Of a stretch of 64,000 nucleotides of DNA, positions 1-64,000 are shown piece by piece. Below the pieces are notes generated by a model that was not told the DNA's origin, did no database searches, and saw only the letters and a list, made by a program, of their open reading frames with translations. The translations under genes and the position numbers were made by a program. This stretch comes from an uncultured Macellibacteroides sp. (GTDB lineage: Bacteria > Bacteroidota > Bacteroidia > Bacteroidales > Tannerellaceae), in assembly GCF_963667135.1 (NCBI RefSeq), contig NZ_OY762974.1, positions 1,550,001-1,614,000 on the forward strand, given 5' to 3'. The first letter of the stretch is position 1. Every line of letters begins with the position of its first letter.

Positions 1-1508
1 ATTTGCTGGAAACCAACCCCGATAAGGCAAACATCAATTCAGCAATCGCAGACCGCGATGAAGAACGTGTAGCTGGTGGTACAGGAGGGTTCTCAAATCA
101 GACACTTGCTTCTTATTTCGGACGTATTGATTACAACTTCGACGAACGTTACATGATTCAGGCTACCGTTCGCCGTGACGGTTCTTCAAACTTCGGTCCA
201 AATCACAAATGGGCAGTATTTCCTTCCGTTTCTTTAGGTTGGAATGTAACCAATGAAGCCTTTATGGAAAGTCGCCCGGAATGGTTCAGCAACCTGAAAA
301 TCAGAGGTAGCTGGGGTAAGAATGGTAACGAACGTATCGGTCAGTTCCGCTATACCAGTTTAATGGATGGTGGTCAGAACTATTATTTCGGATCGGGCGA
401 TAACGCAGCCATGCAGTATGGTAGCAGTCCTTCAAAAATTGCGAATCCGGATGTAAAATGGGAAGAATCAGAGCAGCTTGACTTAGGTTTTGAATCTCGC
501 TTTTTCAACAATGCGCTCACTTTTAGTTTTGACTATTTCAAAAAGAATACCAACGGTATGTTGATGGACCAGCCAATTCCGGCTTATGTAGGAAAAGGGG
601 CTCCTATCGCCAATGCGGGAGATATGCAAAACTGGGGTCTTGAGTTTGAGTCTACTTATAAAATGCAGATTGAAGATTTCACATTCAATATCGGAGCCAA
701 CGCTTCTTACCTGAACAACAAGCTTATCAAATTGGGAAATGCTTCCGGCGAAGCTATCTATGCTGATGCAGGAGCTTCGGGTGTAGGCAGCTATGTAAAA
801 GGTAAGAACGGCGAAGTTTATCCATACTTCTACGGATACAAGACAGGTGGAATTCTGCAAACACAGCAACAGGCTAACGAATATAATACCAAATTTAATG
901 AAAGTGCACAGCCCGGTGACGTAATCTTCCAGGATATTGCCGGTGCAACAGATGCAAACGGTAATGCAGTTCCAGACGGAAAGATTACCGATGCTGATAA
1001 AACCAAAATTGGGAAGGGTATGCCCGACTGGACATTTGGTCTAAGTATGGGTGCAGATTGGAAAGGCTTCGATTTGAATCTTTTCTTCCAGGGAACAGCC
1101 GGAAACGATGTGTTCGACTTCTCTCAACGTGGAGATATTCAGGCAATGAACCGTCCGTCGTGGATGTTGGATCGTTGGATTGGCGAAGGTACATCAAACA
1201 AAATTCCCCGCATGACAGCTGTTAACCCGAACCGTAACTGGCGTTCATCCGATTTGTACGTGAAAGATGGTTCTTATATACGTCTGAAAACGATCCAACT
1301 TGGCTATACTTTGCCTTCTGCTCTTTTGCAGAAAGCATCCGTTCAACGTCTTCGTTTGTTCGTTACCGCAGAAAACCTGCTTACATTTACTGATTACGAT
1401 GGCTTTGATCCGGAAATCGCAGCAGGCGATTATTTCAATATCGGTGTAGACAAGGGAATCTATCCGCAGTCAAGAACTATTTCGGTAGGTGCAAACCTTA
1501 CTTTCTAA
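1..1508 (+). CDS. susC: SusC-like TonB-dependent receptor, C-terminal part
   Basis: Only the last ~500 residues are inside the window; the reading frame is open through the left edge, so the gene starts upstream. The protein is an outer-membrane TonB-dependent porin that imports oligosaccharides together with SusD. The visible part has the alternating aromatic/polar strand pattern of the beta-barrel (for example RFFNNALTFSFDYFKKNTNG and GMPDWTFGLSMGADWKGFDL), a typical SusC segment near the end (IQLGYTLPSALLQK, then FVTAENLLTFTDYDGFDPE), and ends RTISVGANLTF with a terminal aromatic residue, the usual barrel closing strand. The SusD gene begins 13 bp after its stop. The plug domain, the TonB box and any N-terminal carboxypeptidase-like domain are outside the window, so substrate class rests on the downstream enzymes. 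Confidence 0.95.
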   Translation, partial: LLETNPDKANINSAIADRDEERVAGGTGGFSNQTLASYFGRIDYNFDERYMIQATVRRDGSSNFGPNHKWAVFPSVSLGWNVTNEAFMESRPEWFSNLKIRGSWGKNGNERIGQFRYTSLMDGGQNYYFGSGDNAAMQYGSSPSKIANPDVKWEESEQLDLGFESRFFNNALTFSFDYFKKNTNGMLMDQPIPAYVGKGAPIANAGDMQNWGLEFESTYKMQIEDFTFNIGANASYLNNKLIKLGNASGEAIYADAGASGVGSYVKGKNGEVYPYFYGYKTGGILQTQQQANEYNTKFNESAQPGDVIFQDIAGATDANGNAVPDGKITDADKTKIGKGMPDWTFGLSMGADWKGFDLNLFFQGTAGNDVFDFSQRGDIQAMNRPSWMLDRWIGEGTSNKIPRMTAVNPNRNWRSSDLYVKDGSYIRLKTIQLGYTLPSALLQKASVQRLRLFVTAENLLTFTDYDGFDPEIAAGDYFNIGVDKGIYPQSRTISVGANLTF

Positions 1509-1521
1509 TCTTAAAAACAGT

Positions 1522-3030
1522 ATGAATATGAAAAAGTATAAATTCATTTTATTAATAGCGGCCGTTATTGGTTTTACCTCTTGCGGCGATGACTTTCTGA
1601 CTAACCATCCAACCCAATCTCAGGAAGCGGGAGGAGCTGCAACGGAAGGAGCCATTTTGTCGAATTTAGGTGCTTGTTACCAGATCCTTCTTTTTGATAG
1701 TTATGCCAACAGCAATTACAATAGTATCCCTTTGATGTCGGATCTTCGTGCGGATGATATCTTTAAAGGGGGTGGCGACGCAGGCGACCAGGGTCAGCTG
1801 TATCGTTTATCTCAATTGGATGCTACATCTACAGAATTGCCAATGGGTATATGGCAGATCTACTACAATGGCTTAAGTCGTTCCAACAATGTGATTCTTG
1901 CTTGCGAAAATGCAATCGATGTTCCGGAAGATAAGTTGAATCAATACAAAGCAGAGGCACATTTTCTGCGTGCATACTACGTTCATTGGTTGTGGAAATT
2001 CTGGGGAAACATTCCTTACTTTGAAGAAGACCTTCCTGCTCCCTATATGGCAAAACAGTATACTGCCGATGAGATTTACAATGAAATCATTGAAGACGTT
2101 AACTTTGCTATCGAAGGAGACAAGCTGCCGATGCGCACAACTGCTGCAAACGACGGACGTGTAAACAAAGCTGCCGCAATGATGTTGAAGGCCCGTGTTG
2201 TAATGTATCAGAAAGACCAGTCTAAATATGCGGAAGTATTAAGTGATATGAATGAAATTATCGCCAGCAACAAGTTCCGTTTGGTTGATGATTTTGCAAG
2301 TATCTGGTTAAATTCGGGAGAGTTTTGTGACGAATCTATTTTTGAAACCAATCAGTTGCCCGAAGGAAAAACTTGGGGTGCCAGCTGGCAGGGATACGGA
2401 ACGAACCTTCCGGCCTTTATTTCTCCAAATGGTTTAAGCGGACAAGAATTGTTTATTGGTGGCTGGGGATTTGGTCCCGTTCGTGAGTCTGCCTGGACTA
2501 TGTATGAAGAAGGCGACGAGAGAAGAGAAGGTTCCATCAATCATTTCGAAGATGGCACTTATACCGTACGCTTCCAGAACACAGGTTACTTTATGGCAAA
2601 ATATGCTGCCCGCAAGGGATATAACCCTCCTCCGGGTGATATCGATCTGAACTTTGATAATAACTTCCGTATTTTCCGTTATGCAGAAGTATTGCTTAAT
2701 GCTGCCGACCTGATGGTAATTGGTGGTGCTGCTCCAAGTGGAATTACTGCCCAGGAGTGTGTGGACCAGATCCGTCTTCGTGCCGGTCTTGCTTCTGTAC
2801 CTGCTACTGCTGCCAATATCAAATTGGAGCGTCGTCGTGAATTTTTAGGGGAAGGGCTACGCTTCTGGGATTTGGTTCGTTGGGGTGATGCCTCTGTTCT
2901 TACCGAGAACCTTCCTGCATTTTCCTCCAACCGGATATGGGACGATCATTGTAAGTATTTGCCTATACCTCAATCTGAAATCGAAAAGACTGAAGGCGAA
3001 TTCTTGTTGAAACAAAATCCAGGTTATTAA
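1522..3030 (+). CDS. susD: SusD/RagB-family glycan-binding outer-membrane lipoprotein
   Basis: Surface lipoprotein that caps the SusC barrel and captures glycan. I start it at the ATG at 1522 (a second ATG lies two codons on), because translation from there gives a compact signal peptide ending in a lipobox (VIGFTSC, Cys21) followed by GDD, a typical export start for Bacteroidota surface lipoproteins; the frame remains open further upstream but overlaps susC. The ~502 aa length fits the family. SusD features are the TPR-like helices in the N-terminal half (KAEAHFLRAYYVHWLWKFWG, the family's ARALRA-Y type segment), AAMMLKARVVMY, and the C-terminal block LERRREFLGEGLRFWDLVRW followed by KYLPIPQSEI. 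It sits between susC and the PKD lipoprotein, so it is co-transcribed. Confidence 0.96.
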   Translation: MNMKKYKFILLIAAVIGFTSCGDDFLTNHPTQSQEAGGAATEGAILSNLGACYQILLFDSYANSNYNSIPLMSDLRADDIFKGGGDAGDQGQLYRLSQLDATSTELPMGIWQIYYNGLSRSNNVILACENAIDVPEDKLNQYKAEAHFLRAYYVHWLWKFWGNIPYFEEDLPAPYMAKQYTADEIYNEIIEDVNFAIEGDKLPMRTTAANDGRVNKAAAMMLKARVVMYQKDQSKYAEVLSDMNEIIASNKFRLVDDFASIWLNSGEFCDESIFETNQLPEGKTWGASWQGYGTNLPAFISPNGLSGQELFIGGWGFGPVRESAWTMYEEGDERREGSINHFEDGTYTVRFQNTGYFMAKYAARKGYNPPPGDIDLNFDNNFRIFRYAEVLLNAADLMVIGGAAPSGITAQECVDQIRLRAGLASVPATAANIKLERRREFLGEGLRFWDLVRWGDASVLTENLPAFSSNRIWDDHCKYLPIPQSEIEKTEGEFLLKQNPGY

Positions 3031-3058
3031 TTCACTCTTAATCTAATAAAGCATACAT

Positions 3059-4513
3059 ATGAAAAATATATTTAAATTAGGATTGTTTGCGTTTATGTCG
3101 ATCTTGCTGATGACAGCCTGCGATCCACAAGAAAGTTCTGATTACGCGTTGGGGGATATGCCAACCGCGGATCAGTTGAATTTTGACGCAATCCCTACAG
3201 CTGCGAAAGCAAATGTGATTGATTTTAAGAACACTTCTTCTGTCAAAGGGGTAGCTACCTGGGATTTAGGTGATGGTTCTAAGGCAAAAGGCGAAACGGC
3301 TCAGGGAATTTATGCATTTAAGGGAGAGTACACGGTTGTAATGACTCTTTATACTTCCGGCGGATCTACCAGCATTACAAAGAAAATTGTTGTTGAAAAC
3401 GACGATATGTCTTTGCTTGATACACCGATGTACAACGCATTAACCGGTGGAGCTGCCAATTTAAAAGGCAAAACATGGGTGTTTGACCAGTATCACGACG
3501 GTCATTTCGGCGTTGGTCCTGTTACCGACACTAAACCAAGCTGGTGGTCTTGCCCGGCAGAAGGTAAAACGGAAAGCTCTATGTATACGCAGGAATTTAC
3601 ATTTACTCAGGTAGGTGTTAAATTTGATTGGAAGAATAATGGATATGTATATTCCAATGAAAACGGACGGGCTGCTTTGGCAGGTCTGGGTTATACCAAC
3701 TCTGTTGTTCCCGGTGCAGGCGATTTTGACGTTGCTTATGCTCCGAAACCTTCCTACACGTTTGCCTTGAACGAAGCAGCGAAAACGATTACATTGAGCG
3801 ACGGGGCTTTCTTTGGTCATTATGCAGGAACTTCAACCTACGAGATCCTCAGTCTTACTGAGGATGAAATGTATATCAAATGTGCCAGTACAGTAGAAAA
3901 TGGCAATGGCTGGTGGTACCGTTTTATTCCTAAAGAAAAGAATATCAAACCGGTGGTTATTATTCCATTGAAAGCTATTGCACTGAATGAAGATTTTGAA
4001 TCGGCTACTCCTAAAGTTACATTTGCTTACGAAGATATGGGCTCGTTGGTTGATCCTTATTATTCAAATCCGGCACCGCTGGGCGTGAATACATCCGGCA
4101 AAGTGTTCTTGTACGAGAAATCTGACAAATTCTATTCAAACATATTCTTTACAGCTTCCGGGTATAAGTTTGATCTGACAGAACAGAATAAGGTATCTAT
4201 CAAGGTATTCCTTCCTTCTTACAATGACTATACAACTGACTTCCCTGTTGCAGGCGATTGGATTACCAATGCTAAATTGAAACGCCAGGTAGCTGTAAAA
4301 TTGCAGGATTCAAGCAAAGGTGGTAATGCATGGCAAACACAAACAGAGATAGTGAAGGCTGATCTTGCAACAGATAAATGGATCGAGCTTACATTTGATT
4401 TCAGCACTGTTAGCAACCGTCAGGATTACGATAAGATTGTGATTCAGTTTGGTGCCGAAGGTCATGCTGCTCCTGGTATTTTCTTCTTAGACAACTTCAG
4501 CTTTAAAAAATAA
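3059..4513 (+). CDS. PKD-domain surface glycan-binding lipoprotein (SGBP-like)
   Basis: A 484-residue protein in the position where PULs encode SusE/F-type or SGBP-B proteins. The N-terminus is a lipoprotein signal (ILLMTAC, Cys21, followed by DP). Residues ~50-112 form a PKD-like fold (ATWDLGDGSKAKGE, then AYTFKG-like YAFKGEYTVVMTLYTSGG). The middle region (~125-300) has many Trp/Tyr/Phe and includes WWSCPAEG and GWWYRFIP, as expected for a carbohydrate-contact surface. The C-terminal ~175 residues (from ALNEDFES to FFLDNFSFKK) resemble a jelly-roll binding module. No catalytic signature was seen. The stop codon directly abuts the ATG of the GH16 gene. Binding of beta-glucan is inferred from the neighbours; the sequence family itself was not identified beyond PKD. 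Confidence 0.8.
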   Translation: MKNIFKLGLFAFMSILLMTACDPQESSDYALGDMPTADQLNFDAIPTAAKANVIDFKNTSSVKGVATWDLGDGSKAKGETAQGIYAFKGEYTVVMTLYTSGGSTSITKKIVVENDDMSLLDTPMYNALTGGAANLKGKTWVFDQYHDGHFGVGPVTDTKPSWWSCPAEGKTESSMYTQEFTFTQVGVKFDWKNNGYVYSNENGRAALAGLGYTNSVVPGAGDFDVAYAPKPSYTFALNEAAKTITLSDGAFFGHYAGTSTYEILSLTEDEMYIKCASTVENGNGWWYRFIPKEKNIKPVVIIPLKAIALNEDFESATPKVTFAYEDMGSLVDPYYSNPAPLGVNTSGKVFLYEKSDKFYSNIFFTASGYKFDLTEQNKVSIKVFLPSYNDYTTDFPVAGDWITNAKLKRQVAVKLQDSSKGGNAWQTQTEIVKADLATDKWIELTFDFSTVSNRQDYDKIVIQFGAEGHAAPGIFFLDNFSFKK

Positions 4514-5587
4514 ATGATGAACCACAAGTGTATTGTATTACAGATTATCCTTCTGGGGTTCTGTTGCCTGGGTAGCCAGGCGCAGGCCCCCGAGGGCTAC
4601 TCGTTGGTCTGGTCCGATGAATTTACTGCCTCTGCTCCCGCCATGCCTGACGAGAGCCAGTGGTGGTATGAAACAGGCGGAAACGGATGGGGGAATAATG
4701 AGCTGCAATACTATGTGGCCGGTAAAGCCAGAGAAGATACGCTGGCACTTATTTCCGATGGCACGCTAAAGATTAAAGCGTTAAAAAAACGTTACTACAG
4801 CATGGATTATGTATCCATCCGAATGAATACAAAACAAAACTGGAAATACGGTTATTTCGAAACCCGGGCCAAAGTTCCAGGTAAAAAAGGTTCATGGGCG
4901 GCTTTCTGGATGATGCCTCAGAATTTTACCGCATGGCCTTTGGATGGCGAGATAGATATTATGGAATATGTGGGCTACCGTCCCAACGTTACCCAGACAT
5001 CCATTCATACGCAAAGCTACAATCATGTAATTCATACGGAGAAAACAGCCACTAAGAATATTTCGAATGCTGAAACGGAATTTCATATCTATGGATTGGA
5101 ATGGACAGAAGATAAAATAACAGGTTTTGTGGATGGGATTCCTTACTTTACATTCCTGAATGATAAGCTGGGAGATAAAAACACATGGCCTTTTGATGCG
5201 CCTTTTTACTTAAAACTGAATCTGGCAATAGGCGGCAACTGGGGGGGATTAATGGGTATAGACGAAAACCTTTGTCCTGCTGTATATGAAGTAGATTATG
5301 TAAGGGTGTATCAGTCTGTAAAAACTTCCCGCCCTTCACTGGAGGCGAAAAGTGCATCGCCATTCACCATATCACCCACGCTGGCAGACAACAGGGTGGT
5401 GGTTTCGGCCAATAATAGTAGCAGTTACACGGTTAGTGTAACTAACTTACATGGTCAGTTGATTGAGAAAAGAAAGAACTGCAAGGAAGATACGATAATT
5501 GATTGTTCAGGTTGGGCAAAAGGCTTGTATGTATTTACAGCCAGCAATGGTACTTTTACTCACTCCGACAAGGTATTGAAAAAATAA
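4514..5587 (+). CDS. GH16 family endo-beta-glucanase (laminarinase/lichenase type) with T9SS-like C-terminal domain
   Basis: Secreted retaining endoglucanase. Residues 1-25 are a signal peptide (GSQAQA). The GH16 domain covers ~27-268; its active site is GEIDIMEY, with nucleophile Glu146, Asp148 and acid/base Glu151. The short EIDIME spacing with the extra Met is the laminarinase-type (E-x-D-x-x-E) form. Substrate-side Trp residues (WWYETGGNGWGNNELQYY, FWMMPQN) also match beta-1,3-glucanases. Residues ~280-357 are not catalytic: they look like a type A T9SS sorting domain (SYTVSVTNLHGQLIEKR, then GLYVFTASNG, ending SDKVLKK). The enzyme therefore probably crosses the outer membrane by T9SS and is anchored or released, rather than being a lipoprotein. 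ATGATG gives two possible starts one codon apart; the first abuts the previous stop. Confidence 0.93.
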   Translation: MMNHKCIVLQIILLGFCCLGSQAQAPEGYSLVWSDEFTASAPAMPDESQWWYETGGNGWGNNELQYYVAGKAREDTLALISDGTLKIKALKKRYYSMDYVSIRMNTKQNWKYGYFETRAKVPGKKGSWAAFWMMPQNFTAWPLDGEIDIMEYVGYRPNVTQTSIHTQSYNHVIHTEKTATKNISNAETEFHIYGLEWTEDKITGFVDGIPYFTFLNDKLGDKNTWPFDAPFYLKLNLAIGGNWGGLMGIDENLCPAVYEVDYVRVYQSVKTSRPSLEAKSASPFTISPTLADNRVVVSANNSSSYTVSVTNLHGQLIEKRKNCKEDTIIDCSGWAKGLYVFTASNGTFTHSDKVLKK

Positions 5588-5602
5588 GTAAACATTTTAC
5601 AG

Positions 5603-7843
5603 ATGAAAATAAATGTACTAATTACAATGGCACTGGCTGCTTTGGTTTCCTGCCAAAGTTCCACTTCTGTGAAAAGCACCGATGTAGAAAAGAGAGTGGA
5701 AGAGTTGCTGGGTAAAATGACACTGGAAGAAAAGATTGGTCAGATGAACCAGATAAGTCCTTCCGGAGATGTGAATGCTACGGCGGAACTAATTAAGAAA
5801 GGGGAGATCGGATCTATACTTAATATTGCCGACCCTCAACTTATTAATGCTTACCAGCGCACCGCTGTCGAGCAGTCGCGTCTGGGTATTCCTTTGATCG
5901 TTGGCCGGGATGTTATCCATGGATTCAAAACCATTTTCCCGATACCACTGGGACAGGCCGCCTCTTTTAACCCTCAGCTGATTGCCGATGGTGCCCGTGT
6001 GGCCGCCATTGAAGCTGCTTCGGTGGGGGTCCGGTGGACTTTTGCCCCGATGGTCGACATCTCACGTGATCCGCGGTGGGGACGTATTGCCGAAAGTCTT
6101 GGCGAGGATACCTACCTTACTTCGGTACTGGGTGCCGCCATGGTAAAAGGTTTCCAGGGAGATTCCCTGAGTAATCCCACATCGATTGCCGCCTGTCCGA
6201 AACACTTTGTGGGTTACGGAGCTGCAGAAGGTGGACGAGACTATAACTCGACCAACATCCCCGAACGCCAGTTGCGCAACGTTTATCTTCCTTCGTTCGA
6301 GGCAGCCGCCAAAGCCGGAGCCGCCACGTATATGACTTCGTTCAATGCCAACGACGGAATACCCGCCTCGGGTAATGGCTTTATCCTGAAAGAGGTTCTT
6401 CGCAAGGAGTGGAAGTTCGACGGATTTGTAGTCTCCGACTGGGCTTCGATAGGAGAGATGATTCCTCACGGTTTCTGCAAGGACGAAAAGGAAGCAGCCT
6501 TAAAGGCGGTAAATGCGGGCGTTGATATGGAAATGGTAAGCTACACCTACGTAAAGCACCTCAAAGCGTTGATAGCCGAAGGGAAAGTAAAGGAAGAAAC
6601 CATCGATGATGCGGTACGTAACATCCTTCGGGTAAAGTTCCGTCTGGGACTGTTCGAGAATCCATATGTAGACGAAAGCAAACCTTCCGTCCTGTATGCG
6701 GAGGAACATCTTGCCAAAGCGAAGGAAGCAGCTATAGAATCGGCCGTTCTGTTGAAGAACGACGGCGATATCCTGCCACTTAAAGAAAACATAAAAACCA
6801 TAGCCGTTGTCGGCCCAATGGCCGATGCCCCTCACGATCAGATGGGAACGTGGGTATTTGACGGGGACAAAACCCATACTCAAACACCGTTAAAGGCATT
6901 GCAGGCAGCTTATGGTGATAAGGTTAACATAGTATACGCTCCGGGTTTAACCTATAGCCGAGATCCGGAAACAAGCGGAATAGCCGCCGCCGTACGTGCC
7001 GCCGCGGGTGCGGATATTGTCCTTGCCTTTGTGGGAGAGGAATCCATCCTGTCGGGTGAGGCGCACTGTCTGGCCAACCTGAACCTTCAGGGTTCTCAGA
7101 GCCAGCTAATTGAAGCGGTATCGAAGACCGGTAAACCGGTAGTAACGATTGTAATGGCAGGTAGACCGCTGACTATTGGCAAGGAAGCGTCCTTGTCCAG
7201 GGCGTTGCTTTACAGCTTCCATCCGGGCACTATGGGTGGCCCCGCCTTGGCGGACTTATTGTTTGGCAAGGCCGTTCCCAGCGGCAAGCTGCCGGTAACC
7301 TTCCCCAAGGAAGTAGGTCAGATTCCGATGTACTACAGTCATTACAATACAGGTCGTCCTTATCAGGGCACCGAAACGATGCTAAAAGATATCCCTGCCG
7401 AAGCCGGCCAAACATCGTTGGGCAATACGTCCTTTTACCTGGATGCAGGTTTTGAACCCTTGTATCCGTTTGGATACGGTTTATCATACAGCAAGTTTAC
7501 GTACAACAACGTGAAGTTATCGGGCACCAGGCTAAAGACGACGGATGTACTTACAGTCAGTTTCGACTTGACCAATGCCGGCAAATACGATGCGACAGAG
7601 GTAGCCCAGCTTTACGTGCAGGATAAGTTTGGATCTGTAGCCCGTCCGGTAAAGGAGCTAAAACGGTTTGACCGGATAGCTTTGAAGGCCGGCGAAACCA
7701 AGACGGTCACCTTTACCTTACCGATAGAAGAGCTTGCTTTCTGGAACATCGACATGCAGCATGTTGTAGAGGCAGGCGACTTTAACCTGTGGGTAGGTCC
7801 CAATAGTCAGGAAGGCATTGAAAGTTCTTTCGTTGTGGAATAG
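5603..7843 (+). CDS. bglX: GH3 family beta-glucosidase, lipoprotein
   Basis: A 746-residue GH3 enzyme expected to release glucose from the oligosaccharides made by the GH16 enzyme. The N-terminus has a lipobox (AALVSC, Cys17). The (beta/alpha)8 domain includes the substrate-contact GRDVIHGFKTIFPIPLG and CPKHFVGYGAAEGGRDYN; the nucleophile is Asp279 in GFVVSDWAS. The second alpha/beta domain starts near AKEAAIESAVLLKNDGDILP, and a C-terminal fibronectin III-like domain includes VAQLYVQDKFGSVARPVKELKRF. The layout and length match the BglX subgroup. It is the last gene of the PUL segment, 15 bp after the GH16 stop, followed by a hairpin terminator. The gene symbol is by homology class; exact linkage specificity cannot be read from sequence. 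Confidence 0.94.
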   Translation: MKINVLITMALAALVSCQSSTSVKSTDVEKRVEELLGKMTLEEKIGQMNQISPSGDVNATAELIKKGEIGSILNIADPQLINAYQRTAVEQSRLGIPLIVGRDVIHGFKTIFPIPLGQAASFNPQLIADGARVAAIEAASVGVRWTFAPMVDISRDPRWGRIAESLGEDTYLTSVLGAAMVKGFQGDSLSNPTSIAACPKHFVGYGAAEGGRDYNSTNIPERQLRNVYLPSFEAAAKAGAATYMTSFNANDGIPASGNGFILKEVLRKEWKFDGFVVSDWASIGEMIPHGFCKDEKEAALKAVNAGVDMEMVSYTYVKHLKALIAEGKVKEETIDDAVRNILRVKFRLGLFENPYVDESKPSVLYAEEHLAKAKEAAIESAVLLKNDGDILPLKENIKTIAVVGPMADAPHDQMGTWVFDGDKTHTQTPLKALQAAYGDKVNIVYAPGLTYSRDPETSGIAAAVRAAAGADIVLAFVGEESILSGEAHCLANLNLQGSQSQLIEAVSKTGKPVVTIVMAGRPLTIGKEASLSRALLYSFHPGTMGGPALADLLFGKAVPSGKLPVTFPKEVGQIPMYYSHYNTGRPYQGTETMLKDIPAEAGQTSLGNTSFYLDAGFEPLYPFGYGLSYSKFTYNNVKLSGTRLKTTDVLTVSFDLTNAGKYDATEVAQLYVQDKFGSVARPVKELKRFDRIALKAGETKTVTFTLPIEELAFWNIDMQHVVEAGDFNLWVGPNSQEGIESSFVVE

Positions 7844-7893
7844 ACTTTTTTTCTTCGTTCATAATTTGAGTATAACCAATGGTGTGTGTGATG

Positions 7894-7927
7894 GCCGGTT
7901 CAGGAGATTCTCCTGACCGGCTTTTTT
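7894..7927 (+). terminator. Rho-independent terminator after the GH3 gene
   Basis: GCCGGTTCAGGA pairs with TCCTGACCGGC (one bulged T) around a short loop, followed by TTTTTT. It ends the PUL transcript about 50 bp after the GH3 stop. Confidence 0.85.
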
Positions 7928-7998
7928 AGTTACATAAAACTGCTTATCTTTAACAGATACTTTTTCTTCTTTTATATGCAATTCCTTGTAAAGTTATT

Positions 7999-8006
7999 TA
8001 TCTTTG
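7999..8006 (+). promoter_or_regulatory. Bacteroidota -7 promoter box upstream of the transaldolase gene
   Basis: TATCTTTG matches the TAnnTTTG -7 consensus of the Bacteroides-type primary sigma factor and lies 26 bp before the ATG at 8032. No well-spaced TTTG -33 box was found. Confidence 0.6.
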
Positions 8007-8031
8007 TTTCATCACTTTAAATTAAAATGCT

Positions 8032-8688
8032 ATGAAGTTCTTTCTTGACACTGCTAATTTAGCGCAGATACGCGAAGCCAATGCGTTGGGCGTTTTGGAT
8101 GGGGTTACTACCAATCCTTCTTTGATGGCTAAAGAGGGTATTAAAGGTGCAGAAGGCTGCAAACAACATTATCTTGATATTTGTGATATTGTAAAAGGAG
8201 ATGTAAGCGCCGAAGTACTTGCAACAGATTTTGAAGGAATGGTGAAAGAGGGAAAAGAGCTGGCGTCTCTGCATCCCAACATTGTTGTGAAAATACCCTG
8301 CATTGCCGAGGGTATAAAAGCCATCCGCTATTTGTATGGCAAAGGAATCCGGACTAACTGTACCTTGGTTTTTTCGCCCGGACAGGCTTTACTGGCAGCT
8401 AAGGCGGGTGCGACTTATGTTTCTCCATTTGTGGGAAGATTGGACGATATTTCGAGCGATGGCATCGATTTGGTACGTAAGATTGTTGAGATGTATTCCA
8501 TTTATGGTTTTGAAACCCAGGTGCTGGCTGCATCCATTCGACATACGCAGCACATCATTCAGTGCATTGAAGTGGGTGCGCACGTGGCTACATGTCCTTT
8601 AAGTGCTATTTTAGGATTGCTTAAGCATCCGCTAACCGACAGCGGATTGGCTACATTCCTGGCGGACTCCAAAAAATATATGGAATAA
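8032..8688 (+). CDS. tal: Small (class III-type) transaldolase / FSA-family aldolase
   Basis: A 218-residue TIM-barrel aldolase of the TalC/FSA family, full length. The Schiff-base lysine is Lys87 in NIVVKIPCIAEG. Two positions separate transaldolases from fructose-6-phosphate aldolase in this family: Glu61 (SAEVLATD) where FSA has Gln, and Phe133 (VSPFVGRLDD) where FSA has Tyr. Both are the transaldolase form, so the likely reaction is dihydroxyacetone transfer between sedoheptulose-7-P and glyceraldehyde-3-P in the non-oxidative pentose phosphate pathway. It is monocistronic: its own promoter box lies upstream and a repeat array with terminator potential downstream. Confidence 0.93.
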   Translation: MKFFLDTANLAQIREANALGVLDGVTTNPSLMAKEGIKGAEGCKQHYLDICDIVKGDVSAEVLATDFEGMVKEGKELASLHPNIVVKIPCIAEGIKAIRYLYGKGIRTNCTLVFSPGQALLAAKAGATYVSPFVGRLDDISSDGIDLVRKIVEMYSIYGFETQVLAASIRHTQHIIQCIEVGAHVATCPLSAILGLLKHPLTDSGLATFLADSKKYME

Positions 8689-8695
8689 CAATTAG

Positions 8696-8761
8696 ATAAA
8701 AGGATGCACTCTTTTTCCGGAAAGGGTACATCCTTTTTTAAAAGAGGGTGCACGCTTTTCC
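8696..8761. repeat. 22-bp palindromic unit array A (3 units)
   Basis: Three 22-bp units at 8696-8717, 8718-8739 and 8740-8761. The aligned cores are GGATGCACTC, GGGTACATCC and GGGTGCACGC; each is preceded by an A-rich run and followed by TTTT. Units 1 and 2 can fold into a stem (AAAAGGATG with CATCCTTTT, one mismatch) followed by six T, so the array may also terminate the transaldolase transcript. Twelve bp separate it from the mutS -7 box. Units share GTACATCCTTTT with array C at 38046-38133. Confidence 0.75.
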
Positions 8762-8772
8762 GTAAGAAACTC

Positions 8773-8780
8773 TATCTTTG
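8773..8780 (+). promoter_or_regulatory. -7 promoter box of mutS
   Basis: TATCTTTG, 34 bp before the GTG start of mutS. The last unit of repeat array A covers the place where a -33 element would lie. Confidence 0.6.
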
Positions 8781-8814
8781 TCTTTCGCATTAGAACAATT
8801 TAAAGAGAATTACC

Positions 8815-11430
8815 GTGGCAAAGCAAGTGGTTGAAACCCCTTTGATGAAGCAATATTTAGAGATTAAAACGAAGCATCCGGATGCTATTTTACTGTTTCG
8901 GGTGGGCGACTTTTACGAAACCTTTTCGGACGACGCCATCGTTGCGGCAGAAATATTAGGCATTACACTGACCCGCCGTGCAAACGGTTCTGCACAGTTT
9001 GTTGAACTGGCAGGTTTCCCTCACCATGCCCTCGATACCTACTTACCTAAACTTGTCCGCGCCGGCAAGCGCGTGGCTATCTGCGATCAGCTTGAAGATC
9101 CGAAGATGACTAAGAAGTTGGTAAAAAGGGGAATAACCGAACTGGTTACTCCCGGGGTTTCCATTAATGATAACATACTGAATCATAAAGAAAATAACTT
9201 TCTGGCGGCCGTTCATTTCACAAAAGATTGCTGTGGGATCTCCTTTTTGGATATCTCCACGGGCGAATTCCTTACGGCCGAAGGAACCTTCGATTACGTA
9301 GACAAGCTACTTAATAACTTTTCTCCCAAGGAAGTGCTGGTGGAACGGAATAACAGGAAACGTTTTGAAGAATGTTTTGGTCCGCGCTTCTTTATTTTTG
9401 AGCTCGAAGATTGGGTATTTACCTCCGATGCTGCCAATGACAGGTTGCTGAAGCATTTCGAAACCAACAACCTGAAGGGATTCGGTGTACAGCATCTTAA
9501 GCTTGGCATTGTGGCTGCAGGAGCCATTCTTCAGTATCTGGATATTACCCAGCATACCCAAATAGCGCACATTACCTCGCTTTCCCGGATAGAAGAGGAT
9601 AGGTACGTGCGCCTGGATAAATTTACAGTGCGCAGTCTGGAACTGGTGGGTACTATGAATGACGAAGGAACCAGTCTGCTGCAAGTATTGGATAAAACGG
9701 TTTCTCCCATGGGATCGCGTATGTTGCGTCGCTGGATTGTGTTTCCGCTGAAAGACGTGAAACCTATTGAAGACCGGCAGAATGTGGTGGAATACTTTTT
9801 CCGTCACCCGGACCTGAAGCAATTGCTTGACGAACAGCTTAACCTTATAGGCGATTTGGAACGCATTATCTCTAAAGTGGCCGTTGGACGTGTGTCGCCC
9901 CGTGAAGTGATACAGCTTAAGGTAGCACTACGGGCCATCGATCCGATTAAAACAGCCTGTATGGAAAGCGATGATGATAGTCTTCGCCGGATTGGCGAAC
10001 AACTCAATGCCTGTGCGCTGATCCGCGATCGCATAGAAAAGGAGATCAATCCCGATGCACCTTCGCAGATAAATCGTGGCGGGGTAATGCGTGAAGGAGT
10101 AAACACTGAATTGGACGAACTCCGTAGCCTGGCTTATTCGGGCAAAGATTATTTACTGCGGATTCAGCAACGTGAAATAGAATTGACGGGCATATCGAGC
10201 CTTAAAATAGCATTTAATAACGTTTTTGGGTATTATATAGAGGTCCGCAACACGCACAAAGATAAAGTCCCGGCGGAATGGATACGAAAACAGACGCTTG
10301 TGAACGCCGAGCGTTATATCACCCAGGAGCTCAAAGAGTACGAAGAAAAGATTCTGGGGGCCGAAGAAAAGATCCTTTCACTGGAAACACGTCTGTTTAG
10401 CGATCTGGTGCTTTGCCTGATGGAATATATAGCACCGATTCAAGGCAATGCCAACCTGATAGGCCGGATAGACTGTCTGCTTTCCTTTGCCAAAGCGGCC
10501 GAAAGCAACCGCTATATGCGCCCGGAAGTAAATGAATCGGATGTGATCGACATTAAGGCGGGCCGCCATCCGGTTATCGAAAAGCAATTGCCATTGGGTG
10601 AATCCTATATTGCCAACGATGTGTATCTGGACGACGAACACCAGCAGGTAATCATGATTACCGGTCCCAATATGGCGGGTAAATCGGCTTTGCTCCGTCA
10701 GACCGCCCTTATTACCCTCATGGCACAGATTGGCTCCTTTGTTCCTGCCGAGAGCGCCCGTATCGGTTTGGTAGATAAGATATTTACCCGGGTTGGAGCT
10801 TCCGATAATATTTCCGTAGGCGAATCTACCTTTATGGTGGAAATGAACGAAGCATCCGATATCCTGAATAACCTTTCACCCAAAAGTCTGGTGCTGTTTG
10901 ATGAGCTGGGCCGCGGAACAAGTACGTACGATGGAATCTCTATCGCCTGGGCCATTGTGGAATACATACACGAGCACCCGAATGCCAGAGCCAAAACCCT
11001 TTTTGCCACGCACTATCATGAATTGAACGAAATGGAACACTCCTTCCACCGTATCAAAAACTACAATGTGTCGGTAAAGGAAGTAGGCAACAAGGTAATT
11101 TTCCTCCGCAAACTGGTTCCCGGAGGAAGCGAACACAGCTTTGGTATCCACGTGGCAAAGATGGCAGGTATGCCTAAAAGCATTGTAAAACGTTCCGGCG
11201 AAATCCTGAAGCAGCTCGAAACAGAGAATCGCCAGGGAGGTGTTGCCACGAAACCCGTAAAGGGAATAGCGGCCAAGGCCGAGGGTTATCAGCTTAGCTT
11301 TTTCCAGCTGGACGATCCTGTCCTTTCGCAGGTTCGCGACGAAATAAAGAATATGGATGTAAACAATCTTACACCCCTTGAGGCACTTAATAAGTTAAGT
11401 GATATCAAACGAATAATAACCGGCAAATAA
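8815..11430 (+). CDS. mutS: DNA mismatch repair ATPase MutS
   Basis: An 871-residue full-length MutS. Domain I carries the mismatch-contact motif VGDFYETF; the connector, lever and clamp follow; the ATPase has Walker [14 protein letters not shown], Walker [17 protein letters not shown] and the ATHYHEL switch motif. The C-terminus ends with a helix-turn-helix-like dimerisation segment and a short tail. It recognises mismatches and small loops and recruits MutL. The start is GTG at 8815; there is no ATG upstream in frame before the promoter, and this start gives the normal N-terminus ([18 protein letters not shown]). It is alone in its transcription unit; mutL is not nearby. Confidence 0.98.
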
Positions 11431-11585
11431 GCCGGCTGTTGTGTAGAATAGGAATAATCAGGATTTATTGTGTTAATTCCTGCTTTGTTTGTACGATTAA
11501 TTAAATGAAAGTGTTTACTTTGTCCCCCTCAAACATGTATTACGGGTGTTTTTTTAGCATTAATTCTAATTGTAAAACCAAAGAA

Positions 11586-12425
11586 ATGACTAAATTACTA
11601 AAAATCAATTTGTTTGCAATAATTGCATTGCTTACTACAGGAACTCTTTTTGCTCAAGACAAGATTTATCGTAAAAACCCTACAGACACTATTCCGTGTA
11701 AGATTGTTGAAGTAGGAGAGGAGCTGATTAAGTATTCTACGGATACCTATTCGCAAAACCTTACATTTTCGGTAGACAAAAATAATGTTTCCAGGATTGT
11801 TTTTGAGAATGGAAAAGAAATGACTTTTGCTGATTCTATGTTCGGAAAGGAGAATTACGAATCGCAACGTAAAGATGCCATAAAATTGAGTTTCCTTTCT
11901 CCTTTGATGGGGGCAACCATATTTTCTTACGAACATAGCGTGAAACCGGGTCAGTCTATGGAATTCGGACTTGGTATCATTGGCGCAGGAAGGGATGTGG
12001 ATGATGTTAATCCTTTTGGTGCAGTAGCTAAATTTGGGTATAAGTTCATAACCTCGCCCGATTGGTACGACCGCCGTAATAGGTACTCCCATATTCTTAA
12101 AGGTTCGTATGTAAAGCCCGAAGTAACCGTTTTGCATTATACGGCCGACTATTACCGCTATTCCTATAACGAAAGCCAGAATGAATTCAATGTAAGCAAG
12201 GAAAAGGCCAACACGACTATGTTCTCTTTTATGATTGTAGGTGGTAAACAATGGGTATTTAATGACCTGTTTTTGGTGGATCTGTTTGCCGGAGTCGGAT
12301 ACGGTTTCGGGCACAATCCGCGGGACGAATCCTGGCATTATGGCTTTTTGGGAGCCGACGGTTCGACACCATTAACGCTTACTGCCGGACTCAAGATAGG
12401 TTTCCTTTTAGGGAAGAAGAAGTAA
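11586..12425 (+). CDS. Secreted protein of unknown function, possible outer-membrane beta-barrel
   Basis: I start this 279-residue protein at the ATG at 11586 because translation from there begins with a clean signal peptide (LFAIIALLTTGTLFAQ); the longer frame adds 27 residues without export character. The first ~90 mature residues (DKIYRKNPTDTIPCKIVEVG, then SVDKNNVSRIVFENGKEM) match a small beta-rich region common in Bacteroidota exported proteins. The rest alternates glycine and aromatic strands (FGLGIIGAGRD, KPEVTVLHYTADYYRYSYN, FLVDLFAGVGYGFGH, LTLTAGLKIGFLLGKKK), which suggests an eight-or-so-strand barrel. No family could be assigned. It stands alone between mutS and repeat array B. 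Confidence 0.7.
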   Translation: MTKLLKINLFAIIALLTTGTLFAQDKIYRKNPTDTIPCKIVEVGEELIKYSTDTYSQNLTFSVDKNNVSRIVFENGKEMTFADSMFGKENYESQRKDAIKLSFLSPLMGATIFSYEHSVKPGQSMEFGLGIIGAGRDVDDVNPFGAVAKFGYKFITSPDWYDRRNRYSHILKGSYVKPEVTVLHYTADYYRYSYNESQNEFNVSKEKANTTMFSFMIVGGKQWVFNDLFLVDLFAGVGYGFGHNPRDESWHYGFLGADGSTPLTLTAGLKIGFLLGKKK

Positions 12426-12477
12426 TCTTTAAGCATAAATCCGGAAGGAACTAAGATTCTTTCCAGGTACTTTACTG

Positions 12478-12543
12478 CCGTGCGCCCATGGGGATAAAAA
12501 AATACCCCCATGGGCGTATTTTTTTGCCCCCATGGGCGCACGA
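12478..12543. repeat. 22-bp palindromic unit array B (3 units)
   Basis: CCATGG occurs at 12508-12513 and 12530-12535 and first at 12486-12491, so the centres are exactly 22 bp apart. The fullest unit reads ATACCCCCATGGGCGTAT. Spacers are A-runs or T-runs. Adjacent units pair (GCGCCCATGGGG with CCCCATGGGCG) and are followed by T7, so the first two could act as a terminator for the upstream gene. The design matches arrays A and C, but the core is different. Confidence 0.8.
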
Positions 12544-12555
12544 TACAAAGCTTAC

Positions 12556-12563
12556 TATCTTTG
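12556..12563 (+). promoter_or_regulatory. Orphan -7 promoter-like box next to array B
   Basis: TATCTTTG on the plus strand, 13 bp after repeat array B. Nothing credible is encoded in this direction: it points into the 3' end of the opposite-strand gene at 12658-13116. It could drive an antisense or small RNA, or be a chance match. Confidence 0.35.
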
Positions 12564-12657
12564 CCTTTAGTATAAACGAAGACGAGCCTTAGCTCAAGCA
12601 GGTTTGCGAACTAATTTCGGTTTGTTTCCGGCCATAAGCAAAGGGATTCACTTAGGA

Positions 12658-13116
12658 TTAAAAAGGATTGAGTTCGTCCAGTTTAAAAGAAACCTTGGCT
12701 CCTTTGGGAAGCTTTCTTACAATAGAGCCGTACATAAAGGTATCCGGATGCATCATATCTCCGGCTACTTTAACCATATAGGCGTAGTGTTTCTTTGCAA
12801 TACGGATAAAAGAATGCCGCATATCCTTAACCTGGCTAAAGTAGGTGCCAACGCCAAGAAGAAGACTGTATTTGGAGAAGTCAATGTCTTTAAGAAAAGA
12901 GAGCGATTCAAATTCTTCCGGACTAAACATCCATTCAAGTTCTTTTTGCGAGCGTATTACTTTTTTCTCACCCGGTTCCATATCGCCTTTGAAGTGCATG
13001 ATGGGAAGTTCCTTAACAATTACGGCATCGGATATTTCTACTTCATTCCCGGTCTTTACAATGCCTTGAAAAGGAATGAGTGATGCCAGCATGCTGAATA
13101 ATTTTATTGCATCCAT
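12658..13116 (-). CDS. Small exported protein of unknown function
   Basis: A 152-residue frame on the minus strand. It starts with a short hydrophobic N-terminus (MDAIKLFSMLASLIPFQG) that may be a weak signal peptide, then a folded-looking body: VIVKELPIMHFKG, VIRSQKELEWMFSPEEFESL, FSKYSLLLGVGTYFSQVKDM and KAKVSF-like KGAKVSFKLDELNPF. The alternation of acidic and hydrophobic residues and the lack of rare-residue clustering favour this frame over the overlapping plus-strand frame at 12604-13083, which is full of Cys/His/Phe/Asn shadows. No family was recognised; resemblance to small beta-sandwich PrcB-like or protease-inhibitor-like secreted domains is only an impression. Confidence 0.6.
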   Translation of the reverse strand: MDAIKLFSMLASLIPFQGIVKTGNEVEISDAVIVKELPIMHFKGDMEPGEKKVIRSQKELEWMFSPEEFESLSFLKDIDFSKYSLLLGVGTYFSQVKDMRHSFIRIAKKHYAYMVKVAGDMMHPDTFMYGSIVRKLPKGAKVSFKLDELNPF

Positions 13117-13313
13117 AGGGCAAAAGGTTTTTTAATGGTTTATTGTGAAAACGTCCCACAATATACTAATTTAGATGCAAAGTTGTACGCGAATGTTGCA
13201 CCGATATCGTGATTTTTTATGTTAAAAGATTTGTCTACCTTTACCCCGGAATGCTTGTAATAACAACACTTTGTTGAAGCGAAACATACTAATTTAAACA
13301 ACCTTCAGATTTT

Positions 13314-13700
13314 ATGGCTATTAAGTATCGCATGACTAAACGACCCGATAACTTGTCTACTTCCAGTGGAAAAGGTCTTTATCCCCGAATTATCCGCAAC
13401 CAGAATATGGATTCGTCCGCTTTAGCAAAAAGACTATCCAAAGGATCACCCCTTCTTAAAGGCGAGATGCTGGGCTGTATCGAGCAGATTAAATCGCAAC
13501 TTATAGAAGAATTACTGAATGGGAACAGTGTCTCCATCGATGGACTGGGAACTTTTTCCTTGTCGGCCGAAGCCAACAGGTCGGTAGACAAGCCCGAAGA
13601 AATACGGGCTGCCTCGATACACGTTAAGTCGGTCAACTTCAGAGCTGCGCCCGAACTGATGTCGCGCATGAAGGAAGCCCGTTTCGAACGGGAAGAGTAG
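13314..13700 (+). CDS. HU/HIG-family DNA-binding protein
   Basis: A 128-residue histone-like protein of the Bacteroidota HU-HIG type. The N-terminal half contains the extended arm and dimer helices (DSSALAKRLSKGSPLLKGEM, IKSQLIEELLNGNSVSIDG); LGTFSLSAE is the beta-turn region seen in HU proteins; the C-terminus carries VKSVNFRAAPELMSRMKEA. These proteins are thought to bend DNA or act in local chromatin structure. The gene converges on the propeller gene, with 8 bp between stop codons. A second HU/HIG gene is encoded at 37598-37984; the two share length and design but not close sequence. Confidence 0.85.
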   Translation: MAIKYRMTKRPDNLSTSSGKGLYPRIIRNQNMDSSALAKRLSKGSPLLKGEMLGCIEQIKSQLIEELLNGNSVSIDGLGTFSLSAEANRSVDKPEEIRAASIHVKSVNFRAAPELMSRMKEARFEREE

Positions 13701-13713
13701 GAGCAAGCCTACT
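13696..13713. terminator. Small hairpin spanning both stop codons of convergent genes
   Basis: AGTAGG pairs with CCTACT around a 6-nt loop and covers the stop codons of the HU-like gene and of the propeller gene. No T-run follows, so terminator function is doubtful. Confidence 0.3.
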
Positions 13714-14620
13714 TCAGTTTATAGCTTACAAAGGCCACCTTTTTACTGTCGGGCGACCATGAATTAACGTTTATGGTTCCTTGTCCGCCAAAAAGCTGCA
13801 CCAGCGTTTTTGGTTCGCCTCCCTGCGCCGGTATGATACGAAGTTCCACATTCTTGTTGGCAAGGTGTTCTGAGGGCTTTAAATCCCCTTTTTGATAGGC
13901 AATATAAAGCACTTGTTGTCCGTCGGGCGATATGTGAGGGAACCAGGCATTGCGGGTCTCATCGAAAGTTAGCTGTGTTTGTTCGCTTCCATCGGCTTTC
14001 ATGCGCCATACCTGCATGAGTCCGCTTCGTACCGAATTGAACCAGATGTATTGTCCGCACGGCGAATATTCAGGTCCGTCGTCCAGCCCTTCAGCCGTAG
14101 TCAACCTTACTTCTTCGCCCCCTTCGGCAGGTATTACATACACATCGTAATTCCCGTTTCGGTCGGCACAATAGGCAAGTTGCTTTCCGTCGGGCGACCA
14201 CCCGTGCAGGTAACTAGGTGCCAGCGGCGTAATTAGTCTGGGAATACCCCCTTCGATGGGTAGTGTATAGATGCGAGACCTTCCATCTTCTTTTGTACCG
14301 TGACTGATGGCAATCTGTTTCCCGTCGGCCGACAGCACATGGTCGTTGTTGCAACGGGTAGCAAATCCCGTACAGATATTCACGGGCTCACCCGGTTGAT
14401 CGGGCGCAAGCTTATACAATTTACCCCCGCTGTTATAAACAAGCCATTGCCCATCTGTAGTCCAGTTAGGAGCTTCTATCAGGTAAGGAAACTCCTTTAC
14501 AACGGTACGCGTTCCGGTTTCTACTTCCAGAATCTCCAGCATGCTGGTAACCTGCTGTTGCTGGGCACTTGCAGCACTAAGAATGAGAGAACAACCCATG
14601 GCACAAAGTATTCGTTTCAT
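13709..14620 (-). CDS. TolB-like beta-propeller (PD40/WD40-type) secreted protein
   Basis: Begins at the ATG at 14620; an in-frame TTG at 14629 gives a longer but less likely start. The signal peptide is RILCAMGCSLILSAASAQ. About six TolB/PD40 repeats follow, with the family's SPDG turn: APNWTTDGQWLVYN, NDHVLSADGKQIAIS, YLHGWSPDGKQLAY, GPEYSPCGQYIWF, FPHISPDGQQVLYI and SWSPDSKKVAFV. The blades form a closed propeller of about 303 residues, without the N-terminal TolB domain. Such proteins in Bacteroidota are usually periplasmic or surface binding proteins of unknown ligand. A -7 box lies at 14646-14653. Confidence 0.85.
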   Translation of the reverse strand: MKRILCAMGCSLILSAASAQQQQVTSMLEILEVETGTRTVVKEFPYLIEAPNWTTDGQWLVYNSGGKLYKLAPDQPGEPVNICTGFATRCNNDHVLSADGKQIAISHGTKEDGRSRIYTLPIEGGIPRLITPLAPSYLHGWSPDGKQLAYCADRNGNYDVYVIPAEGGEEVRLTTAEGLDDGPEYSPCGQYIWFNSVRSGLMQVWRMKADGSEQTQLTFDETRNAWFPHISPDGQQVLYIAYQKGDLKPSEHLANKNVELRIIPAQGGEPKTLVQLFGGQGTINVNSWSPDSKKVAFVSYKLK

Positions 14621-14645
14621 AATACACAAGAATTAAGAATGTACA

Positions 14646-14653
14646 CAAACATA
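14646..14653 (-). promoter_or_regulatory. -7 promoter box of the propeller gene
   Basis: Minus-strand TATGTTTG, a TAnnTTTG match, 26 bp upstream of the ATG at 14620. Confidence 0.5.
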
Positions 14654-14690
14654 CAAAAAAGAATGCCATACACCAGAAGCTAATGAGCAT

Positions 14691-14722
14691 AAAAAAAGGC
14701 TGCCCGAGCGACAACCTTTTTT
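14691..14722 (-). terminator. Terminator of the PiT transcript
   Basis: AAAAAAAGGCTG and CAACCTTTTTT form a stem with one mismatch around CCCGAGCGA. Read on the minus strand it ends in a T-run 15 bp after the PiT stop. Confidence 0.7.
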
Positions 14723-14737
14723 ATATTTCCTATTTAC

Positions 14738-15742
14738 TTACTTAATCCCCAAAAAATCTATCAACAGATAAATGAGCGCAGCCAGAGCGGCACTCACTGG
14801 AATGGTAAGTATCCATGCCCAAAGCAGATTAATGGTAATACCCCAGCGAACGGCTGATAGTCTTTTTACAGCGCCTACCCCCATAATAGCACCTGTAATG
14901 GTGTGAGTTGTACTCACAGGAATTTTAAGAAGTTCGGTAATGAAAAGCGTTGTTGCACCGGCAGTTTCCGCACATACTCCTTCAAGAGAAGTAACCTTCG
15001 TGATTTTGCTTCCCATTGTTTTTACAATGCGCCATCCTCCGGCCATGGTTCCCATACCGATGGCTGCGAAGCAGGTTAAAGGGACCCAGTCAGGCATCGC
15101 ATTGACTGAATCAAGTTCGCCTGCAGCGATCATTGCAGTGGCAATAATACCCATTACTTTCTGCGAGTCGTTCATTCCATGTCCGAGACTGAATAACCCG
15201 GACGAGACCAATTGCAATCGCTTGAAAGTCTTTTCTGCTTTGCGGTTATTTACGTTTTTGAACAGCCATAGTACTCCGATGGTAATGATGGAAGAAATTA
15301 TCATCCCGATAAGTGGAGCTAATACAATAAATGAAGCAATCTTAATGATGGTTGCTCCATGTATGGATTGTATTCCGGCTCCTGCGATGGCAGCTCCCGC
15401 AAATCCTCCGATAAGCGTATGCGAGGAGGAAGAAGGGATTCCAAGACGCCAGGTAAGCAGGTTCCAGCTGATTGCTGCAACAAGTCCGGAGAGAATGATT
15501 GGCAGCGTTATGTATTCACGTATTACTGTTTTAGCCACAGTATCTGCAATACCAAATTCGCCAATCACATACTTAGCAACAAAAAAGGCAAGAAAATTAA
15601 AAGCAGCTGCCCAAAGAACCGCCTGAAAGGGGGTAAGCACACGTGTTGTTACAATCGTGGCTATTGAATTGGCTGCATCATGAAATCCGTTGATAAAATC
15701 GAATATTATTCCTAATGCTATAACAATAATAAGTAGCGTCAT
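14738..15742 (-). CDS. pit: PiT-family inorganic phosphate permease
   Basis: A 334-residue membrane permease. The two PiT signature halves are DFINGFHDAANSIATIVTTR near the N-terminus and SLGHGMNDSQKVMGIIAT in the second repeat; the TTFITELLKIPVSTTHTITG segment is also typical. About ten membrane spans are visible. It symports phosphate (probably as metal phosphate) with protons or sodium. It is the second gene of a two-gene operon: the DUF47 partner is upstream, with 15 bp between. A second, larger PiT is at 55354-57597. Confidence 0.95.
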   Translation of the reverse strand: MTLLIIVIALGIIFDFINGFHDAANSIATIVTTRVLTPFQAVLWAAAFNFLAFFVAKYVIGEFGIADTVAKTVIREYITLPIILSGLVAAISWNLLTWRLGIPSSSSHTLIGGFAGAAIAGAGIQSIHGATIIKIASFIVLAPLIGMIISSIITIGVLWLFKNVNNRKAEKTFKRLQLVSSGLFSLGHGMNDSQKVMGIIATAMIAAGELDSVNAMPDWVPLTCFAAIGMGTMAGGWRIVKTMGSKITKVTSLEGVCAETAGATTLFITELLKIPVSTTHTITGAIMGVGAVKRLSAVRWGITINLLWAWILTIPVSAALAALIYLLIDFLGIK

Positions 15743-15757
15743 AATTATTCTGGATTA

Positions 15758-16408
15758 TCAGGCGTATTTTACTAAGATGGACTTGATTACCTTTCCGGTA
15801 CTGTTTATTTTATTCACAGTTTTTTCAAGCTCTTGTATAATTTCTTTCATTTTAATGAGTTCGACCGAACTTGTCTCTTCCTTGAAAAGACTCATGATTG
15901 CTTTTTCGTATACGACGTCTGCTTCTTGTTCCAGCCTTTTGATCTCCTTGCAATGATTCCGAAGCTGAGCGTCTGTCTTTTTCATGTTCTGCAATTCGTT
16001 CACAGCACTCTGTACTTCAATACATCCCTTATAAATGATATCCGCCAGAATTTCCGAGTTGATGTTTAGGGTCTGCGGAGAGTAAAGAAGTACTTTATGC
16101 GCGCAGCGGTTAATTATATCAATTATATCGTCCAGAATATCTGCCAGTTCATGAATATCTTCCCTGTCGAAGGGGGTGATAAAGGTATCGTTTAATGCTT
16201 TGAAAGTTTTTCCTGCTACTTTATCTCCTTTAACCTCTTCTACTTTTATCAACCGGCATAATTCAGTTCTCCGTTCTTCGTTATTGGTCGAGAATAGTTC
16301 TTTCAAAAGAACGGATGATTGTACAAGGATAGAGGTTGCTTCATCTAGCAAAGGAAAAAACTTAACATCTTTAGGAGCGAATACGCTTAACAGAGTATTA
16401 ATTTTCAT
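15758..16408 (-). CDS. DUF47/PhoU-like accessory protein of PiT
   Basis: A 216-residue all-helical cytoplasmic protein of the PIT accessory (DUF47) family, related to PhoU. The sequence is mostly helical with acidic/hydrophobic heptads: LFSTNNEERRTELCRLIKVEE, TFITPFDREDIHELADILDDIIDIINR (the conserved PFDREDI motif of the family) and KEIKRLEQEADVVYEKAIM. PhoU-type proteins bind metals and tune phosphate transport. It is cotranscribed with and precedes the PiT permease. Confidence 0.93.
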   Translation of the reverse strand: MKINTLLSVFAPKDVKFFPLLDEATSILVQSSVLLKELFSTNNEERRTELCRLIKVEEVKGDKVAGKTFKALNDTFITPFDREDIHELADILDDIIDIINRCAHKVLLYSPQTLNINSEILADIIYKGCIEVQSAVNELQNMKKTDAQLRNHCKEIKRLEQEADVVYEKAIMSLFKEETSSVELIKMKEIIQELEKTVNKINSTGKVIKSILVKYA

Positions 16409-16436
16409 CTGTAGTTAATTAATTTTGTTTTGAATG

Positions 16437-16444
16437 CAAATTTA
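16437..16444 (-). promoter_or_regulatory. -7 promoter box of the DUF47-PiT operon
   Basis: Minus-strand TAAATTTG, 28 bp upstream of the DUF47 start at 16408. Confidence 0.5.
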
Positions 16445-16611
16445 GAATATTCAGGATATTTTTTAATTATATTTTCAAGATATAATAAAAAAATAGTTGT
16501 CGTAAGGCAATATTAACCAGCTGATTGCCTTTTATACTGATGATGGTATAAAACGGCTTTCAAAAGGAATGTTCAGTAACGTCGTTTTGCTGTATATCGG
16601 ATATGAAAACA

Positions 16612-16644
16612 ATACCCCCTGTCAACTAGTATGACAGAGGGTAT
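16612..16644 (-). terminator. Terminator of ychF
   Basis: ATACCCCCTGTCA and TGACAGAGGGTAT form a 13-bp stem with one mismatch around ACTAGTA. On the minus strand a T-rich run (TTGTTTT) follows, just after the ychF stop. Confidence 0.85.
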
Positions 16645-16650
16645 CGCGTT

Positions 16651-17754
16651 TTATACGTTAAAGCGGAAGTGCATAATGTCGCCATCTTCCACCACATATT
16701 CTTTTCCTTCCACACTCATTTTTCCAGCCTCTTTAACGGCGGCTTCCGATTTCAGTGCGATAAAATCTTTGTATTTGATTACTTCGGCACGAATAAAGCC
16801 TTTCTCAAAGTCGGTGTGGATTACACCTGCGCATTGAGGTGCCTTGCTTCCCTTAAGGAAAGTCCAGGCACGAACTTCCTGTACTCCTACCGTAAAATAA
16901 GTGTCCAGGTTAAGCAGCTTATAAGCTGATTTGATTAGACGGGCTACGCCGGATTCTTCCAAACCTATTTCTGACAGGAACATGGAACGTTCTTCATATG
17001 TTTCGAACTCCGCGATTTCGGATTCGATCTTGGCAGCTACAACAAGGATCTCTGCGTCTTCGTCTTTTACTGCCTCGCGTACCTGTTCAACGTATTTGTT
17101 ACCACCTACTGCGCTAGCTTCATCCACGTTGCAAACATACATTACCGGCTTGCTTGTTAACAGAAATAGTTCGCGTGAAAGCTTTTGTTCATCTTTCGTA
17201 TCGAAAGTTACTGTTCGCGCACTTTTCCCTTGCTCAAGAGCTTCCTTATATTTTACAAGTACCTCGTACATCATTTTCGCCTGCTTGTCGCCGCCGGTCT
17301 GTGCCTGTTTTTGCACTTTGGATATGCGGGACTCAATGGTTTCAAGGTCTTTTAGCTGCAATTCATAGTCGATAATTTCCTTGTCGCGCACAGGATTCAC
17401 AGATCCGTCCACGTGAGTGATGTTATCGTCGTCGAAACAACGTAATACATGCAGGATGGCATCGGTCTCACGAATGTTTGCAAGGAACTTGTTTCCTAAT
17501 CCTTCTCCTTTGCTGGCGCCTTTTACCAGACCAGCAATATCCACGATCTCGACCGTTGTAGGAACAATCCGGTGCGGATGAACCAATTCGGCCAATATGG
17601 TAAGACGCTCGTCGGGAACAGTAATTACACCCACATTGGGTTCGATTGTACAAAACGGAAAGTTAGCCGATTGGGCCTTCGCATTCGATAAACAGTTGAA
17701 TAAAGTAGACTTCCCAACGTTGGGTAAGCCTACAATGCCACATTGTAATGCCAT
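16651..17754 (-). CDS. ychF: YchF/OLA1-family ribosome-associated ATPase/GTPase
   Basis: A 367-residue Obg-family P-loop protein, full length. G1 is [13 protein letters not shown]3 is [17 protein letters not shown], and the C-terminal TGS domain covers the last ~85 residues ([20 protein letters not shown], then ending DIMHFRFNV). YchF binds the ribosome and prefers ATP in the homologues studied. It is monocistronic, with a promoter box at 17798-17805 and a terminator at 16612-16644. Confidence 0.97.
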
Positions 17755-17797
17755 TATATTAGTCGATTTTTAGTATATACGTCTCTATTTGAGGGTG

Positions 17798-17805
17798 CAA
17801 AGATA
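17798..17805 (-). promoter_or_regulatory. -7 promoter box of ychF
   Basis: Minus-strand TATCTTTG, 43 bp upstream of the ychF ATG. Confidence 0.6.
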
Positions 17806-17840
17806 CTAAATATTCTTTTTGCATCCGCATAGGGTGTAAG

Positions 17841-20606
17841 TTAATGGGCTTCAAGCCAGTTGAAACCCTCGCCACAGTCGGCAATGAGAGGAACTCTTAG
17901 CTTGTAAGCGCCCTCCATTTCTTCCAGAACGATCTTTTTCACCTTTGCCATTTCGTCTTTATAAACATTAAAGTTGAGTTCGTCATGTACCTGAAGAACC
18001 ATCTTGCTTTTCAGATTTTCTTCTTCGAAACGTCCGAATATTCGTACCATGGCCATCTTGATAATGTCGGCGGCACTTCCCTGAATAGGGGCATTGATGG
18101 CATTTCGTTCGGCATATCCGCGTACAACGGCATTCCCTGAATTAATATCCGGGAGGAAGCGTTTACGTTTAAATATAGTTTCCACATATCCCTTTTCTTT
18201 TGCCAGTTGAATACATTCATCCATATAGGCTTTGATGCGCGGATAAGTCTGAAAGTACCCATCAATAAGTTCTTTTGCTTCACCCCGAGGGATGGTGAGG
18301 CGCTCGGATAAGCCAAATACCGAGATTCCATAGATAATACCGAAGTTGGCGGTTTTGGCCTTTCTTCGCATATCGCTTGTTACCATTTCCAATGGTACAT
18401 TGTATATTTTAGCTGCTGTAGCCGCGTGAATATCCGCTCCGCTGTTGAAGGCCTCTATCATGTGGGGGTCTTCGCTAAGATGAGCCATAATGCGAAGTTC
18501 GATTTGGGAATAGTCGGCAGAGAAAAACAGGCAATCTGCATTGTCGGCCGTAAAGGCTCTCCGTATCTCTTTTCCCATTTCGTCACGTATGGGAATGTTC
18601 TGCAAGTTTGGATTGCTTGACGACAATCTACCTGTAGCTGTTACCGTTTGGTTGAACGAGGTGTGTATCTTGCCTGTTTTACGATTAATAAGTTCAGGCA
18701 AAGAGTCGATGTAGGTGCTAAGCAGTTTCTTTATACCCCTGTACTCAAGCAGTTTACCTATTATAGGATGCTTTGAACGTAACTTCTCAAGGGTCTCTTC
18801 GTTGGTTGTGTAGTTGCCGGTCTTGGTTTTCTTTGCCTTGTCCATTATCTGTAACCGATCGAAAAGTATTTCACCCACTTGTTTGGTGGAATTGATATTG
18901 AAAGGCATGCCTGCCAGCGCATAGATTTCTTCTTCGAGGGATATAAGTGCTGCCGTGAGTGTCCGTGAGGATTGCTTCAGCGCTTCAATGTCGAGGGTAA
19001 TCCCTGTTACTTCAATTTCCTCGAGCACGTAGATGAGTGGCATCTCCATATCGAAGAAGAGCGACTCAAGTCCTTCTTTCTTTAAGACTGGTGCAAAGTA
19101 GTTTTTAAGCTGCAATGTTATGTCGGCATCTTCCGCTGCATATTCTGCCACTTGTTCCACAGGAACGTCGCGCATGGTCAACTGATTTTTCCCTTTCGGT
19201 CCGATCAGCGTTTCTATGGAGACCGGTTTATATTTCAAATAGGTTTCCGACAAATAATCCATGTTGTGGTGCAATTCAGGATTGAGAAGGTAATGGGCAA
19301 TCATGGTATCGAAAAGAGGACCGCTTACCTTCACATCATACTTGCGCAGTACAACCATATCGAATTTGATATTTTGTCCGATCTTCTGAATTTTTTTATT
19401 TTGCAGTGCCTCGGCAAAATGACTGACAACTTTCTTAGCTTCGTCGTAATTTGCTGGAACAGGTACATACCAGGCTTCATTTTCCTTCACGGCAAACGAC
19501 ATTCCTACCAATCCTGCTGTAAGGGGATCTATACTGTCGGTCTCTGTGTCAAAAGCAAAATAATCCTGACTCGCCAAAAACGCCCCTAACGAATGTCTTT
19601 TGTCTTCATTATCAATAAGATGATATGTGTGCGGGGTGCTTTTTATGTCTCTGAGATTTGAATATTTTTCTTCTTCTGTAACCTCGTCCGTAAATATCGC
19701 AAAGAGATCACCTTGAATCGGAGCCTTGTTTACGGGTTTGGGAGCTTCACCTTCCAGTTTAGTAAGGAATCCTCTGAATTCTAAATTAGTGTAAATTTCC
19801 TTTAATTTTTCTGTATCTGGATTTTCCCGAATGCAACCTTTGGCATCGAATTGAATGGGAACATCTATTTTGATGGTAGCCAGAAAACGGGAGAATATAA
19901 TTTGTTCTTTGTTCTCTTCGATCTTCTTTTTAAGGGCTCCTTTTAGTTGGTCGGTGTTAACCAGCAAATTGTCAATGCTCCCAAACTCGGCAAGTAATTT
20001 CTGAGCTGTCTTTTCTCCGACTCCCGGACAACCGGGAATATTATCGGAAGAGTCTCCCATGAGTCCAAGTAAATCTATTACCTGTTCGGTGGAGGTAAGG
20101 TCGTATTTAGCCAACACCTCCGGAATACCCATAGTCTCGTAGTCTCCGCCAAACTTAGGGCGGTACATAAATATATGTTCGCTCACAAGCTGACCATAGT
20201 CTTTATCGGGAGTCATCATGTACACCTCGAAGCCTTCTTGTTCGGCTTTTTTGGCAATTGTTCCTATAACATCATCCGCTTCATAACGGGGAACCTCAAG
20301 TATGGGAATGTTATAAGCTTTTATAATGTCTTTTATAATGGGAACCGACTGTCGGATTACTTCGGGAGATTCTTCCCTTTGAGCTTTGTATTGTTCAAAG
20401 GCTTCGTGGCGGAAGGTTGGACCCGACGGATCGAAACCCACTGCTATGTGTGTCGGATTTTCCCGCCTTAACACATCTTCGAGAATATTTATAAAACCAA
20501 ATATGGCCGACGTATTCATTCCTTTGGAGTTGATACGTGGGGCTTTAATAAAGGCGTAATATGATCTGTAGATCAGCGCGTAGGCATCTATGAGGAAAAG
20601 CTTCAT
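17841..20606 (-). CDS. polA: DNA polymerase I with intact 5' nuclease and proofreading domains
   Basis: I start the gene at the ATG at 20606, which gives the usual MKLFLIDAYALIYRSYYAF; the frame extends 8 codons upstream. The 5'-nuclease domain covers ~1-290 (DPSGPTFRHEAF, VPRYEADDVIGT, LMGDSSDNIPGCPGVGEKTA). The 3'-5' exonuclease is intact: FAFDTETDS (Exo I), GQNIKFDM (Exo II) and YAAEDADI (Exo III). Polymerase motifs are DYSQIELRIMAHLS (A), RRKAKTANFGIIYG (B) and LQVHDELNF (C). At ~921 residues it is normal length. It fills gaps and removes RNA primers in replication and repair. It is divergent from the polyprenyl synthase gene, with 99 bp between start codons. Confidence 0.98.
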   Translation of the reverse strand: MKLFLIDAYALIYRSYYAFIKAPRINSKGMNTSAIFGFINILEDVLRRENPTHIAVGFDPSGPTFRHEAFEQYKAQREESPEVIRQSVPIIKDIIKAYNIPILEVPRYEADDVIGTIAKKAEQEGFEVYMMTPDKDYGQLVSEHIFMYRPKFGGDYETMGIPEVLAKYDLTSTEQVIDLLGLMGDSSDNIPGCPGVGEKTAQKLLAEFGSIDNLLVNTDQLKGALKKKIEENKEQIIFSRFLATIKIDVPIQFDAKGCIRENPDTEKLKEIYTNLEFRGFLTKLEGEAPKPVNKAPIQGDLFAIFTDEVTEEEKYSNLRDIKSTPHTYHLIDNEDKRHSLGAFLASQDYFAFDTETDSIDPLTAGLVGMSFAVKENEAWYVPVPANYDEAKKVVSHFAEALQNKKIQKIGQNIKFDMVVLRKYDVKVSGPLFDTMIAHYLLNPELHHNMDYLSETYLKYKPVSIETLIGPKGKNQLTMRDVPVEQVAEYAAEDADITLQLKNYFAPVLKKEGLESLFFDMEMPLIYVLEEIEVTGITLDIEALKQSSRTLTAALISLEEEIYALAGMPFNINSTKQVGEILFDRLQIMDKAKKTKTGNYTTNEETLEKLRSKHPIIGKLLEYRGIKKLLSTYIDSLPELINRKTGKIHTSFNQTVTATGRLSSSNPNLQNIPIRDEMGKEIRRAFTADNADCLFFSADYSQIELRIMAHLSEDPHMIEAFNSGADIHAATAAKIYNVPLEMVTSDMRRKAKTANFGIIYGISVFGLSERLTIPRGEAKELIDGYFQTYPRIKAYMDECIQLAKEKGYVETIFKRKRFLPDINSGNAVVRGYAERNAINAPIQGSAADIIKMAMVRIFGRFEEENLKSKMVLQVHDELNFNVYKDEMAKVKKIVLEEMEGAYKLRVPLIADCGEGFNWLEAH

Positions 20607-20678
20607 CGTTTTAACACGTTTTAGAAACATAAACTTCGGTAAATGTACGAAAATTCTCGCTTACTTGTAAGTTTTTGC

Positions 20679-20696
20679 TACTTTTGCATATCTTTG
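20679..20696 (+). promoter_or_regulatory. Two overlapping -7 type boxes of the polyprenyl synthase gene
   Basis: TACTTTTG (20679-20686) and TATCTTTG (20689-20696) both match TAnnTTTG. For the second, a TTG at 20665-20667 is 21 bp upstream, the expected -33 spacing. They lie just before the ATG at 20706, implying a very short leader. Confidence 0.6.
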
Positions 20697-20705
20697 AAGC
20701 TTAGT

Positions 20706-21680
20706 ATGAATACACGTAGTAAAATAGAGGAGCCGGTAGCTAAGGAGTTTCTGCAATTTAATGATGAATTTGCTGATTCTCTTAAAAGTGAGACACGCAG
20801 ATTGCAGTCGGCTATCGACCAGATCCAGCATGCAGTTGGTAAACACGTCCGTCCGTTGCTGGTGCTTCTGACAGCTAAAGCGTGTGGGAAGATTACAGAT
20901 AACACGATAAATGTAGCGGTTCTGCTTGAGCTGCTTCATACCGCGACGTTGATTCATGACGATGTAATCGATGAAACCAAGGAAAGGAGAGGTTTACCTT
21001 CTCTGAATGCGATTTTTGATAACCGCATTTCTGTGTTGGTTGGCGATTATATTCTTTCTTCTGCACTTATCCGCGCCATTAAAACCCGCAATCTTCAGAT
21101 TATATCCATTGTTTCCAATCTTGGACGCGATCTTTCTGAAGGGGAGATCAAACAACTGGAGACTGCCGAAGAATCTATCGTGGATGAAGAGGCGTATATG
21201 CAGGTAATTAAAAAGAAGACGGCTACCTTGTTGGCCGCCTGTACGGAAACTGGAGCCATTTGTGCCGATGCATCTGCCGAAATTATCGAAAAAAGTAAGC
21301 TCTTTGGCGAATATCTTGGTTACTGTTTTCAGATAAAGGATGATATTTTCGACTATTATAAAAATAAAGACTTAGGAAAACCTACCGGAAATGATATTCG
21401 TGAAGGAAAAGTTACCTTACCATTGCTTTATGCTTTAAAAACGGCTGATCCTTCTGCTGTTGCCTCGTACATGGATTTGTTGCGTAAAAAGGAATTCACG
21501 CAGGAACAGATAGAAATGCTTATAGCCTTTGCTATTAATAATGGTGGGATAGAGTATGCCACCAAATGTATGAAAGAATATCATGCCAAAGCTGTTGAAA
21601 TTCTTGCGAGCTTTCCGGATTCAGAAGCGAAAGCGGCCTTGATTTTACTTGCAGATTATATTATAGAACGTACAAAATAA
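20706..21680 (+). CDS. ispB: Trans-isoprenyl diphosphate synthase (long-chain, octaprenyl type)
   Basis: Begins at the ATG at 20706; the open frame goes on upstream but would run through the promoter boxes. The ~324-residue enzyme has the first aspartate-rich motif DDVIDETKERRG (with the preceding LHTATLIHDDV) and the second QIKDDIFDYYKNKDLGKPTGND, both complete. The length and FARM-region residues fit enzymes making long chains, typically for menaquinone side chains; exact chain length is not readable. The gene symbol is by analogy. A bidirectional terminator follows, with the stop codon inside its stem. Confidence 0.9.
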   Translation: MNTRSKIEEPVAKEFLQFNDEFADSLKSETRRLQSAIDQIQHAVGKHVRPLLVLLTAKACGKITDNTINVAVLLELLHTATLIHDDVIDETKERRGLPSLNAIFDNRISVLVGDYILSSALIRAIKTRNLQIISIVSNLGRDLSEGEIKQLETAEESIVDEEAYMQVIKKKTATLLAACTETGAICADASAEIIEKSKLFGEYLGYCFQIKDDIFDYYKNKDLGKPTGNDIREGKVTLPLLYALKTADPSAVASYMDLLRKKEFTQEQIEMLIAFAINNGGIEYATKCMKEYHAKAVEILASFPDSEAKAALILLADYIIERTK

Positions 21681-21718
21681 AAGAGGGTAGATCAGATGTC
21701 TGATTACCCTCTTTTATT
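21676..21718. terminator. Bidirectional terminator between ispB and deoC
   Basis: A perfect 14-bp stem, AATAAAAGAGGGTA with TACCCTCTTTTATT, and an inner ATCAGA/TCTGAT stem. The ispB stop codon lies in the left arm. Both strands carry A/T runs outside, suiting the convergent genes. Confidence 0.9.
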
Positions 21719-21767
21719 CTATTGCTTTGCTGACTTTTTTTGATGAATAGTCAGCAACTATTTCATT

Positions 21768-22631
21768 TTATTTTCCCAAACGGTTTTCGATATCTTTGAC
21801 AAGGCTGCTTGCTCCTATACGGAACAGTTCTTTATTCAACCAATCTTCACCCAGTTTCTCCTTAACAATGGTATAATATTGAACAGCTTCTTCTGCGGTA
21901 CGTACGCCTCCGGCAATTTTAATTCCCACTTTCTTACCAGTTAATGTATGGTAGGCACGGATGGTTTCACAGATTGTAAATACTGCTTCAGGTGTAGCTC
22001 CCGGATATCCTTTTCCTGTTGAAGTTTTAATGAAATCGGCTCCGCTGTAAAGAGCCATTACAGTAGCCCGTTGAATGTTGTTGGCTGTAGCCAATGCGCC
22101 TGTCTCCAGAATTACCTTTAGTTTCGAATCCCTGCATGTATCTTTCAGTTCTGAAAGTTCCTCCGATAGTTCCTCGTAATTTTCTTCCATAAAGTAGCCG
22201 AGATTCATTACAACATCTATTTCATCTGCACCGTCTGCTACCGCTAACGCTGTTTCGGCAATCTTTATTTCGGTGAAAGTCTGAGATGAAGGGAATCCTC
22301 CTGCAACTGATGCAATGGCTACGTCTTGCGCAGTCAGGGCCTGTTTTACGGTATCAATAAAAAGGGGATAGGTACAAATTGCCGCCACATTGGGAACGTC
22401 TGGACGAGTTCCTTCGAAATCGTTTACGCTATCTACCAGTTTCCATATGCTCTCTTTGCTGTCGAGACTGGTTAACGAGGTTAAATCGATGCATCCGTGG
22501 ATTACTTTTAAAACTTCAGGCGTAAAGTTTGCCTGAGAATTCTTTTCTATTAGGGCATTTACCTGAGCCGATATTTTTTCGTCGGGTAGGGGAGCCGCGT
22601 ATTTACTGAATGCTTCCTGATACTTGTCCAT
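21768..22631 (-). CDS. deoC: Deoxyribose-phosphate aldolase
   Basis: A 287-residue class I aldolase that splits 2-deoxyribose-5-phosphate into acetaldehyde and glyceraldehyde-3-phosphate. The Schiff-base lysine region is GADFIKTSTGKGYPGAT, and the second active lysine is in KKVGIKIAGGVRT; DEIDVVMNLGYF carries the conserved Asp. The N-terminal ~50 residues are somewhat longer than in the shortest homologues. It is the last gene of a leftward run (mnmG, ade, uvrC, dtd, mazG-like, deoC) with tight spacing (2 bp to the upstream gene), linking purine/nucleoside salvage to this cluster. Confidence 0.96.
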   Translation of the reverse strand: MDKYQEAFSKYAAPLPDEKISAQVNALIEKNSQANFTPEVLKVIHGCIDLTSLTSLDSKESIWKLVDSVNDFEGTRPDVPNVAAICTYPLFIDTVKQALTAQDVAIASVAGGFPSSQTFTEIKIAETALAVADGADEIDVVMNLGYFMEENYEELSEELSELKDTCRDSKLKVILETGALATANNIQRATVMALYSGADFIKTSTGKGYPGATPEAVFTICETIRAYHTLTGKKVGIKIAGGVRTAEEAVQYYTIVKEKLGEDWLNKELFRIGASSLVKDIENRLGK

Positions 22632-22633
22632 TT

Positions 22634-22966
22634 CTATAATTTTGAATTGTTTTTATGTCTTTCCTTATCTCTTGTCGTTTTCTTTTCCAGATTTTTGCGA
22701 AATGCTTCCGTCAGATCTACACCTGTTTGATTTGCAAGGCAGAGTAATACCCATAGAACATCTGCCATTTCATCGCCTAAATCATGGTTTTTGTCGCTTT
22801 CCTTAAAGGATTGTTCGCCATAGGTGCGAGCCATGATTCGCGCAAGTTCGCCTACTTCTTCGGTAAGAATAGTCATATTTGTAAGCTCGTTAAAATAGCG
22901 GACACCATAGGTTTTAATCCAATTATCCACTAGTTTCTGGGCGTCTTGAATGGTAATATTTTCCAT
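22634..22966 (-). CDS. MazG-like nucleotide pyrophosphohydrolase
   Basis: A 110-residue all-alpha NTP pyrophosphatase of the MazG superfamily. The metal-binding pattern is TEEVGELAR (E-x-x-E helix) and LGDEMADVLWVLLCLAN (E-x-x-D helix). Such small enzymes hydrolyse NTPs or dNTPs to monophosphates as house-cleaning. It is 1 bp from dtd and 2 bp from deoC, so it is co-transcribed with both. Exact substrate cannot be inferred. Confidence 0.9.
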   Translation of the reverse strand: MENITIQDAQKLVDNWIKTYGVRYFNELTNMTILTEEVGELARIMARTYGEQSFKESDKNHDLGDEMADVLWVLLCLANQTGVDLTEAFRKNLEKKTTRDKERHKNNSKL

Positions 22967-22967
22967 T

Positions 22968-23420
22968 TTATTCTTTGTTTTGAGAGTCGATAACGATTGT
23001 AACCGGTCCGTCGTTAAGTAATGCTACCTTCATGTCTGCTCCAAATATTCCTGTACCAACAGGTTTGCCAAGTTCAAGCCCCATTTCTTCGCAAAATGAC
23101 TCATACATTGGTATGGCTTTGTCGGGTTTGGAAGCTTTAATGTATGATGGACGGTTCCCTTTTTTGGTCGACGCGTGCAGTGTAAACTGACTTATAACCA
23201 GTATATCCCCGTTTGTTTCTACGACAGAGCGGTTCATTACGCCGTTTTCATCGTCGAATATCCGTAGATTAACCACCTTTTTAGTAAGCCAAACGACGTC
23301 TTCTTCAGTGTCCCTGTCTTCTATTCCTAACAGGACCAACAGTCCACTTCCAATTTCGGATTTTACCTTTCCATCGATGGTAACTGAAGCATGCTTTACC
23401 CGTTGTATAACTGTTCTCAT
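22968..23420 (-). CDS. dtd: D-aminoacyl-tRNA deacylase
   Basis: A 150-residue DTD enzyme that frees tRNAs mischarged with D-amino acids or glycine. The two signature motifs are SQFTL (VISQFTLHAS) and the cis-proline GPVT (LNDGPVTIVI). The N-terminus MRTVIQRVKHASVTIDG is standard. The uvrC stop is 6 bp upstream. Confidence 0.97.
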   Translation of the reverse strand: MRTVIQRVKHASVTIDGKVKSEIGSGLLVLLGIEDRDTEEDVVWLTKKVVNLRIFDDENGVMNRSVVETNGDILVISQFTLHASTKKGNRPSYIKASKPDKAIPMYESFCEEMGLELGKPVGTGIFGADMKVALLNDGPVTIVIDSQNKE

Positions 23421-23426
23421 AGCAAA

Positions 23427-25244
23427 CTATTTCTCTTTTATTATCTTTAATCCTTCAAGCAATACGTTTGTTTTGGCCACTCCAATCAGTTGCCTGAGCT
23501 CTTCTTGCGATGCCTCGCGAATTCGCTTTACACTTTTGTATTGCTTCAAAAGTACAACTTTTGTCTTTTCCCCGATCCCTTTTATTAGATCTAATTCGGA
23601 AATAGTCTGCTTTTTGCTTCGAAGCGAACGGTGGAAAGTTATTCCGAATCGGTGCGCTTCGTCTCGTAATTGCTGTATTACTTTCAGTGTTTCCGAATTT
23701 TTATCCAGGATTAAGGGGATAGGATCACCCGGAAAGAAGATTTCTTCGAGCCGTTTTGCTAATCCTACAATGGTAATTTTGCCAAGCAAGTCCAGTTCCC
23801 GTAGTACTTCGGTTGCGGCATTAAGCTGTCCTTTTCCACCGTCAATGATGATTAGTTGGGGAAGGGGAGCCTCTTCTTCCTTTAATCGGGTATAACGGCG
23901 GGTAACAACTTCTATCATGGATGCAAAATCGTCCGGACCTTCCACTGTTTTAATATGAAAGTGTCGATAATCTTTCTTTGCCGGTTTGGCTTTTTTAAAT
24001 ACAACGCAGGCTGCTACTGGATTTGTTCCCTGGATGTTTGAGTTGTCGAAACACTCAATATGCATTGGTAATTCATGCATGTGCAGGTCTTTTTGCATGG
24101 TACTTAGGATGCGCGTGGTGCGTTGTTCCGGATTCAGCTTTTCAGCCTGTTTTAGCCTGTCGACTTTAAACTGTTTAACGTTTTGAAGGGACAGATCCAG
24201 CAGTTTTTTCTTGTCTCCTTTTTGAGGAATAAAGAAGGAAACCTGGCTCATAAGCTCTATATCCGGAAGAAAAGGTACGATTATTTCGCGTGCCTGACTC
24301 TTAAATCGGGTACGCATTTCAATTATCCCTAGTCCTAATAACTCTTCTTTAGCCTCATCTAACCGTTTTTTGTACTCGAAGGTATAGGCTTGTACAATGG
24401 CTCCGTTTCCGATGTGAAGGTAGTTGATATAGGCTGAACGTTCGTTTTCATCGAAAGAAAACACGTCGATGTTGTGCAAAGAAGGGGTTACTACGGTTGA
24501 TTTTGATCTGTAATTTTCTATGGCAAGGTAGCGCTCTTTTACCTTTTGTGCTTCTTCGAAACGAAGTTCGGAGGCAAGTTGCTGCATTTCATCGTAGAGT
24601 ATTTTACTTACTGTCGAGATGTTTCCCTTTAAAATTTCTTTGATTTCTCCTATATTTCGATTGTAGTCTGCCGAACTTTGAAGCCCCTCACATGGACCCA
24701 GGCAGCGTTTAATGTGATACTCCAGGCAAACTTTATATCTTCCCTGAGCGATGGATTCGGGTGTTAACGGGTATTTGCAAGTGCGAATTGGATATAATTC
24801 TTTAATCAGATGAAGCATGACCTTTGCTGTAAATAACGATGGATACGGACCAAAGTATTGAGATCCGTCCCGAACGATATTTCTTGTTTGAAATACTCGG
24901 GGAAAATACTCGTTCTTGATAACGATGGAAGGGTAGGTTTTGTCGTCTTTAAGCAGTACATTATACCTTGGGTGATACTCTTTGATCAGATTATTCTCAA
25001 GCAAAAGGGCATCTTCTTCCGTATCTACGACAATATATTTAATATCCCGGATGTGTTTTACAAGCACCCTCGTCTTATTATTGTCGTGTTCTTTGTTAAA
25101 GTAGGAATTAACCCGTCGTTTCAGGTTCTTTGCTTTTCCGACATATATAATTGTTCCCTTTTCATCGTAGTATTGATAACATCCCGGTTTTTCGGGAAGT
25201 ATTGCCAATAGAGACGAGAAATTTGTATCCCTTTCTTTTGTCAT
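23427..25244 (-). CDS. uvrC: Excinuclease ABC subunit C
   Basis: A 605-residue nucleotide-excision nuclease. The GIY-YIG domain is at the N-terminus (GCYQYYDEKGTIIYVGKAKN), a UVR motif follows (MQQLASELRFEEAQKVKERY), then the RNase H-like 5' incision domain (HIECFDNSNIQGTNPVAACV, and IIDGGKGQLNAA) and C-terminal helix-hairpin-helix motifs (IKGIGEKTKVVLLKQYKSVK). The ATG overlaps the stop of the upstream adenine deaminase gene by 4 bp, indicating translational coupling. It cuts on both sides of lesions marked by UvrAB. Confidence 0.98.
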   Translation of the reverse strand: MTKERDTNFSSLLAILPEKPGCYQYYDEKGTIIYVGKAKNLKRRVNSYFNKEHDNNKTRVLVKHIRDIKYIVVDTEEDALLLENNLIKEYHPRYNVLLKDDKTYPSIVIKNEYFPRVFQTRNIVRDGSQYFGPYPSLFTAKVMLHLIKELYPIRTCKYPLTPESIAQGRYKVCLEYHIKRCLGPCEGLQSSADYNRNIGEIKEILKGNISTVSKILYDEMQQLASELRFEEAQKVKERYLAIENYRSKSTVVTPSLHNIDVFSFDENERSAYINYLHIGNGAIVQAYTFEYKKRLDEAKEELLGLGIIEMRTRFKSQAREIIVPFLPDIELMSQVSFFIPQKGDKKKLLDLSLQNVKQFKVDRLKQAEKLNPEQRTTRILSTMQKDLHMHELPMHIECFDNSNIQGTNPVAACVVFKKAKPAKKDYRHFHIKTVEGPDDFASMIEVVTRRYTRLKEEEAPLPQLIIIDGGKGQLNAATEVLRELDLLGKITIVGLAKRLEEIFFPGDPIPLILDKNSETLKVIQQLRDEAHRFGITFHRSLRSKKQTISELDLIKGIGEKTKVVLLKQYKSVKRIREASQEELRQLIGVAKTNVLLEGLKIIKEK

Positions 25245-26878
25245 ACGAATAACGTGGTAAAACTAAATTTATCACCGTTAAAAAGCCCTTTGTCTCCTAG
25301 TTTTAACGAAGGAATAACAAGCAGGCTCATAAAAGCGAGGGTCATCTGCAATGAGCTTAATGTAGAACCCAGGTCCTGCATTTTGCTTTCAAGAATTCTG
25401 TAAGTAGCATCGATTTCATCGAGTGGAAGCGGACTAAGCAGTCCGGCTATTGGTAAAGACAGTGTAGTTGTCTCTTTTCCATTTACTACAGTTATTCCTC
25501 CTTGCTGTACGATGACTTCGTTAATTGCTGTTGCCAGTTCTTCTTCTGTACATCCAATAGCGATTATATTGTGACTGTCGTGAGTTATGCTCTGGGCTAC
25601 TGCTCCCCGTTTTAATCCGGTTCCTTTTATGAATCCAATGGATAGGGGCGCTTTTTGGTAACGATTTACTACCACGATCTTAATAATATCGGTTGAAGTA
25701 TCAGAAATTGCCATTCCTTCTTTTACTGCAGTTGGAACAATTTCTTCCGAAGTATCCAGGTTTCCGTCTGTGCATACTATAACCCGCATCTTATCTGAAA
25801 TGGCTTTTACCTCCAGTTCTTTCATTGTGATTGGTAGAGCATGGAATTTGTTTATCGGAACTACGTCCTTTACTGGAAAATGAATATCTTTTCCATTGTA
25901 TATACATTCTCCTTTTACAAAGGTCTCTTTTATGTTCAGCGCTTTAAGATCGTCGATGATAATAAAATCGGCAGAATCACCTTCTTGCAGGAAACCAATC
26001 GGCATGCCGTAATGCTTTGCCTGATTATAGGAAGAGGCCCGTAATACATCATACAGATCATAACCAAGATCAAGAGCCCGTTTTACAAGTCCGTTTATAT
26101 GACGTTCCAATAACGTGTTTGGGTGAATGTCGTCACTGCATAACATCACTTTTTCTGGAAATTCCTTAATAAGGGGATGAAGTGCGTTGAAGTTTTTGGC
26201 AGCACTGCCTTCACGTATTTGAACGAACATTCCTTGTCTGCATCTTTCTTCGCCTTCTTCAAGTGTCGAACATTCGTGATCTGTGCTAATTCCTTTTTGT
26301 ATATAGTCAGATAAAGCCTCCCCTTTACCGTTAGGAAAATGACCGTCTATTGGCTTGCCGGTTTCTCGTGCAGCTTTTATTTTATTTATTACTTCGGCAT
26401 CGTTTCCTAATACGCCCGGATAGTTCATCATTTCTGCCAGGAAATGCAGGTCGTCTCTTTGGAGTAATGTCTTGGTTGTGGCCGCATCGATAATTGCACC
26501 GGAAGATTCAAATGGGGTAGCAGGTACACACGACGGAACGCCTATCCAATAATAGAAAGGAAGTCCCTCAGCGTTGTTGACCATGAAATCGATGCCCTCG
26601 ACTCCTAATACATTTGCAATTTCATGGGGATCAGCAACGATTCCAATTGTTCCATGCTTGCATGCAGCCGCCCCGAAGTTGGCCGGGGTACACATGCTGC
26701 TTTCAATATGAACATGGGCATCAATAAATCCCGGAAGTATATATTGATTTTCTATTGATCCTGTCTTCTGTATATGGAAAATCTTCCCATCTTTTAGCGT
26801 AATGGAGGCTCCATAGGTTTCACGTTTAATGATATCAACCAGGTTTCCCTTTATTGTTTTTATTGTTTCTTTGCCCAT
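25241..26878 (-). CDS. ade: Adenine deaminase (amidohydrolase family)
   Basis: A 545-residue AdeC-type enzyme that converts adenine to hypoxanthine. The metal-binding segment is LPGFIDAHVHIESSMCTPAN, followed by AVADPHEIANVLG-like GIVADPHEIANVLGVEG; later GHFPNGKGEALSDYI and MLCSDDIHPNTL match the family. The C-terminal adenine-deaminase domain carries TVVNGKETTTLSLPIAGLLSP. It is placed between mnmG and uvrC. The C-terminal end overlaps the uvrC start (ATGA). Confidence 0.95.
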   Translation of the reverse strand: MGKETIKTIKGNLVDIIKRETYGASITLKDGKIFHIQKTGSIENQYILPGFIDAHVHIESSMCTPANFGAAACKHGTIGIVADPHEIANVLGVEGIDFMVNNAEGLPFYYWIGVPSCVPATPFESSGAIIDAATTKTLLQRDDLHFLAEMMNYPGVLGNDAEVINKIKAARETGKPIDGHFPNGKGEALSDYIQKGISTDHECSTLEEGEERCRQGMFVQIREGSAAKNFNALHPLIKEFPEKVMLCSDDIHPNTLLERHINGLVKRALDLGYDLYDVLRASSYNQAKHYGMPIGFLQEGDSADFIIIDDLKALNIKETFVKGECIYNGKDIHFPVKDVVPINKFHALPITMKELEVKAISDKMRVIVCTDGNLDTSEEIVPTAVKEGMAISDTSTDIIKIVVVNRYQKAPLSIGFIKGTGLKRGAVAQSITHDSHNIIAIGCTEEELATAINEVIVQQGGITVVNGKETTTLSLPIAGLLSPLPLDEIDATYRILESKMQDLGSTLSSLQMTLAFMSLLVIPSLKLGDKGLFNGDKFSFTTLFV

Positions 26879-26897
26879 TCTTAATTCTTAATTGTTT

Positions 26898-26913
26898 AGT
26901 TTCACGTGGAACA
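26898..26913. other. parS: parS-like ParB binding site
   Basis: AGTTTCACGTGGAACA, in the 45-bp gap after mnmG. It matches the widely used parS consensus TGTTTCACGTGAAACA at 14 of 16 positions, including the full CACGTG core. ParB-parS sites mark the origin-proximal chromosome, and mnmG is often origin-proximal in bacteria. Confidence 0.55.
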
Positions 26914-26923
26914 ATTATCCTAT

Positions 26924-28801
26924 TTATCTTCCTAAAAGTACCAAAAGAATGTTGATGTCACTTGGGGAAATTCCCGGAATGCGGCTTGCCTGAGCAATGG
27001 TATCCGGGTCTATTTTAGTTAGCTTTTGTCTGGCTTCTGTAGATAGAGACTGGATTTCATTGTAATCAATTTTCCCTTTAATCTTAATGTGTTCCAATCG
27101 GTTTATCTTGTCGGCTATCACTTGCTCACGACGAATGTATCCGTCGTATTTTATCTTGATTTCTGCCGCTTCGATAATCTCTTCCTTGCGTGAGGCCGGT
27201 AGTTTATCAAGCATCTGCTTAAAGGCGGGGATCAATTCCGCAAGAGAATTAATAGTAAGCTGTGGCCGTGTAATAAGGTCTATTAGCTTACACCCTTGTT
27301 TAAGGGCCGTAATACCTAATGCTTCCAGTCCGTCGTTGATGTATTGTGGCTTGATGGAGTAGTTGTTGGCAAACTCCAATACCACATCTCGTTGTGCTTT
27401 CTTTTCTTTTAGCAGCTCCAAACGGTCGGTCTTAGCTAACCCAATTTCATAAGCTCTTTCTGTAAGACGCATATCCGCATCGTCCTGACGAAGCAGAATT
27501 CGATATTCAGCACGGGAAGTGAACATGCGGTACGGTTCGTCGACACCCTTTGTTACCAGGTCGTCAATAAGAACACCAATATAAGCCTCGTCGCGGCCAA
27601 GGATAAAAGGTTCTCCTCCGTGGCAGCCAATGTGAGCATTTATACCGGCAATAATACCTTGTCCACCTGCTTCTTCATATCCTGTAGTTCCATTTATTTG
27701 TCCTGCGAAGAATAGATTTTTAATAAGCTTCGTCTCCAGCGAATGATGTAGCTGGGTAGGCATAAAGAAGTCATATTCTATTGCATATCCCGGACGATAA
27801 ATATGAACATCCCGGAAAGCCGGAATTTCTTTCAGCGCACGTAACTGAATGTCGAGTGGGAGCGAAGAGGAAAATCCATTCAGGTAATATTCCTGTGTTG
27901 TTTCTCCTTCAGGTTCCAAAAACAGTTGATGTTGTGTTTTGTCGGCAAACGTTACAATCTTGGTTTCAATGCTGGGGCAATAGCGCGGTCCTATACTTTG
28001 GATCTGCCCATTGTACATAGGCGAATCACCTAATCCGCTTCGCAGAACATCATGAACTGCTTCGTTGGTGTAGAGCATCCAGCAACTAAGTTGCTTGAGT
28101 CTGCGGGGCTCAAAATCGAGATAAGAAAACTTATGAAAGTCGCTTTCCCCTTTTTGTTCGGTTGTGTCTTCAAAGTGAACAGTTCGTCCGTCGATACGAA
28201 CCGGAGTCCCTGTTTTCATCCTCCCGGCTTCCATTCCCAGGCTAACCAGTTGTTCGGTCAGACCGAAAGAAGCTGGTTCAGACATACGTCCGCCGCCCAG
28301 TTTGGTCCGTCCGATATGGATGAGTCCATTAAGAAAAGTTCCATTGGTAAGTACTACTGCACCTGCACGAAACTCAACATTCATATTTGTTATTACTCCG
28401 CAAACGCGTCCGTCCTCAACAATGAGTTCGCGAACAGCATCCTGCCACATGTATAGGTTCGGTAAGTTTTCTAATATCCCACGCCACTCCTGAATAAATT
28501 TAGCACGGTCACTCTGGGCACGCGGGCTCCACATAGCCGGACCTTTCGATCTGTTAAGCATCCGGAATTGAATAGCAGTATTGTCTGTCACAATACCCAT
28601 ATATCCCCCAAGGGCATCAATTTCGCGCACAATCTGTCCTTTGGCAATACCACCGACAGCCGGATTGCAACTCATCTGAGCCACTTTATTCATGTCCATT
28701 GTAATGAGAAGTGTTCTCGAGCCCATATTGGCAGCAGCAGCAGCGGCTTCACAGCCTGCATGTCCAGCTCCAACAACAATTACGTCGTATTTAAAATTCA
28801 T
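26924..28801 (-). CDS. mnmG: tRNA uridine-34 carboxymethylaminomethyl modification enzyme, MnmG subunit
   Basis: A 625-residue FAD protein that, with MnmE, modifies U34 of tRNAs. The N-terminal nucleotide-binding motif is VVGAGHAGCEAAAAAANMG; the family motifs CNPAVGGIAKGQIVREIDAL and GGGRMSEPAS-like GGRMSEPASFGLTE follow, and FFAGQINGTTGYEEAGGQG is the second dinucleotide-contact motif. The C-terminal all-helical domain is complete (EHIKIKGKIDYNEIQSLSTEARQKL). It is upstream of the ade-uvrC-dtd-mazG-deoC run, with a 45-bp gap that carries a parS-like site. Confidence 0.98.
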   Translation of the reverse strand: MNFKYDVIVVGAGHAGCEAAAAAANMGSRTLLITMDMNKVAQMSCNPAVGGIAKGQIVREIDALGGYMGIVTDNTAIQFRMLNRSKGPAMWSPRAQSDRAKFIQEWRGILENLPNLYMWQDAVRELIVEDGRVCGVITNMNVEFRAGAVVLTNGTFLNGLIHIGRTKLGGGRMSEPASFGLTEQLVSLGMEAGRMKTGTPVRIDGRTVHFEDTTEQKGESDFHKFSYLDFEPRRLKQLSCWMLYTNEAVHDVLRSGLGDSPMYNGQIQSIGPRYCPSIETKIVTFADKTQHQLFLEPEGETTQEYYLNGFSSSLPLDIQLRALKEIPAFRDVHIYRPGYAIEYDFFMPTQLHHSLETKLIKNLFFAGQINGTTGYEEAGGQGIIAGINAHIGCHGGEPFILGRDEAYIGVLIDDLVTKGVDEPYRMFTSRAEYRILLRQDDADMRLTERAYEIGLAKTDRLELLKEKKAQRDVVLEFANNYSIKPQYINDGLEALGITALKQGCKLIDLITRPQLTINSLAELIPAFKQMLDKLPASRKEEIIEAAEIKIKYDGYIRREQVIADKINRLEHIKIKGKIDYNEIQSLSTEARQKLTKIDPDTIAQASRIPGISPSDINILLVLLGR

Positions 28802-28886
28802 TTTTTTGCCTTTTGTTATATCGCTCTATAAATATAGAAATATATCTTATTGATTGATAATCAGTTGATTGAATATAGTGAAAGCC

Positions 28887-29321
28887 TTAAGCTTCCCTGT
28901 CTTCTTCGGAGAGCAAGGTGAGAGCTTCGTTCTCTTTTGCCGTCATAATCTCTCTTTCTCCCGGACCTTTGTCGTTAATTCCGCAAAGATGCAAAACACC
29001 GTGAATAATGATACGGTGCAGCTCTTCCTCGTAATTCGTACCAAACATGTCCGAGTTACTTTTTACTGTATCTAAACTAATAAACAAATCTCCGGATATT
29101 TTGGTTCCTTCCGAATAATCAAAGGTGATAATATCTGTATAATAATCGTGCTGAAGATATTGTTTGTTTACCTCCAGAATCTTTTCATCCGAACAGAAGA
29201 TGTAGCTGATATCGCCGGCTCTCTTTCCATACAGGGCGGCCACTTTCTTGATCCAGTCGCCAACCGCTTTCTTTTTTATTGCGGGAAGCTTTACTTCTTC
29301 CGCATAATAAGCTATTGCCAT
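28887..29321 (-). CDS. ybeY: Endoribonuclease YbeY (rRNA maturation factor)
   Basis: A 144-residue metalloenzyme involved in 16S rRNA 3' processing and ribosome quality control. The UPF0054 motif is present as HRIIIHGVLHLCGINDKGPG. The canonical motif is H-x3-H-x5-H; here His107 and His111 are present but the third position is Asp117. This variant appears to be frequent in Bacteroidota, where the Asp could still bind the metal. Other family blocks (EVNKQYLQHDYYTDIITFDY, then GDLFIS) are present. Its gene follows spmAB by 8 bp. Confidence 0.92.
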   Translation of the reverse strand: MAIAYYAEEVKLPAIKKKAVGDWIKKVAALYGKRAGDISYIFCSDEKILEVNKQYLQHDYYTDIITFDYSEGTKISGDLFISLDTVKSNSDMFGTNYEEELHRIIIHGVLHLCGINDKGPGEREIMTAKENEALTLLSEEDREA

Positions 29322-29330
29322 TTTTAAGTA

Positions 29331-30569
29331 TTAAGTATGAGAAAAGAATAAATAAGCAAGAACAATGGCAGCAATGGCACCAGCCAAATCTGCCAGTAAC
29401 GCACATTGCACCGTGTAACGAGTGTGGCGGATACCTACGCTTCCGTAGTACAAGGCAACCACATAGAATGTAGTGTCGCAAGCACCCTGAGCAGTGCAGG
29501 CAAGCCGGCCTACAAACGAATCAGCCCCGTAAGTATTCATCGCGTCTAGCATCATACCGCGTGCGCCACTTCCGCTAAGCGGTTTCATTAGTATGGTAGG
29601 CAAAGCCCCCACAAATTCAGTGTCAATACCAAGAGACCCTATGCCAAATTTAACCCCTTCAATTACAAAATTCATTGCTCCGGAAGCACGGAATACACCA
29701 ATGCCTACAAGGATAGCAATGAGATAAGGGATGATGGTTATGGCGGTTTTAAAACCTTCTTTTGCCCCTTCGATAAAGGCATCGTAGACATTTATTTTTT
29801 TGCGTACACCACTAACTATGAATCCACAGATAATGGTAAACAAAAGCGTATTGGCGAACACGGTTGAGTAGAGTGAAATCTGTTCCTGCTGAAGCGTGCT
29901 AAAATACCAGATAATACCCCCAATGAAAAGGGCTAACCCACCAAAGAAGAGAATCAATTCTTTTTGCAGCATATTGATACGTTGCTTAAAACATACTGCA
30001 ATGATTGCCACAAGGGTGGAAATGAACGTAGCAAGCAGGATTGGCAGAAATACATCCGACGGATTGGCTGCACCCAATTGTGCCCGATACATCATAATGG
30101 TTATGGGAATAATCGTCAGTCCTGATGCATTTATACATAAAAACATAATCATGGCATCGCTGGCAGAATCTTTCGACTTGTTGAAAGATTGCATCTCCTG
30201 CATGGCTTTTAATCCCATTGGGGTTGCCGCATTATCCAGACCAAGCAAATTTGCCGAAAAGTTCATGAATATGGCCCCTGTTGCAGGGTGTCCTGCAGGA
30301 ATACCCGGGAAAAGCTTGCTGAATACCGGAGCAGCCATTTTGGCGAAACGTTGGATAACGCCACCTTTTTCTCCAATCTTCATGATGCCAAGCCAAAGGG
30401 AAAGAATTCCGGTTAATCCTAATGAAATCTCGAAACCAGTTTTGGCCGAGTCGAAAGACGCGTTAATTATATCTGTAAATACAGCCACGTCGCCGCCAAA
30501 GATTAGTTTGCCCATTGCTACCACAAAGGCAACTAGAAAAAAGGCGATCCAGATGTAGTTCAATACCAT
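29331..30569 (-). CDS. SpmA-SpmB fusion membrane protein (nucleoside recognition/Gate domains)
   Basis: A 412-residue polytopic membrane protein. The N-terminal half matches spore maturation protein A (GGVIQRFAKMAAPVFSKLFPGIPAGHPATGAIFMN, split here in meaning only: ..KLFPGIPAGHPA and MNFSANLLGLDNAATPMG) and the C-terminal half matches SpmB (KTAITIIPYLIAILVGIGVF, then TILMKPLSGSGARGMMLDAM). In Bacillus the two are separate proteins for spore core dehydration; this lineage does not sporulate, so the role must differ, probably transport or cell-envelope related. About ten membrane spans. Divergent from the dehydrogenase at 30667. Confidence 0.9.
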   Translation of the reverse strand: MVLNYIWIAFFLVAFVVAMGKLIFGGDVAVFTDIINASFDSAKTGFEISLGLTGILSLWLGIMKIGEKGGVIQRFAKMAAPVFSKLFPGIPAGHPATGAIFMNFSANLLGLDNAATPMGLKAMQEMQSFNKSKDSASDAMIMFLCINASGLTIIPITIMMYRAQLGAANPSDVFLPILLATFISTLVAIIAVCFKQRINMLQKELILFFGGLALFIGGIIWYFSTLQQEQISLYSTVFANTLLFTIICGFIVSGVRKKINVYDAFIEGAKEGFKTAITIIPYLIAILVGIGVFRASGAMNFVIEGVKFGIGSLGIDTEFVGALPTILMKPLSGSGARGMMLDAMNTYGADSFVGRLACTAQGACDTTFYVVALYYGSVGIRHTRYTVQCALLADLAGAIAAIVLAYLFFSHT

Positions 30570-30588
30570 AGTAATCTCTTTTAACCCA

Positions 30589-30596
30589 CAAAAGTA
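30589..30596 (-). promoter_or_regulatory. -7 promoter box of spmAB
   Basis: Minus-strand TACTTTTG, a TAnnTTTG match, about 20 bp before the start at 30569. Confidence 0.5.
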
Positions 30597-30606
30597 GTAA
30601 TTCTTC

Positions 30607-30638
30607 TTTGTATAAAGGATTTGTTTTGTTTAAATTTG
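30607..30638 (+). promoter_or_regulatory. Full -33/-7 promoter of the 2-hydroxyacid dehydrogenase operon
   Basis: TTTG (30607-30610), 20 bp, TAAATTTG (30631-30638). This is the best complete match to the Bacteroides -33 TTTG / -7 TAnnTTTG promoter in the window. The start codon is 28 bp downstream. Confidence 0.75.
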
Positions 30639-30666
30639 GCAGCTGTAAAAATTTATAACGTACAAT

Positions 30667-31629
30667 ATGAAGAAGATACTGGTAACATTCGATATGTTCC
30701 GAGAAGGTTTTACTGAATTGGAAAGCAAATATGAAGTAGTATTTCCCGATGGCAGAGATTTTACCTACGACGAAGTTTCGGAAATGATTTCCGATTACGA
30801 TGTGCTTTGTTCCATGTTTGACTTCCCGGTGGACAAGGCTTTGATTGATCGGGCCACCAATCTGCAACTCGTAGCTAATTATGCCGTAGGGTATAACAAT
30901 ATCGATGTAGCCTATGCTTTGTCGAAAGGCCTTACTGTAGCCAATACTCCTGATCCGGTAACAGCCCCCACCGCCAATCTTGCGTTAGGCCTTATGCTGG
31001 ATACTGCCCGCCGTATAACCGAATGCGACAGGAAGCTTCGCACAATGGGAAAAAACATGAAAGTGGGAGTGCTTGAGAATCTTGGGGTATCAATAACCGG
31101 ACAAACCTTAGGTATTATTGGGCTGGGACGCATTGGCAAAGCCCTTTGCAAAAGAGCCCGTGCTTGTGGTATGAACGTAATATACAACAACCGTCGTCCG
31201 CTGTATATTGAAGAAGAAACAAAGCTGGGTGCTTCCTTTGTTTCGATGGAAGAGCTACTGGCGCAATCCGATTTTGTATCGCTTAATCTTCCTTACAATC
31301 AGGAAACGTATCATATTATTGGCGAAGCCGAATTAAAACAAATGAAACCGTCGGCCATACTTATCAATACGGGCAGAGGACCGCTTGTTGACGAGCATGC
31401 TCTGGTAAAGGCATTGCAAGATGGCACTATACACGGAGCTGGTCTGGATGTATTCGAATTTGGAGATTACCCGCTTCCCGAATTGCTTGAACTGGACAAT
31501 GTGGTTCTTACGCCTCATATTGGAACACAAACCATGGATGCCCGAATAGCCATGGCACGCGCGGTCGCCAATAATGTAATAGGTTTTCTTGAAGGCGATC
31601 GTGCCGTTTCACGTGTAACGCGTCCATGA
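30667..31629 (+). CDS. D-isomer-specific 2-hydroxyacid dehydrogenase
   Basis: A 320-residue NAD(P)-dependent dehydrogenase, of the glyoxylate/hydroxypyruvate reductase-like group. The Rossmann motif is TLGIIGLGRIGKALCKRARA. Catalytic positions are INTGRGPLVDEHAL (Arg), the Glu in GLDVFEFGDYPLP and the His in VVLTPHIGTQT. Substrate cannot be fixed from sequence; glyoxylate, hydroxypyruvate or phosphonate-type oxoacids are all possible. Its last four bases (ATGA) contain the start of the AlkD-like gene, so the two are coupled. A parS-like 16-mer lies inside its 3' coding end at 31605-31620. Confidence 0.9.
   Translation: MKKILVTFDMFREGFTELESKYEVVFPDGRDFTYDEVSEMISDYDVLCSMFDFPVDKALIDRATNLQLVANYAVGYNNIDVAYALSKGLTVANTPDPVTAPTANLALGLMLDTARRITECDRKLRTMGKNMKVGVLENLGVSITGQTLGIIGLGRIGKALCKRARACGMNVIYNNRRPLYIEEETKLGASFVSMEELLAQSDFVSLNLPYNQETYHIIGEAELKQMKPSAILINTGRGPLVDEHALVKALQDGTIHGAGLDVFEFGDYPLPELLELDNVVLTPHIGTQTMDARIAMARAVANNVIGFLEGDRAVSRVTRP
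31605..31620. other. Weak parS-like 16-mer inside a coding end
   Basis: CGTTTCACGTGTAACG matches TGTTTCACGTGAAACA at 13 of 16 positions. It is about 4.7 kb from the stronger site at 26898. It could be a secondary ParB site or chance. Confidence 0.3.
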
Positions 31630-32342
31630 CAGCCTCTTTTATTCTGCAGGAACTCCTATCAGTAGCCAATCCGGAGAAGGCTATGTTTCTGCAGGGATTT
31701 TTTAAAACCGGAAAGGGTCAATATGCCGAAGGCGATGTTTTTCTCGGCTTGGTGGTTCCTCATACCCGGAGTATTGCCAAAGCCAACAAGCAAACTCCTC
31801 TTTCCGAACTGGAAATTCTGATTCAAAGCGAGTATCATGAAGCTCGTCTTTGCGCTTTGCTTATACTTGTCGAGCAATTTAAGAAGGCTTCCGAATCCGA
31901 AAGAGCTGACATATATACTTTCTATCTGAATCATACCAGCCAGATTAATAACTGGGATTTAGTAGACATTAGCTGTCCGTACATAGTGGGAAGTTCCCTG
32001 CTCGGCAAAGATCGTTCCCGTCTTTACGAATTGGCAGAAAGCAATCACCTTTGGTCTCAACGTATCGCCGTTGTTTCAACCATAGCATTTATTCGTAAAG
32101 GAGAATTTATGGATACCTTCGCACTTGCCGAAAAATTGTTGATTCATGAACACGATCTTATGCATAAAGCCGTAGGATGGATGCTGCGCGAAGTAGGGAA
32201 GAAAGACCGGGCCTCTCTTACCGATTTTCTTGAACGCAACGCCAGCCGGATGCCCCGTACGGCATTAAGATATGCCATCGAGCATTATCCGGAAGCAGAA
32301 AGAAAAGCGTTTTTATCCGTGAAGCAAATCAAAAACAAGTGA
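31626..32342 (+). CDS. AlkD-family DNA alkylation repair glycosylase (HEAT-like)
   Basis: A 238-residue HEAT-repeat-like protein of the DNA alkylation repair (AlkD/AlkC) superfamily. It removes positively charged alkylated bases without flipping them. The signature is INNWDLVDISCPYIVG, which holds the Trp/Asp pair that contacts DNA in characterised AlkD, and LWSQRIAVVSTIAFIRKG, which holds a second conserved Trp/Arg. KAVGWMLREVGKKD is another family block. It starts at an ATG that overlaps the dehydrogenase stop by 4 bp, an odd partner for a metabolic enzyme. Confidence 0.88.
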   Translation: MTASFILQELLSVANPEKAMFLQGFFKTGKGQYAEGDVFLGLVVPHTRSIAKANKQTPLSELEILIQSEYHEARLCALLILVEQFKKASESERADIYTFYLNHTSQINNWDLVDISCPYIVGSSLLGKDRSRLYELAESNHLWSQRIAVVSTIAFIRKGEFMDTFALAEKLLIHEHDLMHKAVGWMLREVGKKDRASLTDFLERNASRMPRTALRYAIEHYPEAERKAFLSVKQIKNK

Positions 32343-32645
32343 TATTCCTGCCAGGAAACGCCCTAATGGTGAAGGATGTGAAGCCTTTTTTCGCAAACAA
32401 TGTGAGAGAATCCCTTAAAAGCATATACTTTTTGCCTCGAAAGATATATCCTTCGTCCTTCAATCTTATAAGGAAAAAGAGTAATCTATTATTACCAGAT
32501 ACCTATCAACAATGGCTCGTTTTATAAGTTGTTAAAAGACTATTATTATAAACTACAGCAATATTAATAAAATATTTATTTATATCGCTTCTTTAATAAT
32601 AAATAATTTATAAATTTGTGACTTCTAATTATAAAACAAGGTATT
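32343..32645. other. 303-bp AT-rich non-coding region before the MFS cassette
   Basis: No supported gene. A 62-codon frame starting with a non-ATG codon overlaps the end of the AlkD-like gene and shows no family character. The last 100 bp are very AT-rich and carry a promoter box at 32611-32618. No terminator hairpin for the AlkD operon was recognised. Confidence 0.55.
32611..32618 (+). promoter_or_regulatory. -7 promoter box of the MFS-YhcH-creatininase cassette
   Basis: TAAATTTG, 27 bp before the ATG at 32646, in an AT-rich leader. Confidence 0.55.
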
Positions 32646-33887
32646 ATGAAAAACAAAAACATTTATCCATGGCTTGTAGTTGCGATGCTTTGGGGCGTTG
32701 CACTGCTAAATTACATGGATAGACAAATGTTATCTACAATGAAATCTGCCATGCAGATCGATATCGTGGAATTGGAATCAGCCACAAACTTTGGTCGATT
32801 GATGGCCGTGTTCCTTTGGATCTACGGATTAATGAGTCCGATTTCGGGAATCATTGCTGATCGCATGAATCGAAAATGGTTAATTGTGGGAAGCTTGTTC
32901 GTATGGTCTGCGGTTACTTCGCTCATGGGCGAGGCCGAAACATTCCATCAGATTTACTGGCTGAGAGCTCTTATGGGGGTAAGCGAAGCACTCTATATTC
33001 CAGCCGGACTCTCTTTGATAGCAGACTATCATACCGGAAAATCACGTTCCCTGGCGGTTGGTATTCATATGACCGGCTTATATACAGGACAAGCCATCGG
33101 AGGATTTGGCGCAACAGTTGCTGCCGCCTTCACCTGGAATACTACATTTCACTGGTTTGGTATCATTGGTATTGTATACGCCTTACTGTTAATGTTTTTT
33201 CTGAAGGATAAGAAAAGTTCTTTTGCCGAACATCCAAAAGGATCGGCTACGGTACCCAAGGAGAAAAAATCATTGTTCAAAGGTCTGGGCATACTGTTTA
33301 GCAACCTCTCTTTCTGGATTATCTTACTTTACTTTGCCGCACCAAGTTTACCGGGATGGGCTACCAAGAACTGGTTACCAACGCTCTTTGCCGATAGTTT
33401 GAATATTCCAATGTCTCAGGCAGGGCCTATAGCTACCATCACCATTGCCTTATCATCCTTTATTGGGGTAATAGCAGGAGGTATCCTTTCCGACAAATGG
33501 GTACAAAAGAATATACGTGGACGCGTTTACACCGGAGCCATTGGATTAGGAATGACTATCCCTTCGCTGCTTTTGTTAGGGTATGGAAGCGGATTGATAA
33601 GCGTAGTAGGAGCCGCCCTCTGCTTCGGGATTGGCTACGGTCTGTTCGATGCCAACAATATGCCTATTCTTTGTCAGTTTGTATCGTCCAAGAACCGGGC
33701 AACTGCCTATGGCGTGATGAATATGGTTGGCGTGTTTGCCGGCGCATTTATTACTGATTTGCTGGGCAGATGGGCAGACGGAGGCAACCTGGGTGCCGGA
33801 TTTGCCATGCTGGCCGGTATTGTCTTCATTGCTTTGGCCGCTCAGTTGTTTTTTTTGCGCCCAAAGACCGACAATATGTTGGAATAG
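32646..33887 (+). CDS. MFS transporter (anion:cation symporter-like, sugar acid type)
   Basis: A 413-residue, 12-span major facilitator. The loop 2-3 motif is GIIADRMNRKWLIVGS, and the N-terminal LLNYMDRQMLSTM (a -NYxDR- type) is typical of the ACS/ExuT-GudP-NanT group of organic-anion carriers. Further on, GLYTGQAIGGFGATV and GGILSDKWVQKNIRGR match the family. The substrate is not known. It is the first gene of a cassette with a YhcH-like protein and a creatininase-family hydrolase, suggesting uptake of an acidic sugar or lactam-type compound. A 33-bp gap precedes the next gene. Confidence 0.85.
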   Translation: MKNKNIYPWLVVAMLWGVALLNYMDRQMLSTMKSAMQIDIVELESATNFGRLMAVFLWIYGLMSPISGIIADRMNRKWLIVGSLFVWSAVTSLMGEAETFHQIYWLRALMGVSEALYIPAGLSLIADYHTGKSRSLAVGIHMTGLYTGQAIGGFGATVAAAFTWNTTFHWFGIIGIVYALLLMFFLKDKKSSFAEHPKGSATVPKEKKSLFKGLGILFSNLSFWIILLYFAAPSLPGWATKNWLPTLFADSLNIPMSQAGPIATITIALSSFIGVIAGGILSDKWVQKNIRGRVYTGAIGLGMTIPSLLLLGYGSGLISVVGAALCFGIGYGLFDANNMPILCQFVSSKNRATAYGVMNMVGVFAGAFITDLLGRWADGGNLGAGFAMLAGIVFIALAAQLFFLRPKTDNMLE

Positions 33888-33920
33888 CTTAGCATGTAAC
33901 TTTTAATCATAGCAACAAAA

Positions 33921-34367
33921 ATGATTGTATCCAATTTATCAAACAGCAGTAGGGTGGAAGGACTTCACCCGCTGTTTAAAACGCTTTTCGATTACGTAAA
34001 AGGCAACGATCTTCTCCATGCAGAGTTCGGACGTATTGTGCTTGATGGCGACAACCTGTTTATAAACAATGTGAATCCGGAGTGCGTACCAGCCGAAAAG
34101 CAGGTGCTTGAAGTACACCACGACTATATCGACGTGCACATCCTGCTTGAAGGAGCCGAAACCATTGGATGGAAAGTTATAGAAGATGTAAAAGAGGAAG
34201 TAAAGCCTTATGAAAAAGAAGGCGATTGCGCACTTTATTCAGATAAACCAAGTACATTTGTACATCTTCAGCCTGGAGAATTTATGATTGTGTATCCGGA
34301 AGACCCTCATGCTCCTGTAATTGGAGACGGAAAAATACGCAAGCTGATCGCCAAGGTGAAGCTATGA
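33921..34367 (+). CDS. YhcH/YjgK/YiaL-family protein (sugar anomerase-like)
   Basis: A 148-residue cupin-like protein. The family pattern is seen in VLEVHHDYIDVHILLEGAET, the metal/sugar site (E-x-H-x3-D-x-H), and in FVHLQPGEFMIVYPEDPHAP, which holds the second conserved His/Asp set. Homologue NanQ acts on the anomers of sialic acid, and relatives are in sugar acid operons. This protein lacks a signal peptide, so it is cytoplasmic. Position between an MFS carrier and a creatininase-family hydrolase suggests a three-gene catabolic cassette. Confidence 0.88.
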   Translation: MIVSNLSNSSRVEGLHPLFKTLFDYVKGNDLLHAEFGRIVLDGDNLFINNVNPECVPAEKQVLEVHHDYIDVHILLEGAETIGWKVIEDVKEEVKPYEKEGDCALYSDKPSTFVHLQPGEFMIVYPEDPHAPVIGDGKIRKLIAKVKL

Positions 34368-34383
34368 AATAAACTTGTTAATT

Positions 34384-35142
34384 ATGAATAAAGAAATTGA
34401 TTTGTCCGTATCTTGCTACGGTAAAGTAAAAGATCTTTCTTATGATGTGGCTATTCTTCCCTGGGGAGCTACCGAGCCACACAATTATCATTTGCCTTAT
34501 CTTACCGACTGTATTTTGTCTCACGACACATCCGTTGATGCAGCCGAAAAGGCGTTTCGTGAGTCTGGTGTACGATGCATGGTGCTTCCACCGGTTACCT
34601 ACGGTTCTCAGAACCCCGGCCAGAGGGATTATCCCTTTTGTCTGCACGCGCGTTACGAAACACAGCGGGCTATTTTGGGCGATGTGGTTGCCGCTTTGCA
34701 TTTGCAGGGTATTCGGAAAATGATTATCGTAAACGGACACGGCGGAAACAGTTTCAAGAATATGATTCGTGATTTGTCTGTCGACTACCCCGACTTCCTT
34801 ATTGCCTGCACCAACTGGTATGGCATAGTTCCTCAGCAAGGTTATTTCGAAAATAAAGATGACCATGCCGGTGAGCAGGAAACCTCCGTTATGATGTATT
34901 ATCACCCCGAGCTTGTAAATCTGGAAGAGGCAGGAGAAGGAACATCCAAACCGTTTGCCTTATCTTCATTGAACGAACAAGTGGCCTGGGTTCCCCGTTA
35001 CTGGAGTAAAGTTTCGGCAGATACCGGTATTGGAGATCCCCGTAAATCATCGGCCGAAAAGGGAGAACGTTATGCAAAAGCCGTTGTGGAAAAGCTGGCG
35101 CTTCTGTTTACCGAAATAGGAAGTAAAGAGGTTTATCTCTAG
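34384..35142 (+). CDS. Creatininase-family metal-dependent amidohydrolase
   Basis: Starts at the ATG at 34384; a TTG-initiated extension of three residues has less support. The ~252-residue protein has the creatininase metal-site pattern: PWGATEPHNYHLPYLTD (Glu and His ligands, catalytic Asp) and IVNGHGGNSFKNM (the conserved NGHGGN). ENKDDHAGEQETSVMMY supplies the later His/Glu. Members hydrolyse cyclic amides (creatinine), lactams or related compounds such as 3-dehydro-scyllo-inosose lactones or formylamides. In this context creatinine itself is unlikely; a sugar-derived lactone or lactam is an inference. 16 bp after the YhcH-like gene. Confidence 0.9.
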   Translation: MNKEIDLSVSCYGKVKDLSYDVAILPWGATEPHNYHLPYLTDCILSHDTSVDAAEKAFRESGVRCMVLPPVTYGSQNPGQRDYPFCLHARYETQRAILGDVVAALHLQGIRKMIIVNGHGGNSFKNMIRDLSVDYPDFLIACTNWYGIVPQQGYFENKDDHAGEQETSVMMYYHPELVNLEEAGEGTSKPFALSSLNEQVAWVPRYWSKVSADTGIGDPRKSSAEKGERYAKAVVEKLALLFTEIGSKEVYL

Positions 35143-35163
35143 ATTCACTCACTAAAAAATTAT

Positions 35164-35211
35164 AACGGCTCCCGGCATAATCTTGTAAAGATTGCCGGGA
35201 GCCGTTTCTTT
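35164..35211. terminator. Bidirectional terminator between the creatininase gene and GH3
   Basis: A perfect 14-bp stem, AACGGCTCCCGGCA with TGCCGGGAGCCGTT, followed on the plus strand by TCTTTT and on the minus strand by an AT-rich run. It separates convergent genes. Confidence 0.92.
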
Positions 35212-35233
35212 TATACCTACTTTGATAAAGCTA

Positions 35234-37438
35234 TTACTTAACCTGAATGGTTACCTTTTGCTTGATGTCCTGCGCTGAAGTAGCAAGGCTGAGGATAAAC
35301 TCGCCCGGTTCTACAACAAACTTGCTATCGGCTTCGCTCCAGAAAGCAAAACTGCTGACAGGAACTTTAAGGGTAATCTCTTTGGTCTCTCCCGGGTTAA
35401 GGAATACCTTTTCGAATGCTTTCAGTTCCTTGGCAGGGCGCATCACCGAGCATACAGGGTCGCTTACGTAAAGCTGAGCTACTTCGGCTCCTTTGCGTGC
35501 TCCGGTGTTTTTCAGGGTAAAGCTTACCTGGACGGAATCGTTGGCAGCGTATTCGTTTTTATCCGTATTCATTTTACCGAATTCGAAGGATGTATAGGAT
35601 AATCCGTATCCGAAAGGATATACTACGGGCAGCTTCTTTGTATCGAACCAGCGGTAACCTACCAGAATATCTTCGTCGTAACGAACTACCAGGTCGTGAC
35701 CAGGGAAGTTGTTGTATGCGTGGGCGGGCGACTGATCCAAGGATACCGGAACAGAGAAAGGCATCTTACCTGTAGGAGTTTCCTTTCCTGTAAGTACGTC
35801 GGTGATGGCATTTCCGGCTTCCATGCCGTTAAACCATCCCCAAACTATCGCAGGAGCGCAGATGTCGATCGCGGCCATATCCACCGGCGAACCGGCTATA
35901 ATTACCACGATAGTGCGTGGATTTACCTTGCAAACTTCCTGAATTAGCTGTACCTGTCCGTAGGGAAGGGCATATCCCTGCTTGTCGGACGATTCGGTAT
36001 CATAGTCATGATTCAATCCGGCGTAGATAATAGCCACATCCGACTTACGAGCTGTTTCTACAGCTTCCTTAAGAACGGCTTCGTCCAATTCGCCTCCTCC
36101 TTTAAAGTTTCCGGGATTCTGTCCGTTGTTAGAGCCTTCTACAAACGTAGAGAGCTTTTCGTATCCTTGTGCGTAGTTAATTTTTAGCTTGTCGCCCAGC
36201 TTATTTTGCAATCCCTGTAGCGGTGTAATTTCGTACAGCGCCTTGATTTCCGAGCTTAATCCTCCGTTGGCATGCAAGCGGGTGGCATTATCTCCCAAAA
36301 CAGCGATGGATTGAATCTTATCTACATCCAGCGGAAGCAGGTTATTTTCATTCTTAAGCAGAACAATGGATTCCACGGCCGACTGATAGGCGGCTTGCTG
36401 ATGTTCCGGCGTATTCATGCTTCCTTTGTTGAAGCGCTTTTTAGGATCCAGCACCTTGGTCTGAATCATTACACGCAATACATTGGCCACCTTCTCGTCC
36501 ACAATACTTTCGGGAACGGCCCCACTCTTAACAGCCGCAATCAACGGATCGGCAAAAAACCACTGGTTGTAATCGTCCACCGTGGTTCCCATCTCCAGAT
36601 CGAGACCAGCCAAAGCAGCCTTTACTGTACTGTGAGAGCCACCCCAGTCGGTCATTGTTACCCCTTTGAATCCCATCTCTTCACGGAGCAGCGTACGGTT
36701 TACGTATGTATTCTCCGAACACCAGTCACCTCTGAACTTGTTATAGGCATTCATAATCGTGTAGCTGCCACCTTCTTCGATAGCCGCTTTAAAGGCGGGA
36801 AGATAAATTTCGCGAAGCGCACGTTCGCTCATCAGCACATCTACCGTGGTACGGTTTGTCTCCTGGTTATTGGCCAGGTAATGCTTTACACTGGCTGCCA
36901 CATCGCGCGACTGCAGTCCTTGAATATACGGCACAGCAAGACGGGCGTTTAAGAACGGGTCTTCGCTCATGTATTCGAAATTCCGGCCACCAAGCGGACT
37001 GCGGATAATATTAACACCCGGTCCCAAAAGTACATCCTTCTTACGAAAACGAGCTTCTTCTCCCAAAACTTCACCACGCAGGCGAGCCAGATCGGGATTC
37101 CAGGCAGCAGCAAAAGCCGTACCCGTCGGGAAATAAGTAGCCGAGTCGGTCGTCCAGTTGGAATAGCCCCAGTCGTGACGGTTAATTTCGGCACGAACAC
37201 CGTGAGGACCGTCCGAAAGACTCCATTCAGGAATGCCCAACCGGGCTACTCCCGATACAAAAAACTTGGAATTTCCGTGCAGCAAGCCGGTCTTTTCCTT
37301 TAATGTCATCTTGCTGATGAGTTTCTGAATACGCTTTTCCATCTGCGGATTTTCTTTGTTGATTTTTTGCCCCTGTATGCCGCCGTGAAGCATAATAAAT
37401 GCGGCCAGGAGAGCCATTGTCACTTTTAATCTTTTCAT
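35234..37438 (-). CDS. GH3 family beta-glycosidase, secreted
   Basis: A 734-residue GH3 enzyme with signal peptide (LLAAFIMLHGGIQGQ) and no lipobox, so periplasmic. The barrel domain carries LSDGPHGVR and ASVKHYLANNQETNR, and the nucleophile is Asp264 in GVTMTDWGGSHS. The second domain starts at ESIVLLKNENNLLPL; the C-terminal Fn3-like domain holds EVAQLYVSDPVCSVMRPAKELKAF. The N-terminal order and the GPHGVR/HDWGY residues match the GH3 subgroup that includes cellobiose/gentiobiose and steroidal glucosidases, different from the GH3 at 5603-7843. It is not in the PUL. A promoter box lies at 37481-37488. It faces the MFS cassette, but cooperation is only inferred. Confidence 0.92.
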   Translation of the reverse strand: MKRLKVTMALLAAFIMLHGGIQGQKINKENPQMEKRIQKLISKMTLKEKTGLLHGNSKFFVSGVARLGIPEWSLSDGPHGVRAEINRHDWGYSNWTTDSATYFPTGTAFAAAWNPDLARLRGEVLGEEARFRKKDVLLGPGVNIIRSPLGGRNFEYMSEDPFLNARLAVPYIQGLQSRDVAASVKHYLANNQETNRTTVDVLMSERALREIYLPAFKAAIEEGGSYTIMNAYNKFRGDWCSENTYVNRTLLREEMGFKGVTMTDWGGSHSTVKAALAGLDLEMGTTVDDYNQWFFADPLIAAVKSGAVPESIVDEKVANVLRVMIQTKVLDPKKRFNKGSMNTPEHQQAAYQSAVESIVLLKNENNLLPLDVDKIQSIAVLGDNATRLHANGGLSSEIKALYEITPLQGLQNKLGDKLKINYAQGYEKLSTFVEGSNNGQNPGNFKGGGELDEAVLKEAVETARKSDVAIIYAGLNHDYDTESSDKQGYALPYGQVQLIQEVCKVNPRTIVVIIAGSPVDMAAIDICAPAIVWGWFNGMEAGNAITDVLTGKETPTGKMPFSVPVSLDQSPAHAYNNFPGHDLVVRYDEDILVGYRWFDTKKLPVVYPFGYGLSYTSFEFGKMNTDKNEYAANDSVQVSFTLKNTGARKGAEVAQLYVSDPVCSVMRPAKELKAFEKVFLNPGETKEITLKVPVSSFAFWSEADSKFVVEPGEFILSLATSAQDIKQKVTIQVK

Positions 37439-37480
37439 ACTCTCTATGTGTTTTTACTCTTACTATTGGTATTCTGCACA

Positions 37481-37488
37481 CAAATGTA
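37481..37488 (-). promoter_or_regulatory. -7 promoter box of the second GH3 gene
   Basis: Minus-strand TACATTTG, 43 bp upstream of the GH3 start. Confidence 0.5.
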
Positions 37489-37597
37489 ATAGATAGACAA
37501 ATCCGCAGGATGTTATTTTGTAATAAACGAAGCACCATGTCCCTCATTGTTTACAAAACAACCCCCTGACAACCTTTTTGAGGCTGACCGACAAAGA

Positions 37598-37984
37598 CTA
37601 TTTACCTGCTTTTGTAAAGGTGGCCTTCCGCAAACGCTCCTTAATTCGGGTAGAAGGGAGGTAGTTGATACTTTTTACGGTTACATAGTTGGCGCGAAGT
37701 TCTTCGGGCTTTTCTACAGTAGGACTGGTAAGGGTAATACCGAAAGTGCCCATGTCGCCTATGTGCACCTGGTTTCCTTCTTCCAGCGACGATTCCAGTT
37801 CGCAAACAAGGGCTTCGATTACCCCTTTTACATCGGCTGTCGAAAGCGTTGTTTTGTCGGCAATAGCCCGGCAAAGCTCATCGGTATGTATTGTTTTTCC
37901 ATTGGCTTTGGTGGCCATAAATCCTACTTTCTCTTTTCCCGGGTAGTTACTTACCATCCGGCGCGATTTGTATGAAATGCTCAT
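37598..37984 (-). CDS. HU/HIG-family DNA-binding protein
   Basis: A 128-residue HU-like protein. ELCRAIADKTTLSTADVKGV and IEALVCELESSLEEGNQVHIGD form the dimer helices, and MGTFGITLTSPTVEKPEEL is the beta-arm region; the C-terminus is basic (STRIKERLRKATFTKAGK). This frame is preferred over the plus-strand frame at 37547-37975, which shows no family pattern. It is divergent from ruvB, and repeat array C lies in the upstream intergenic region, downstream of its own promoter box. Confidence 0.85.
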   Translation of the reverse strand: MSISYKSRRMVSNYPGKEKVGFMATKANGKTIHTDELCRAIADKTTLSTADVKGVIEALVCELESSLEEGNQVHIGDMGTFGITLTSPTVEKPEELRANYVTVKSINYLPSTRIKERLRKATFTKAGK

Positions 37985-38045
37985 TCTATATTGATTTAAA
38001 GTTTACATGTAACCGTCTTTTTCTGTAAAACAGAGGATATATATT

Positions 38046-38133
38046 AAAAAGGATGTACATGCTTTTGTATTTACATGTACATCCTTTTCGAAAAGCATGT
38101 ACATGGTTTTTAATTTACATGTACATGCTTTTA
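38046..38133. repeat. 22-bp palindromic unit array C (4 units)
   Basis: Four units of 22 bp at 38046-38067, 38068-38089, 38090-38111 and 38112-38133. Each has TGTACA in the centre (centres at 38056.5, 38078.5, 38100.5 and 38122.5), flanked by G or C and then A/T runs; a unit reads AAAAGCATGTACATGGTTTT. It lies between the divergent starts of an HU-like gene and ruvB, so it cannot be a simple terminator of an upstream gene. It would be transcribed in the HU leader if the box at 38148-38155 is real. Confidence 0.85.
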
Positions 38134-38147
38134 TAAATTGCTCACCA

Positions 38148-38155
38148 CAAATGTA
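38148..38155 (-). promoter_or_regulatory. -7 promoter box of the HU-like gene
   Basis: Minus-strand TACATTTG. If used, repeat array C is in the ~150-nt leader of the HU message. Confidence 0.4.
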
Positions 38156-38198
38156 AAAGAAATAAGGCGTAACGCCAAAGAATTATCCCTTATATTTA

Positions 38199-38206
38199 TA
38201 ACTTTG
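38199..38206 (+). promoter_or_regulatory. -7 promoter box of ruvB
   Basis: TAACTTTG, 25 bp before the ruvB ATG. Confidence 0.5.
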
Positions 38207-38231
38207 CAGGTTAATTGCTTAAAAGAGAAAG

Positions 38232-39257
38232 ATGGAAGACGAATTTGATATACGCGAACCCCGTGTGGGCGAATACGAACGGGAGTACGAAAATGCGCTT
38301 CGTCCGTTAACGTTCGACAGCTTTAGCGGACAAGACAAGGTGGTGGATAACCTCAAGGTCTTTGTTATGGCTGCCCGAATGCGTAAGGAAGCGCTGGATC
38401 ATGTGCTGCTTCATGGCCCTCCCGGACTTGGAAAAACAACCCTGAGCAATATTCTTGCCAACGAACTTGGCGTAGGATTCAAGGTAACGAGTGGTCCTGT
38501 GCTGGATAAGCCAGGCGATCTGGCCGGCGTGCTTACATCCCTCGAAAAAAACGACGTGCTTTTTATTGACGAAATACACCGGCTTAGTCCTGTTGTGGAA
38601 GAGTATCTGTACTCGGCCATGGAAGATTACCGTATCGATATAATGATAGACAAAGGCCCCAGTGCCCGGTCTATTCAGATAGATCTTTGTCCTTTCACCC
38701 TTGTTGGAGCCACTACGCGGAGCGGATTGCTTACAAGTCCCCTTCGTGCCCGGTTTGGAATCAACATGCACCTTGAGTATTACGATATGGATACGCTTAC
38801 GAAGATTATCCTTCGTAGTGCCGATATTCTCAATGTAAAATGCGAACTGAGCGCCGCCCATGAAATTTCGTCGCGCAGTCGTGGTACGCCCCGTATCGCC
38901 AATGCATTGCTTCGTCGTGTACGCGACTTTGCTCAGGTAAAAGGCAACGGACATATCGACAAGGCTATTGCCTGTTATTCGCTGGAGGCTCTTAACATCG
39001 ACCGGTACGGATTGGATCAGATAGACAATAAATTGCTTACCACCATCATCGATAAGTTTGGCGGAGGTCCGGTTGGCATTACTACTATTGCCACAGCGCT
39101 GGGCGAAGATCCCGGAACGCTGGAGGAGGTATACGAACCGTTCCTTATCAAAGAAGGTTTTATTAAGCGTACTCCCCGGGGAAGGGAAGTAACGGAACTG
39201 GCCTACCGTCACCTGGGCCGCACACCTAACAGTTCACAAGGTTTTCTTTTTGAGTAA
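38232..39257 (+). CDS. ruvB: Holliday junction branch migration helicase RuvB
   Basis: A 341-residue AAA+ motor that drives branch migration with RuvA. Walker A is [12 protein letters not shown], Walker [12 protein letters not shown], the sensor 1/arginine finger segment is [19 protein letters not shown], and the C-terminal winged helix is complete ([20 protein letters not shown], then [17 protein letters not shown]). ruvA and ruvC are not in the window. It is followed 50 bp later by a flippase gene, so they may be co-transcribed. Confidence 0.98.
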
Positions 39258-39307
39258 TAATGCGGATCGTCTTTCGGACGGTTCAGAGCGGATGATGTTA
39301 TAAAAGT

Positions 39308-40804
39308 ATGGCAGGAGGAGGAATGAAACGGCTGGCTAAAGATACCGCCGTGTATGGATTAAGTAGTATTATTGGCAGGATGCTTAACTGGCTGCTTGTG
39401 CCCATGTATAGCAGGGTGCTGGCCGGAACGGGCGAGTTCGGGGTGATGACTAACCTTTACGGATGGACAGCACTGCTGCTTGTTTTCCTTACCTATGGGA
39501 TGGAGACAGGTTTCTTTCGGTACATCAACAAAAAGGATGTTCATAATCCCATGCAGGTGTACAGCACTACCCTGATTTCGATTGGTTTTACTTCGCTGCT
39601 TTTTGTGGTCCTCGGTTTAATGTTCCTGATTCCTGTTAGCAACGGACTGGGTTATAACGAGCATCCCGAGTATGTGGGTATGCTGATTGCTATTGTAGCC
39701 ATGGATGCTTTCAGTGCCATTCCTTTCGCTTATCTCAGGTATGAGAACCGCCCCATCAAATTTGCAACGGTCAAGTTGCTTATAATTTTTCTGAATATCG
39801 GGCTCAATATATTTTTACTCGTGCTCTGTCCGTGGTTGCACACCCATTATCCCCAATCTATCAGCTGGTTTTATATTCCGGATTATGGAGTAGGGTATGT
39901 CTTTGTTGCGAATCTGATTGGATCGGCTCTGTGCCTGCTGCTGCTGGCAAAAGAGCTAACCGGATTCAAATATACCTTCGACGGAGCGCTGTTAAAACAA
40001 ATGCTTCGCTATTCACTCCCCATACTTATTCTGGGTTTGGCGGGTGTATTCAACCAAACAGCAGATAAAATTCTGTTTCCGTTCCTGTTTGACGACAAAG
40101 TATATGCTTCCGAACAATTGGGTATTTACGGTGCTTGTTTCAAAATAGCCGTCATCATGGTGATGTTTACCCAGGCATTCCGTTTTGCTTACGAGCCGTT
40201 TATATTTGCCCGCAACAAGAACGAAGATAACACCAGGTCGTATGCCGAGGCAATGAAGTATTTTATCATCTTCTCGCTGGTTATTTTCCTTGGCGTGATG
40301 TTCTACATGGATATCCTGAAGTACTTCGTGGCCCCGGCCTATTACCCCGGCCTGAAAGTAGTACCCATTGTTATGCTTGGCGAACTCTTTTTCGGTATCT
40401 ACTTTAACCTTTCTCTTTGGTATAAACTGAGCGACAAAACACAATGGGGAGCTTACTTCTCTACCATCGGATGCGTCGCTACTGTCTCCATTATCGTCTT
40501 TTTTGCTCCCAAATATGGATTTATGGCCTGCGCATGGGCCTCTTTTGCCTGTAATTTGTTAATGATGGTTATGTCGTACGTTGTTGGGCAAAAGAAGTTT
40601 CCAATTAAATATGATATGAAATCAGCTTTTATTTACTTTGTGGTGGCTGGGATACTTTACGCTTTCGCCATGCTGCCAACCATCGAATCGGAAGTGCTTC
40701 GGTTGTTGTACAGGACAGTTTGGCTGCTGATATTCCTTGGGTTCATAGTAAGGCGCGATTTGCCCTTGCGGGAACTGCCCTATGTAGGAAGATTTATTAA
40801 ATAG
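39308..40804 (+). CDS. Polysaccharide/lipid-oligosaccharide flippase (MOP superfamily)
   Basis: A 498-residue, ~14-span membrane protein of the Wzx/MviN type. The N-terminus LAKDTAVYGLSSIIGRMLNW and the LLVPMYSRVLAGTGEFGVMT segment are typical of polysaccharide translocases; the repeated helices with MRYSLPILILGLAGVFNQTADK-like (LRYSLPILILGLAGVFN) continue to the C-terminus. It presumably flips undecaprenyl-linked glycans, for example surface polysaccharide units. Two close ATGs (39308 and 39323) are possible starts; the second follows an AGGAGGAGG stretch. No glycosyltransferases are adjacent, so its glycan is unknown. Six bp separate it from the DUF389 gene. Confidence 0.85.
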   Translation: MAGGGMKRLAKDTAVYGLSSIIGRMLNWLLVPMYSRVLAGTGEFGVMTNLYGWTALLLVFLTYGMETGFFRYINKKDVHNPMQVYSTTLISIGFTSLLFVVLGLMFLIPVSNGLGYNEHPEYVGMLIAIVAMDAFSAIPFAYLRYENRPIKFATVKLLIIFLNIGLNIFLLVLCPWLHTHYPQSISWFYIPDYGVGYVFVANLIGSALCLLLLAKELTGFKYTFDGALLKQMLRYSLPILILGLAGVFNQTADKILFPFLFDDKVYASEQLGIYGACFKIAVIMVMFTQAFRFAYEPFIFARNKNEDNTRSYAEAMKYFIIFSLVIFLGVMFYMDILKYFVAPAYYPGLKVVPIVMLGELFFGIYFNLSLWYKLSDKTQWGAYFSTIGCVATVSIIVFFAPKYGFMACAWASFACNLLMMVMSYVVGQKKFPIKYDMKSAFIYFVVAGILYAFAMLPTIESEVLRLLYRTVWLLIFLGFIVRRDLPLRELPYVGRFIK

Positions 40805-40810
40805 AGTGAG

Positions 40811-42169
40811 ATGGATAAAAGGATTTTTCGGGGTAGAGTGTCGGACTTTTTTGTCCGCAACTTTGATGTTCGTCAAGATAAAGAAGACGAGCTGGAAACC
40901 ATCGAATCCATAAGTAAAGACGTAGAATTTAAAGGAACTACCCTTTGGGTACTCATTTTTGCCACTTTTATAGCATCACTTGGGCTTAATACCAACTCTA
41001 CTGCCGTAATTATAGGTGCCATGCTGATATCCCCCCTGATGGGACCTGTCATGGGATTGGGAATGGGCTTGGGGATCTGGGATTTTGAACTGATCAAACG
41101 ATCGTTCCGCTACTTTGTCACAGCTATCGTTTTCAGTGTAATAACATCGACGGCTTATTTTATTATTTCCCCCATAAGCGATGCGCAAAGCGAACTCCTT
41201 GCGCGAACTCAACCTACGGTATACGATGTGTTGATTGCTCTTTTCGCAGGCTTTGCCGGTATTCTGGCTAGTTCAACCAAGTCTAAAGGCAATGTTATTC
41301 CCGGAGTGGCTATCGCAACAGCTTTGATGCCTCCTCTTTGTACCGCCGGATACGGATTGGCTACAGGCAATCTTTACTACTTCTTCGGGGCATTCTATCT
41401 CTTTTCTATCAATGCAGTCTTTATTTGTTTGGCCACCTTTATAGTGGTGCGCTTACTTAAATATCCGAAGAAAGTGTTTTTGGACAAACAACGCGAAAAG
41501 ACAGTTCACCGCTACGTGGGAATAATTGTGTTTTTCACTCTTGTTCCCAGTTTGTTTCTGAGCTATAACCTGGTTAGAACCACCTATTTTAATGATCGGG
41601 TAAACCGATATATCGCGAGGGAAATGAATTTCCCCAATACGCAGATATTAAATAAAAAGGTTACCCTTACCAGCGATAAAAAAGAAATCAAGGTGGTCTT
41701 GATTGGCCGCGAAGTGCCACAGTCCTTGATTGACAGTGTGCGTCTGAGATTAAAGGATTACGGATTGGAGGGAACTACCCTGACAGTACAACAGGGATTA
41801 GGCGAGAAGGCAACAGACATCAACGAACTGAAAAGCCTTTTGATGCAGGACTTGTACAAAAATAGCGAAGAGGTTCTTCGTGTTCAGTCGCATACTATTG
41901 ATTCATTAAAACGCAGTTTAGACCAATATAAATCGTATGGGTTGCTAACTTCACGGCTTTTACCGGAAATGAAAGTGCTCTTTCCAACCGTTCAGGAGGC
42001 TTCTTTTTCCCATACGTATGTGATTCGTACCGACAGCATGAAACAGGATACTGTGATGCTTGTCTACCTTAAAAGTATTAATAAAATCAATGAAAAAGAC
42101 CGTGAGAAACTTAGAGAGTGGTTGATAGCCAGAACTAAAATGAAGAAGATCAAATTAATAATTGAATAA
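40811..42169 (+). CDS. DUF389 (TIGR00341-type) membrane protein
   Basis: A 452-residue protein with an N-terminal polytopic domain and a soluble C-terminal half. The family core is seen in FIASLGLNTNSTAVIIGAMLISPLMGPVMGLG, here shown as ..NTNSTAVIIGAMLISPL.., and ALFAGFAGILASSTKSKG with GVAIATALMPPLCTAGYGL. The C-terminal part (after YNLVRTTYFNDRV) is predicted periplasmic or cytoplasmic and contains LTLTS-type beta strands and a coiled helix. The function is unknown in most species. It directly follows the flippase gene and is followed 10 bp later by the S46 peptidase gene, so it may share their transcript. Confidence 0.8.
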   Translation: MDKRIFRGRVSDFFVRNFDVRQDKEDELETIESISKDVEFKGTTLWVLIFATFIASLGLNTNSTAVIIGAMLISPLMGPVMGLGMGLGIWDFELIKRSFRYFVTAIVFSVITSTAYFIISPISDAQSELLARTQPTVYDVLIALFAGFAGILASSTKSKGNVIPGVAIATALMPPLCTAGYGLATGNLYYFFGAFYLFSINAVFICLATFIVVRLLKYPKKVFLDKQREKTVHRYVGIIVFFTLVPSLFLSYNLVRTTYFNDRVNRYIAREMNFPNTQILNKKVTLTSDKKEIKVVLIGREVPQSLIDSVRLRLKDYGLEGTTLTVQQGLGEKATDINELKSLLMQDLYKNSEEVLRVQSHTIDSLKRSLDQYKSYGLLTSRLLPEMKVLFPTVQEASFSHTYVIRTDSMKQDTVMLVYLKSINKINEKDREKLREWLIARTKMKKIKLIIE

Positions 42170-42179
42170 CTAAAAAAGA

Positions 42180-44321
42180 ATGACGTTTATGAGAAGATTG
42201 TTGCCTTTATTGCTGCTTCTTATTGCAGTGAGCAGCGTACGGGCCGACGAAGGCATGTGGTTGCTGAACGAGTTGAACAAACAAAATATTGAACGGATGA
42301 AGGAGCTTGGCTTCAATTTGCCGTACGATAGTTTGCATAGTGAAGACCAAGCCAGTATCAGCCAGGCCGTGGTGATTTTCGGAGGCGGTTGCACCGGCAT
42401 CGCTGTTTCCGAAGAGGGTTTAATTTTTACTAACCACCATTGTGGTTTCGGCTCTATCCAGAGCCTTAGTAGTGTAGAACATGATTATCTGAAAGATGGA
42501 TTCGTTTCGCAAACCAAGGAACAGGAACTTCCGGTCCCGGGTTTATCTGTTAAGTTTTTAAAGAAAACGGTTAATGTAACCGATCGTATCATGGCTGTGA
42601 TTGATACGATGAGTAATGAAGTGGCACGTATTCAGGCTGCCGATTCGATCAGCAAAGTTCTTTGCGATTCTGTTGGTAACGATGATACGCAGTATGCAGA
42701 AGTTTTCCCTTACTACAACAACAATGTATACTATTTGCAGGTGTACGATGTATTTAACGACGTTCGCCTGGTGTTTACTCCTCCAAGTTCGGTTGGTAAA
42801 TTCGGGGGTGATACCGATAACTGGATGTGGCCGCGTCATACAGGCGACTTTTCTGTTTTCCGCGTATATGCGTCGGCCGACAATAAATCGGCTGAATATG
42901 CAGCCGAAAACAAGCCTTACAAGCCTCGATACGTACCTGAGGTATCTTTGCAGGGTTATCAGGACAAGGATTATGCTATGACAATTGGTTATCCGGGAAG
43001 CACGGATCGTTACCTGAGTTCATGGGGTGTACAGCAACGGATTGAAAACAGCAACAAACCCCGCATCGAGGTTCGTGGTATTAAACAAGACATCTGGAAA
43101 CAAGGCATGCTGGCAAGCGACGAAGTTCGCATCAAGTATGCTTCAAAATACCAGGGAAGCTCCAATTACTGGAAGAATTCCATTGGTATGAATCGTGGTT
43201 TGGCCAATCTGAATGTTATAGAGCGTAAACAGGAGCAGGAAAAAGAGTTTGCTGCCTGGGTGGCTCAGTCGCCAGAACGTAAGGCTGTTTACGGAGATGT
43301 ATTGTCTTTGCTTGAAAAGGGCTATACAACGACCAACGAATACCGCCAGATTGCTACCTACCTGGGTGAAGCTTTTGCCGGTGGTGCAGAGATCGTGAAG
43401 CTGGCCCGCATGGTTCAGTCGGTTGATGTACAGAATTCAACTCCCGAAGAGATCGACCTTATTCTGGACAGTCAAATTAAGCCTTTCTTTAAGGATTATG
43501 ATGCTGCTTTGGACCAACAGGTGCTTGCTTCTATGATGGAAGTGGTAAAAAAGCGTGTTCCGTCTAAGTATCTGCCAGATATTTATCCATCGATTGATAA
43601 AAAATACAAAGGCAACTACGCGAAATATGCCGCTGATCTGTTTAAGAAAACAGCCCTTACTTCGTACGATAAAATAGCTGAGGCTCTTAAGAATCCGGCT
43701 CGTTACGAAAAACTTAAGAACGATCCTTCTTATAAATTAAGTCTTTCTGTTTTGATTTCGCTTTTCGAAATGCAGCAATTTATGGGAGAGTCTCAGTTCG
43801 ATATTGCCAAAGGTGAACGTCTTTACTTTGCCGGTCTGAAAGAAATGAATCCTAACCAAGCATTATCCTCGGATGCCAACTTCACCATGCGTGTAAGCTA
43901 CGGATCAATCGGCGGATATCGTCCTTATGATGCAGCTCAGTACGATTATTATACAACCACACAAGGGGTATTTGAAAAGGAAAATCCTGAGAGTGATGAA
44001 TTCTGGGTACAACCCGAAATAATAAGCTTATTAAAGTCAAAAGACTTTGGACAGTATGGCAACGGTAAGGGTGACATGAATCTTTGCTTCCTTTCCAACA
44101 ATGATATTACCGGAGGAAATTCAGGTAGCCCTGTATTCGACAAGAATGCCCGTCTTATAGGCTTGGCCTTCGATGGTAACTGGGAAGCGATGAGTGGTGA
44201 TATTGCCTTCGAACCAGCTTTACAGCGTACTATTTCGGTAGATATCCGCTACGTATTGTTCATGATAGACAAGTGGGGTAAATGTCCTCGCCTAATCAAT
44301 GAGCTTAAGCTTGTAAAATAA
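42180..44321 (+). CDS. S46 family dipeptidyl-peptidase, DPP7-type
   Basis: A 713-residue periplasmic serine exopeptidase. Signal peptide: LLPLLLLLIAVSSVRAD. The catalytic triad is His87 (FTNHHCG), an Asp in DTDNWMWPRHTGDF and Ser near 650 in GGNSGSPVF. In this family the residue after LAFD decides specificity: DPP7 has Gly and DPP11 has Arg. Here the sequence is GLAFDGNWEAMSGDI, so Gly, meaning a DPP7-like preference for hydrophobic residues at P1. It removes dipeptides from oligopeptides, feeding amino acid metabolism. The start could also be the ATG three codons later. Confidence 0.95.
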   Translation: MTFMRRLLPLLLLLIAVSSVRADEGMWLLNELNKQNIERMKELGFNLPYDSLHSEDQASISQAVVIFGGGCTGIAVSEEGLIFTNHHCGFGSIQSLSSVEHDYLKDGFVSQTKEQELPVPGLSVKFLKKTVNVTDRIMAVIDTMSNEVARIQAADSISKVLCDSVGNDDTQYAEVFPYYNNNVYYLQVYDVFNDVRLVFTPPSSVGKFGGDTDNWMWPRHTGDFSVFRVYASADNKSAEYAAENKPYKPRYVPEVSLQGYQDKDYAMTIGYPGSTDRYLSSWGVQQRIENSNKPRIEVRGIKQDIWKQGMLASDEVRIKYASKYQGSSNYWKNSIGMNRGLANLNVIERKQEQEKEFAAWVAQSPERKAVYGDVLSLLEKGYTTTNEYRQIATYLGEAFAGGAEIVKLARMVQSVDVQNSTPEEIDLILDSQIKPFFKDYDAALDQQVLASMMEVVKKRVPSKYLPDIYPSIDKKYKGNYAKYAADLFKKTALTSYDKIAEALKNPARYEKLKNDPSYKLSLSVLISLFEMQQFMGESQFDIAKGERLYFAGLKEMNPNQALSSDANFTMRVSYGSIGGYRPYDAAQYDYYTTTQGVFEKENPESDEFWVQPEIISLLKSKDFGQYGNGKGDMNLCFLSNNDITGGNSGSPVFDKNARLIGLAFDGNWEAMSGDIAFEPALQRTISVDIRYVLFMIDKWGKCPRLINELKLVK

Positions 44322-44351
44322 CACTCCCGGCAATGCCGGCAGTACATAAAG

Positions 44352-44396
44352 AAGCCGCCTGTCAGAATCCTCGTTAAGAGGTCTGACAGGCGGCTT
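44352..44396. terminator. Bidirectional terminator between the S46 peptidase and deaD
   Basis: A perfect 15-bp stem, AAGCCGCCTGTCAGA with TCTGACAGGCGGCTT, followed by a T-containing tail. The two genes converge on it. Confidence 0.88.
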
Positions 44397-44419
44397 TGTA
44401 TTATACAATCACCAGTTGA

Positions 44420-46300
44420 TTACCGGCGGTATTTGTTTGTGCTTGGTTTGCGATCACGGTCACGGTCACTGCTGCTAGAGCTGCGTCTCCATGGTTTGTC
44501 TCCGCTTTCTTCGCGTCTGCCTGCGCCATAAGATGGACGACCGCTTCCGCTTGCGCTACCAAAGTCCTTACGATCGCGTCTTCCTTTGTATTCGCCACCA
44601 CCGCGTGGTCCGCGGTCGCCGCCTTCTTTTCTGCCCTGAGCCGGTTCAACGGAGATGCGTCTGCCATCTACTTCGAATCCACTCATTTCCTTGATAACAC
44701 GATCTGATTCAGCAGATTCTACTTCAAAGAAAGAGAAGTTGTCGCGTAAATCGATTTTGCCGATCTGAACCTTACCCGGTACACATTTATTGATAAGCTC
44801 AATAAGTTGGTTCGGGAATAATCCATCAGTTTTTCCGAAGTTAAGGAACAGGCGTGAATAGCCTTCCTGAGCTTGCGAAGGATTTCTGCTTCCACGTTCG
44901 CCGCGGTCGCTGCTTCCAAATTCTCTGCTTCCGCGTTCGCCGAATTCACCTCTGCGTGCACTGCGTTCGTCTGTTGCGTCCTGAATTTCAGGTGCGTTGC
45001 TATAATATTCGATCAAACGGTTAAATTCCATAGAAACTATACGTTTGATGATGTCTTCTTTTTCCAGCCATTCAAGCTTACGGTAAATATCAGGCATCAA
45101 CGGATTGATTTCTTCTTCGTTTACCTTTACCTTTTCAATCTGGTCAACCAGGTTAAGCAGCTGCTTTTCGCAGATAGACTTACCGGTAGGCATTACACCC
45201 TTTTCAAATTTCTTGTTGATAATCCGTTCAATGTCACGAATTCTTCCTTTTTCTTTCACGTGGCAGATTGCGATAGAAATACCTGTCTTACCGGCACGGC
45301 CTGTACGACCACTACGGTGAGTGTAAGATTCTACTTCGTCCGGCAAACCGTAGTTGATTACGTGTGTAAGGTCGTCAACGTCCAATCCACGTGCAGCTAC
45401 ATCTGTTGCTACCAAAAGTTGTATATTCTTCACACGGAACTTCTGCATAACGTAGTCACGTTGCTGCTGGCTTAATTCGCCGTGCAGCGAGTCTGCGCTG
45501 TAGCCATCCTGAATTAATTTATCAGCAATTTCCTGTGTTTCCTTACGTGTACGACAGAAAATGATACCATAAATATTGGGATAGAAATCCGCAATACGCT
45601 TAAGAGCAAGGTACTTGTCTCTGGCTTGTACGATATAGGAAATATGCTTGATATTCTTATTCCCTTCGTTTTTGTTGCCGATAACAACCTCTTTAGGATT
45701 GCTCATGTACTTTTTAGAGATGCTTGCTATTCCCTGAGGCATTGTTGCCGAGAATAAAAGCATGTTTCTTGAAGCAGGCACTTCAGCCAAAATGGCATTG
45801 ATGCTTTCAGTAAATCCCATGTTAAGCATTTCGTCTGCTTCGTCCATAATTACTGAACGAACAGTACCAAGATCAACCGTTCTACGGTTCATTAGGTCCA
45901 ATAAACGGCCTGGAGTGGCCACGATAACATGTACGCCGCGTTTTAATGCTTTGATCTGACTTTCAATGCTTGATCCTCCATATACCGGAAGAACCTTTAA
46001 GTCGTCAATGTATTTTGAATAATCATTCAAATCGCCTGCTATCTGCAGACAAAGCTCGCGCGTCGGACAAAGTATGAGAGCTTGTGGTTGATATTCGGAT
46101 ACATTAATTTTTTGTAGAATAGGGAGGCCAAATGCTGCCGTTTTACCTGTTCCTGTTTGTGCCAATGCAATTACGTCGTTGTCTTCTCCCAATAAGAAAG
46201 GAATCACTTCCTCCTGTACTGGCATGGGCGATTCGTAGCCCATCTCCTGAATTGCCTTTAAAATCGGTGCGGCAACTCCTAATTCTTCGAATGTTTTCAA
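44420..46300 (-). CDS. deaD: DEAD-box RNA helicase with DbpA-type RNA-binding domain and RG-rich tail
   Basis: A 626-residue helicase. Q motif MGYESPMPVQEEVIP, Walker A ALAQTGTGKTAAF, Walker B/DEAD VIMDEADEMLNMGF, motif III SATMP, and motif VI HRSGRTGRAGKTG are all present. After the core, a DbpA-like RNA-binding domain (LFLNFGKTDGLFPNQLIELI, then ISVEPAQG) is followed by a charged tail rich in Arg, Gly, Asp and Ser, typical of CsdA/DeaD homologues that work on ribosome assembly and at low temperature. The gene symbol is by domain match. A promoter box is at 46344-46351. Confidence 0.93.
   Translation of the reverse strand: MKTFEELGVAAPILKAIQEMGYESPMPVQEEVIPFLLGEDNDVIALAQTGTGKTAAFGLPILQKINVSEYQPQALILCPTRELCLQIAGDLNDYSKYIDDLKVLPVYGGSSIESQIKALKRGVHVIVATPGRLLDLMNRRTVDLGTVRSVIMDEADEMLNMGFTESINAILAEVPASRNMLLFSATMPQGIASISKKYMSNPKEVVIGNKNEGNKNIKHISYIVQARDKYLALKRIADFYPNIYGIIFCRTRKETQEIADKLIQDGYSADSLHGELSQQQRDYVMQKFRVKNIQLLVATDVAARGLDVDDLTHVINYGLPDEVESYTHRSGRTGRAGKTGISIAICHVKEKGRIRDIERIINKKFEKGVMPTGKSICEKQLLNLVDQIEKVKVNEEEINPLMPDIYRKLEWLEKEDIIKRIVSMEFNRLIEYYSNAPEIQDATDERSARRGEFGERGSREFGSSDRGERGSRNPSQAQEGYSRLFLNFGKTDGLFPNQLIELINKCVPGKVQIGKIDLRDNFSFFEVESAESDRVIKEMSGFEVDGRRISVEPAQGRKEGGDRGPRGGGEYKGRRDRKDFGSASGSGRPSYGAGRREESGDKPWRRSSSSSDRDRDRKPSTNKYRR
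45252..45267. other. Weak parS-like 16-mer within deaD
   Basis: TCTTTCACGTGGCAGA shares 12 of 16 positions with TGTTTCACGTGAAACA (13 of 16 if the second G of the core is allowed as R). It lies inside the deaD gene, so it may be chance. Confidence 0.2.
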
Positions 46301-46343
46301 ATTGTGATGATAAGTAATTATATATATATTATATCTGAGAGTG

Positions 46344-46351
46344 CAAAGGTA
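46344..46351 (-). promoter_or_regulatory. -7 promoter box of deaD
   Basis: Minus-strand TACCTTTG, 44 bp upstream of the ATG. An alternating AT stretch lies between. Confidence 0.5.
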
Positions 46352-46372
46352 CGTAAATAATTCGAATTCACG

Positions 46373-47428
46373 CTAGTATAGCATTATTTCTTTTAATTTA
46401 GCCCTTTTCTTTTCGTTCATCCCGATTTCTTTGTCGAGGTATTTATCCATAGAACCATAGTCCTTCAATATCTTTTTTATAGCGATGTCCAGGTATGTTT
46501 CGTCTGCATTAATTATGACGGTGAATGTTTCCTGTGCGTCCGCATTAAGCCCGTTAGCTAATTTTGCAATTTTGTTAATTTCAATGCAATCGTTGCTAGT
46601 GGTATAATCTTTTAAAATAGTTTCTTCAGGTACGCCCAAAGATCCAAGAATCAAGGCTGAAAGGAAGCCCGCTCTGTCTTTTCCAAGCGAGCAGGTTATC
46701 AGAACCGGATAATTTTCTTTATCAAGAAGTTCGTTCATTGCTGAGGCAAACATCGGGCTGTTGCCTTTAATAAACTGAAGGTACATATCCTGCAGAAAAA
46801 GGATAGCATCCCCTTTACGCATTCTCCCTTCCTCAATTAGTCTGCTTACGCTGTCTTCATCAGCTATGGGTATGGGAAGGTTTATAACTTTTAGATTTTT
46901 ATAGCGAATCGGCTCTTTGTGAACTTCATTTGCACCGCGCAAGTCAATAATAGTCTTGATTCCCAGATTGTCCAACCGCATGGAATCCCATTCGCTTAAC
47001 GTATTTAATTTACCGCTTCGGTAGATTTTACCCCAACGGGTAGTGAAATTCCTGTTATTTACATAACCTCCTATATCCCTAAGATTCTGCACGCTATCCA
47101 TTGCCACGCCTCTGGATCCGATGGTTTGAAACGTCTTGTCGTTAAAAGACAGCATGAAGTATTTCCTTGTCATATTGTCATTGGTGATGTAGGTGGTAAC
47201 CCCATCATTGATATTAACATTCCCTACCGGCGTCGAGATATCGAATTTTTCAGGATTATCGGACACGAAAAGCTTAACGTTGCCCTGCAGAGGTGAATCG
47301 CTTTCCCATTTAATAACATAATTACCGATATCGTCACGCAAACAAAGCGTCCTGATTTCAGGACTGTTAGATGTGCATCCAACAAAAGCCGAAGCACATA
47401 CAAATAGGGATATTAATTTTACTAACAT
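46373..47428 (-). CDS. Lipoprotein tyrosine/dual-specificity phosphatase
   Basis: A 351-residue exported protein. The lipobox is SAFVGC (Cys18). Residues ~25-105 form a beta-rich N-terminal domain. The phosphatase domain (from VAMDSVQNLRDIGGYVNN, with IIDLRGANEVHKEP) has the CX5R loop Cys246-Ser-Leu-Gly-Lys-Asp-Arg252 (TCSLGKDRAGF). The residue before the cysteine is Thr245, where most PTPs have His; this may alter the cysteine pKa. The LRDIGGY motif and the KDRAG loop match the Bacteroidota tyrosine-protein phosphatase group. Its extracytoplasmic place suggests it acts on exported phosphoproteins, phosphosugars or inositol phosphates. Confidence 0.88.
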   Translation of the reverse strand: MLVKLISLFVCASAFVGCTSNSPEIRTLCLRDDIGNYVIKWESDSPLQGNVKLFVSDNPEKFDISTPVGNVNINDGVTTYITNDNMTRKYFMLSFNDKTFQTIGSRGVAMDSVQNLRDIGGYVNNRNFTTRWGKIYRSGKLNTLSEWDSMRLDNLGIKTIIDLRGANEVHKEPIRYKNLKVINLPIPIADEDSVSRLIEEGRMRKGDAILFLQDMYLQFIKGNSPMFASAMNELLDKENYPVLITCSLGKDRAGFLSALILGSLGVPEETILKDYTTSNDCIEINKIAKLANGLNADAQETFTVIINADETYLDIAIKKILKDYGSMDKYLDKEIGMNEKKRAKLKEIMLY

Positions 47429-47448
47429 CTTTTTCTTAAGCTATAACA

Positions 47449-47456
47449 CAAAGATA
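47449..47456 (-). promoter_or_regulatory. -7 promoter box of the lipoprotein phosphatase gene
   Basis: Minus-strand TATCTTTG, 20 bp upstream of the start at 47428. Confidence 0.55.
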
Positions 47457-47494
47457 ACAAAAAAACATCCTCATAGTGCGAAGGTTAATGATAT

Positions 47495-48424
47495 TTAAGA
47501 CTGTTGGGCGTATGCAGAAGCAAATTCCCTTGATATATAGTTGTTATAACTTTGGCAAACCTCGGACGAAAGGTCGATTCCGCAGCCAATAATCTTACCC
47601 CATGTATCTTTATCCAATGATTGAAGGTCTTTGTATCGTACATCGTACTTTAACAAGCCATAGATAATACCTGCATTGAAATTATCACCAGCACCGATTG
47701 TACTGATAGCATTTATCGGCTTTGAATCATAGTGTCCGTTAAATCGGTCGGTATACAGGTTTACACCGTCGGCTCCGTGGGTTGTGATAAAGTTATGACA
47801 GTAAAATTTAATATTCTCTTCATACACGTTGGCCGGATCCGTTTTACGAAACAGGTTAAGGAAGTCTTCATCAGAACCACGAACAATATCTGCGTACTCC
47901 AGATTGTCGAGTACCGTAGGTGTAAGCCTTATTGCCTCATGTGCATGCGCTTTGCGGAAGTTTGGATCATAATAGATGATTGCTTTGCGTTCTTTGGCAT
48001 ACTGAATAAATTCCACCATTCGTTCCCTAAGCACCGGATTCAGGGCATAATAGGAGCCGAATACAAAGATATCATCTTCATTTATCCTTGGAAGAGGTAC
48101 ATCCAGCCGTTGCTTCGGATAATCTTTATAAAAAATATAGTTTGCATTGTTTTGGTCATCTAGAAAGGCAAGGGACACAGGACTTTTTCCATCAGGAAAA
48201 CGATCAATGTAATCGGTCGTGATATTGTTCTCTTCCAGAAACGCTCCGATGATATCACCTACACGGTCGTTGCCTATTTCGCTGATAAATAAAACCGATA
48301 CTCCCAGACGACTCAGAGAGATTAAGCCGTTAAACACTGATCCTCCTGGAACAGCGGCATGTGGCTGATTGTCTTTAAAAATAATATCAAGGATGGTTTC
48401 TCCAATTCCAATTACCTTTCTCAT
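47495..48424 (-). CDS. PfkB-family carbohydrate kinase (fructokinase-like)
   Basis: About 310 residues, starting at the ATG at 48424 (another ATG lies two codons upstream). The N-terminus GIGETILDIIFKDNQPHAAV and the glycine pair AVPGGSVFNGLISLSRLG match fructokinases; the C-terminal PfkB signature is STIGAGDNFNAGIIYGLL, with the catalytic Asp (GDNFNAG). It transfers phosphate from ATP to a sugar, most likely fructose. It is co-transcribed with the SIS-domain isomerase 27 bp upstream; together they suggest a sugar-phosphate branch. Confidence 0.9.
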   Translation of the reverse strand: MRKVIGIGETILDIIFKDNQPHAAVPGGSVFNGLISLSRLGVSVLFISEIGNDRVGDIIGAFLEENNITTDYIDRFPDGKSPVSLAFLDDQNNANYIFYKDYPKQRLDVPLPRINEDDIFVFGSYYALNPVLRERMVEFIQYAKERKAIIYYDPNFRKAHAHEAIRLTPTVLDNLEYADIVRGSDEDFLNLFRKTDPANVYEENIKFYCHNFITTHGADGVNLYTDRFNGHYDSKPINAISTIGAGDNFNAGIIYGLLKYDVRYKDLQSLDKDTWGKIIGCGIDLSSEVCQSYNNYISREFASAYAQQS

Positions 48425-48451
48425 AAGCATGTACTCTATTGAGGTGAATTG

Positions 48452-49063
48452 CTATTCTTTCAAACTTTGTTCGCGGGATTTAGACCCCAGGTATCCACCA
48501 TGGTGTCTTTTAGCATAGTCTTTGTTATTGAAATTGATGCGTTTCATGGTATTGACTACCAGGATATCACCGATAACCGTCATTACAGTTGTTGAGGTAG
48601 TAGGTGTAAGTCCAAGCGGGCACACTTCCTTCGGTGCTCCGGTAGGAAGGCAAATGGTTGCTTCCAGGGCTAAGGGACTTGCTATGTCGCTTGTAATTAC
48701 GATGAACTTCATTTCGGGAGCGAGTCCACGGGTAAGCTGAATAAGTTCAACAAGTTCCCTGGTTTTTCCGGAATTGGAAATCAACAGCATAATATCATTA
48801 TCACGGATTATTCCCAAATCGCCGTGCTGTGCTTCACTGGGATGCAAAAAGAAGGCAGGTGTGCCTGTAGAACTGAAAGTCGTTGCAATATTGGAAGCTA
48901 TTTGACCGGCTTTACCCATTCCGCTGGTTATTAACTTTCCGTTGCGCTGATGTACATATTCCACAATAAGTGTTACAGCTTCATCATATTCGGCTACCAC
49001 CGGGATGTTAAGCACTGCTTCTGCTTCCTGTCTCAGGATAGACGAGATATCTTCGTTTATCAT
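48452..49063 (-). CDS. SIS-domain sugar-phosphate isomerase (short KdsD/arabinose-5-P isomerase type)
   Basis: Starts at the ATG at 49063; an earlier start gives 11 more residues. The ~203-residue protein has only the SIS domain: SGMGKAGQIASNIATTFSST and FFLHPSEAQHGDLGII with ISNSGKTREL. Standard KdsD is longer because of two CBS domains; those are absent here. Short forms are known in Bacteroides and act as arabinose-5-phosphate isomerase for KDO synthesis. The context, directly upstream of a PfkB kinase, makes a sugar role clear but does not settle the substrate. Confidence 0.88.
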   Translation of the reverse strand: MINEDISSILRQEAEAVLNIPVVAEYDEAVTLIVEYVHQRNGKLITSGMGKAGQIASNIATTFSSTGTPAFFLHPSEAQHGDLGIIRDNDIMLLISNSGKTRELVELIQLTRGLAPEMKFIVITSDIASPLALEATICLPTGAPKEVCPLGLTPTTSTTVMTVIGDILVVNTMKRINFNNKDYAKRHHGGYLGSKSREQSLKE

Positions 49064-49109
49064 AATTGCTTTCTTATTTTTGACAATAAAACCCAAATCA
49101 AATGATTTG

Positions 49110-49117
49110 CAAAAGTA
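49110..49117 (-). promoter_or_regulatory. -7 promoter box of the SIS-pfkB operon
   Basis: Minus-strand TACTTTTG, 46 bp upstream of the ATG at 49063. It is only 7 bp from the opposing box of the M16 gene. Confidence 0.5.
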
Positions 49118-49124
49118 TTTATTT

Positions 49125-49132
49125 TAATTTTG
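49125..49132 (+). promoter_or_regulatory. -7 promoter box of the M16 peptidase gene
   Basis: Plus-strand TAATTTTG, 27 bp before the ATG at 49160. It faces the SIS promoter box, so the two divergent promoters are nearly back to back. Confidence 0.5.
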
Positions 49133-49159
49133 CCTGCTATTATAAAGTGAAGAAAAAAT

Positions 49160-50386
49160 ATGAATTACTTGTCGCATGTCCTTTCTAACGGTCTTCGTAT
49201 CGTACATCTGCCAGTGGAATCGCCTGTTTCCTACTGTGGCTTTGCTGTAAACGCCGGCACCAGGGACGAAGCGGCTGACGAGTTTGGTCTGGCCCATTTT
49301 GTTGAACATATGTTGTTTAAGGGTACTCAGAAAAGAAAATCCTGGCATATCCTTAACCGGATGGAGAATGTAGGAGGAGAACTGAATGCCTATACAACCA
49401 AAGAAGAAACGTTTGTCTATTCCATCTTTATGGAAGAGCATTACGGACGGGCTTTTGAGTTGCTTTCTGATCTTATGCTTAATTCTCAGTTTCCTCAGCA
49501 GGAGATTGAAAAGGAAGTAGACGTAATTCTGGATGAAATAAATTCGTATAAGGACAACCCATCTGAGCTGATTTTTGACGAATTTGAAAATCTTTTATTT
49601 GAAAACCATGCGTTGGGGCATAATATCCTTGGAGACGAATCTTCGCTGCTTAAGCTTGATTCTAACGCAGGACGCTCATTTGTAAATCGCTATTACACGC
49701 CGGATAGTATCGTTTTCTTTTCTATGGGGCGATCTAAGTTTTCCAAGATAGTTAAACTGGCTGAAGCTACGCTGGGATCGCTCGCATTGCCTTCGGCGGT
49801 GCGTAACCGTTGTGTCCCCGAAGCTTTTGTGCCCGTTTCTCAACGAATCCACAAAGATACCTACCAGGCTCATGTTTTATTGGGAGGAAGGGCATACAAC
49901 ATGTTTGACGAAAAAAGAACCATTCTTTACTTGCTAAACAACCTGATGGGTGGTCCGGGTATGAATAGCCGGCTGAATGTTGTTCTAAGAGAAAAACATG
50001 GATTGGTTTACAATGTTGAATCTAATGTAACCACCTATACAGATACAGGCCTGTATAATATTTATTTTGGAACAGACCCCAAAAATATGGAAAAGAGCCT
50101 TCGGCTGGTGAATGCGGAAATTGCCCGCATACGGAATACGAAGCTTACATCTTCGCAGCTGGCTGCAGCTAAAAAACAGCTGATCGGACAACTCGGAGTT
50201 TCGGGAGATAACAAGGAAGGTACTTTCCTCGGACTGGGAAAGAGTTTCCTTCATTACAATCGTTACGATACACTTCCCGAAGTATTTCATCGGATTGAAA
50301 AAGTTACTGCGGAAGAATTGCTGGAAGTGGCTAATGAGGTATTTGATCCGGCCCAGTCTTTCAGTCTTATTTTTGCTCCCGACTGA
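49160..50386 (+). CDS. M16 family zinc metallopeptidase (processing-peptidase type)
   Basis: A 408-residue inverzincin. The active site is HFVEHMLFKGT (HxxEH) with the distal Glu in TTKEETFVYSIF. MENVGGELNAYTTKEET and GPGMNSRLNVVLREKHGLVY are typical of the family. It has no visible signal peptide, so it is likely cytoplasmic. Close homologues process or degrade small peptides. It converges on the ComEA-like gene with 18 bp between the stops. Confidence 0.93.
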   Translation: MNYLSHVLSNGLRIVHLPVESPVSYCGFAVNAGTRDEAADEFGLAHFVEHMLFKGTQKRKSWHILNRMENVGGELNAYTTKEETFVYSIFMEEHYGRAFELLSDLMLNSQFPQQEIEKEVDVILDEINSYKDNPSELIFDEFENLLFENHALGHNILGDESSLLKLDSNAGRSFVNRYYTPDSIVFFSMGRSKFSKIVKLAEATLGSLALPSAVRNRCVPEAFVPVSQRIHKDTYQAHVLLGGRAYNMFDEKRTILYLLNNLMGGPGMNSRLNVVLREKHGLVYNVESNVTTYTDTGLYNIYFGTDPKNMEKSLRLVNAEIARIRNTKLTSSQLAAAKKQLIGQLGVSGDNKEGTFLGLGKSFLHYNRYDTLPEVFHRIEKVTAEELLEVANEVFDPAQSFSLIFAPD

Positions 50387-50404
50387 TTATAACGAAGAAC
50401 GTTT

Positions 50405-51121
50405 TTATTTAAATGACAGATAGGCTGCAAGCCTTTTCCTGTCTGCATCCGTGAATTCCTCCAATAGTTGAAGATTTTCCCATCCGGATAATTGTCCTTG
50501 TTGCTTCCGTAAAAGAGCAAGGACTTTTGCTTGTTTATAGGATATGTATGGGTGTTTCCGTAATGAATCTTCTGGAAGTATATTCACGTGAAGCAGTTTT
50601 ACTGCATTTATGTCTGTCGTAAACCAACAGGATAACGACTGGTATCGTTCTTCATCCATACCGTATACTTCACGTAATTGTTCGACTGTATAAAATCCTC
50701 CCAGCAAATTCCGGAACTTCACGATGCGCTTGGCGAATGTGCTCCCTATTCCGGGTATTTTTTTTAACTCGGCTGTGTCGGCAGTATTTAATGCAACCTT
50801 GGTTCCTTCGGGGTATTTGGAAGACTGATAGTTTTCTTTTTGTGTCTTGTAGGATGAGCTGTATTCATCTTTTCTTTGATAAGTATCAGATGATGGTACC
50901 TTAAACCTGCTCTTCCCATACCTGTTTTTTGAAACAGGAGTCTTCTTATGTATTATCGAAGGCAAGGAGTCTTGTGCCTGCATCGCAATTGATTTATCCG
51001 AAGAAATATCCTTTGGGGCTTCGGTGAAGATTAACAGACATAAGGCAATCCCTGTAAGGCAAAGTAATAACAACAGAGCCTTTCGTTCTCCTTTGGAGAA
51101 GTATAGATAGTCACGCCACAT
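50405..51121 (-). CDS. ComEA-like helix-hairpin-helix DNA-binding protein, membrane-anchored
   Basis: A 238-residue protein with one N-terminal transmembrane segment (KALLLLLCLTGIALCLLIF) and a linker. Two HhH domains follow: LNTADTAELKKIPGIGSTFA with KRIVKFRNLLGGFYTVEQLR, and VNILPEDSLRKHPYISYKQA with KVLALLRKQQGQ. The tail YLSFK is short. ComEA binds DNA for uptake in competent bacteria; whether this protein does so here is inference. The last of three genes (lolD, NSS, this). Confidence 0.85.
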   Translation of the reverse strand: MWRDYLYFSKGERKALLLLLCLTGIALCLLIFTEAPKDISSDKSIAMQAQDSLPSIIHKKTPVSKNRYGKSRFKVPSSDTYQRKDEYSSSYKTQKENYQSSKYPEGTKVALNTADTAELKKIPGIGSTFAKRIVKFRNLLGGFYTVEQLREVYGMDEERYQSLSCWFTTDINAVKLLHVNILPEDSLRKHPYISYKQAKVLALLRKQQGQLSGWENLQLLEEFTDADRKRLAAYLSFK

Positions 51122-51155
51122 AAAAAATAGTATTAGAAGGTTTTGGTTTGGTTTT

Positions 51156-52520
51156 TTATTTTATCAGCCAGCTGATTATTCCCAGTTCATTCAGGAAAAT
51201 CATCCCGATTGCTATGGGAGCAATATACTTCATAAAGAAGGCGTATGTATTGAAAAAATAGAAAGGTAAAGTCCCTTTATTGGTAAGTTCGGCTTTCAAT
51301 ATTTTTTTATCGACCCGGGTTCCCACATAGATACATATTAACATCCCGCCGAACGGAAGCATAATCTTTGCTGTAAGATAGTCTAGTAAATCAAAAAACG
51401 TAAGGCCGAAAATCGTATACTCTTTCCAGATGCCTATAGACAGAGAGCTGATTATCCCTAGGACTAATACACCTCCCGAAACAAACCAAGCCGCTTTTGC
51501 ACGGGAAATATGGTGTTCTTCGTGCACATAGGCTGTTGCCACCTCGTGTAGGGAGATGGTGGAAGTAAGTGCAGCCAGTGCAAGTAACAAAAAGAAAACA
51601 AAAGCCCATATTTCGCCCATAGGTAATTGCTGAAATACATTGGGTAATGTGATGAAAACCAACTCGGGACCAGCCGTAGGTGCGATGCCAAAACTAAATA
51701 CAGCTGGAAAAATCATCACTGCAGCCAAAACTGCTACAGCTGTATCCAGAATTGTAACCTGCAAGGCGGTATTCTGCATATTAGTTTTATTGTCGAAATA
51801 AGAAGAGTAGGTAATCAGACAGCCCATTCCTATACTAAGCGAAAAGAAAGCCTGTCCCATTGCGCTAAGTATAACGGCAGACGTAATCTTACCAAAGTCT
51901 GGCTTGAAAAGGAAATAGAGCCCCTCTTCGGCATTTGGTAAAGTAACCGACCGGATACATAAGGCAACTAATAGGATAAAGAGCATCGGCATCATTACTT
52001 TTGATGTCCGTTCAATTCCCTCTTTTACTCCAGAGACAACGATGAAATGGGTAAGTCCTATAAATACTATTGTCCAGATAATCGGACGAACTATTTCAGA
52101 ACTGAAAAGATTGAAGGATAGAGCAAATTCATCAGGAGTTTTATTACTTAGTGAACCTGTAACAGCTTGAAACATATATTCCAATGTCCATCCGGAAACG
52201 ACGGAGTAAAATCCCAGAATTAAAAAAGAAGCCAAAACGCCATTGTAACCGATAAAGGACCATTTGGTTCCCGGAGACATTTGTTTAAATGCACCTGCCG
52301 CATTACGCTTTGTATGCCTGCCAATAAAGAATTCGGTAACCATTACCGGAAAACCCAGCAGGATCACACAAAGAGCATAAATTACGAGGAATGCGGCACC
52401 TCCGTTTTCTCCAAGCATATATGGAAAACGCCAGATATTACCTAATCCAACTGCGCAACCAACGGTTGCCATAAGAACACCAAGCTTACTGCCAAAGGTG
52501 GCTCTGTTCACTTCAGTCAT
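51156..52520 (-). CDS. NSS-family sodium-dependent amino acid transporter
   Basis: A 454-residue LeuT-fold transporter with ~12 spans. TM1 has the signature ATVGCAVGLGNIWRFPYMLG, and VMVTEFFIGRHTKRN and the TM6 break region SIGMGCLITYSSYFDNKTN are also family-typical. It imports a neutral amino acid or its relatives with sodium. It follows lolD by 14 bp and precedes the ComEA-like gene by 34 bp. Confidence 0.94.
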   Translation of the reverse strand: MTEVNRATFGSKLGVLMATVGCAVGLGNIWRFPYMLGENGGAAFLVIYALCVILLGFPVMVTEFFIGRHTKRNAAGAFKQMSPGTKWSFIGYNGVLASFLILGFYSVVSGWTLEYMFQAVTGSLSNKTPDEFALSFNLFSSEIVRPIIWTIVFIGLTHFIVVSGVKEGIERTSKVMMPMLFILLVALCIRSVTLPNAEEGLYFLFKPDFGKITSAVILSAMGQAFFSLSIGMGCLITYSSYFDNKTNMQNTALQVTILDTAVAVLAAVMIFPAVFSFGIAPTAGPELVFITLPNVFQQLPMGEIWAFVFFLLLALAALTSTISLHEVATAYVHEEHHISRAKAAWFVSGGVLVLGIISSLSIGIWKEYTIFGLTFFDLLDYLTAKIMLPFGGMLICIYVGTRVDKKILKAELTNKGTLPFYFFNTYAFFMKYIAPIAIGMIFLNELGIISWLIK

Positions 52521-52534
52521 AAATCTCTATTTTG

Positions 52535-53188
52535 TTAGATTTGAATTACTCCGTCTATCAGATGAATTACCCTGTCTGTATTTGCCGCCAGCTGTTCGTC
52601 ATGCGTAACAATGACAAAGGTTTGATTAAACTCGTTTCTAAGTTCAAAGAAAAGCTGATGTAGCTCCTCTTTGTTATGTGTATCCAAACTTCCGGAAGGT
52701 TCGTCGGCAAGAATCACAGCAGGATGATTTATAAGCGCTCTGGCAACAGCTACGCGTTGTTTTTCTCCTCCCGATAATTCAGCCGGTTTATGGGTCATCC
52801 TATCCGATAGTTTTAAGAAATCAAGCATTTCTTTTGCTCTTTTCTCTGCATCAGCAGCCTTAACCTTGCCTATCAGAGCCGGAATCATTACATTCTCGAG
52901 CGCTGTAAATTCAGGAAGAAGCTGGTGAAACTGAAACACAAAACCAATGTTCCGATTACGGAAAGCGGCCAGTTCTTTGTCCTTTAACTTGCTCGTTTCC
53001 GTTCCGTTAATCGTCAACTTACCTGAATCGGGCGAATCCAACGTTCCTATTATCTGAAGTAAAGTTGTTTTTCCGGCACCGCTAGGCCCTACGATAGCAA
53101 CTATTTCTCCCGGTTTTATAGAAAGATCGATCCCTTTTAAAACGGTCAGCGGACCAAAACTCTTAAATATTTGCTCGGTTTGTATCAT
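52535..53188 (-). CDS. lolD: LolD-type ABC transporter ATPase
   Basis: A 217-residue ATPase of the LolD/MacB group. Walker A is [12 protein letters not shown], the signature is [15 protein letters not shown], Walker B is [12 protein letters not shown], and the H-loop is VTHDEQL. LolCDE extracts lipoproteins from the inner membrane, but this gene has no permease partner beside it, and Bacteroidota have several similar ATPases. So lolD is tentative; a MacB or FtsE-like role cannot be ruled out. Confidence 0.8.
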
Positions 53189-53234
53189 TGTTATGTTTGT
53201 ATCCCAAGTAAAACAATTTCCTGATTTTAGAGTA

Positions 53235-53242
53235 CAAAAGTA
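53235..53242 (-). promoter_or_regulatory. -7 promoter box of the lolD operon
   Basis: Minus-strand TACTTTTG, 46 bp upstream of the ATG. Confidence 0.5.
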
Positions 53243-53320
53243 AGAATTCTAACAAAGAAACCTACTACTTGGGATGTATTATATTCTGCTTTCTATCAAT
53301 CGTGTATCGCTGCGAATACT

Positions 53321-55174
53321 TTATAGTTTTTCTTTTTTGATTGTTTTGCCCGTGGCATCCAATACCTCAAGTGTCATTTCCTTTCCTTTTTTACGGAGAA
53401 TCATTACAGTTCCTGTGGTGGCATTGTTTCCACCACCTACAACAACAGGGAAATTATTGCCTTCCGTTCCTTTAGGATACCATGCAAAGCGATGCATGTG
53501 GGCATTGATGGCAACATTGAAAGGAGCTTTTGCCAATATTTTGCCCCATAACTGGAGGCAGGGATTAAAAGGCTCGTCCTTCATTCCATAAATTGGAATA
53601 TGATGAATCAAAACACGTTTCTCTGCACTTCGGAAAGCTTTGCCAGCAAGCTCCGAAGCAAGAAAGCCCGCCTGCTCTGTTCTTAATTCTTCAAAATTGT
53701 TCAGACCGTAATAAACTGTTGTCGAATCGGGTTTATCTTCACCACAATCAAGCATAACAAACCTTGTATTGCCCCAGTTGAAGGCTCCATAAGTTTTGTC
53801 TCCCACATAATCGAATAAGTTGCGAAGCTGAATAGAGTAGGCGTTACGTATTTCATGATTTCCGCGGAGGAAAAAAACAGGAACGCGATCCGCTTTCACC
53901 TTTTGATTCATGTACGAGATAAAGTCTATAGCCTGCGCTTCGTTTTTAGGATCATCAATACAATCTCCGTTGAAGAATACAAAGTCGTAGTCAATTCCTT
54001 TTACCCGATCGGCCAGCATATCCAACAACCCTTTATTTTTATGGAGGTCGTTAAAGATCAGAGCTGTAAAATCAGTATCCGAACCCTTTGGCAACGTAAA
54101 GGATCTGATTTCAGACTTTCCGGTTTCTCCAAACTCTTTCCGGTAGGCCTCGTACAAAGTGATTTCTCTGGAGCATACCCGGTAATAATAAGTAGTACCC
54201 GGTTTCAGATCAGTCAGACGAATCTTGTGATGTGTATTGTTGGCAATAACCTGCCCATCCACCACGGTTTGTTGTTTCATTCCCAAATTCTGATCTGTAC
54301 CATACTCCACCCAGCTATGGGTTGGCACATTAGTCATCCACGAAATAGTAATTCCGTTTCCGACCGGATTTTGAAGGAATGGAGTAGTGCGAAGTATCTC
54401 ATCTGCTTTGGCCGGAAATCTTAAATCTACAAACAATGGCGAATGATCGGAAGCGACCGGTTCCGAAACAACCTGCTTTTGCAGTACAGTACAGGGCTGC
54501 CCGTTGTTTAGCAGATAAATATAGTCAATACACTCTGAAGGTTTATCGGAGGGAAAGGTGGGTTGTTTCGGATTATTCAATGTAATAAACTTCTCTCGCA
54601 AAGAGACCTGAACTGCCGATTCGAATTCCGAATTCATATCGCCAGCGATAAACACGGGTTTTTGTATCCCTTCAAGTTCTTCGGATATAATCCCAACCGA
54701 TGCCAGCTGATCCTCTTTAGTAAGAGATAAATGGGTGCAGCAAACCAAATAATCTGCGAACTCAACGATCAGTAACGACCGCTTTTCTTCTTTTCCGGGA
54801 AGCGAAATCCTCTTGTATCCCAACGGCTTTTCTTTCGAAAGCATCCCGATGCCATATTTACCGCCCTGAAAATCGATTGAAGGCGCATAGGTTGCATGCA
54901 TTAGTGTTCTTTTGGCCAGTTCACCCAGACTGTAAATCCCATTGTTACGTTGGGTAACGCTGTCCAGTTCCTGAACTGCCACCACATCGGGAGCAATCTT
55001 GTTAATAACATCCGCCACCCGCTGGTAGTCGGTAAGGTTATCCATTCCCTTACAATTCCGAACATTGTAAGACAGGATACGCAATGAGTTTTCTTCTTTT
55101 GGAAACGTTGATTGCCCTTTAACAGGTAAAGTGAATGAAATGGCGAGCAAGAGGAAAAGCAGACAAGTTTTCAT
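53321..55174 (-). CDS. Secreted fusion of an endonuclease/exonuclease/phosphatase domain and a metallophosphoesterase
   Basis: A 617-residue exported protein (signal LLFLLLAISFTLPVKG). Residues ~30-255 are an EEP domain: RILSYNVRNCKG, VVAVQELDSV, FIAGDMNSEF and ASDHSPLFVDLRF give its Asn, Glu, Asp/Asn and Asp/His pattern. Residues ~260-345 are Fn3-like, as in purple acid phosphatases (GITISWMTNVPTHSWVEYG, LKPGTTYYYRV). Residues ~365-600 are a calcineurin-like phosphoesterase: NDLH, NGDCIDD, RGNHE, LIHHIPIYG and NAHMH. The two hydrolases may act on one phosphodiester substrate in order; extracellular DNA or RNA use for phosphate is possible. Promoter box at 55216-55223. Confidence 0.85.
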   Translation of the reverse strand: MKTCLLFLLLAISFTLPVKGQSTFPKEENSLRILSYNVRNCKGMDNLTDYQRVADVINKIAPDVVAVQELDSVTQRNNGIYSLGELAKRTLMHATYAPSIDFQGGKYGIGMLSKEKPLGYKRISLPGKEEKRSLLIVEFADYLVCCTHLSLTKEDQLASVGIISEELEGIQKPVFIAGDMNSEFESAVQVSLREKFITLNNPKQPTFPSDKPSECIDYIYLLNNGQPCTVLQKQVVSEPVASDHSPLFVDLRFPAKADEILRTTPFLQNPVGNGITISWMTNVPTHSWVEYGTDQNLGMKQQTVVDGQVIANNTHHKIRLTDLKPGTTYYYRVCSREITLYEAYRKEFGETGKSEIRSFTLPKGSDTDFTALIFNDLHKNKGLLDMLADRVKGIDYDFVFFNGDCIDDPKNEAQAIDFISYMNQKVKADRVPVFFLRGNHEIRNAYSIQLRNLFDYVGDKTYGAFNWGNTRFVMLDCGEDKPDSTTVYYGLNNFEELRTEQAGFLASELAGKAFRSAEKRVLIHHIPIYGMKDEPFNPCLQLWGKILAKAPFNVAINAHMHRFAWYPKGTEGNNFPVVVGGGNNATTGTVMILRKKGKEMTLEVLDATGKTIKKEKL

Positions 55175-55215
55175 AAATTGTGTTTCTAAGATTTGTAAAC
55201 GAGTTTTGTTCTTTG

Positions 55216-55223
55216 CAAAGATA
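55216..55223 (-). promoter_or_regulatory. -7 promoter box of the nuclease-phosphoesterase gene
   Basis: Minus-strand TATCTTTG, about 42 bp upstream of the start at 55174. Confidence 0.5.
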
Positions 55224-55325
55224 ACAGAATCTTACCAATAATGCTTGTTTAATTATTTTGTAATAGTTATTTCATCTGTAATACCATTGTAATATTTTTG
55301 TAATACATGTTAACTTCCTGTTTAA

Positions 55326-55333
55326 TATCTTTG
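55326..55333 (+). promoter_or_regulatory. -7 promoter box of the second PiT gene
   Basis: TATCTTTG, 20 bp before the ATG at 55354. Confidence 0.55.
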
Positions 55334-55353
55334 CGCCACATTAAATAATATTT

Positions 55354-57597
55354 ATGGAAACATTCTATTTACTAATTGTATTATTTCTATTTGTGCTTGC
55401 TATTTTTGATCTGGTAGTAGGGGTTAGCAATGACGCGGTTAACTTTTTAAATTCTGCTATCGGCTCAAAAGCTGCTTCCTTTAAAGCGATCATGATTATT
55501 GCAGCTTTGGGAATTCTGATTGGAGCCTCTCTCTCCAACGGAATGATGGATGTAGCCAGGCACGGGATCTATCAACCCCAGTATTTTTATTTTTCCGAGA
55601 TCATGTGCATTCTGGTTGCTGTAATGTTAACCGATGTAGTTCTACTGGATATTTTTAATTCATTAGGAATGCCAACTTCAACAACAGTCTCGTTGGTATT
55701 TGAATTATTAGGAGGTACTGTTGCGTTGGCATTAATCAAAATTGTCAACACGGACGGAGCCCTGCAGTTCGGGGATTTGCTGAATACGGACAAGGCCCTT
55801 ACTGTTATTCTGGCTATCTTTGTATCCGTTGCAATTGCTTTCTTTTTCGGAACGGTGGTACAGTATCTTTCGCGAATGCTGTTTACGTTTAATTACAAAC
55901 CGAAAATGAAATATTTTGTAGCCATATTTGGTGGTATAGCCTCTACGTCTATCATCTATTTCATGCTAATCAAGGGACTAAAGGATACTACTTTTATGAG
56001 TGGTGACGTGCTTGCCTGGGTAGACGCAAACACGGGAAAAATTGTATGGGGCTGTTTTATTATTTCTACCTTATTGATGCAAGTGTTACACTGGTTAAAA
56101 GTAAATGTGTTTAAAGTGATTGTCCTATTGGGAACCTTTGCTTTAGCATTGGCCTTTGCCGGAAACGACCTTGTAAACTTTATCGGAGTTCCTTTGGCAG
56201 GTTATTCTTCTTACCTTGATTTTATATCCTATGGAGGAACAGTTTCTCCTGATAGCTTGCTTATGACTTCGCTACTTGGTCCGGCCAAGACTCCATGGTA
56301 TTTCCTCATTATTTCAGGATTGGTGATGGTCGTAGCTCTTTTTACTTCCAAGAAGGCTCAGAATGTTGTTAAAACTTCCCTGGACTTATCACGCCAGAGC
56401 GAGGGAGATGAAAGCTTCGGAACTTCGCCTGTCGCAAGAGTTTTAGTACGTACCTGCAGCAATATATCTTCATCCATATTAAGTGTGGTTCCCGAGCCTG
56501 TAAAACAATGGACTGATAAGCGTTTTAATCAGGATGAAATCATCCTTGAGCAAGGAGCCTCTTTCGACTTGATACGCGCAGCTGTAAACCTTGTTTTGGC
56601 AGGTCTTTTAATTGCACTTGGTACATCGCTTAAGTTACCTCTTTCAACAACCTATGTAACATTCATGGTAGCCATGGGTAGTTCGCTGGCCGACCGTGCC
56701 TGGGGGCGTGAAAGTGCGGTATATCGCATAACCGGAGTCCTTTCGGTGATTGGTGGTTGGTTTATAACTGCAGGCGCAGCCTTTGTTATTTGTTTCGTAG
56801 TTGCCACGGTTATTTATTTTGGTGGTACAGCCGCTATATTCGCATTAGTTGCACTTGCAATCTATTCACTTGTTCGCAGTCACCTTACATTCCGTAAGAA
56901 GTCGAACAAAGAAACGGTTAGTCCTACAATTAAACAATTAATGGATACCAACGACAGTTCTGTAGCCTTGGTTTTGTTCCGTCAGCATACCCGCGACGAA
57001 CTTGAATCGGTTCTTACGTTCGCAAGTGAATCTTTTGATAAATCAGTGAACGGGTTCATGAATGAAAATCTACGTGATTTGCGCAAAGTCCTTGGCGCTA
57101 TTGAAGAAGAAAAGCTCCACCTGAAACAAGTAAAACGTATCGGAACACTTGGAGTTACGCAATTGGATCGTGCCATTGCCGTGGAGAAAGGTCTTTATTA
57201 CTATCAGGGAAACGATTTTGCCAGCGAAGTTGTATTTAGTCTGCGCAGGCTAACTGAACCTTGCAAGGATCATATTGACAATAATTTCACACCGCTAAGC
57301 GATGTTCAAAAGGAAGAATTTGGAAAGATGGCCGAGGAGATTACGTCCTACCTAATGAAATGTTCAAATGAAATCAGGCTCAATGAATATACTAATTTTG
57401 AGCAACTGGTGGAAATGGCGGGAACATTGACTACCCGGCTAACATTGCTTAAGAAGGGTGAGCTAAAACGTATCCAGGGCCAGACAGGCAGCACGAAGGT
57501 AAGTATGGTTTATCTGAATATGGTTCAGGAAACACAGAATGTGGTCTCTTTTACCTCCAATCTGATAAAAGTAAGCCGGAAGTTCCAGATGGAATAG
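55354..57597 (+). CDS. PiT-family phosphate transporter with a fused PhoU-like C-terminal domain
   Basis: A 747-residue protein. The N-terminal ~500 residues are a PiT permease with the two signatures DLVVGVSNDAVNFLNSAIGS and AGNDLVNFIGVPLAGYSSYL, plus LGTSLKLPLSTTYVTFMVAM. Residues ~520-747 are soluble and helical (RQHTRDELESVLTFASESFD, NENLRDLRKVLGAIEEEKLH) with the PhoU-like pattern; the other PiT system here (14738-16408) has the same elements as two separate proteins. A phosphate transporter and its regulator are therefore fused. Upstream is the divergent exported phosphoesterase, so the two may serve phosphate scavenging together. Confidence 0.9.
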   Translation: METFYLLIVLFLFVLAIFDLVVGVSNDAVNFLNSAIGSKAASFKAIMIIAALGILIGASLSNGMMDVARHGIYQPQYFYFSEIMCILVAVMLTDVVLLDIFNSLGMPTSTTVSLVFELLGGTVALALIKIVNTDGALQFGDLLNTDKALTVILAIFVSVAIAFFFGTVVQYLSRMLFTFNYKPKMKYFVAIFGGIASTSIIYFMLIKGLKDTTFMSGDVLAWVDANTGKIVWGCFIISTLLMQVLHWLKVNVFKVIVLLGTFALALAFAGNDLVNFIGVPLAGYSSYLDFISYGGTVSPDSLLMTSLLGPAKTPWYFLIISGLVMVVALFTSKKAQNVVKTSLDLSRQSEGDESFGTSPVARVLVRTCSNISSSILSVVPEPVKQWTDKRFNQDEIILEQGASFDLIRAAVNLVLAGLLIALGTSLKLPLSTTYVTFMVAMGSSLADRAWGRESAVYRITGVLSVIGGWFITAGAAFVICFVVATVIYFGGTAAIFALVALAIYSLVRSHLTFRKKSNKETVSPTIKQLMDTNDSSVALVLFRQHTRDELESVLTFASESFDKSVNGFMNENLRDLRKVLGAIEEEKLHLKQVKRIGTLGVTQLDRAIAVEKGLYYYQGNDFASEVVFSLRRLTEPCKDHIDNNFTPLSDVQKEEFGKMAEEITSYLMKCSNEIRLNEYTNFEQLVEMAGTLTTRLTLLKKGELKRIQGQTGSTKVSMVYLNMVQETQNVVSFTSNLIKVSRKFQME

Positions 57598-57619
57598 TCC
57601 GCTGATTCTTACATATAAT

Positions 57620-58243
57620 TTATTTGGAAACGAAGGAATCTCTCAATACGAGGATTCCTTCGTTTCCTGTATTAAAGAGTAGGTCGATAATGCTTAAATT
57701 GGGAATAAAGCCATGTTTATCCTGGAAAACCTGGTAATATGGTTTGGGTAAAAACGCCGGATCCCCCGATTCCCGCTTAGGACTTATTCCCCTAAAATCA
57801 TTTTCCACCTCCGCTTCAAAATCAGTAGTGAAGACTACATGGGGATGAATATCCAGCAGATTGCAAACCATCTGACGCAGTTCTTCGTTAAAGTCAAACA
57901 GAAAATCGTATTTATTCTCATAGAAAGGAGCAAAGTCGTCTTCGTAGTATTCAAAGAACGGACTTGAATTATAAGCGGAAGAAATGGCATTCCAATGCAA
58001 ATGACGCCAGTTTCCGTGGTCCGAAATACGAATATCTTTTGTAAGGCATTTCAGTGTGTCTGGCTTAACAATCGGGATAGACAGAGACAAAGGGCCATTA
58101 GCTGCAGCGATGAGGCAACGGTTGCGGTATGTTTGTTTCAGGTAATTCTCGGCTGCTTCGATCCGTACCTCAGGATATTGATACATTTTGCAGTATTGCT
58201 GCACCGGGCCAAGGTAAGTCGAAGAAAGATAAGCTGGTTTCAT
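57620..58243 (-). CDS. WbqC-family protein
   Basis: A 207-residue cytoplasmic protein of the WbqC-like family, whose members are seen in some O-antigen gene clusters but have no firm activity. Family features are YLSSTYLGPVQQYCKMYQY, LIAAANGPLSLSIPIVKPDT and HGNWRHLHWNAISSAYNSSP with FFEYYEDDFAPFYE. It follows lepB2 with a 1-nt stop/start overlap (TAATG) and ends the dapB-lepB-lepB2-wbqC run. Its last ~15 codons contain a perfect 15-bp inverted repeat. Confidence 0.88.
   Translation of the reverse strand: MKPAYLSSTYLGPVQQYCKMYQYPEVRIEAAENYLKQTYRNRCLIAAANGPLSLSIPIVKPDTLKCLTKDIRISDHGNWRHLHWNAISSAYNSSPFFEYYEDDFAPFYENKYDFLFDFNEELRQMVCNLLDIHPHVVFTTDFEAEVENDFRGISPKRESGDPAFLPKPYYQVFQDKHGFIPNLSIIDLLFNTGNEGILVLRDSFVSK
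57626..57667. terminator. Perfect 15-bp inverted repeat inside the wbqC 3' end
   Basis: GGAAACGAAGGAATC at 57626-57640 and GATTCCTTCGTTTCC at 57653-57667 pair around a 12-nt loop. The repeat lies inside the coding end of wbqC, beginning 4 bp inside the gene from its stop codon side. No strong T-run follows on either strand, so it may stop the PiT transcript weakly or be a processing or anti-read-through structure. Confidence 0.6.
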
Positions 58244-59103
58244 TAATCAATTGTTTTGAACGTTCGTTCCGGGTCCTCGCTTTTCCAGCAAAACCATACA
58301 TTTCCAATTATATGATCGGCCGGGATAAATCCCAGATGTCTGGAATCAACAGACTGTTTTATATTATCAGACAAAACCCAATAATAATCTTGTTTAAAAT
58401 AGAAGAAATTAGTTTCCTTTCCATCAAGGAATAATTTACCGTCGCGCAAAAGCGCTTTGCCGGAAGTTTCATGCAGGATGATTTCCCGGCAGGCTTTCAA
58501 TGACACCTCATCAATCCGGTAAGCTCTTCCCTTCTTCGGAACAATCACATTATACTCTTCAGACTTCTCCTGAACGAAATGTCCGTTCATTCCGGGCGAT
58601 AGTTCTTCGCGGATTTTATATTCTTCAAAAGCAGTAAGGCAAAGGGTAAATCCAAAAGGTTCGCTTTTCCATTCACGCACGGGGACTGATAATTTGGAAA
58701 GTAAACCTCTAAAGACAGTTTCCATATCCTTGCTTATAAAATAAGTAGCTAGTGTAAAGGGAGACTTTGGTATTTGTTTTCCGTTAATAAGGTAACTGTT
58801 ATTCTCTACCGTTACCGTATCGCCTGGCATTCCGACAAGCCGGCTTACGAAAAGCGGAGCCTGAAGCGAATCGCGGATAAGCGGGCTTGAAAACAGTACG
58901 ACCCGGTTACGACCCGGATTGCCTTCCATCGGCAGCTTGTTAACCAGCACATAATCGCCGTTAAGCAAGGCTTGTTCCATGGAATTGGTCGATATGCGGA
59001 ACGACTCCAGACAAAACATACGTACCCCCAGTACAACAGCAAGGAGGAGCAATGCTCCTCCCATAATCTGACTAACTCTTTTTATAATTTTTTTACTATC
59101 CAT
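58243..59103 (-). CDS. Signal peptidase I-like protein lacking the catalytic lysine
   Basis: A 286-residue S26-type protein with one N-terminal membrane span (IMGGALLLLAVVLGVRMFC). Box B is kept: STNSMEQALLNGDYVLV with Ser41 as the nucleophile. Box D is LFVSRLVGMPGDTVTV; the general-base Lys of the family (as in KRCIGMPGD next door) is Ser87 here. Box E is VLSDNIKQSVDSR, where the usual form is GDNRxxSxDSR. These changes predict lost or altered peptidase activity. The gene follows the true lepB by 6 bp, and its stop overlaps the wbqC start by one base. It may be a partner, a regulator, or a protease with another dyad. Confidence 0.85.
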   Translation of the reverse strand: MDSKKIIKRVSQIMGGALLLLAVVLGVRMFCLESFRISTNSMEQALLNGDYVLVNKLPMEGNPGRNRVVLFSSPLIRDSLQAPLFVSRLVGMPGDTVTVENNSYLINGKQIPKSPFTLATYFISKDMETVFRGLLSKLSVPVREWKSEPFGFTLCLTAFEEYKIREELSPGMNGHFVQEKSEEYNVIVPKKGRAYRIDEVSLKACREIILHETSGKALLRDGKLFLDGKETNFFYFKQDYYWVLSDNIKQSVDSRHLGFIPADHIIGNVWFCWKSEDPERTFKTID

Positions 59104-59109
59104 AGTTTA

Positions 59110-60495
59110 TTAATCAGCATGAACCATCCGGAACATTCTGTTCCATCGAATGCCACCGTCAAATAAACTTCTGTCTTTATCCAGCGACAACCAGATAAGA
59201 ATTGGTTTACCCACGATGTGATCTTCGGGAACAAAACCCCATGAGCGGGAGTCGGCCGAATTATGACGGTTGTCTCCCATCATAAAGTAATAATCATATT
59301 TGAATGTGTAGCTTGTAGCTGGTTTTCCGTTAATCAGAATCTGATTGCCGTTAACTTCCAGCGAATTGTTCTCATAATTCTTGATGCAACGGCTGTAAAG
59401 AGCCAGGTTACGTCCATTCAGATCAATGGTAGCTCCCTTAATTGGAATCCAAAGTGGACCAAAATTATCACGCGTCCAACCCGTATTGTATCCGGCAGGA
59501 TAAGTCGGGCCACCTAATACATCCGGTTCAAGCACTATTCGCTTAACAGAACTTAGTTTGCCAGCAATAGCGAGCGCTTTCTTTGTAAGCGGTATGCGGT
59601 AAACAGGATTGAATTGCCCGCTTTCGTTTGGAGTAAAGCCAAGATAAGAAAGCAAATTCTGATCAGAAGCAAAAGCCCGGTCCTCTTTGCTAACCTCCAT
59701 CAGGCGGAATTGCTCATCAGTAATAGCTGTTCCATCCGTCTGAATATAGTAATTCAGCTGCATGTTTTCAGGCTCTTTTGCCTTTTTACCATCAATATAC
59801 ACTACATTCTTGCGCACTTCAAGACTATCACCCGGCATTCCGATGCATCGCTTCACGTAATTCTCGCGCTTATCTACCGGTCGGTAGGTTATATCGCCAA
59901 AGGTAGCTTTATCAAGCATAATTCGCTCGCGGCCAACTTGATCGAGTAATGAGTAAAAGTCCGGATTCAATACCTTCAGCGTAACAGTATCGCCCGCAGG
60001 AAAGTTAAATACCACAATGTCGTTTCGTTTTACCACGCCTGTACCTTTCACTCTTTTATAGCCCCATTCAGGCCAGTCCAGATACGATTTGCAGTTCAGT
60101 ACAGGCAATGTGTTCTGAACAAGCGGGAAGGAGAGGGGAGTATTTGGTACGCGAGGACCGTAACTTAATTTACTTACAAAAAGGTAATCGCCCACTAAGA
60201 GAGACTTTTCCAACGAGGAAGTCGGAATCTGATAGTTTTGGAAAACAAACAGATTAATAAAATACACGGCGATTAATGCAAAAAGAATATCGTCGACCCA
60301 CTCCATCACAGAGCGTACTGTTTTGTTTTTTGATTGTTTCCACGCACCCCAGGGGATAAACTTGGTAAGAAAGATGTCAACAATAACAACAAGGCCAAAA
60401 AGCAGCCATGCATTTTCCATCCATAAAGCAAACATCATGTATAAGAAAGCCGCTACGGCAAACTTAATCCATTGTTTTTTTGTAATTGATTTCAT
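59110..60495 (-). CDS. lepB: Signal peptidase I
   Basis: A 461-residue enzyme, longer than usual. Two N-terminal membrane spans precede the anchor segment [18 protein letters not shown]. Box B is [20 protein letters not shown] with Ser94 as the nucleophile. The catalytic Lys215 is in [16 protein letters not shown], and box E is [19 protein letters not shown], complete. A large insertion of roughly 120 residues between box D and box E is typical of Bacteroidota long forms. It cleaves signal peptides from exported proteins. It is co-transcribed with dapB (15 bp upstream) and with the degenerate paralog downstream. Confidence 0.95.
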
Positions 60496-60510
60496 TTTAG
60501 TTCGTACAGA

Positions 60511-61227
60511 TTAAAATTTAAACAGGTCTTTCATTCCGAGAAATCCTTTTTTTCCGGCGGTAAATTCGGCGGCTACAACGGCACCGAGAGCAAAACCCGC
60601 ACGGCTCTTCGCATCATGTTTGATGCTGATATAATCAACTTCAGAATCGTAAATGATTTCATGAATACCGGGAACTTCACCTTCTCTGATAGCATGAATA
60701 GCCAGGTCCGACGGATTCTCTTCTGTTTCCAGCACCCAGCGGTTTTTACGATCTACCTGTTCCATGATACCTTCCGCCAGCGTAATGGCCGTGCCACTCG
60801 GAGCATCCAGCTTATGGATATGATGTGTTTCTGTCATCTTCACGTTGTAAGATGGGAAATTATTCATGATTTTAGCCAGGTATGTGTTTACCGCAAAGAA
60901 TATATTCACGCCAATACTATAGTTCGATGCGTAAAAGAATGTTTTACCTTCCTTGTCACACATTTCTTTTACCTCGTCTATTCTGTCCAGCCAGCCGGTT
61001 GTTCCCGACACCACAGGTACATCGGCAGCAAAACATTTCATGTAATTGTCCATCGCCGTAGAGGGAACAGTAAACTCGATAGCCACATCGGCACTTTTGA
61101 ATGCTTCGGAGCCAAACTCTTCGGGATTACTTATGTCAACAATAGAAACGATCTCATGACCTCTGTCCAATGCAATCTTTTCGATGGTTTTACCCATCTT
61201 TCCGTAACCGATAAGCGCAATCTTCAT
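60511..61227 (-). CDS. dapB: 4-hydroxy-tetrahydrodipicolinate reductase
   Basis: Starts at the ATG at 61227; the open frame extends 19 codons upstream. The ~238-residue enzyme is in the diaminopimelate/lysine pathway. The Rossmann motif is MKIALIGYGKMGKTIEKIAL, the catalytic His/Lys segment is TETHHIHKLDAPSGTAITLA, and HDAKSRAGFALGAVVAAEF and VSGTTGWLDRI are family-typical. It is shorter than the E. coli enzyme, as usual in Bacteroidota. It leads a run with the two signal peptidase genes and wbqC. Promoter box at 61282-61289. Confidence 0.95.
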   Translation of the reverse strand: MKIALIGYGKMGKTIEKIALDRGHEIVSIVDISNPEEFGSEAFKSADVAIEFTVPSTAMDNYMKCFAADVPVVSGTTGWLDRIDEVKEMCDKEGKTFFYASNYSIGVNIFFAVNTYLAKIMNNFPSYNVKMTETHHIHKLDAPSGTAITLAEGIMEQVDRKNRWVLETEENPSDLAIHAIREGEVPGIHEIIYDSEVDYISIKHDAKSRAGFALGAVVAAEFTAGKKGFLGMKDLFKF

Positions 61228-61281
61228 AACTTTATATTGTAAAAATAATACCTTGGTTGAATTAGTTAACCCTTTAGCCTG

Positions 61282-61289
61282 CAAATATA
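61282..61289 (-). promoter_or_regulatory. -7 promoter box of the dapB operon
   Basis: Minus-strand TATATTTG. The divergent box of the DUF2851 gene is at 61302-61309, so the promoters lie back to back. Confidence 0.55.
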
Positions 61290-61301
61290 AAGAAAATGAA
61301 T

Positions 61302-61309
61302 TAGATTTG
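61302..61309 (+). promoter_or_regulatory. -7 promoter box of the DUF2851 gene
   Basis: TAGATTTG, 25 bp before the ATG at 61335. Confidence 0.5.
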
Positions 61310-61334
61310 TGTTGTTAATCTTAACTTTGAGAAA

Positions 61335-62600
61335 ATGGAACAATTATTGCATTACGTATGGATGTTTAAACTCTATCAACATGAATTAACCACAACCTCC
61401 GGCGAAAAAGTTACGGTACTTGATGCCGGGATACAGAATACCAACGCAGGACCTGATTTTTTTAATGCCAAAATCAAGATCGGCGATACCCTTTGGGCCG
61501 GAAGTATAGAAATTCACCACAAATCATCGGATTGGAAAGTACACAAACATCATATGGATAAGGCGTACGATTCCGTAATACTCCATGTTGTTACTTCTGC
61601 CGATACGGAAGTATACCGTACTAACGGCCTCCTGATTCCACAGCTAGAGCTTGAATTTCCTTCCTCGATAGGAACCAATTTGGATTACCTGATGCGGAAA
61701 AATGTGTCAATTCCCTGTCTTGCCCGCCTGCATGAAATAGACTCCTTGCACATAAATTCATGGATGGAGGCTTTGCTGAGTGAACGGTTGGAAAGAAAAA
61801 TACAGGATATTTTTAGATTACTTGAACAGTACAATCAAGATTGGAACGAGGTTTTTTATGTGCTGCTCTCCCGCAACTTCGGATTTGGCGTGAATACAGA
61901 CGCCTTCGAACGGTTGGCCAGAAGTCTGCCGTTTCGGATTATTCAAAAGCAGCGAATAAGTATATCTCAGATCGAAGCCCTTTTGTTCGGACAAGCCGGC
62001 ATGTTGTCCGATACGGATATTGAGTGCCATTATTACCGGCTGCTTCAGCGAGAGTATCAGTTTCTGAAACATAAATACCAGCTAAAACCTTTGGACGAGA
62101 GCCTTTTTAAAAGTCTTCGTACCCGTCCGGTTTACTTTCCGCACCTTAAGCTGGCTCAGCTGGCGTCCATCTGGATGCAGCACGATACGCTTTTCTCGGC
62201 AATTCTGGAAGCCGGCACACCAAGGCAGTTGAAACAATATTTCCGGGCAGAGCCTTCCGATTATTGGGAAACACATTATCATTTCAGGCACACATCCCCA
62301 AAACAGGAAAAGTCGTTGGGCGAAAATGCCCTGAACATCGTCCTCATCAATACCGTAGTACCTCTGTTCTTTGCATACGGCGTTAAAAACAACCGTCCCG
62401 AATACAATGAAAAGGCCCTTCGCTTACTGGAAAGTATTCCGGCCGAGCGGAATAGCATTGTATCGTCCTTTACCGAGGCGGGAGTAAAGGTAAGAAACGC
62501 CGGCGACAGTCAGGCGTTGATTCAGCTAAAAAGGGCCTACTGCGAAACCAAGAAATGTATGTATTGCAGGATAGGATACCGTTTGTTAAAGCATTCGTAA
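61335..62600 (+). CDS. DUF2851 family protein
   Basis: A 421-residue cytoplasmic protein of the DUF2851 family, common in Bacteroidota. The N-terminal segment LHYVWMFKLYQHELTTTSGE, VLDAGIQNTNAGPDFFNAKI and GSIEIHHKSSDWKVHKHHMD are characteristic; the first half is beta-rich and the rest helical. The C-terminus has a cysteine cluster (CETKKCMYCRIGYRLLKHS), conserved in the family and perhaps metal-binding. The function is not known. It lies divergent from dapB. Confidence 0.9.
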   Translation: MEQLLHYVWMFKLYQHELTTTSGEKVTVLDAGIQNTNAGPDFFNAKIKIGDTLWAGSIEIHHKSSDWKVHKHHMDKAYDSVILHVVTSADTEVYRTNGLLIPQLELEFPSSIGTNLDYLMRKNVSIPCLARLHEIDSLHINSWMEALLSERLERKIQDIFRLLEQYNQDWNEVFYVLLSRNFGFGVNTDAFERLARSLPFRIIQKQRISISQIEALLFGQAGMLSDTDIECHYYRLLQREYQFLKHKYQLKPLDESLFKSLRTRPVYFPHLKLAQLASIWMQHDTLFSAILEAGTPRQLKQYFRAEPSDYWETHYHFRHTSPKQEKSLGENALNIVLINTVVPLFFAYGVKNNRPEYNEKALRLLESIPAERNSIVSSFTEAGVKVRNAGDSQALIQLKRAYCETKKCMYCRIGYRLLKHS

Positions 62601-62675
62601 CAGAATCTCCCTCTTTCGAAAGAGAGCGATTTGATTAAAAGGTGTTTAAATGCTTATTCTATCGGCATAACTTTG

Positions 62676-62683
62676 TACTTTTG
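62676..62683 (+). promoter_or_regulatory. -7 promoter box of the Ig-like lipoprotein gene
   Basis: TACTTTTG, 25 bp before the ATG at 62709. Confidence 0.5.
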
Positions 62684-62708
62684 TCCCATTGCATAAAAGA
62701 TAGAGTCA

Positions 62709-64000
62709 ATGAACCAACAATTTTTGAGAAATAGTATTGCTGTACTGATTGGCATTTTTCTTCTGGTGGTGATGTATTCCTGTGCGAACATGGCATCTCC
62801 CAACGGAGGACCTTACGATGAAACGCCTCCCCGTTTTGTTACCAGTACACCTGCGCCCAATCAAACAAACTTTAAAGGAAAGAAGGTTGAAATAGAATTT
62901 GACGAGTTGATCCAGATTGACAAACCTACCGAGAATGTGATTGTAACACCTCCCCAGCGATTGCTGCCGGTGATTCAGGCCAGGGGAAGAAAGGCCGTTG
63001 TCGAACTGGAAGATTCGCTGAAAGCCAATACAACCTATACAATAGACTTTACAAATTCTATATCCGACAATAACGAGAAAAATGTATTCGAAAACTATTC
63101 GTTTGCATTTTCAACGGGCAACACGATAGACTCCCTCGAAATATCCGGCACATTGCTTAACGCCGAGAACCTGGAACCGATGCCGGGTATTACCATTGGT
63201 TTGCATAGTAGTGTGGAGGATACCGCTTTTTCTAAACAACCCTTCGACCGGATTTCGCGTACCAACGATAAAGGGAAATTTACCATCCGCAACATTGCCA
63301 TGGGAAGTTACCATGTGTTTGGTCTGAACGACATCAACCGCGACTATATGTTTGACCAGCCCGGCGAAGATATAGCCTTTTCCGATTCACTCTACACAAC
63401 AACCTTCGAGTTCACCTCCCGGAACGATACGGTATGGAAGGACTCGCTTACGGTCGATTCCATCAAACTGGTTAACTACACACGGTTTATGCCAGACAAC
63501 ATTCAGCTGTTGCTTTTTAAGGAAAAATTCGACCGGCAGTATCTTACTAAATCAGAAAGAACGCAGGAAAACAGGTTTACTATCCGGTTTAATTCGCCGG
63601 TCGACACAGTTCCTGCTCCCAGATTGCTGAATGTGGAGCCACAGCAATCCAAGTGGTATGTGTCGCAGAAAACAGAAGAAGATAAGGCCGTTCATTACTG
63701 GCTTACCGACTCTCTGTTATGGAAACAGGACACACTCAAGGTGGAAGTAAACTATATGAAAAGCGATTCACTAAACATATTACGTAATCAGACTGATACG
63801 TTGCAGCTTGTTTTACGTAAAAAGAAAGAAGTAAAACAAAAAAGGAAAAAGGGAGAACCCGAACCTATCCAGTTTTTGGGAATGAACGTGGATGTACCTT
63901 CTTCCATGGATGTTTTTGATACGGTATCTGTTGTATTTGACGAACCCGTACTGGATCTGAAAAAGGAACTGTTTTACCTTGATATGAAAGTGGACACCGT
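62709..64000 (+). CDS. Ig-like (Big_5-type) lipoprotein, truncated by the window end
   Basis: The frame is open to the right edge, ~430 residues visible. The signal peptide ends in a lipobox (LLVVMYSC, followed by ANMASPNGGPYDETPP). Residues ~40-145 are a bacterial Ig-like (Big_5) domain: PPRFVTSTPAPNQTNFKGKK, VEIEFDELIQI and FENYSFAFSTG. A CarboxypepD-reg-like segment follows (LEPMPGITIGLHSS, FTIRNIAMGSYHVFGLNDIN). A lysine-rich stretch RKKKEVKQKRKKGEPEP separates a further Ig-like part. Conserved but uncharacterised in Bacteroidota; a surface or cell-envelope role is inferred. ATG at 62709. Confidence 0.88.
   Translation, partial: MNQQFLRNSIAVLIGIFLLVVMYSCANMASPNGGPYDETPPRFVTSTPAPNQTNFKGKKVEIEFDELIQIDKPTENVIVTPPQRLLPVIQARGRKAVVELEDSLKANTTYTIDFTNSISDNNEKNVFENYSFAFSTGNTIDSLEISGTLLNAENLEPMPGITIGLHSSVEDTAFSKQPFDRISRTNDKGKFTIRNIAMGSYHVFGLNDINRDYMFDQPGEDIAFSDSLYTTTFEFTSRNDTVWKDSLTVDSIKLVNYTRFMPDNIQLLLFKEKFDRQYLTKSERTQENRFTIRFNSPVDTVPAPRLLNVEPQQSKWYVSQKTEEDKAVHYWLTDSLLWKQDTLKVEVNYMKSDSLNILRNQTDTLQLVLRKKKEVKQKRKKGEPEPIQFLGMNVDVPSSMDVFDTVSVVFDEPVLDLKKELFYLDMKVDT

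What the first reader, a model, noticed from the sequence alone, without database searches (positions are those of the whole stretch)
8696..38133. A family of 22-bp phased palindromic arrays at three unrelated intergenic loci
Arrays A (8696-8761), B (12478-12543) and C (38046-38133) share one architecture: 3-4 tandem units of exactly 22 bp, each an A-rich run, a GC-containing palindromic core and a T-run. The cores differ by locus (TGCA/GTAC, CCATGG, TGTACA), yet unit length and layout are conserved, and A and C share GTACATCCTTTT. The genomic settings differ too: codirectional genes (A), convergent genes (B), divergent genes (C). So neither a terminator nor an operator role alone explains all three. 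The 22-bp period is about two helical turns, putting every palindrome on one face of the DNA. Covarying cores with fixed spacing suggest selection on symmetry and phasing. Candidates: a REP/MITE-like mobile repeat, a site for a dimeric DNA-binding protein such as HU, or RNA attenuators.
Basis: partly seen in the sequence, partly recalled or inferred. Interest (0 to 1): 0.7.

Follow-up and report, generated by a model that had tools for sequence, protein, structure and literature searches.

The report
Phased repeat arrays beside HU-type regulators
Short palindromic DNA repeats spaced exactly 22 bases apart are scattered between genes of a gut-type bacterium, and the same kind of array, with a different sequence each time, sits at the start of genes for HU-like DNA-binding proteins, which suggests that each such protein has its own private landing strip.

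Summary
In a 1.644-Mb sample of the 4.46-Mb genome, three-unit phased palindromes occur at period 22 (30 loci at threshold 34) and hardly at other periods (at most 1 each for 18-33). At least ten unrelated cores share the period. All 32 sample arrays are intergenic.

A partner gene was found. HU-HIG genes (PF18291; modelled as HU fold plus winged helix) carry an array in the promoter-leader. Of 11 long HU-HIG genes in this genome 10 do; the eleventh has an IS end there. Of 10 loci from named records, fetched by protein similarity alone, 8 do. Cores are private. In 11 of 11 leaders the array starts 22-24 bp after a TAnnTTT(G/A) box (unit borders set by eye). Window array C belongs to the HU-HIG gene at 37598-37984. 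Of 40 other catalogued arrays, 16 match one of these leader arrays (shuffled: 1).

Best reading: arrays are private operator clusters of HU-winged-helix proteins, with dispersed copies. Binding is inferred. Arrays A and B have no identified partner.

The parts
8696..8761 (.). Array A: three 22-bp units (8696-8717, 8718-8739, 8740-8761) between a transaldolase-family gene and mutS
   Evidence: orthologous array kept in same-genus genome G001
12478..12543 (.). Array B: three 22-bp units around CCCATGGG, outer arms CGTGCG/CGCACG; one of 10 loci of this family found in the genome
   Evidence: folds far better than shuffles (z -8.8 as plus-strand RNA)
38046..38133 (.). Array C: four 22-bp units around ATGTACAT (38046-38067, 38068-38089, 38090-38111, 38112-38133); lies in the leader of the HU-HIG gene on the minus strand; one of 7 loci of this family
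   Evidence: (L266)
37598..37984 (-). HU-HIG gene (PF18291), 128 aa, short form that ends before the C-terminal extension of the long paralogues; start codon 61 bp from array C
38148..38155 (-). TACATTTG, a TAnnTTTG-type -7 box that starts 22 bp before array C on the minus strand
   Evidence: L266; the motif as the Bacteroidetes -7 box is recalled
13314..13700 (+). second HU-HIG gene of the window (128 aa), about 0.8 kb from array B; no convincing array in its own leader
   Evidence: L268
8815..11430 (+). mutS, downstream neighbour of array A
38232..39257 (+). ruvB, divergent neighbour of array C

Best explanation
The arrays are clusters of 3-5 binding sites, one palindromic site (a likely protein dimer) per 22 bp, for proteins of the expanded HU-HIG family. 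A long HU-HIG protein has an HU fold, modelled here, which would dimerise and bend DNA, followed by a winged helix, which could read sequence. Its gene carries a private array right after the promoter's -7 box and in helical register with it, as expected if the protein switches off or tunes its own promoter by laying a row of dimers on the leader. Copies of the same private arrays lie in intergenic regions elsewhere and would recruit the same protein there; some are leftovers of cassettes that lost the gene. Shown: the 22-bp period, the many unrelated cores, the intergenic location, the leader position and register with the box, the private core per paralogue, the sequence match of part of the dispersed arrays to leader arrays, and core conservation. 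Inferred: physical binding, autoregulation, the role of the winged helix in specificity, and any effect of dispersed copies. Arrays A and B have no identified partner, so for them this is by analogy only.
For: Period 22 stands alone in G000 across unrelated cores (61 arrays from G000 and relatives fall into 20 core clusters). All 6 HU-HIG genes inside the sampled DNA have an array within about 1 kb (two of the six are in the pre-selected window). Test on the other 14 HU-HIG loci: 5 of 14 with score 32 or more within the fetched 1.5-kb flanks, against 2 of 37 control loci, and 8 of 14 with a clear period-22 leader array by the sensitive score (clear = best or joint best period and more than 4 above the best of 15 shuffles). 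In all, 10 of 11 long HU-HIG genes plus the 128-aa gene beside C have a clear leader array; 0 of the other 8 matches do. Independent loci chosen only by tblastn of the protein: 8 of 10 are clear by the same rule, in Parabacteroides distasonis, Bacteroides finegoldii, Phocaeicola massiliensis and two phage-like contigs, with different cores. A TAnnTTT(G/A) box starts 22-24 bp before the array in 11 of 11 G000 leaders (unit borders set by eye, three leaders have a second box); in the 8 independent loci one box lies 0-1 bp modulo 11 from the first unit centre (two of the 8 have further boxes that do not). 19 of 43 catalogued arrays match a leader array at 15 of 18 or more (control 1 of 43); three of the 19 are leader arrays themselves, leaving 16 of 40. 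G000 against the MAG: core 1 of 344 sites changed, arms 18 of 516, spacers 10 of 86, flanks 142 of 2600 (core against flank p 4e-7). Model of the 206-aa protein: mean pLDDT 83, pTM 0.51, HU part and a helix-helix-helix-strand-strand C-terminus; Foldseek hits include HU proteins, AspA centromere-binding protein and IclR, ArsR and MarR-type winged-helix proteins, all weak.
Against: No binding, expression or footprint data exist here. 24 of 43 catalogued arrays, including all 10 family-B arrays and array A, match none of the 11 leader arrays compared. One long HU-HIG locus (L280) has no array and one (L277) has period 21 instead. The relative G009 has period-20, -21 and -30 arrays as well as period-22 ones, so other phasings exist in the family. 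The leader arrays L257, L258 and L262 scored below 28 in the first palindrome score and were seen by eye before the sensitive score confirmed them. The gene beside array C encodes the short form, which lacks the C-terminal extension. Period 22 also fits an RNA leader, and leader arrays are transcribed if the box is the promoter. Mirror symmetry in family B (arms 91% complementary) is more than separate dimer sites need. G047, outside the family, has two arrays in a 2.2-kb locus with no HU-HIG gene, by eye, among its ORFs of 90 aa or more. The association was found post hoc by comparing neighbours before being tested.
Confidence: 0.66

Rival explanations
1. The arrays work as RNA: in HU-HIG leaders they are attenuators or stability elements that fold into alternative hairpins, and elsewhere they are bidirectional terminators or 3' structures.
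For: Leader arrays lie downstream of a -7-type box. Arrays B and C fold far better than shuffles (z -7.8 to -11.5). In codirectional gaps 12 of 15 arrays are nearer the 3' end of the upstream gene (p 0.035). In G001 the family-B array has new arms that, by eye, still pair across the array.
Against: Arrays occur in divergent, convergent and codirectional gaps in proportion to gap length (7, 6, 15 against 7.6, 4.1, 16.3 expected), so no terminator preference. Between G000 and the MAG the centre of the palindromes in families B and C is frozen although it would be a hairpin loop in a single unit, and of 28 array substitutions only one pair is compensatory. An exact 22-bp spacing is not needed for hairpins. 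No Rfam family reaches its gathering score on the arrays of the ten loci searched.
Confidence: 0.16
2. The arrays and HU-HIG genes are parts of a mobile cassette: [array]-[HU-HIG]-[module M] moves as a unit, gene-less [array]-[M] copies are its MITE-like derivatives and solo arrays are its scars. The period reflects the mobility complex, not gene regulation.
For: M starts at the HU-HIG stop codon at L258, L260, L262 and L263 and lies 104-161 bp from arrays at six gene-less loci. The stretch holding the HU-HIG gene and array C (window 37566-38193) is absent from G001. G001 gave one family-B match, at the orthologous place, and no family-C match. G001 arrays L164 and L168 are absent, by eye, at the matching G000 places.
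Against: No transposase or recombinase is tied to the arrays: no Y1 transposase match in the genome, and the IS66 and DDE_Tnp_1 elements near arrays look like separate insertions. By eye no target-site duplication was found in family B. The 12 family B and C loci compared with the MAG (6 of 10 and 6 of 7) are in the same places, though these were fetched by array similarity. M was found next to a minority of arrays. Does not explain the register with the -7-type box.
Confidence: 0.13
3. Chance or neutral minisatellites produced by slippage and hairpin repair.
For: Tandem palindromes can arise by template switching (recalled). G009 shows other periods too.
Against: Neutral slippage would give many periods; in G000 22 stands alone. 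Copy number is tight: 23, 18 and 2 of 43 arrays have 3, 4 and 5 units. Cores are conserved.
Confidence: 0.02
4. Classical REP/BIME elements moved by a RAYT (Y1) transposase.
For: Dispersed, extragenic, palindromic, species-specific families, as described for REPs (PMC2817692, passages read).
Against: No PF01797 match in the complete genome, while 5 of 14 control genomes matched; no constant GTAG or CGTC tag across families (the CACAC family has CGTC at many of its ends).
Confidence: 0.02

Closest known systems
REP/BIME palindromes with RAYT (Y1) transposase
   Same: Dispersed extragenic palindromes, species-specific families, mosaic copies, each family tied to a gene carrying the same repeat beside it
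   Different: No Y1 transposase found here; fixed 22-bp phasing across unrelated cores; partner gene is an HU-winged-helix protein; no evidence of current movement
BrickBuilt MITE of Porphyromonas gingivalis (PMC4596501; abstract, section 5, first part of section 7 and passages read)
   Same: Intergenic tandem repeats of similar unit length in the same order, predicted long stem-loops, promoter activity reported
   Different: BrickBuilt: one sequence family, 23-nt units, 1 to 22.8 copies, leader and tail segments with IS5-type ends. Here: many sequence families, 22 bp, 3-5 units, palindromic units, no such ends seen
Iteron and operator clusters with about two-turn spacing (for example 22-bp plasmid iterons; recalled)
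   Same: Direct array of protein sites at about two helical turns, beside the gene for the binding protein
   Different: Units here are palindromes, occur in dozens of intergenic loci, and each paralogue has a private sequence
HU-HIG family (PF18291), HU domain fused to wHTH, Ig or glycine-rich part
   Same: The partner proteins are members by Pfam score
   Different: No DNA target of this family came up in my one search for it; a prediction that the Bacteroidetes expansion acts against mobile elements is recalled and was not in that listing
AspA centromere-binding protein of plasmid pNOB8 (5k5q, 5k5o; titles seen)
   Same: Winged-helix fold; spreads as rows of dimers on palindromic DNA (recalled)
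   Different: No HU domain; a partition system, not an intergenic repeat system; fold match is weak (E 0.006-0.04)

Membership tests
HU-HIG (PF18291), for the partner genes | Whole-protein score above Pfam gathering cut-off 26.2 | tested here: met
   20 of 20 G000 matches over cut-off; window 37598-37984 100.7 bits, 13314-13700 93.2 bits. PF18291 also matches in 9 of 14 control genomes, so the two weakest G000 matches may be ordinary HU
HU-HIG (PF18291), for the partner genes | HU fold followed by a winged helix in the long form | tested here: met
   One AlphaFold2 model (L263 protein), mean pLDDT 83, pTM 0.51; HU and wHTH matches in Foldseek, weak E-values; HU relatives by sequence
HU-HIG operator class (proposed) | 22-bp array in the leader of long HU-HIG genes | tested here: met
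   10 of 11 in G000; 8 of 10 independent loci
HU-HIG operator class (proposed) | Protein binds its own array | not testable with these tools
   needs EMSA, footprint or ChIP
HU-HIG operator class (proposed) | Arrays A and B belong to an identified HU-HIG gene | tested here: not met
   best matches 13 of 18 and 11 of 18, at control level
REP/BIME with RAYT | Y1 transposase in the genome | tested here: not met
   0 matches to PF01797 in G000
REP/BIME with RAYT | Extragenic dispersed palindromes | tested here: met
   32 of 32 sample arrays intergenic
MITE | Terminal inverted repeats with target-site duplications and a parent element | tested here: inconclusive
   End arms differ from internal arms in family B by eye, in family C (p 0.056) and TCATCGG (p 0.025) from hand counts; no target-site duplication seen by eye; no parent element found
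Intrinsic terminators | Placed at 3' ends, not between divergent genes | tested here: not met
   7 of 28 typed sample arrays lie in divergent gaps, as expected by length
Known Rfam family | Score above gathering threshold | tested here: not met
   5 loci, E up to 5; 5 loci, gathering

The most novel reading that the evidence does not exclude
Bacteroidales carry a repertoire of HU-winged-helix proteins, each with a private 22-bp phased array as its address. Cassettes of gene plus array multiply and diverge, leaving solo arrays in intergenic DNA, so that a genome is marked by a dozen or more orthogonal nucleoprotein systems that silence or bundle chosen loci and may respond to foreign DNA. The fixed 22-bp unit would be the footprint of one HU-HIG dimer.
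Probability: 0.3. Interest if true: 0.87.

Novelty: new variant of a known kind. Interest (0 to 1): 0.74.

Why it matters
HU-HIG proteins are numerous in this bacterial family (1 to 25 matches per genome in the 18 genomes of the family searched), and no DNA target came up in my search. An array in the leader of most long members makes the target question directly testable: the array predicts where each paralogue binds, and the dispersed copies give a candidate regulon. It would also add a kind of intergenic repeat family in which the geometry is conserved and the sequence is free, tied to a DNA-bending protein rather than a transposase.

Tried and rejected
Rejected: chance (period spectrum and shuffles; E. 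coli control); RAYT/REP membership (no Y1 transposase match); known RNA family (the best sub-threshold hits were mostly eukaryotic microRNA precursors, that is, any long hairpin); presence of the window's own arrays on phages or plasmids (array C in plasmids, array B in phages, three-core patterns of both in IMG/VR: no match; the other combinations were not searched); whole-array hairpin as the universal constraint; terminator role; inward -7 boxes as a general feature of catalogued arrays (5 of 86 ends against 25 of 514 background trials; outward boxes 12 of 86). A first impression that family-B arrays are framed by inward -7 boxes did not hold under the strict motif. Pfam of 69 of the 81 flanking ORFs listed gave no striking family (two HU-HIG, three sigma-70); an all-against-all comparison of ORFs within 2.5 kb showed the HU-HIG cluster. 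Of the 42 control loci, 7 had an array; 5 of these overlap family-C loci (they had been fetched by array hits) and were dropped, leaving 2 of 37. Of 17 records with protein hits I fetched one locus each from 10 (H1-H8, H15, H16) and left H9-H14 and H17. L250 was found through an array pattern, so it is not counted as independent. In G001 one of the three arrays lies in a stretch chosen because it held a family-B match. The reversed-pattern control matched too (G009 four times, G284 and G313 once each). A statement that nothing like this is in print rests on the ten paper searches only.
Full report
WHAT IS THERE. Arrays A (8696-8761), B (12478-12543) and C (38046-38133) exist as described. The window lies at 1,550,001-1,614,000 of a 4,461,457-base single-contig genome, G000. 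A MAG called Parabacteroides sp. isolate Gw_SlPrim_bin_25 (G040) is about 96-98% identical over the locus-sized pieces compared, and the same-genus genome G001 is 74-82% identical at the nucleotide level around arrays A and B. The host is therefore Parabacteroides-like; its genus name is not established.

MORE THAN CHANCE. I took 79 evenly spaced 20-kb stretches of G000 plus the window (1.644 Mb) and scored three consecutive palindromes at every period. Period 22 gave 32, 30, 21 and 9 loci at thresholds 32, 34, 36 and 38. Every other period from 18 to 33 gave at most 3, 1, 0 and 0, and first-order shuffles at most 1, 0, 0 and 0 (simpler score). The 61 arrays catalogued from G000 and relatives fall into 20 core clusters at 12 of 14 identity. 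Copy number is tight: of 43 G000 arrays, 23 have 3 units, 18 have 4 and 2 have 5 (some ends were cut short by the rule used). All 32 arrays of the sample are intergenic in DNA that is 86.6% ORF-covered. The 28 arrays in typed gaps of 150 bp or more are codirectional, divergent and convergent as gap length predicts (15, 7, 6 against 16.3, 7.6, 4.1). In E. coli K-12 (200 kb) period 22 gave 0 and period 24 gave 1.

FAMILIES. Array C has 6 further loci in the genome and array B 9; A has none. Units are mosaics: in family C a fixed ATGTACAT core is combined with four main arm types; in family B CCCATGGG is combined with inner arms, while the array ends mostly carry CGTGCG-like arms. Palindromicity is highest near the centre and falls to background about 10 bp out. 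Whole-array mirror pairing is strong in B (arm pairing 1.00 in several copies) but over all arrays only slightly above a unit-shuffled control (0.72 against 0.69).

RELATIVES. Period-22 arrays occur in G001 (3 in 160 kb, one of them in a stretch chosen for a family-B match), G009 (4 in 100 kb) and G012 (3 in 100 kb), with other cores in most cases, and in the MAG loci that had been fetched by a family-B pattern; none in G019 (62 kb) and G025 (100 kb). G009 is not exclusive to 22: it also has 3 loci at period 20, 2 at 21, 3 at 30 and 1 each at 19 and 28. A pattern search for CACAGCTG pairs at spacings 17-27 in 295 Bacteroidales genomes gave matches in 5. Those at exactly 22 bp were in G000, G009 (two places) and G047, the last in another family, and these loci hold arrays; those at 17 and 18 do not. 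The reversed-pattern control also matched, four times in G009 and once each in two other genomes.

EVOLUTION. In 13 array comparisons between G000 and the MAG, palindromic cores changed at 1 of 344 sites, arms at 18 of 516, spacers at 10 of 86 and 100-bp flanks at 142 of 2600 (core against flank p 4e-7). Changes break pairing about as often as they restore it (within units 11 broken, 8 gained), with one compensatory pair in the whole-array pairing. Array A at mutS is kept in G001, as is one family-B array whose arms were replaced on both sides. Array C and its HU-HIG gene are missing together from G001: window 37566-38193 corresponds to about 66 bp there. Two G001 arrays are absent at the matching G000 places.

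THE PARTNER GENE. Comparing ORFs within 2.5 kb of arrays, the cluster at the most loci was HU-HIG (six loci, all G000). G000 has only 20 HU-HIG matches. All 6 inside my sample have an array within about 1 kb; two are in the pre-selected window. Among the other 14, 5 have an array of score 32 or more in the fetched flanks of 1.5 kb, against 2 of 37 control loci. Reading the leaders showed why: long HU-HIG genes (197-221 aa) have an array just before the start codon. By a more sensitive score (clear = best or joint best period and more than 4 above the best of 15 shuffles), 10 of 11 long genes and the 128-aa gene beside array C have it; the eleventh, L260, has the end of an insertion sequence at that place; 0 of the other 8 matches do. 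Near-identical paralogues (L264 and L265; L258 and L262) share the array type; most divergent ones do not, though L263 (38% identical to L265) shares the CACAC type.

INDEPENDENT TEST. tblastn with one HU-HIG protein found 14 records in the plasmid collection and 3 in the phage collection. I fetched one locus from each of 10 of these 17 records. In 8 of 10, period 22 was clear by the same rule in the 330 bp before the gene (P. distasonis 1 of 1, B. finegoldii 3 of 4, Ph. massiliensis 2 of 3, phage-like contigs 2 of 2, one of these weaker); one Ph. massiliensis locus had period 21 and one B. finegoldii locus nothing. The cores differ. The plasmid-collection records are large, called non-mobilizable, and may be chromosomal pieces.

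PROMOTER REGISTER. In 11 of 11 G000 leaders with an array a TAnnTTT(G/A) box (the Bacteroidetes -7 motif, recalled) starts 22, 23 or 24 bp before the first unit (I set the unit borders by eye, and three leaders have a second box). In the 8 independent loci one box lies 0-1 bp modulo 11 from the first unit centre (L281 and L284 have further boxes that do not, and the half-period shift is expected because an array of palindromes has a dyad every 11 bp). In G009 locus L250 no box of this form was found.

DISPERSED COPIES. Of 43 catalogued G000 arrays, 19 have a unit that matches one of 11 leader arrays at 15 of 18 bases or more (shuffled units: 1 of 43). Three of the 19 are leader arrays themselves (L154, L160, window C), leaving 16 of 40. 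The seven family-C arrays in the table (window, L132, L006-L010) all match the leader of the window's HU-HIG gene, as they should, one being that leader. Family B, array A and several others match none.

PROTEIN. The modelled 206-aa protein has an HU part and a C-terminal helix-helix-helix-strand-strand part (mean pLDDT 83, pTM 0.51). Foldseek's best hits are a Bacteroides vulgatus putative DNA-binding protein (E 9.5e-4) and, at E 0.004-0.05, HU proteins, AspA and other winged-helix proteins. Sequence search finds HU and IHF chains. HU-HIG match counts are 20, 17, 16 and 7 in genomes where I saw arrays (G000, G001, G009, G012) and 3 and 1 where I did not (G019, G025).

MODULE M. A roughly 170-bp module with GTGACAGATG repeats and hairpins begins at the stop codon of HU-HIG genes L258, L260, L262 and L263, and lies 104-161 bp from arrays at six gene-less loci. 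This suggests [array]-[HU-HIG]-[M] cassettes and gene-less derivatives. M was not found at most HU-HIG loci.

MECHANISM. The simplest account is a private operator cluster: rows of HU-winged-helix dimers, one per 22 bp, on the leader in phase with the promoter, plus further rows at dispersed copies. Sequence freedom with fixed geometry is what paralogue-specific winged helices on a common HU scaffold would produce. Binding has not been shown. The gene beside array C encodes the short form without the extension, so specificity there would have to lie in the HU part or in another paralogue. An RNA role in the leader remains possible, and cassette mobility can be true at the same time.

VERDICT. 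Real, present in several genera of the Bacteroidales genomes examined, and, as far as ten literature searches show, undescribed. The strongest claim is the association of long HU-HIG genes with phased leader arrays; the weakest is what arrays A and B do.

Noticed in passing
L258, L260, L262, L263 (HU-HIG stop codons); L104, L105, L107, L112, L118, L164, L168: Module M: GTGACAGATG direct and inverted repeats, starting at HU-HIG stop codons or 104-161 bp from gene-less arrays (L118 by eye); L104 and L107 hairpins differ by a compensatory pair. L143 and L092 carry an analogous module of other sequence (AAAGTGAAGGCT).
   Followed up: partly
L087:10773-15688, L110:11282-13819, L083:1823-4363, L107:993-2624, L260 leader: IS66-type and DDE_Tnp_1-type insertion sequences sit between array and M or beside arrays repeatedly, as if array cassettes were insertion hot spots (L083 and L260 arrays not seen, inferred).
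   Followed up: partly
L171-L174 (G009); L277: Other phased repeats: 20-bp (10-bp unit CATAAGAACT/CATAGGAACT) and 21-bp (AAAAGGCCGGCAGCCTTTTGG) arrays in G009; Phocaeicola locus L277 has a 21-bp leader array.
   Followed up: no
L203 (G030), L215 (G034), window 8696-8761: The region upstream of mutS carries period-22 arrays of unrelated sequence in three lineages.
   Followed up: no
window 37566-38193 versus G001:C3: HU-HIG gene and array C are absent together from the same-genus genome.
   Followed up: partly
L124:1529-1617; L115; L123: An array lies just upstream of a 5.7-kb, 99% identical multi-copy segment with few ORFs over 100 aa, presumably an rRNA operon (not tested).
   Followed up: no
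L154, L110, L194 (MAG): Units of two different core families are joined in the same 22-bp register within one array.
   Followed up: no
L269 and L271: Two 143-aa HU-HIG genes have a GATATATC array about 0.5 kb upstream rather than in the leader.
   Followed up: no
L143:15481-15688: Cobalamin riboswitch (Rfam RF00174), unrelated.
   Followed up: no
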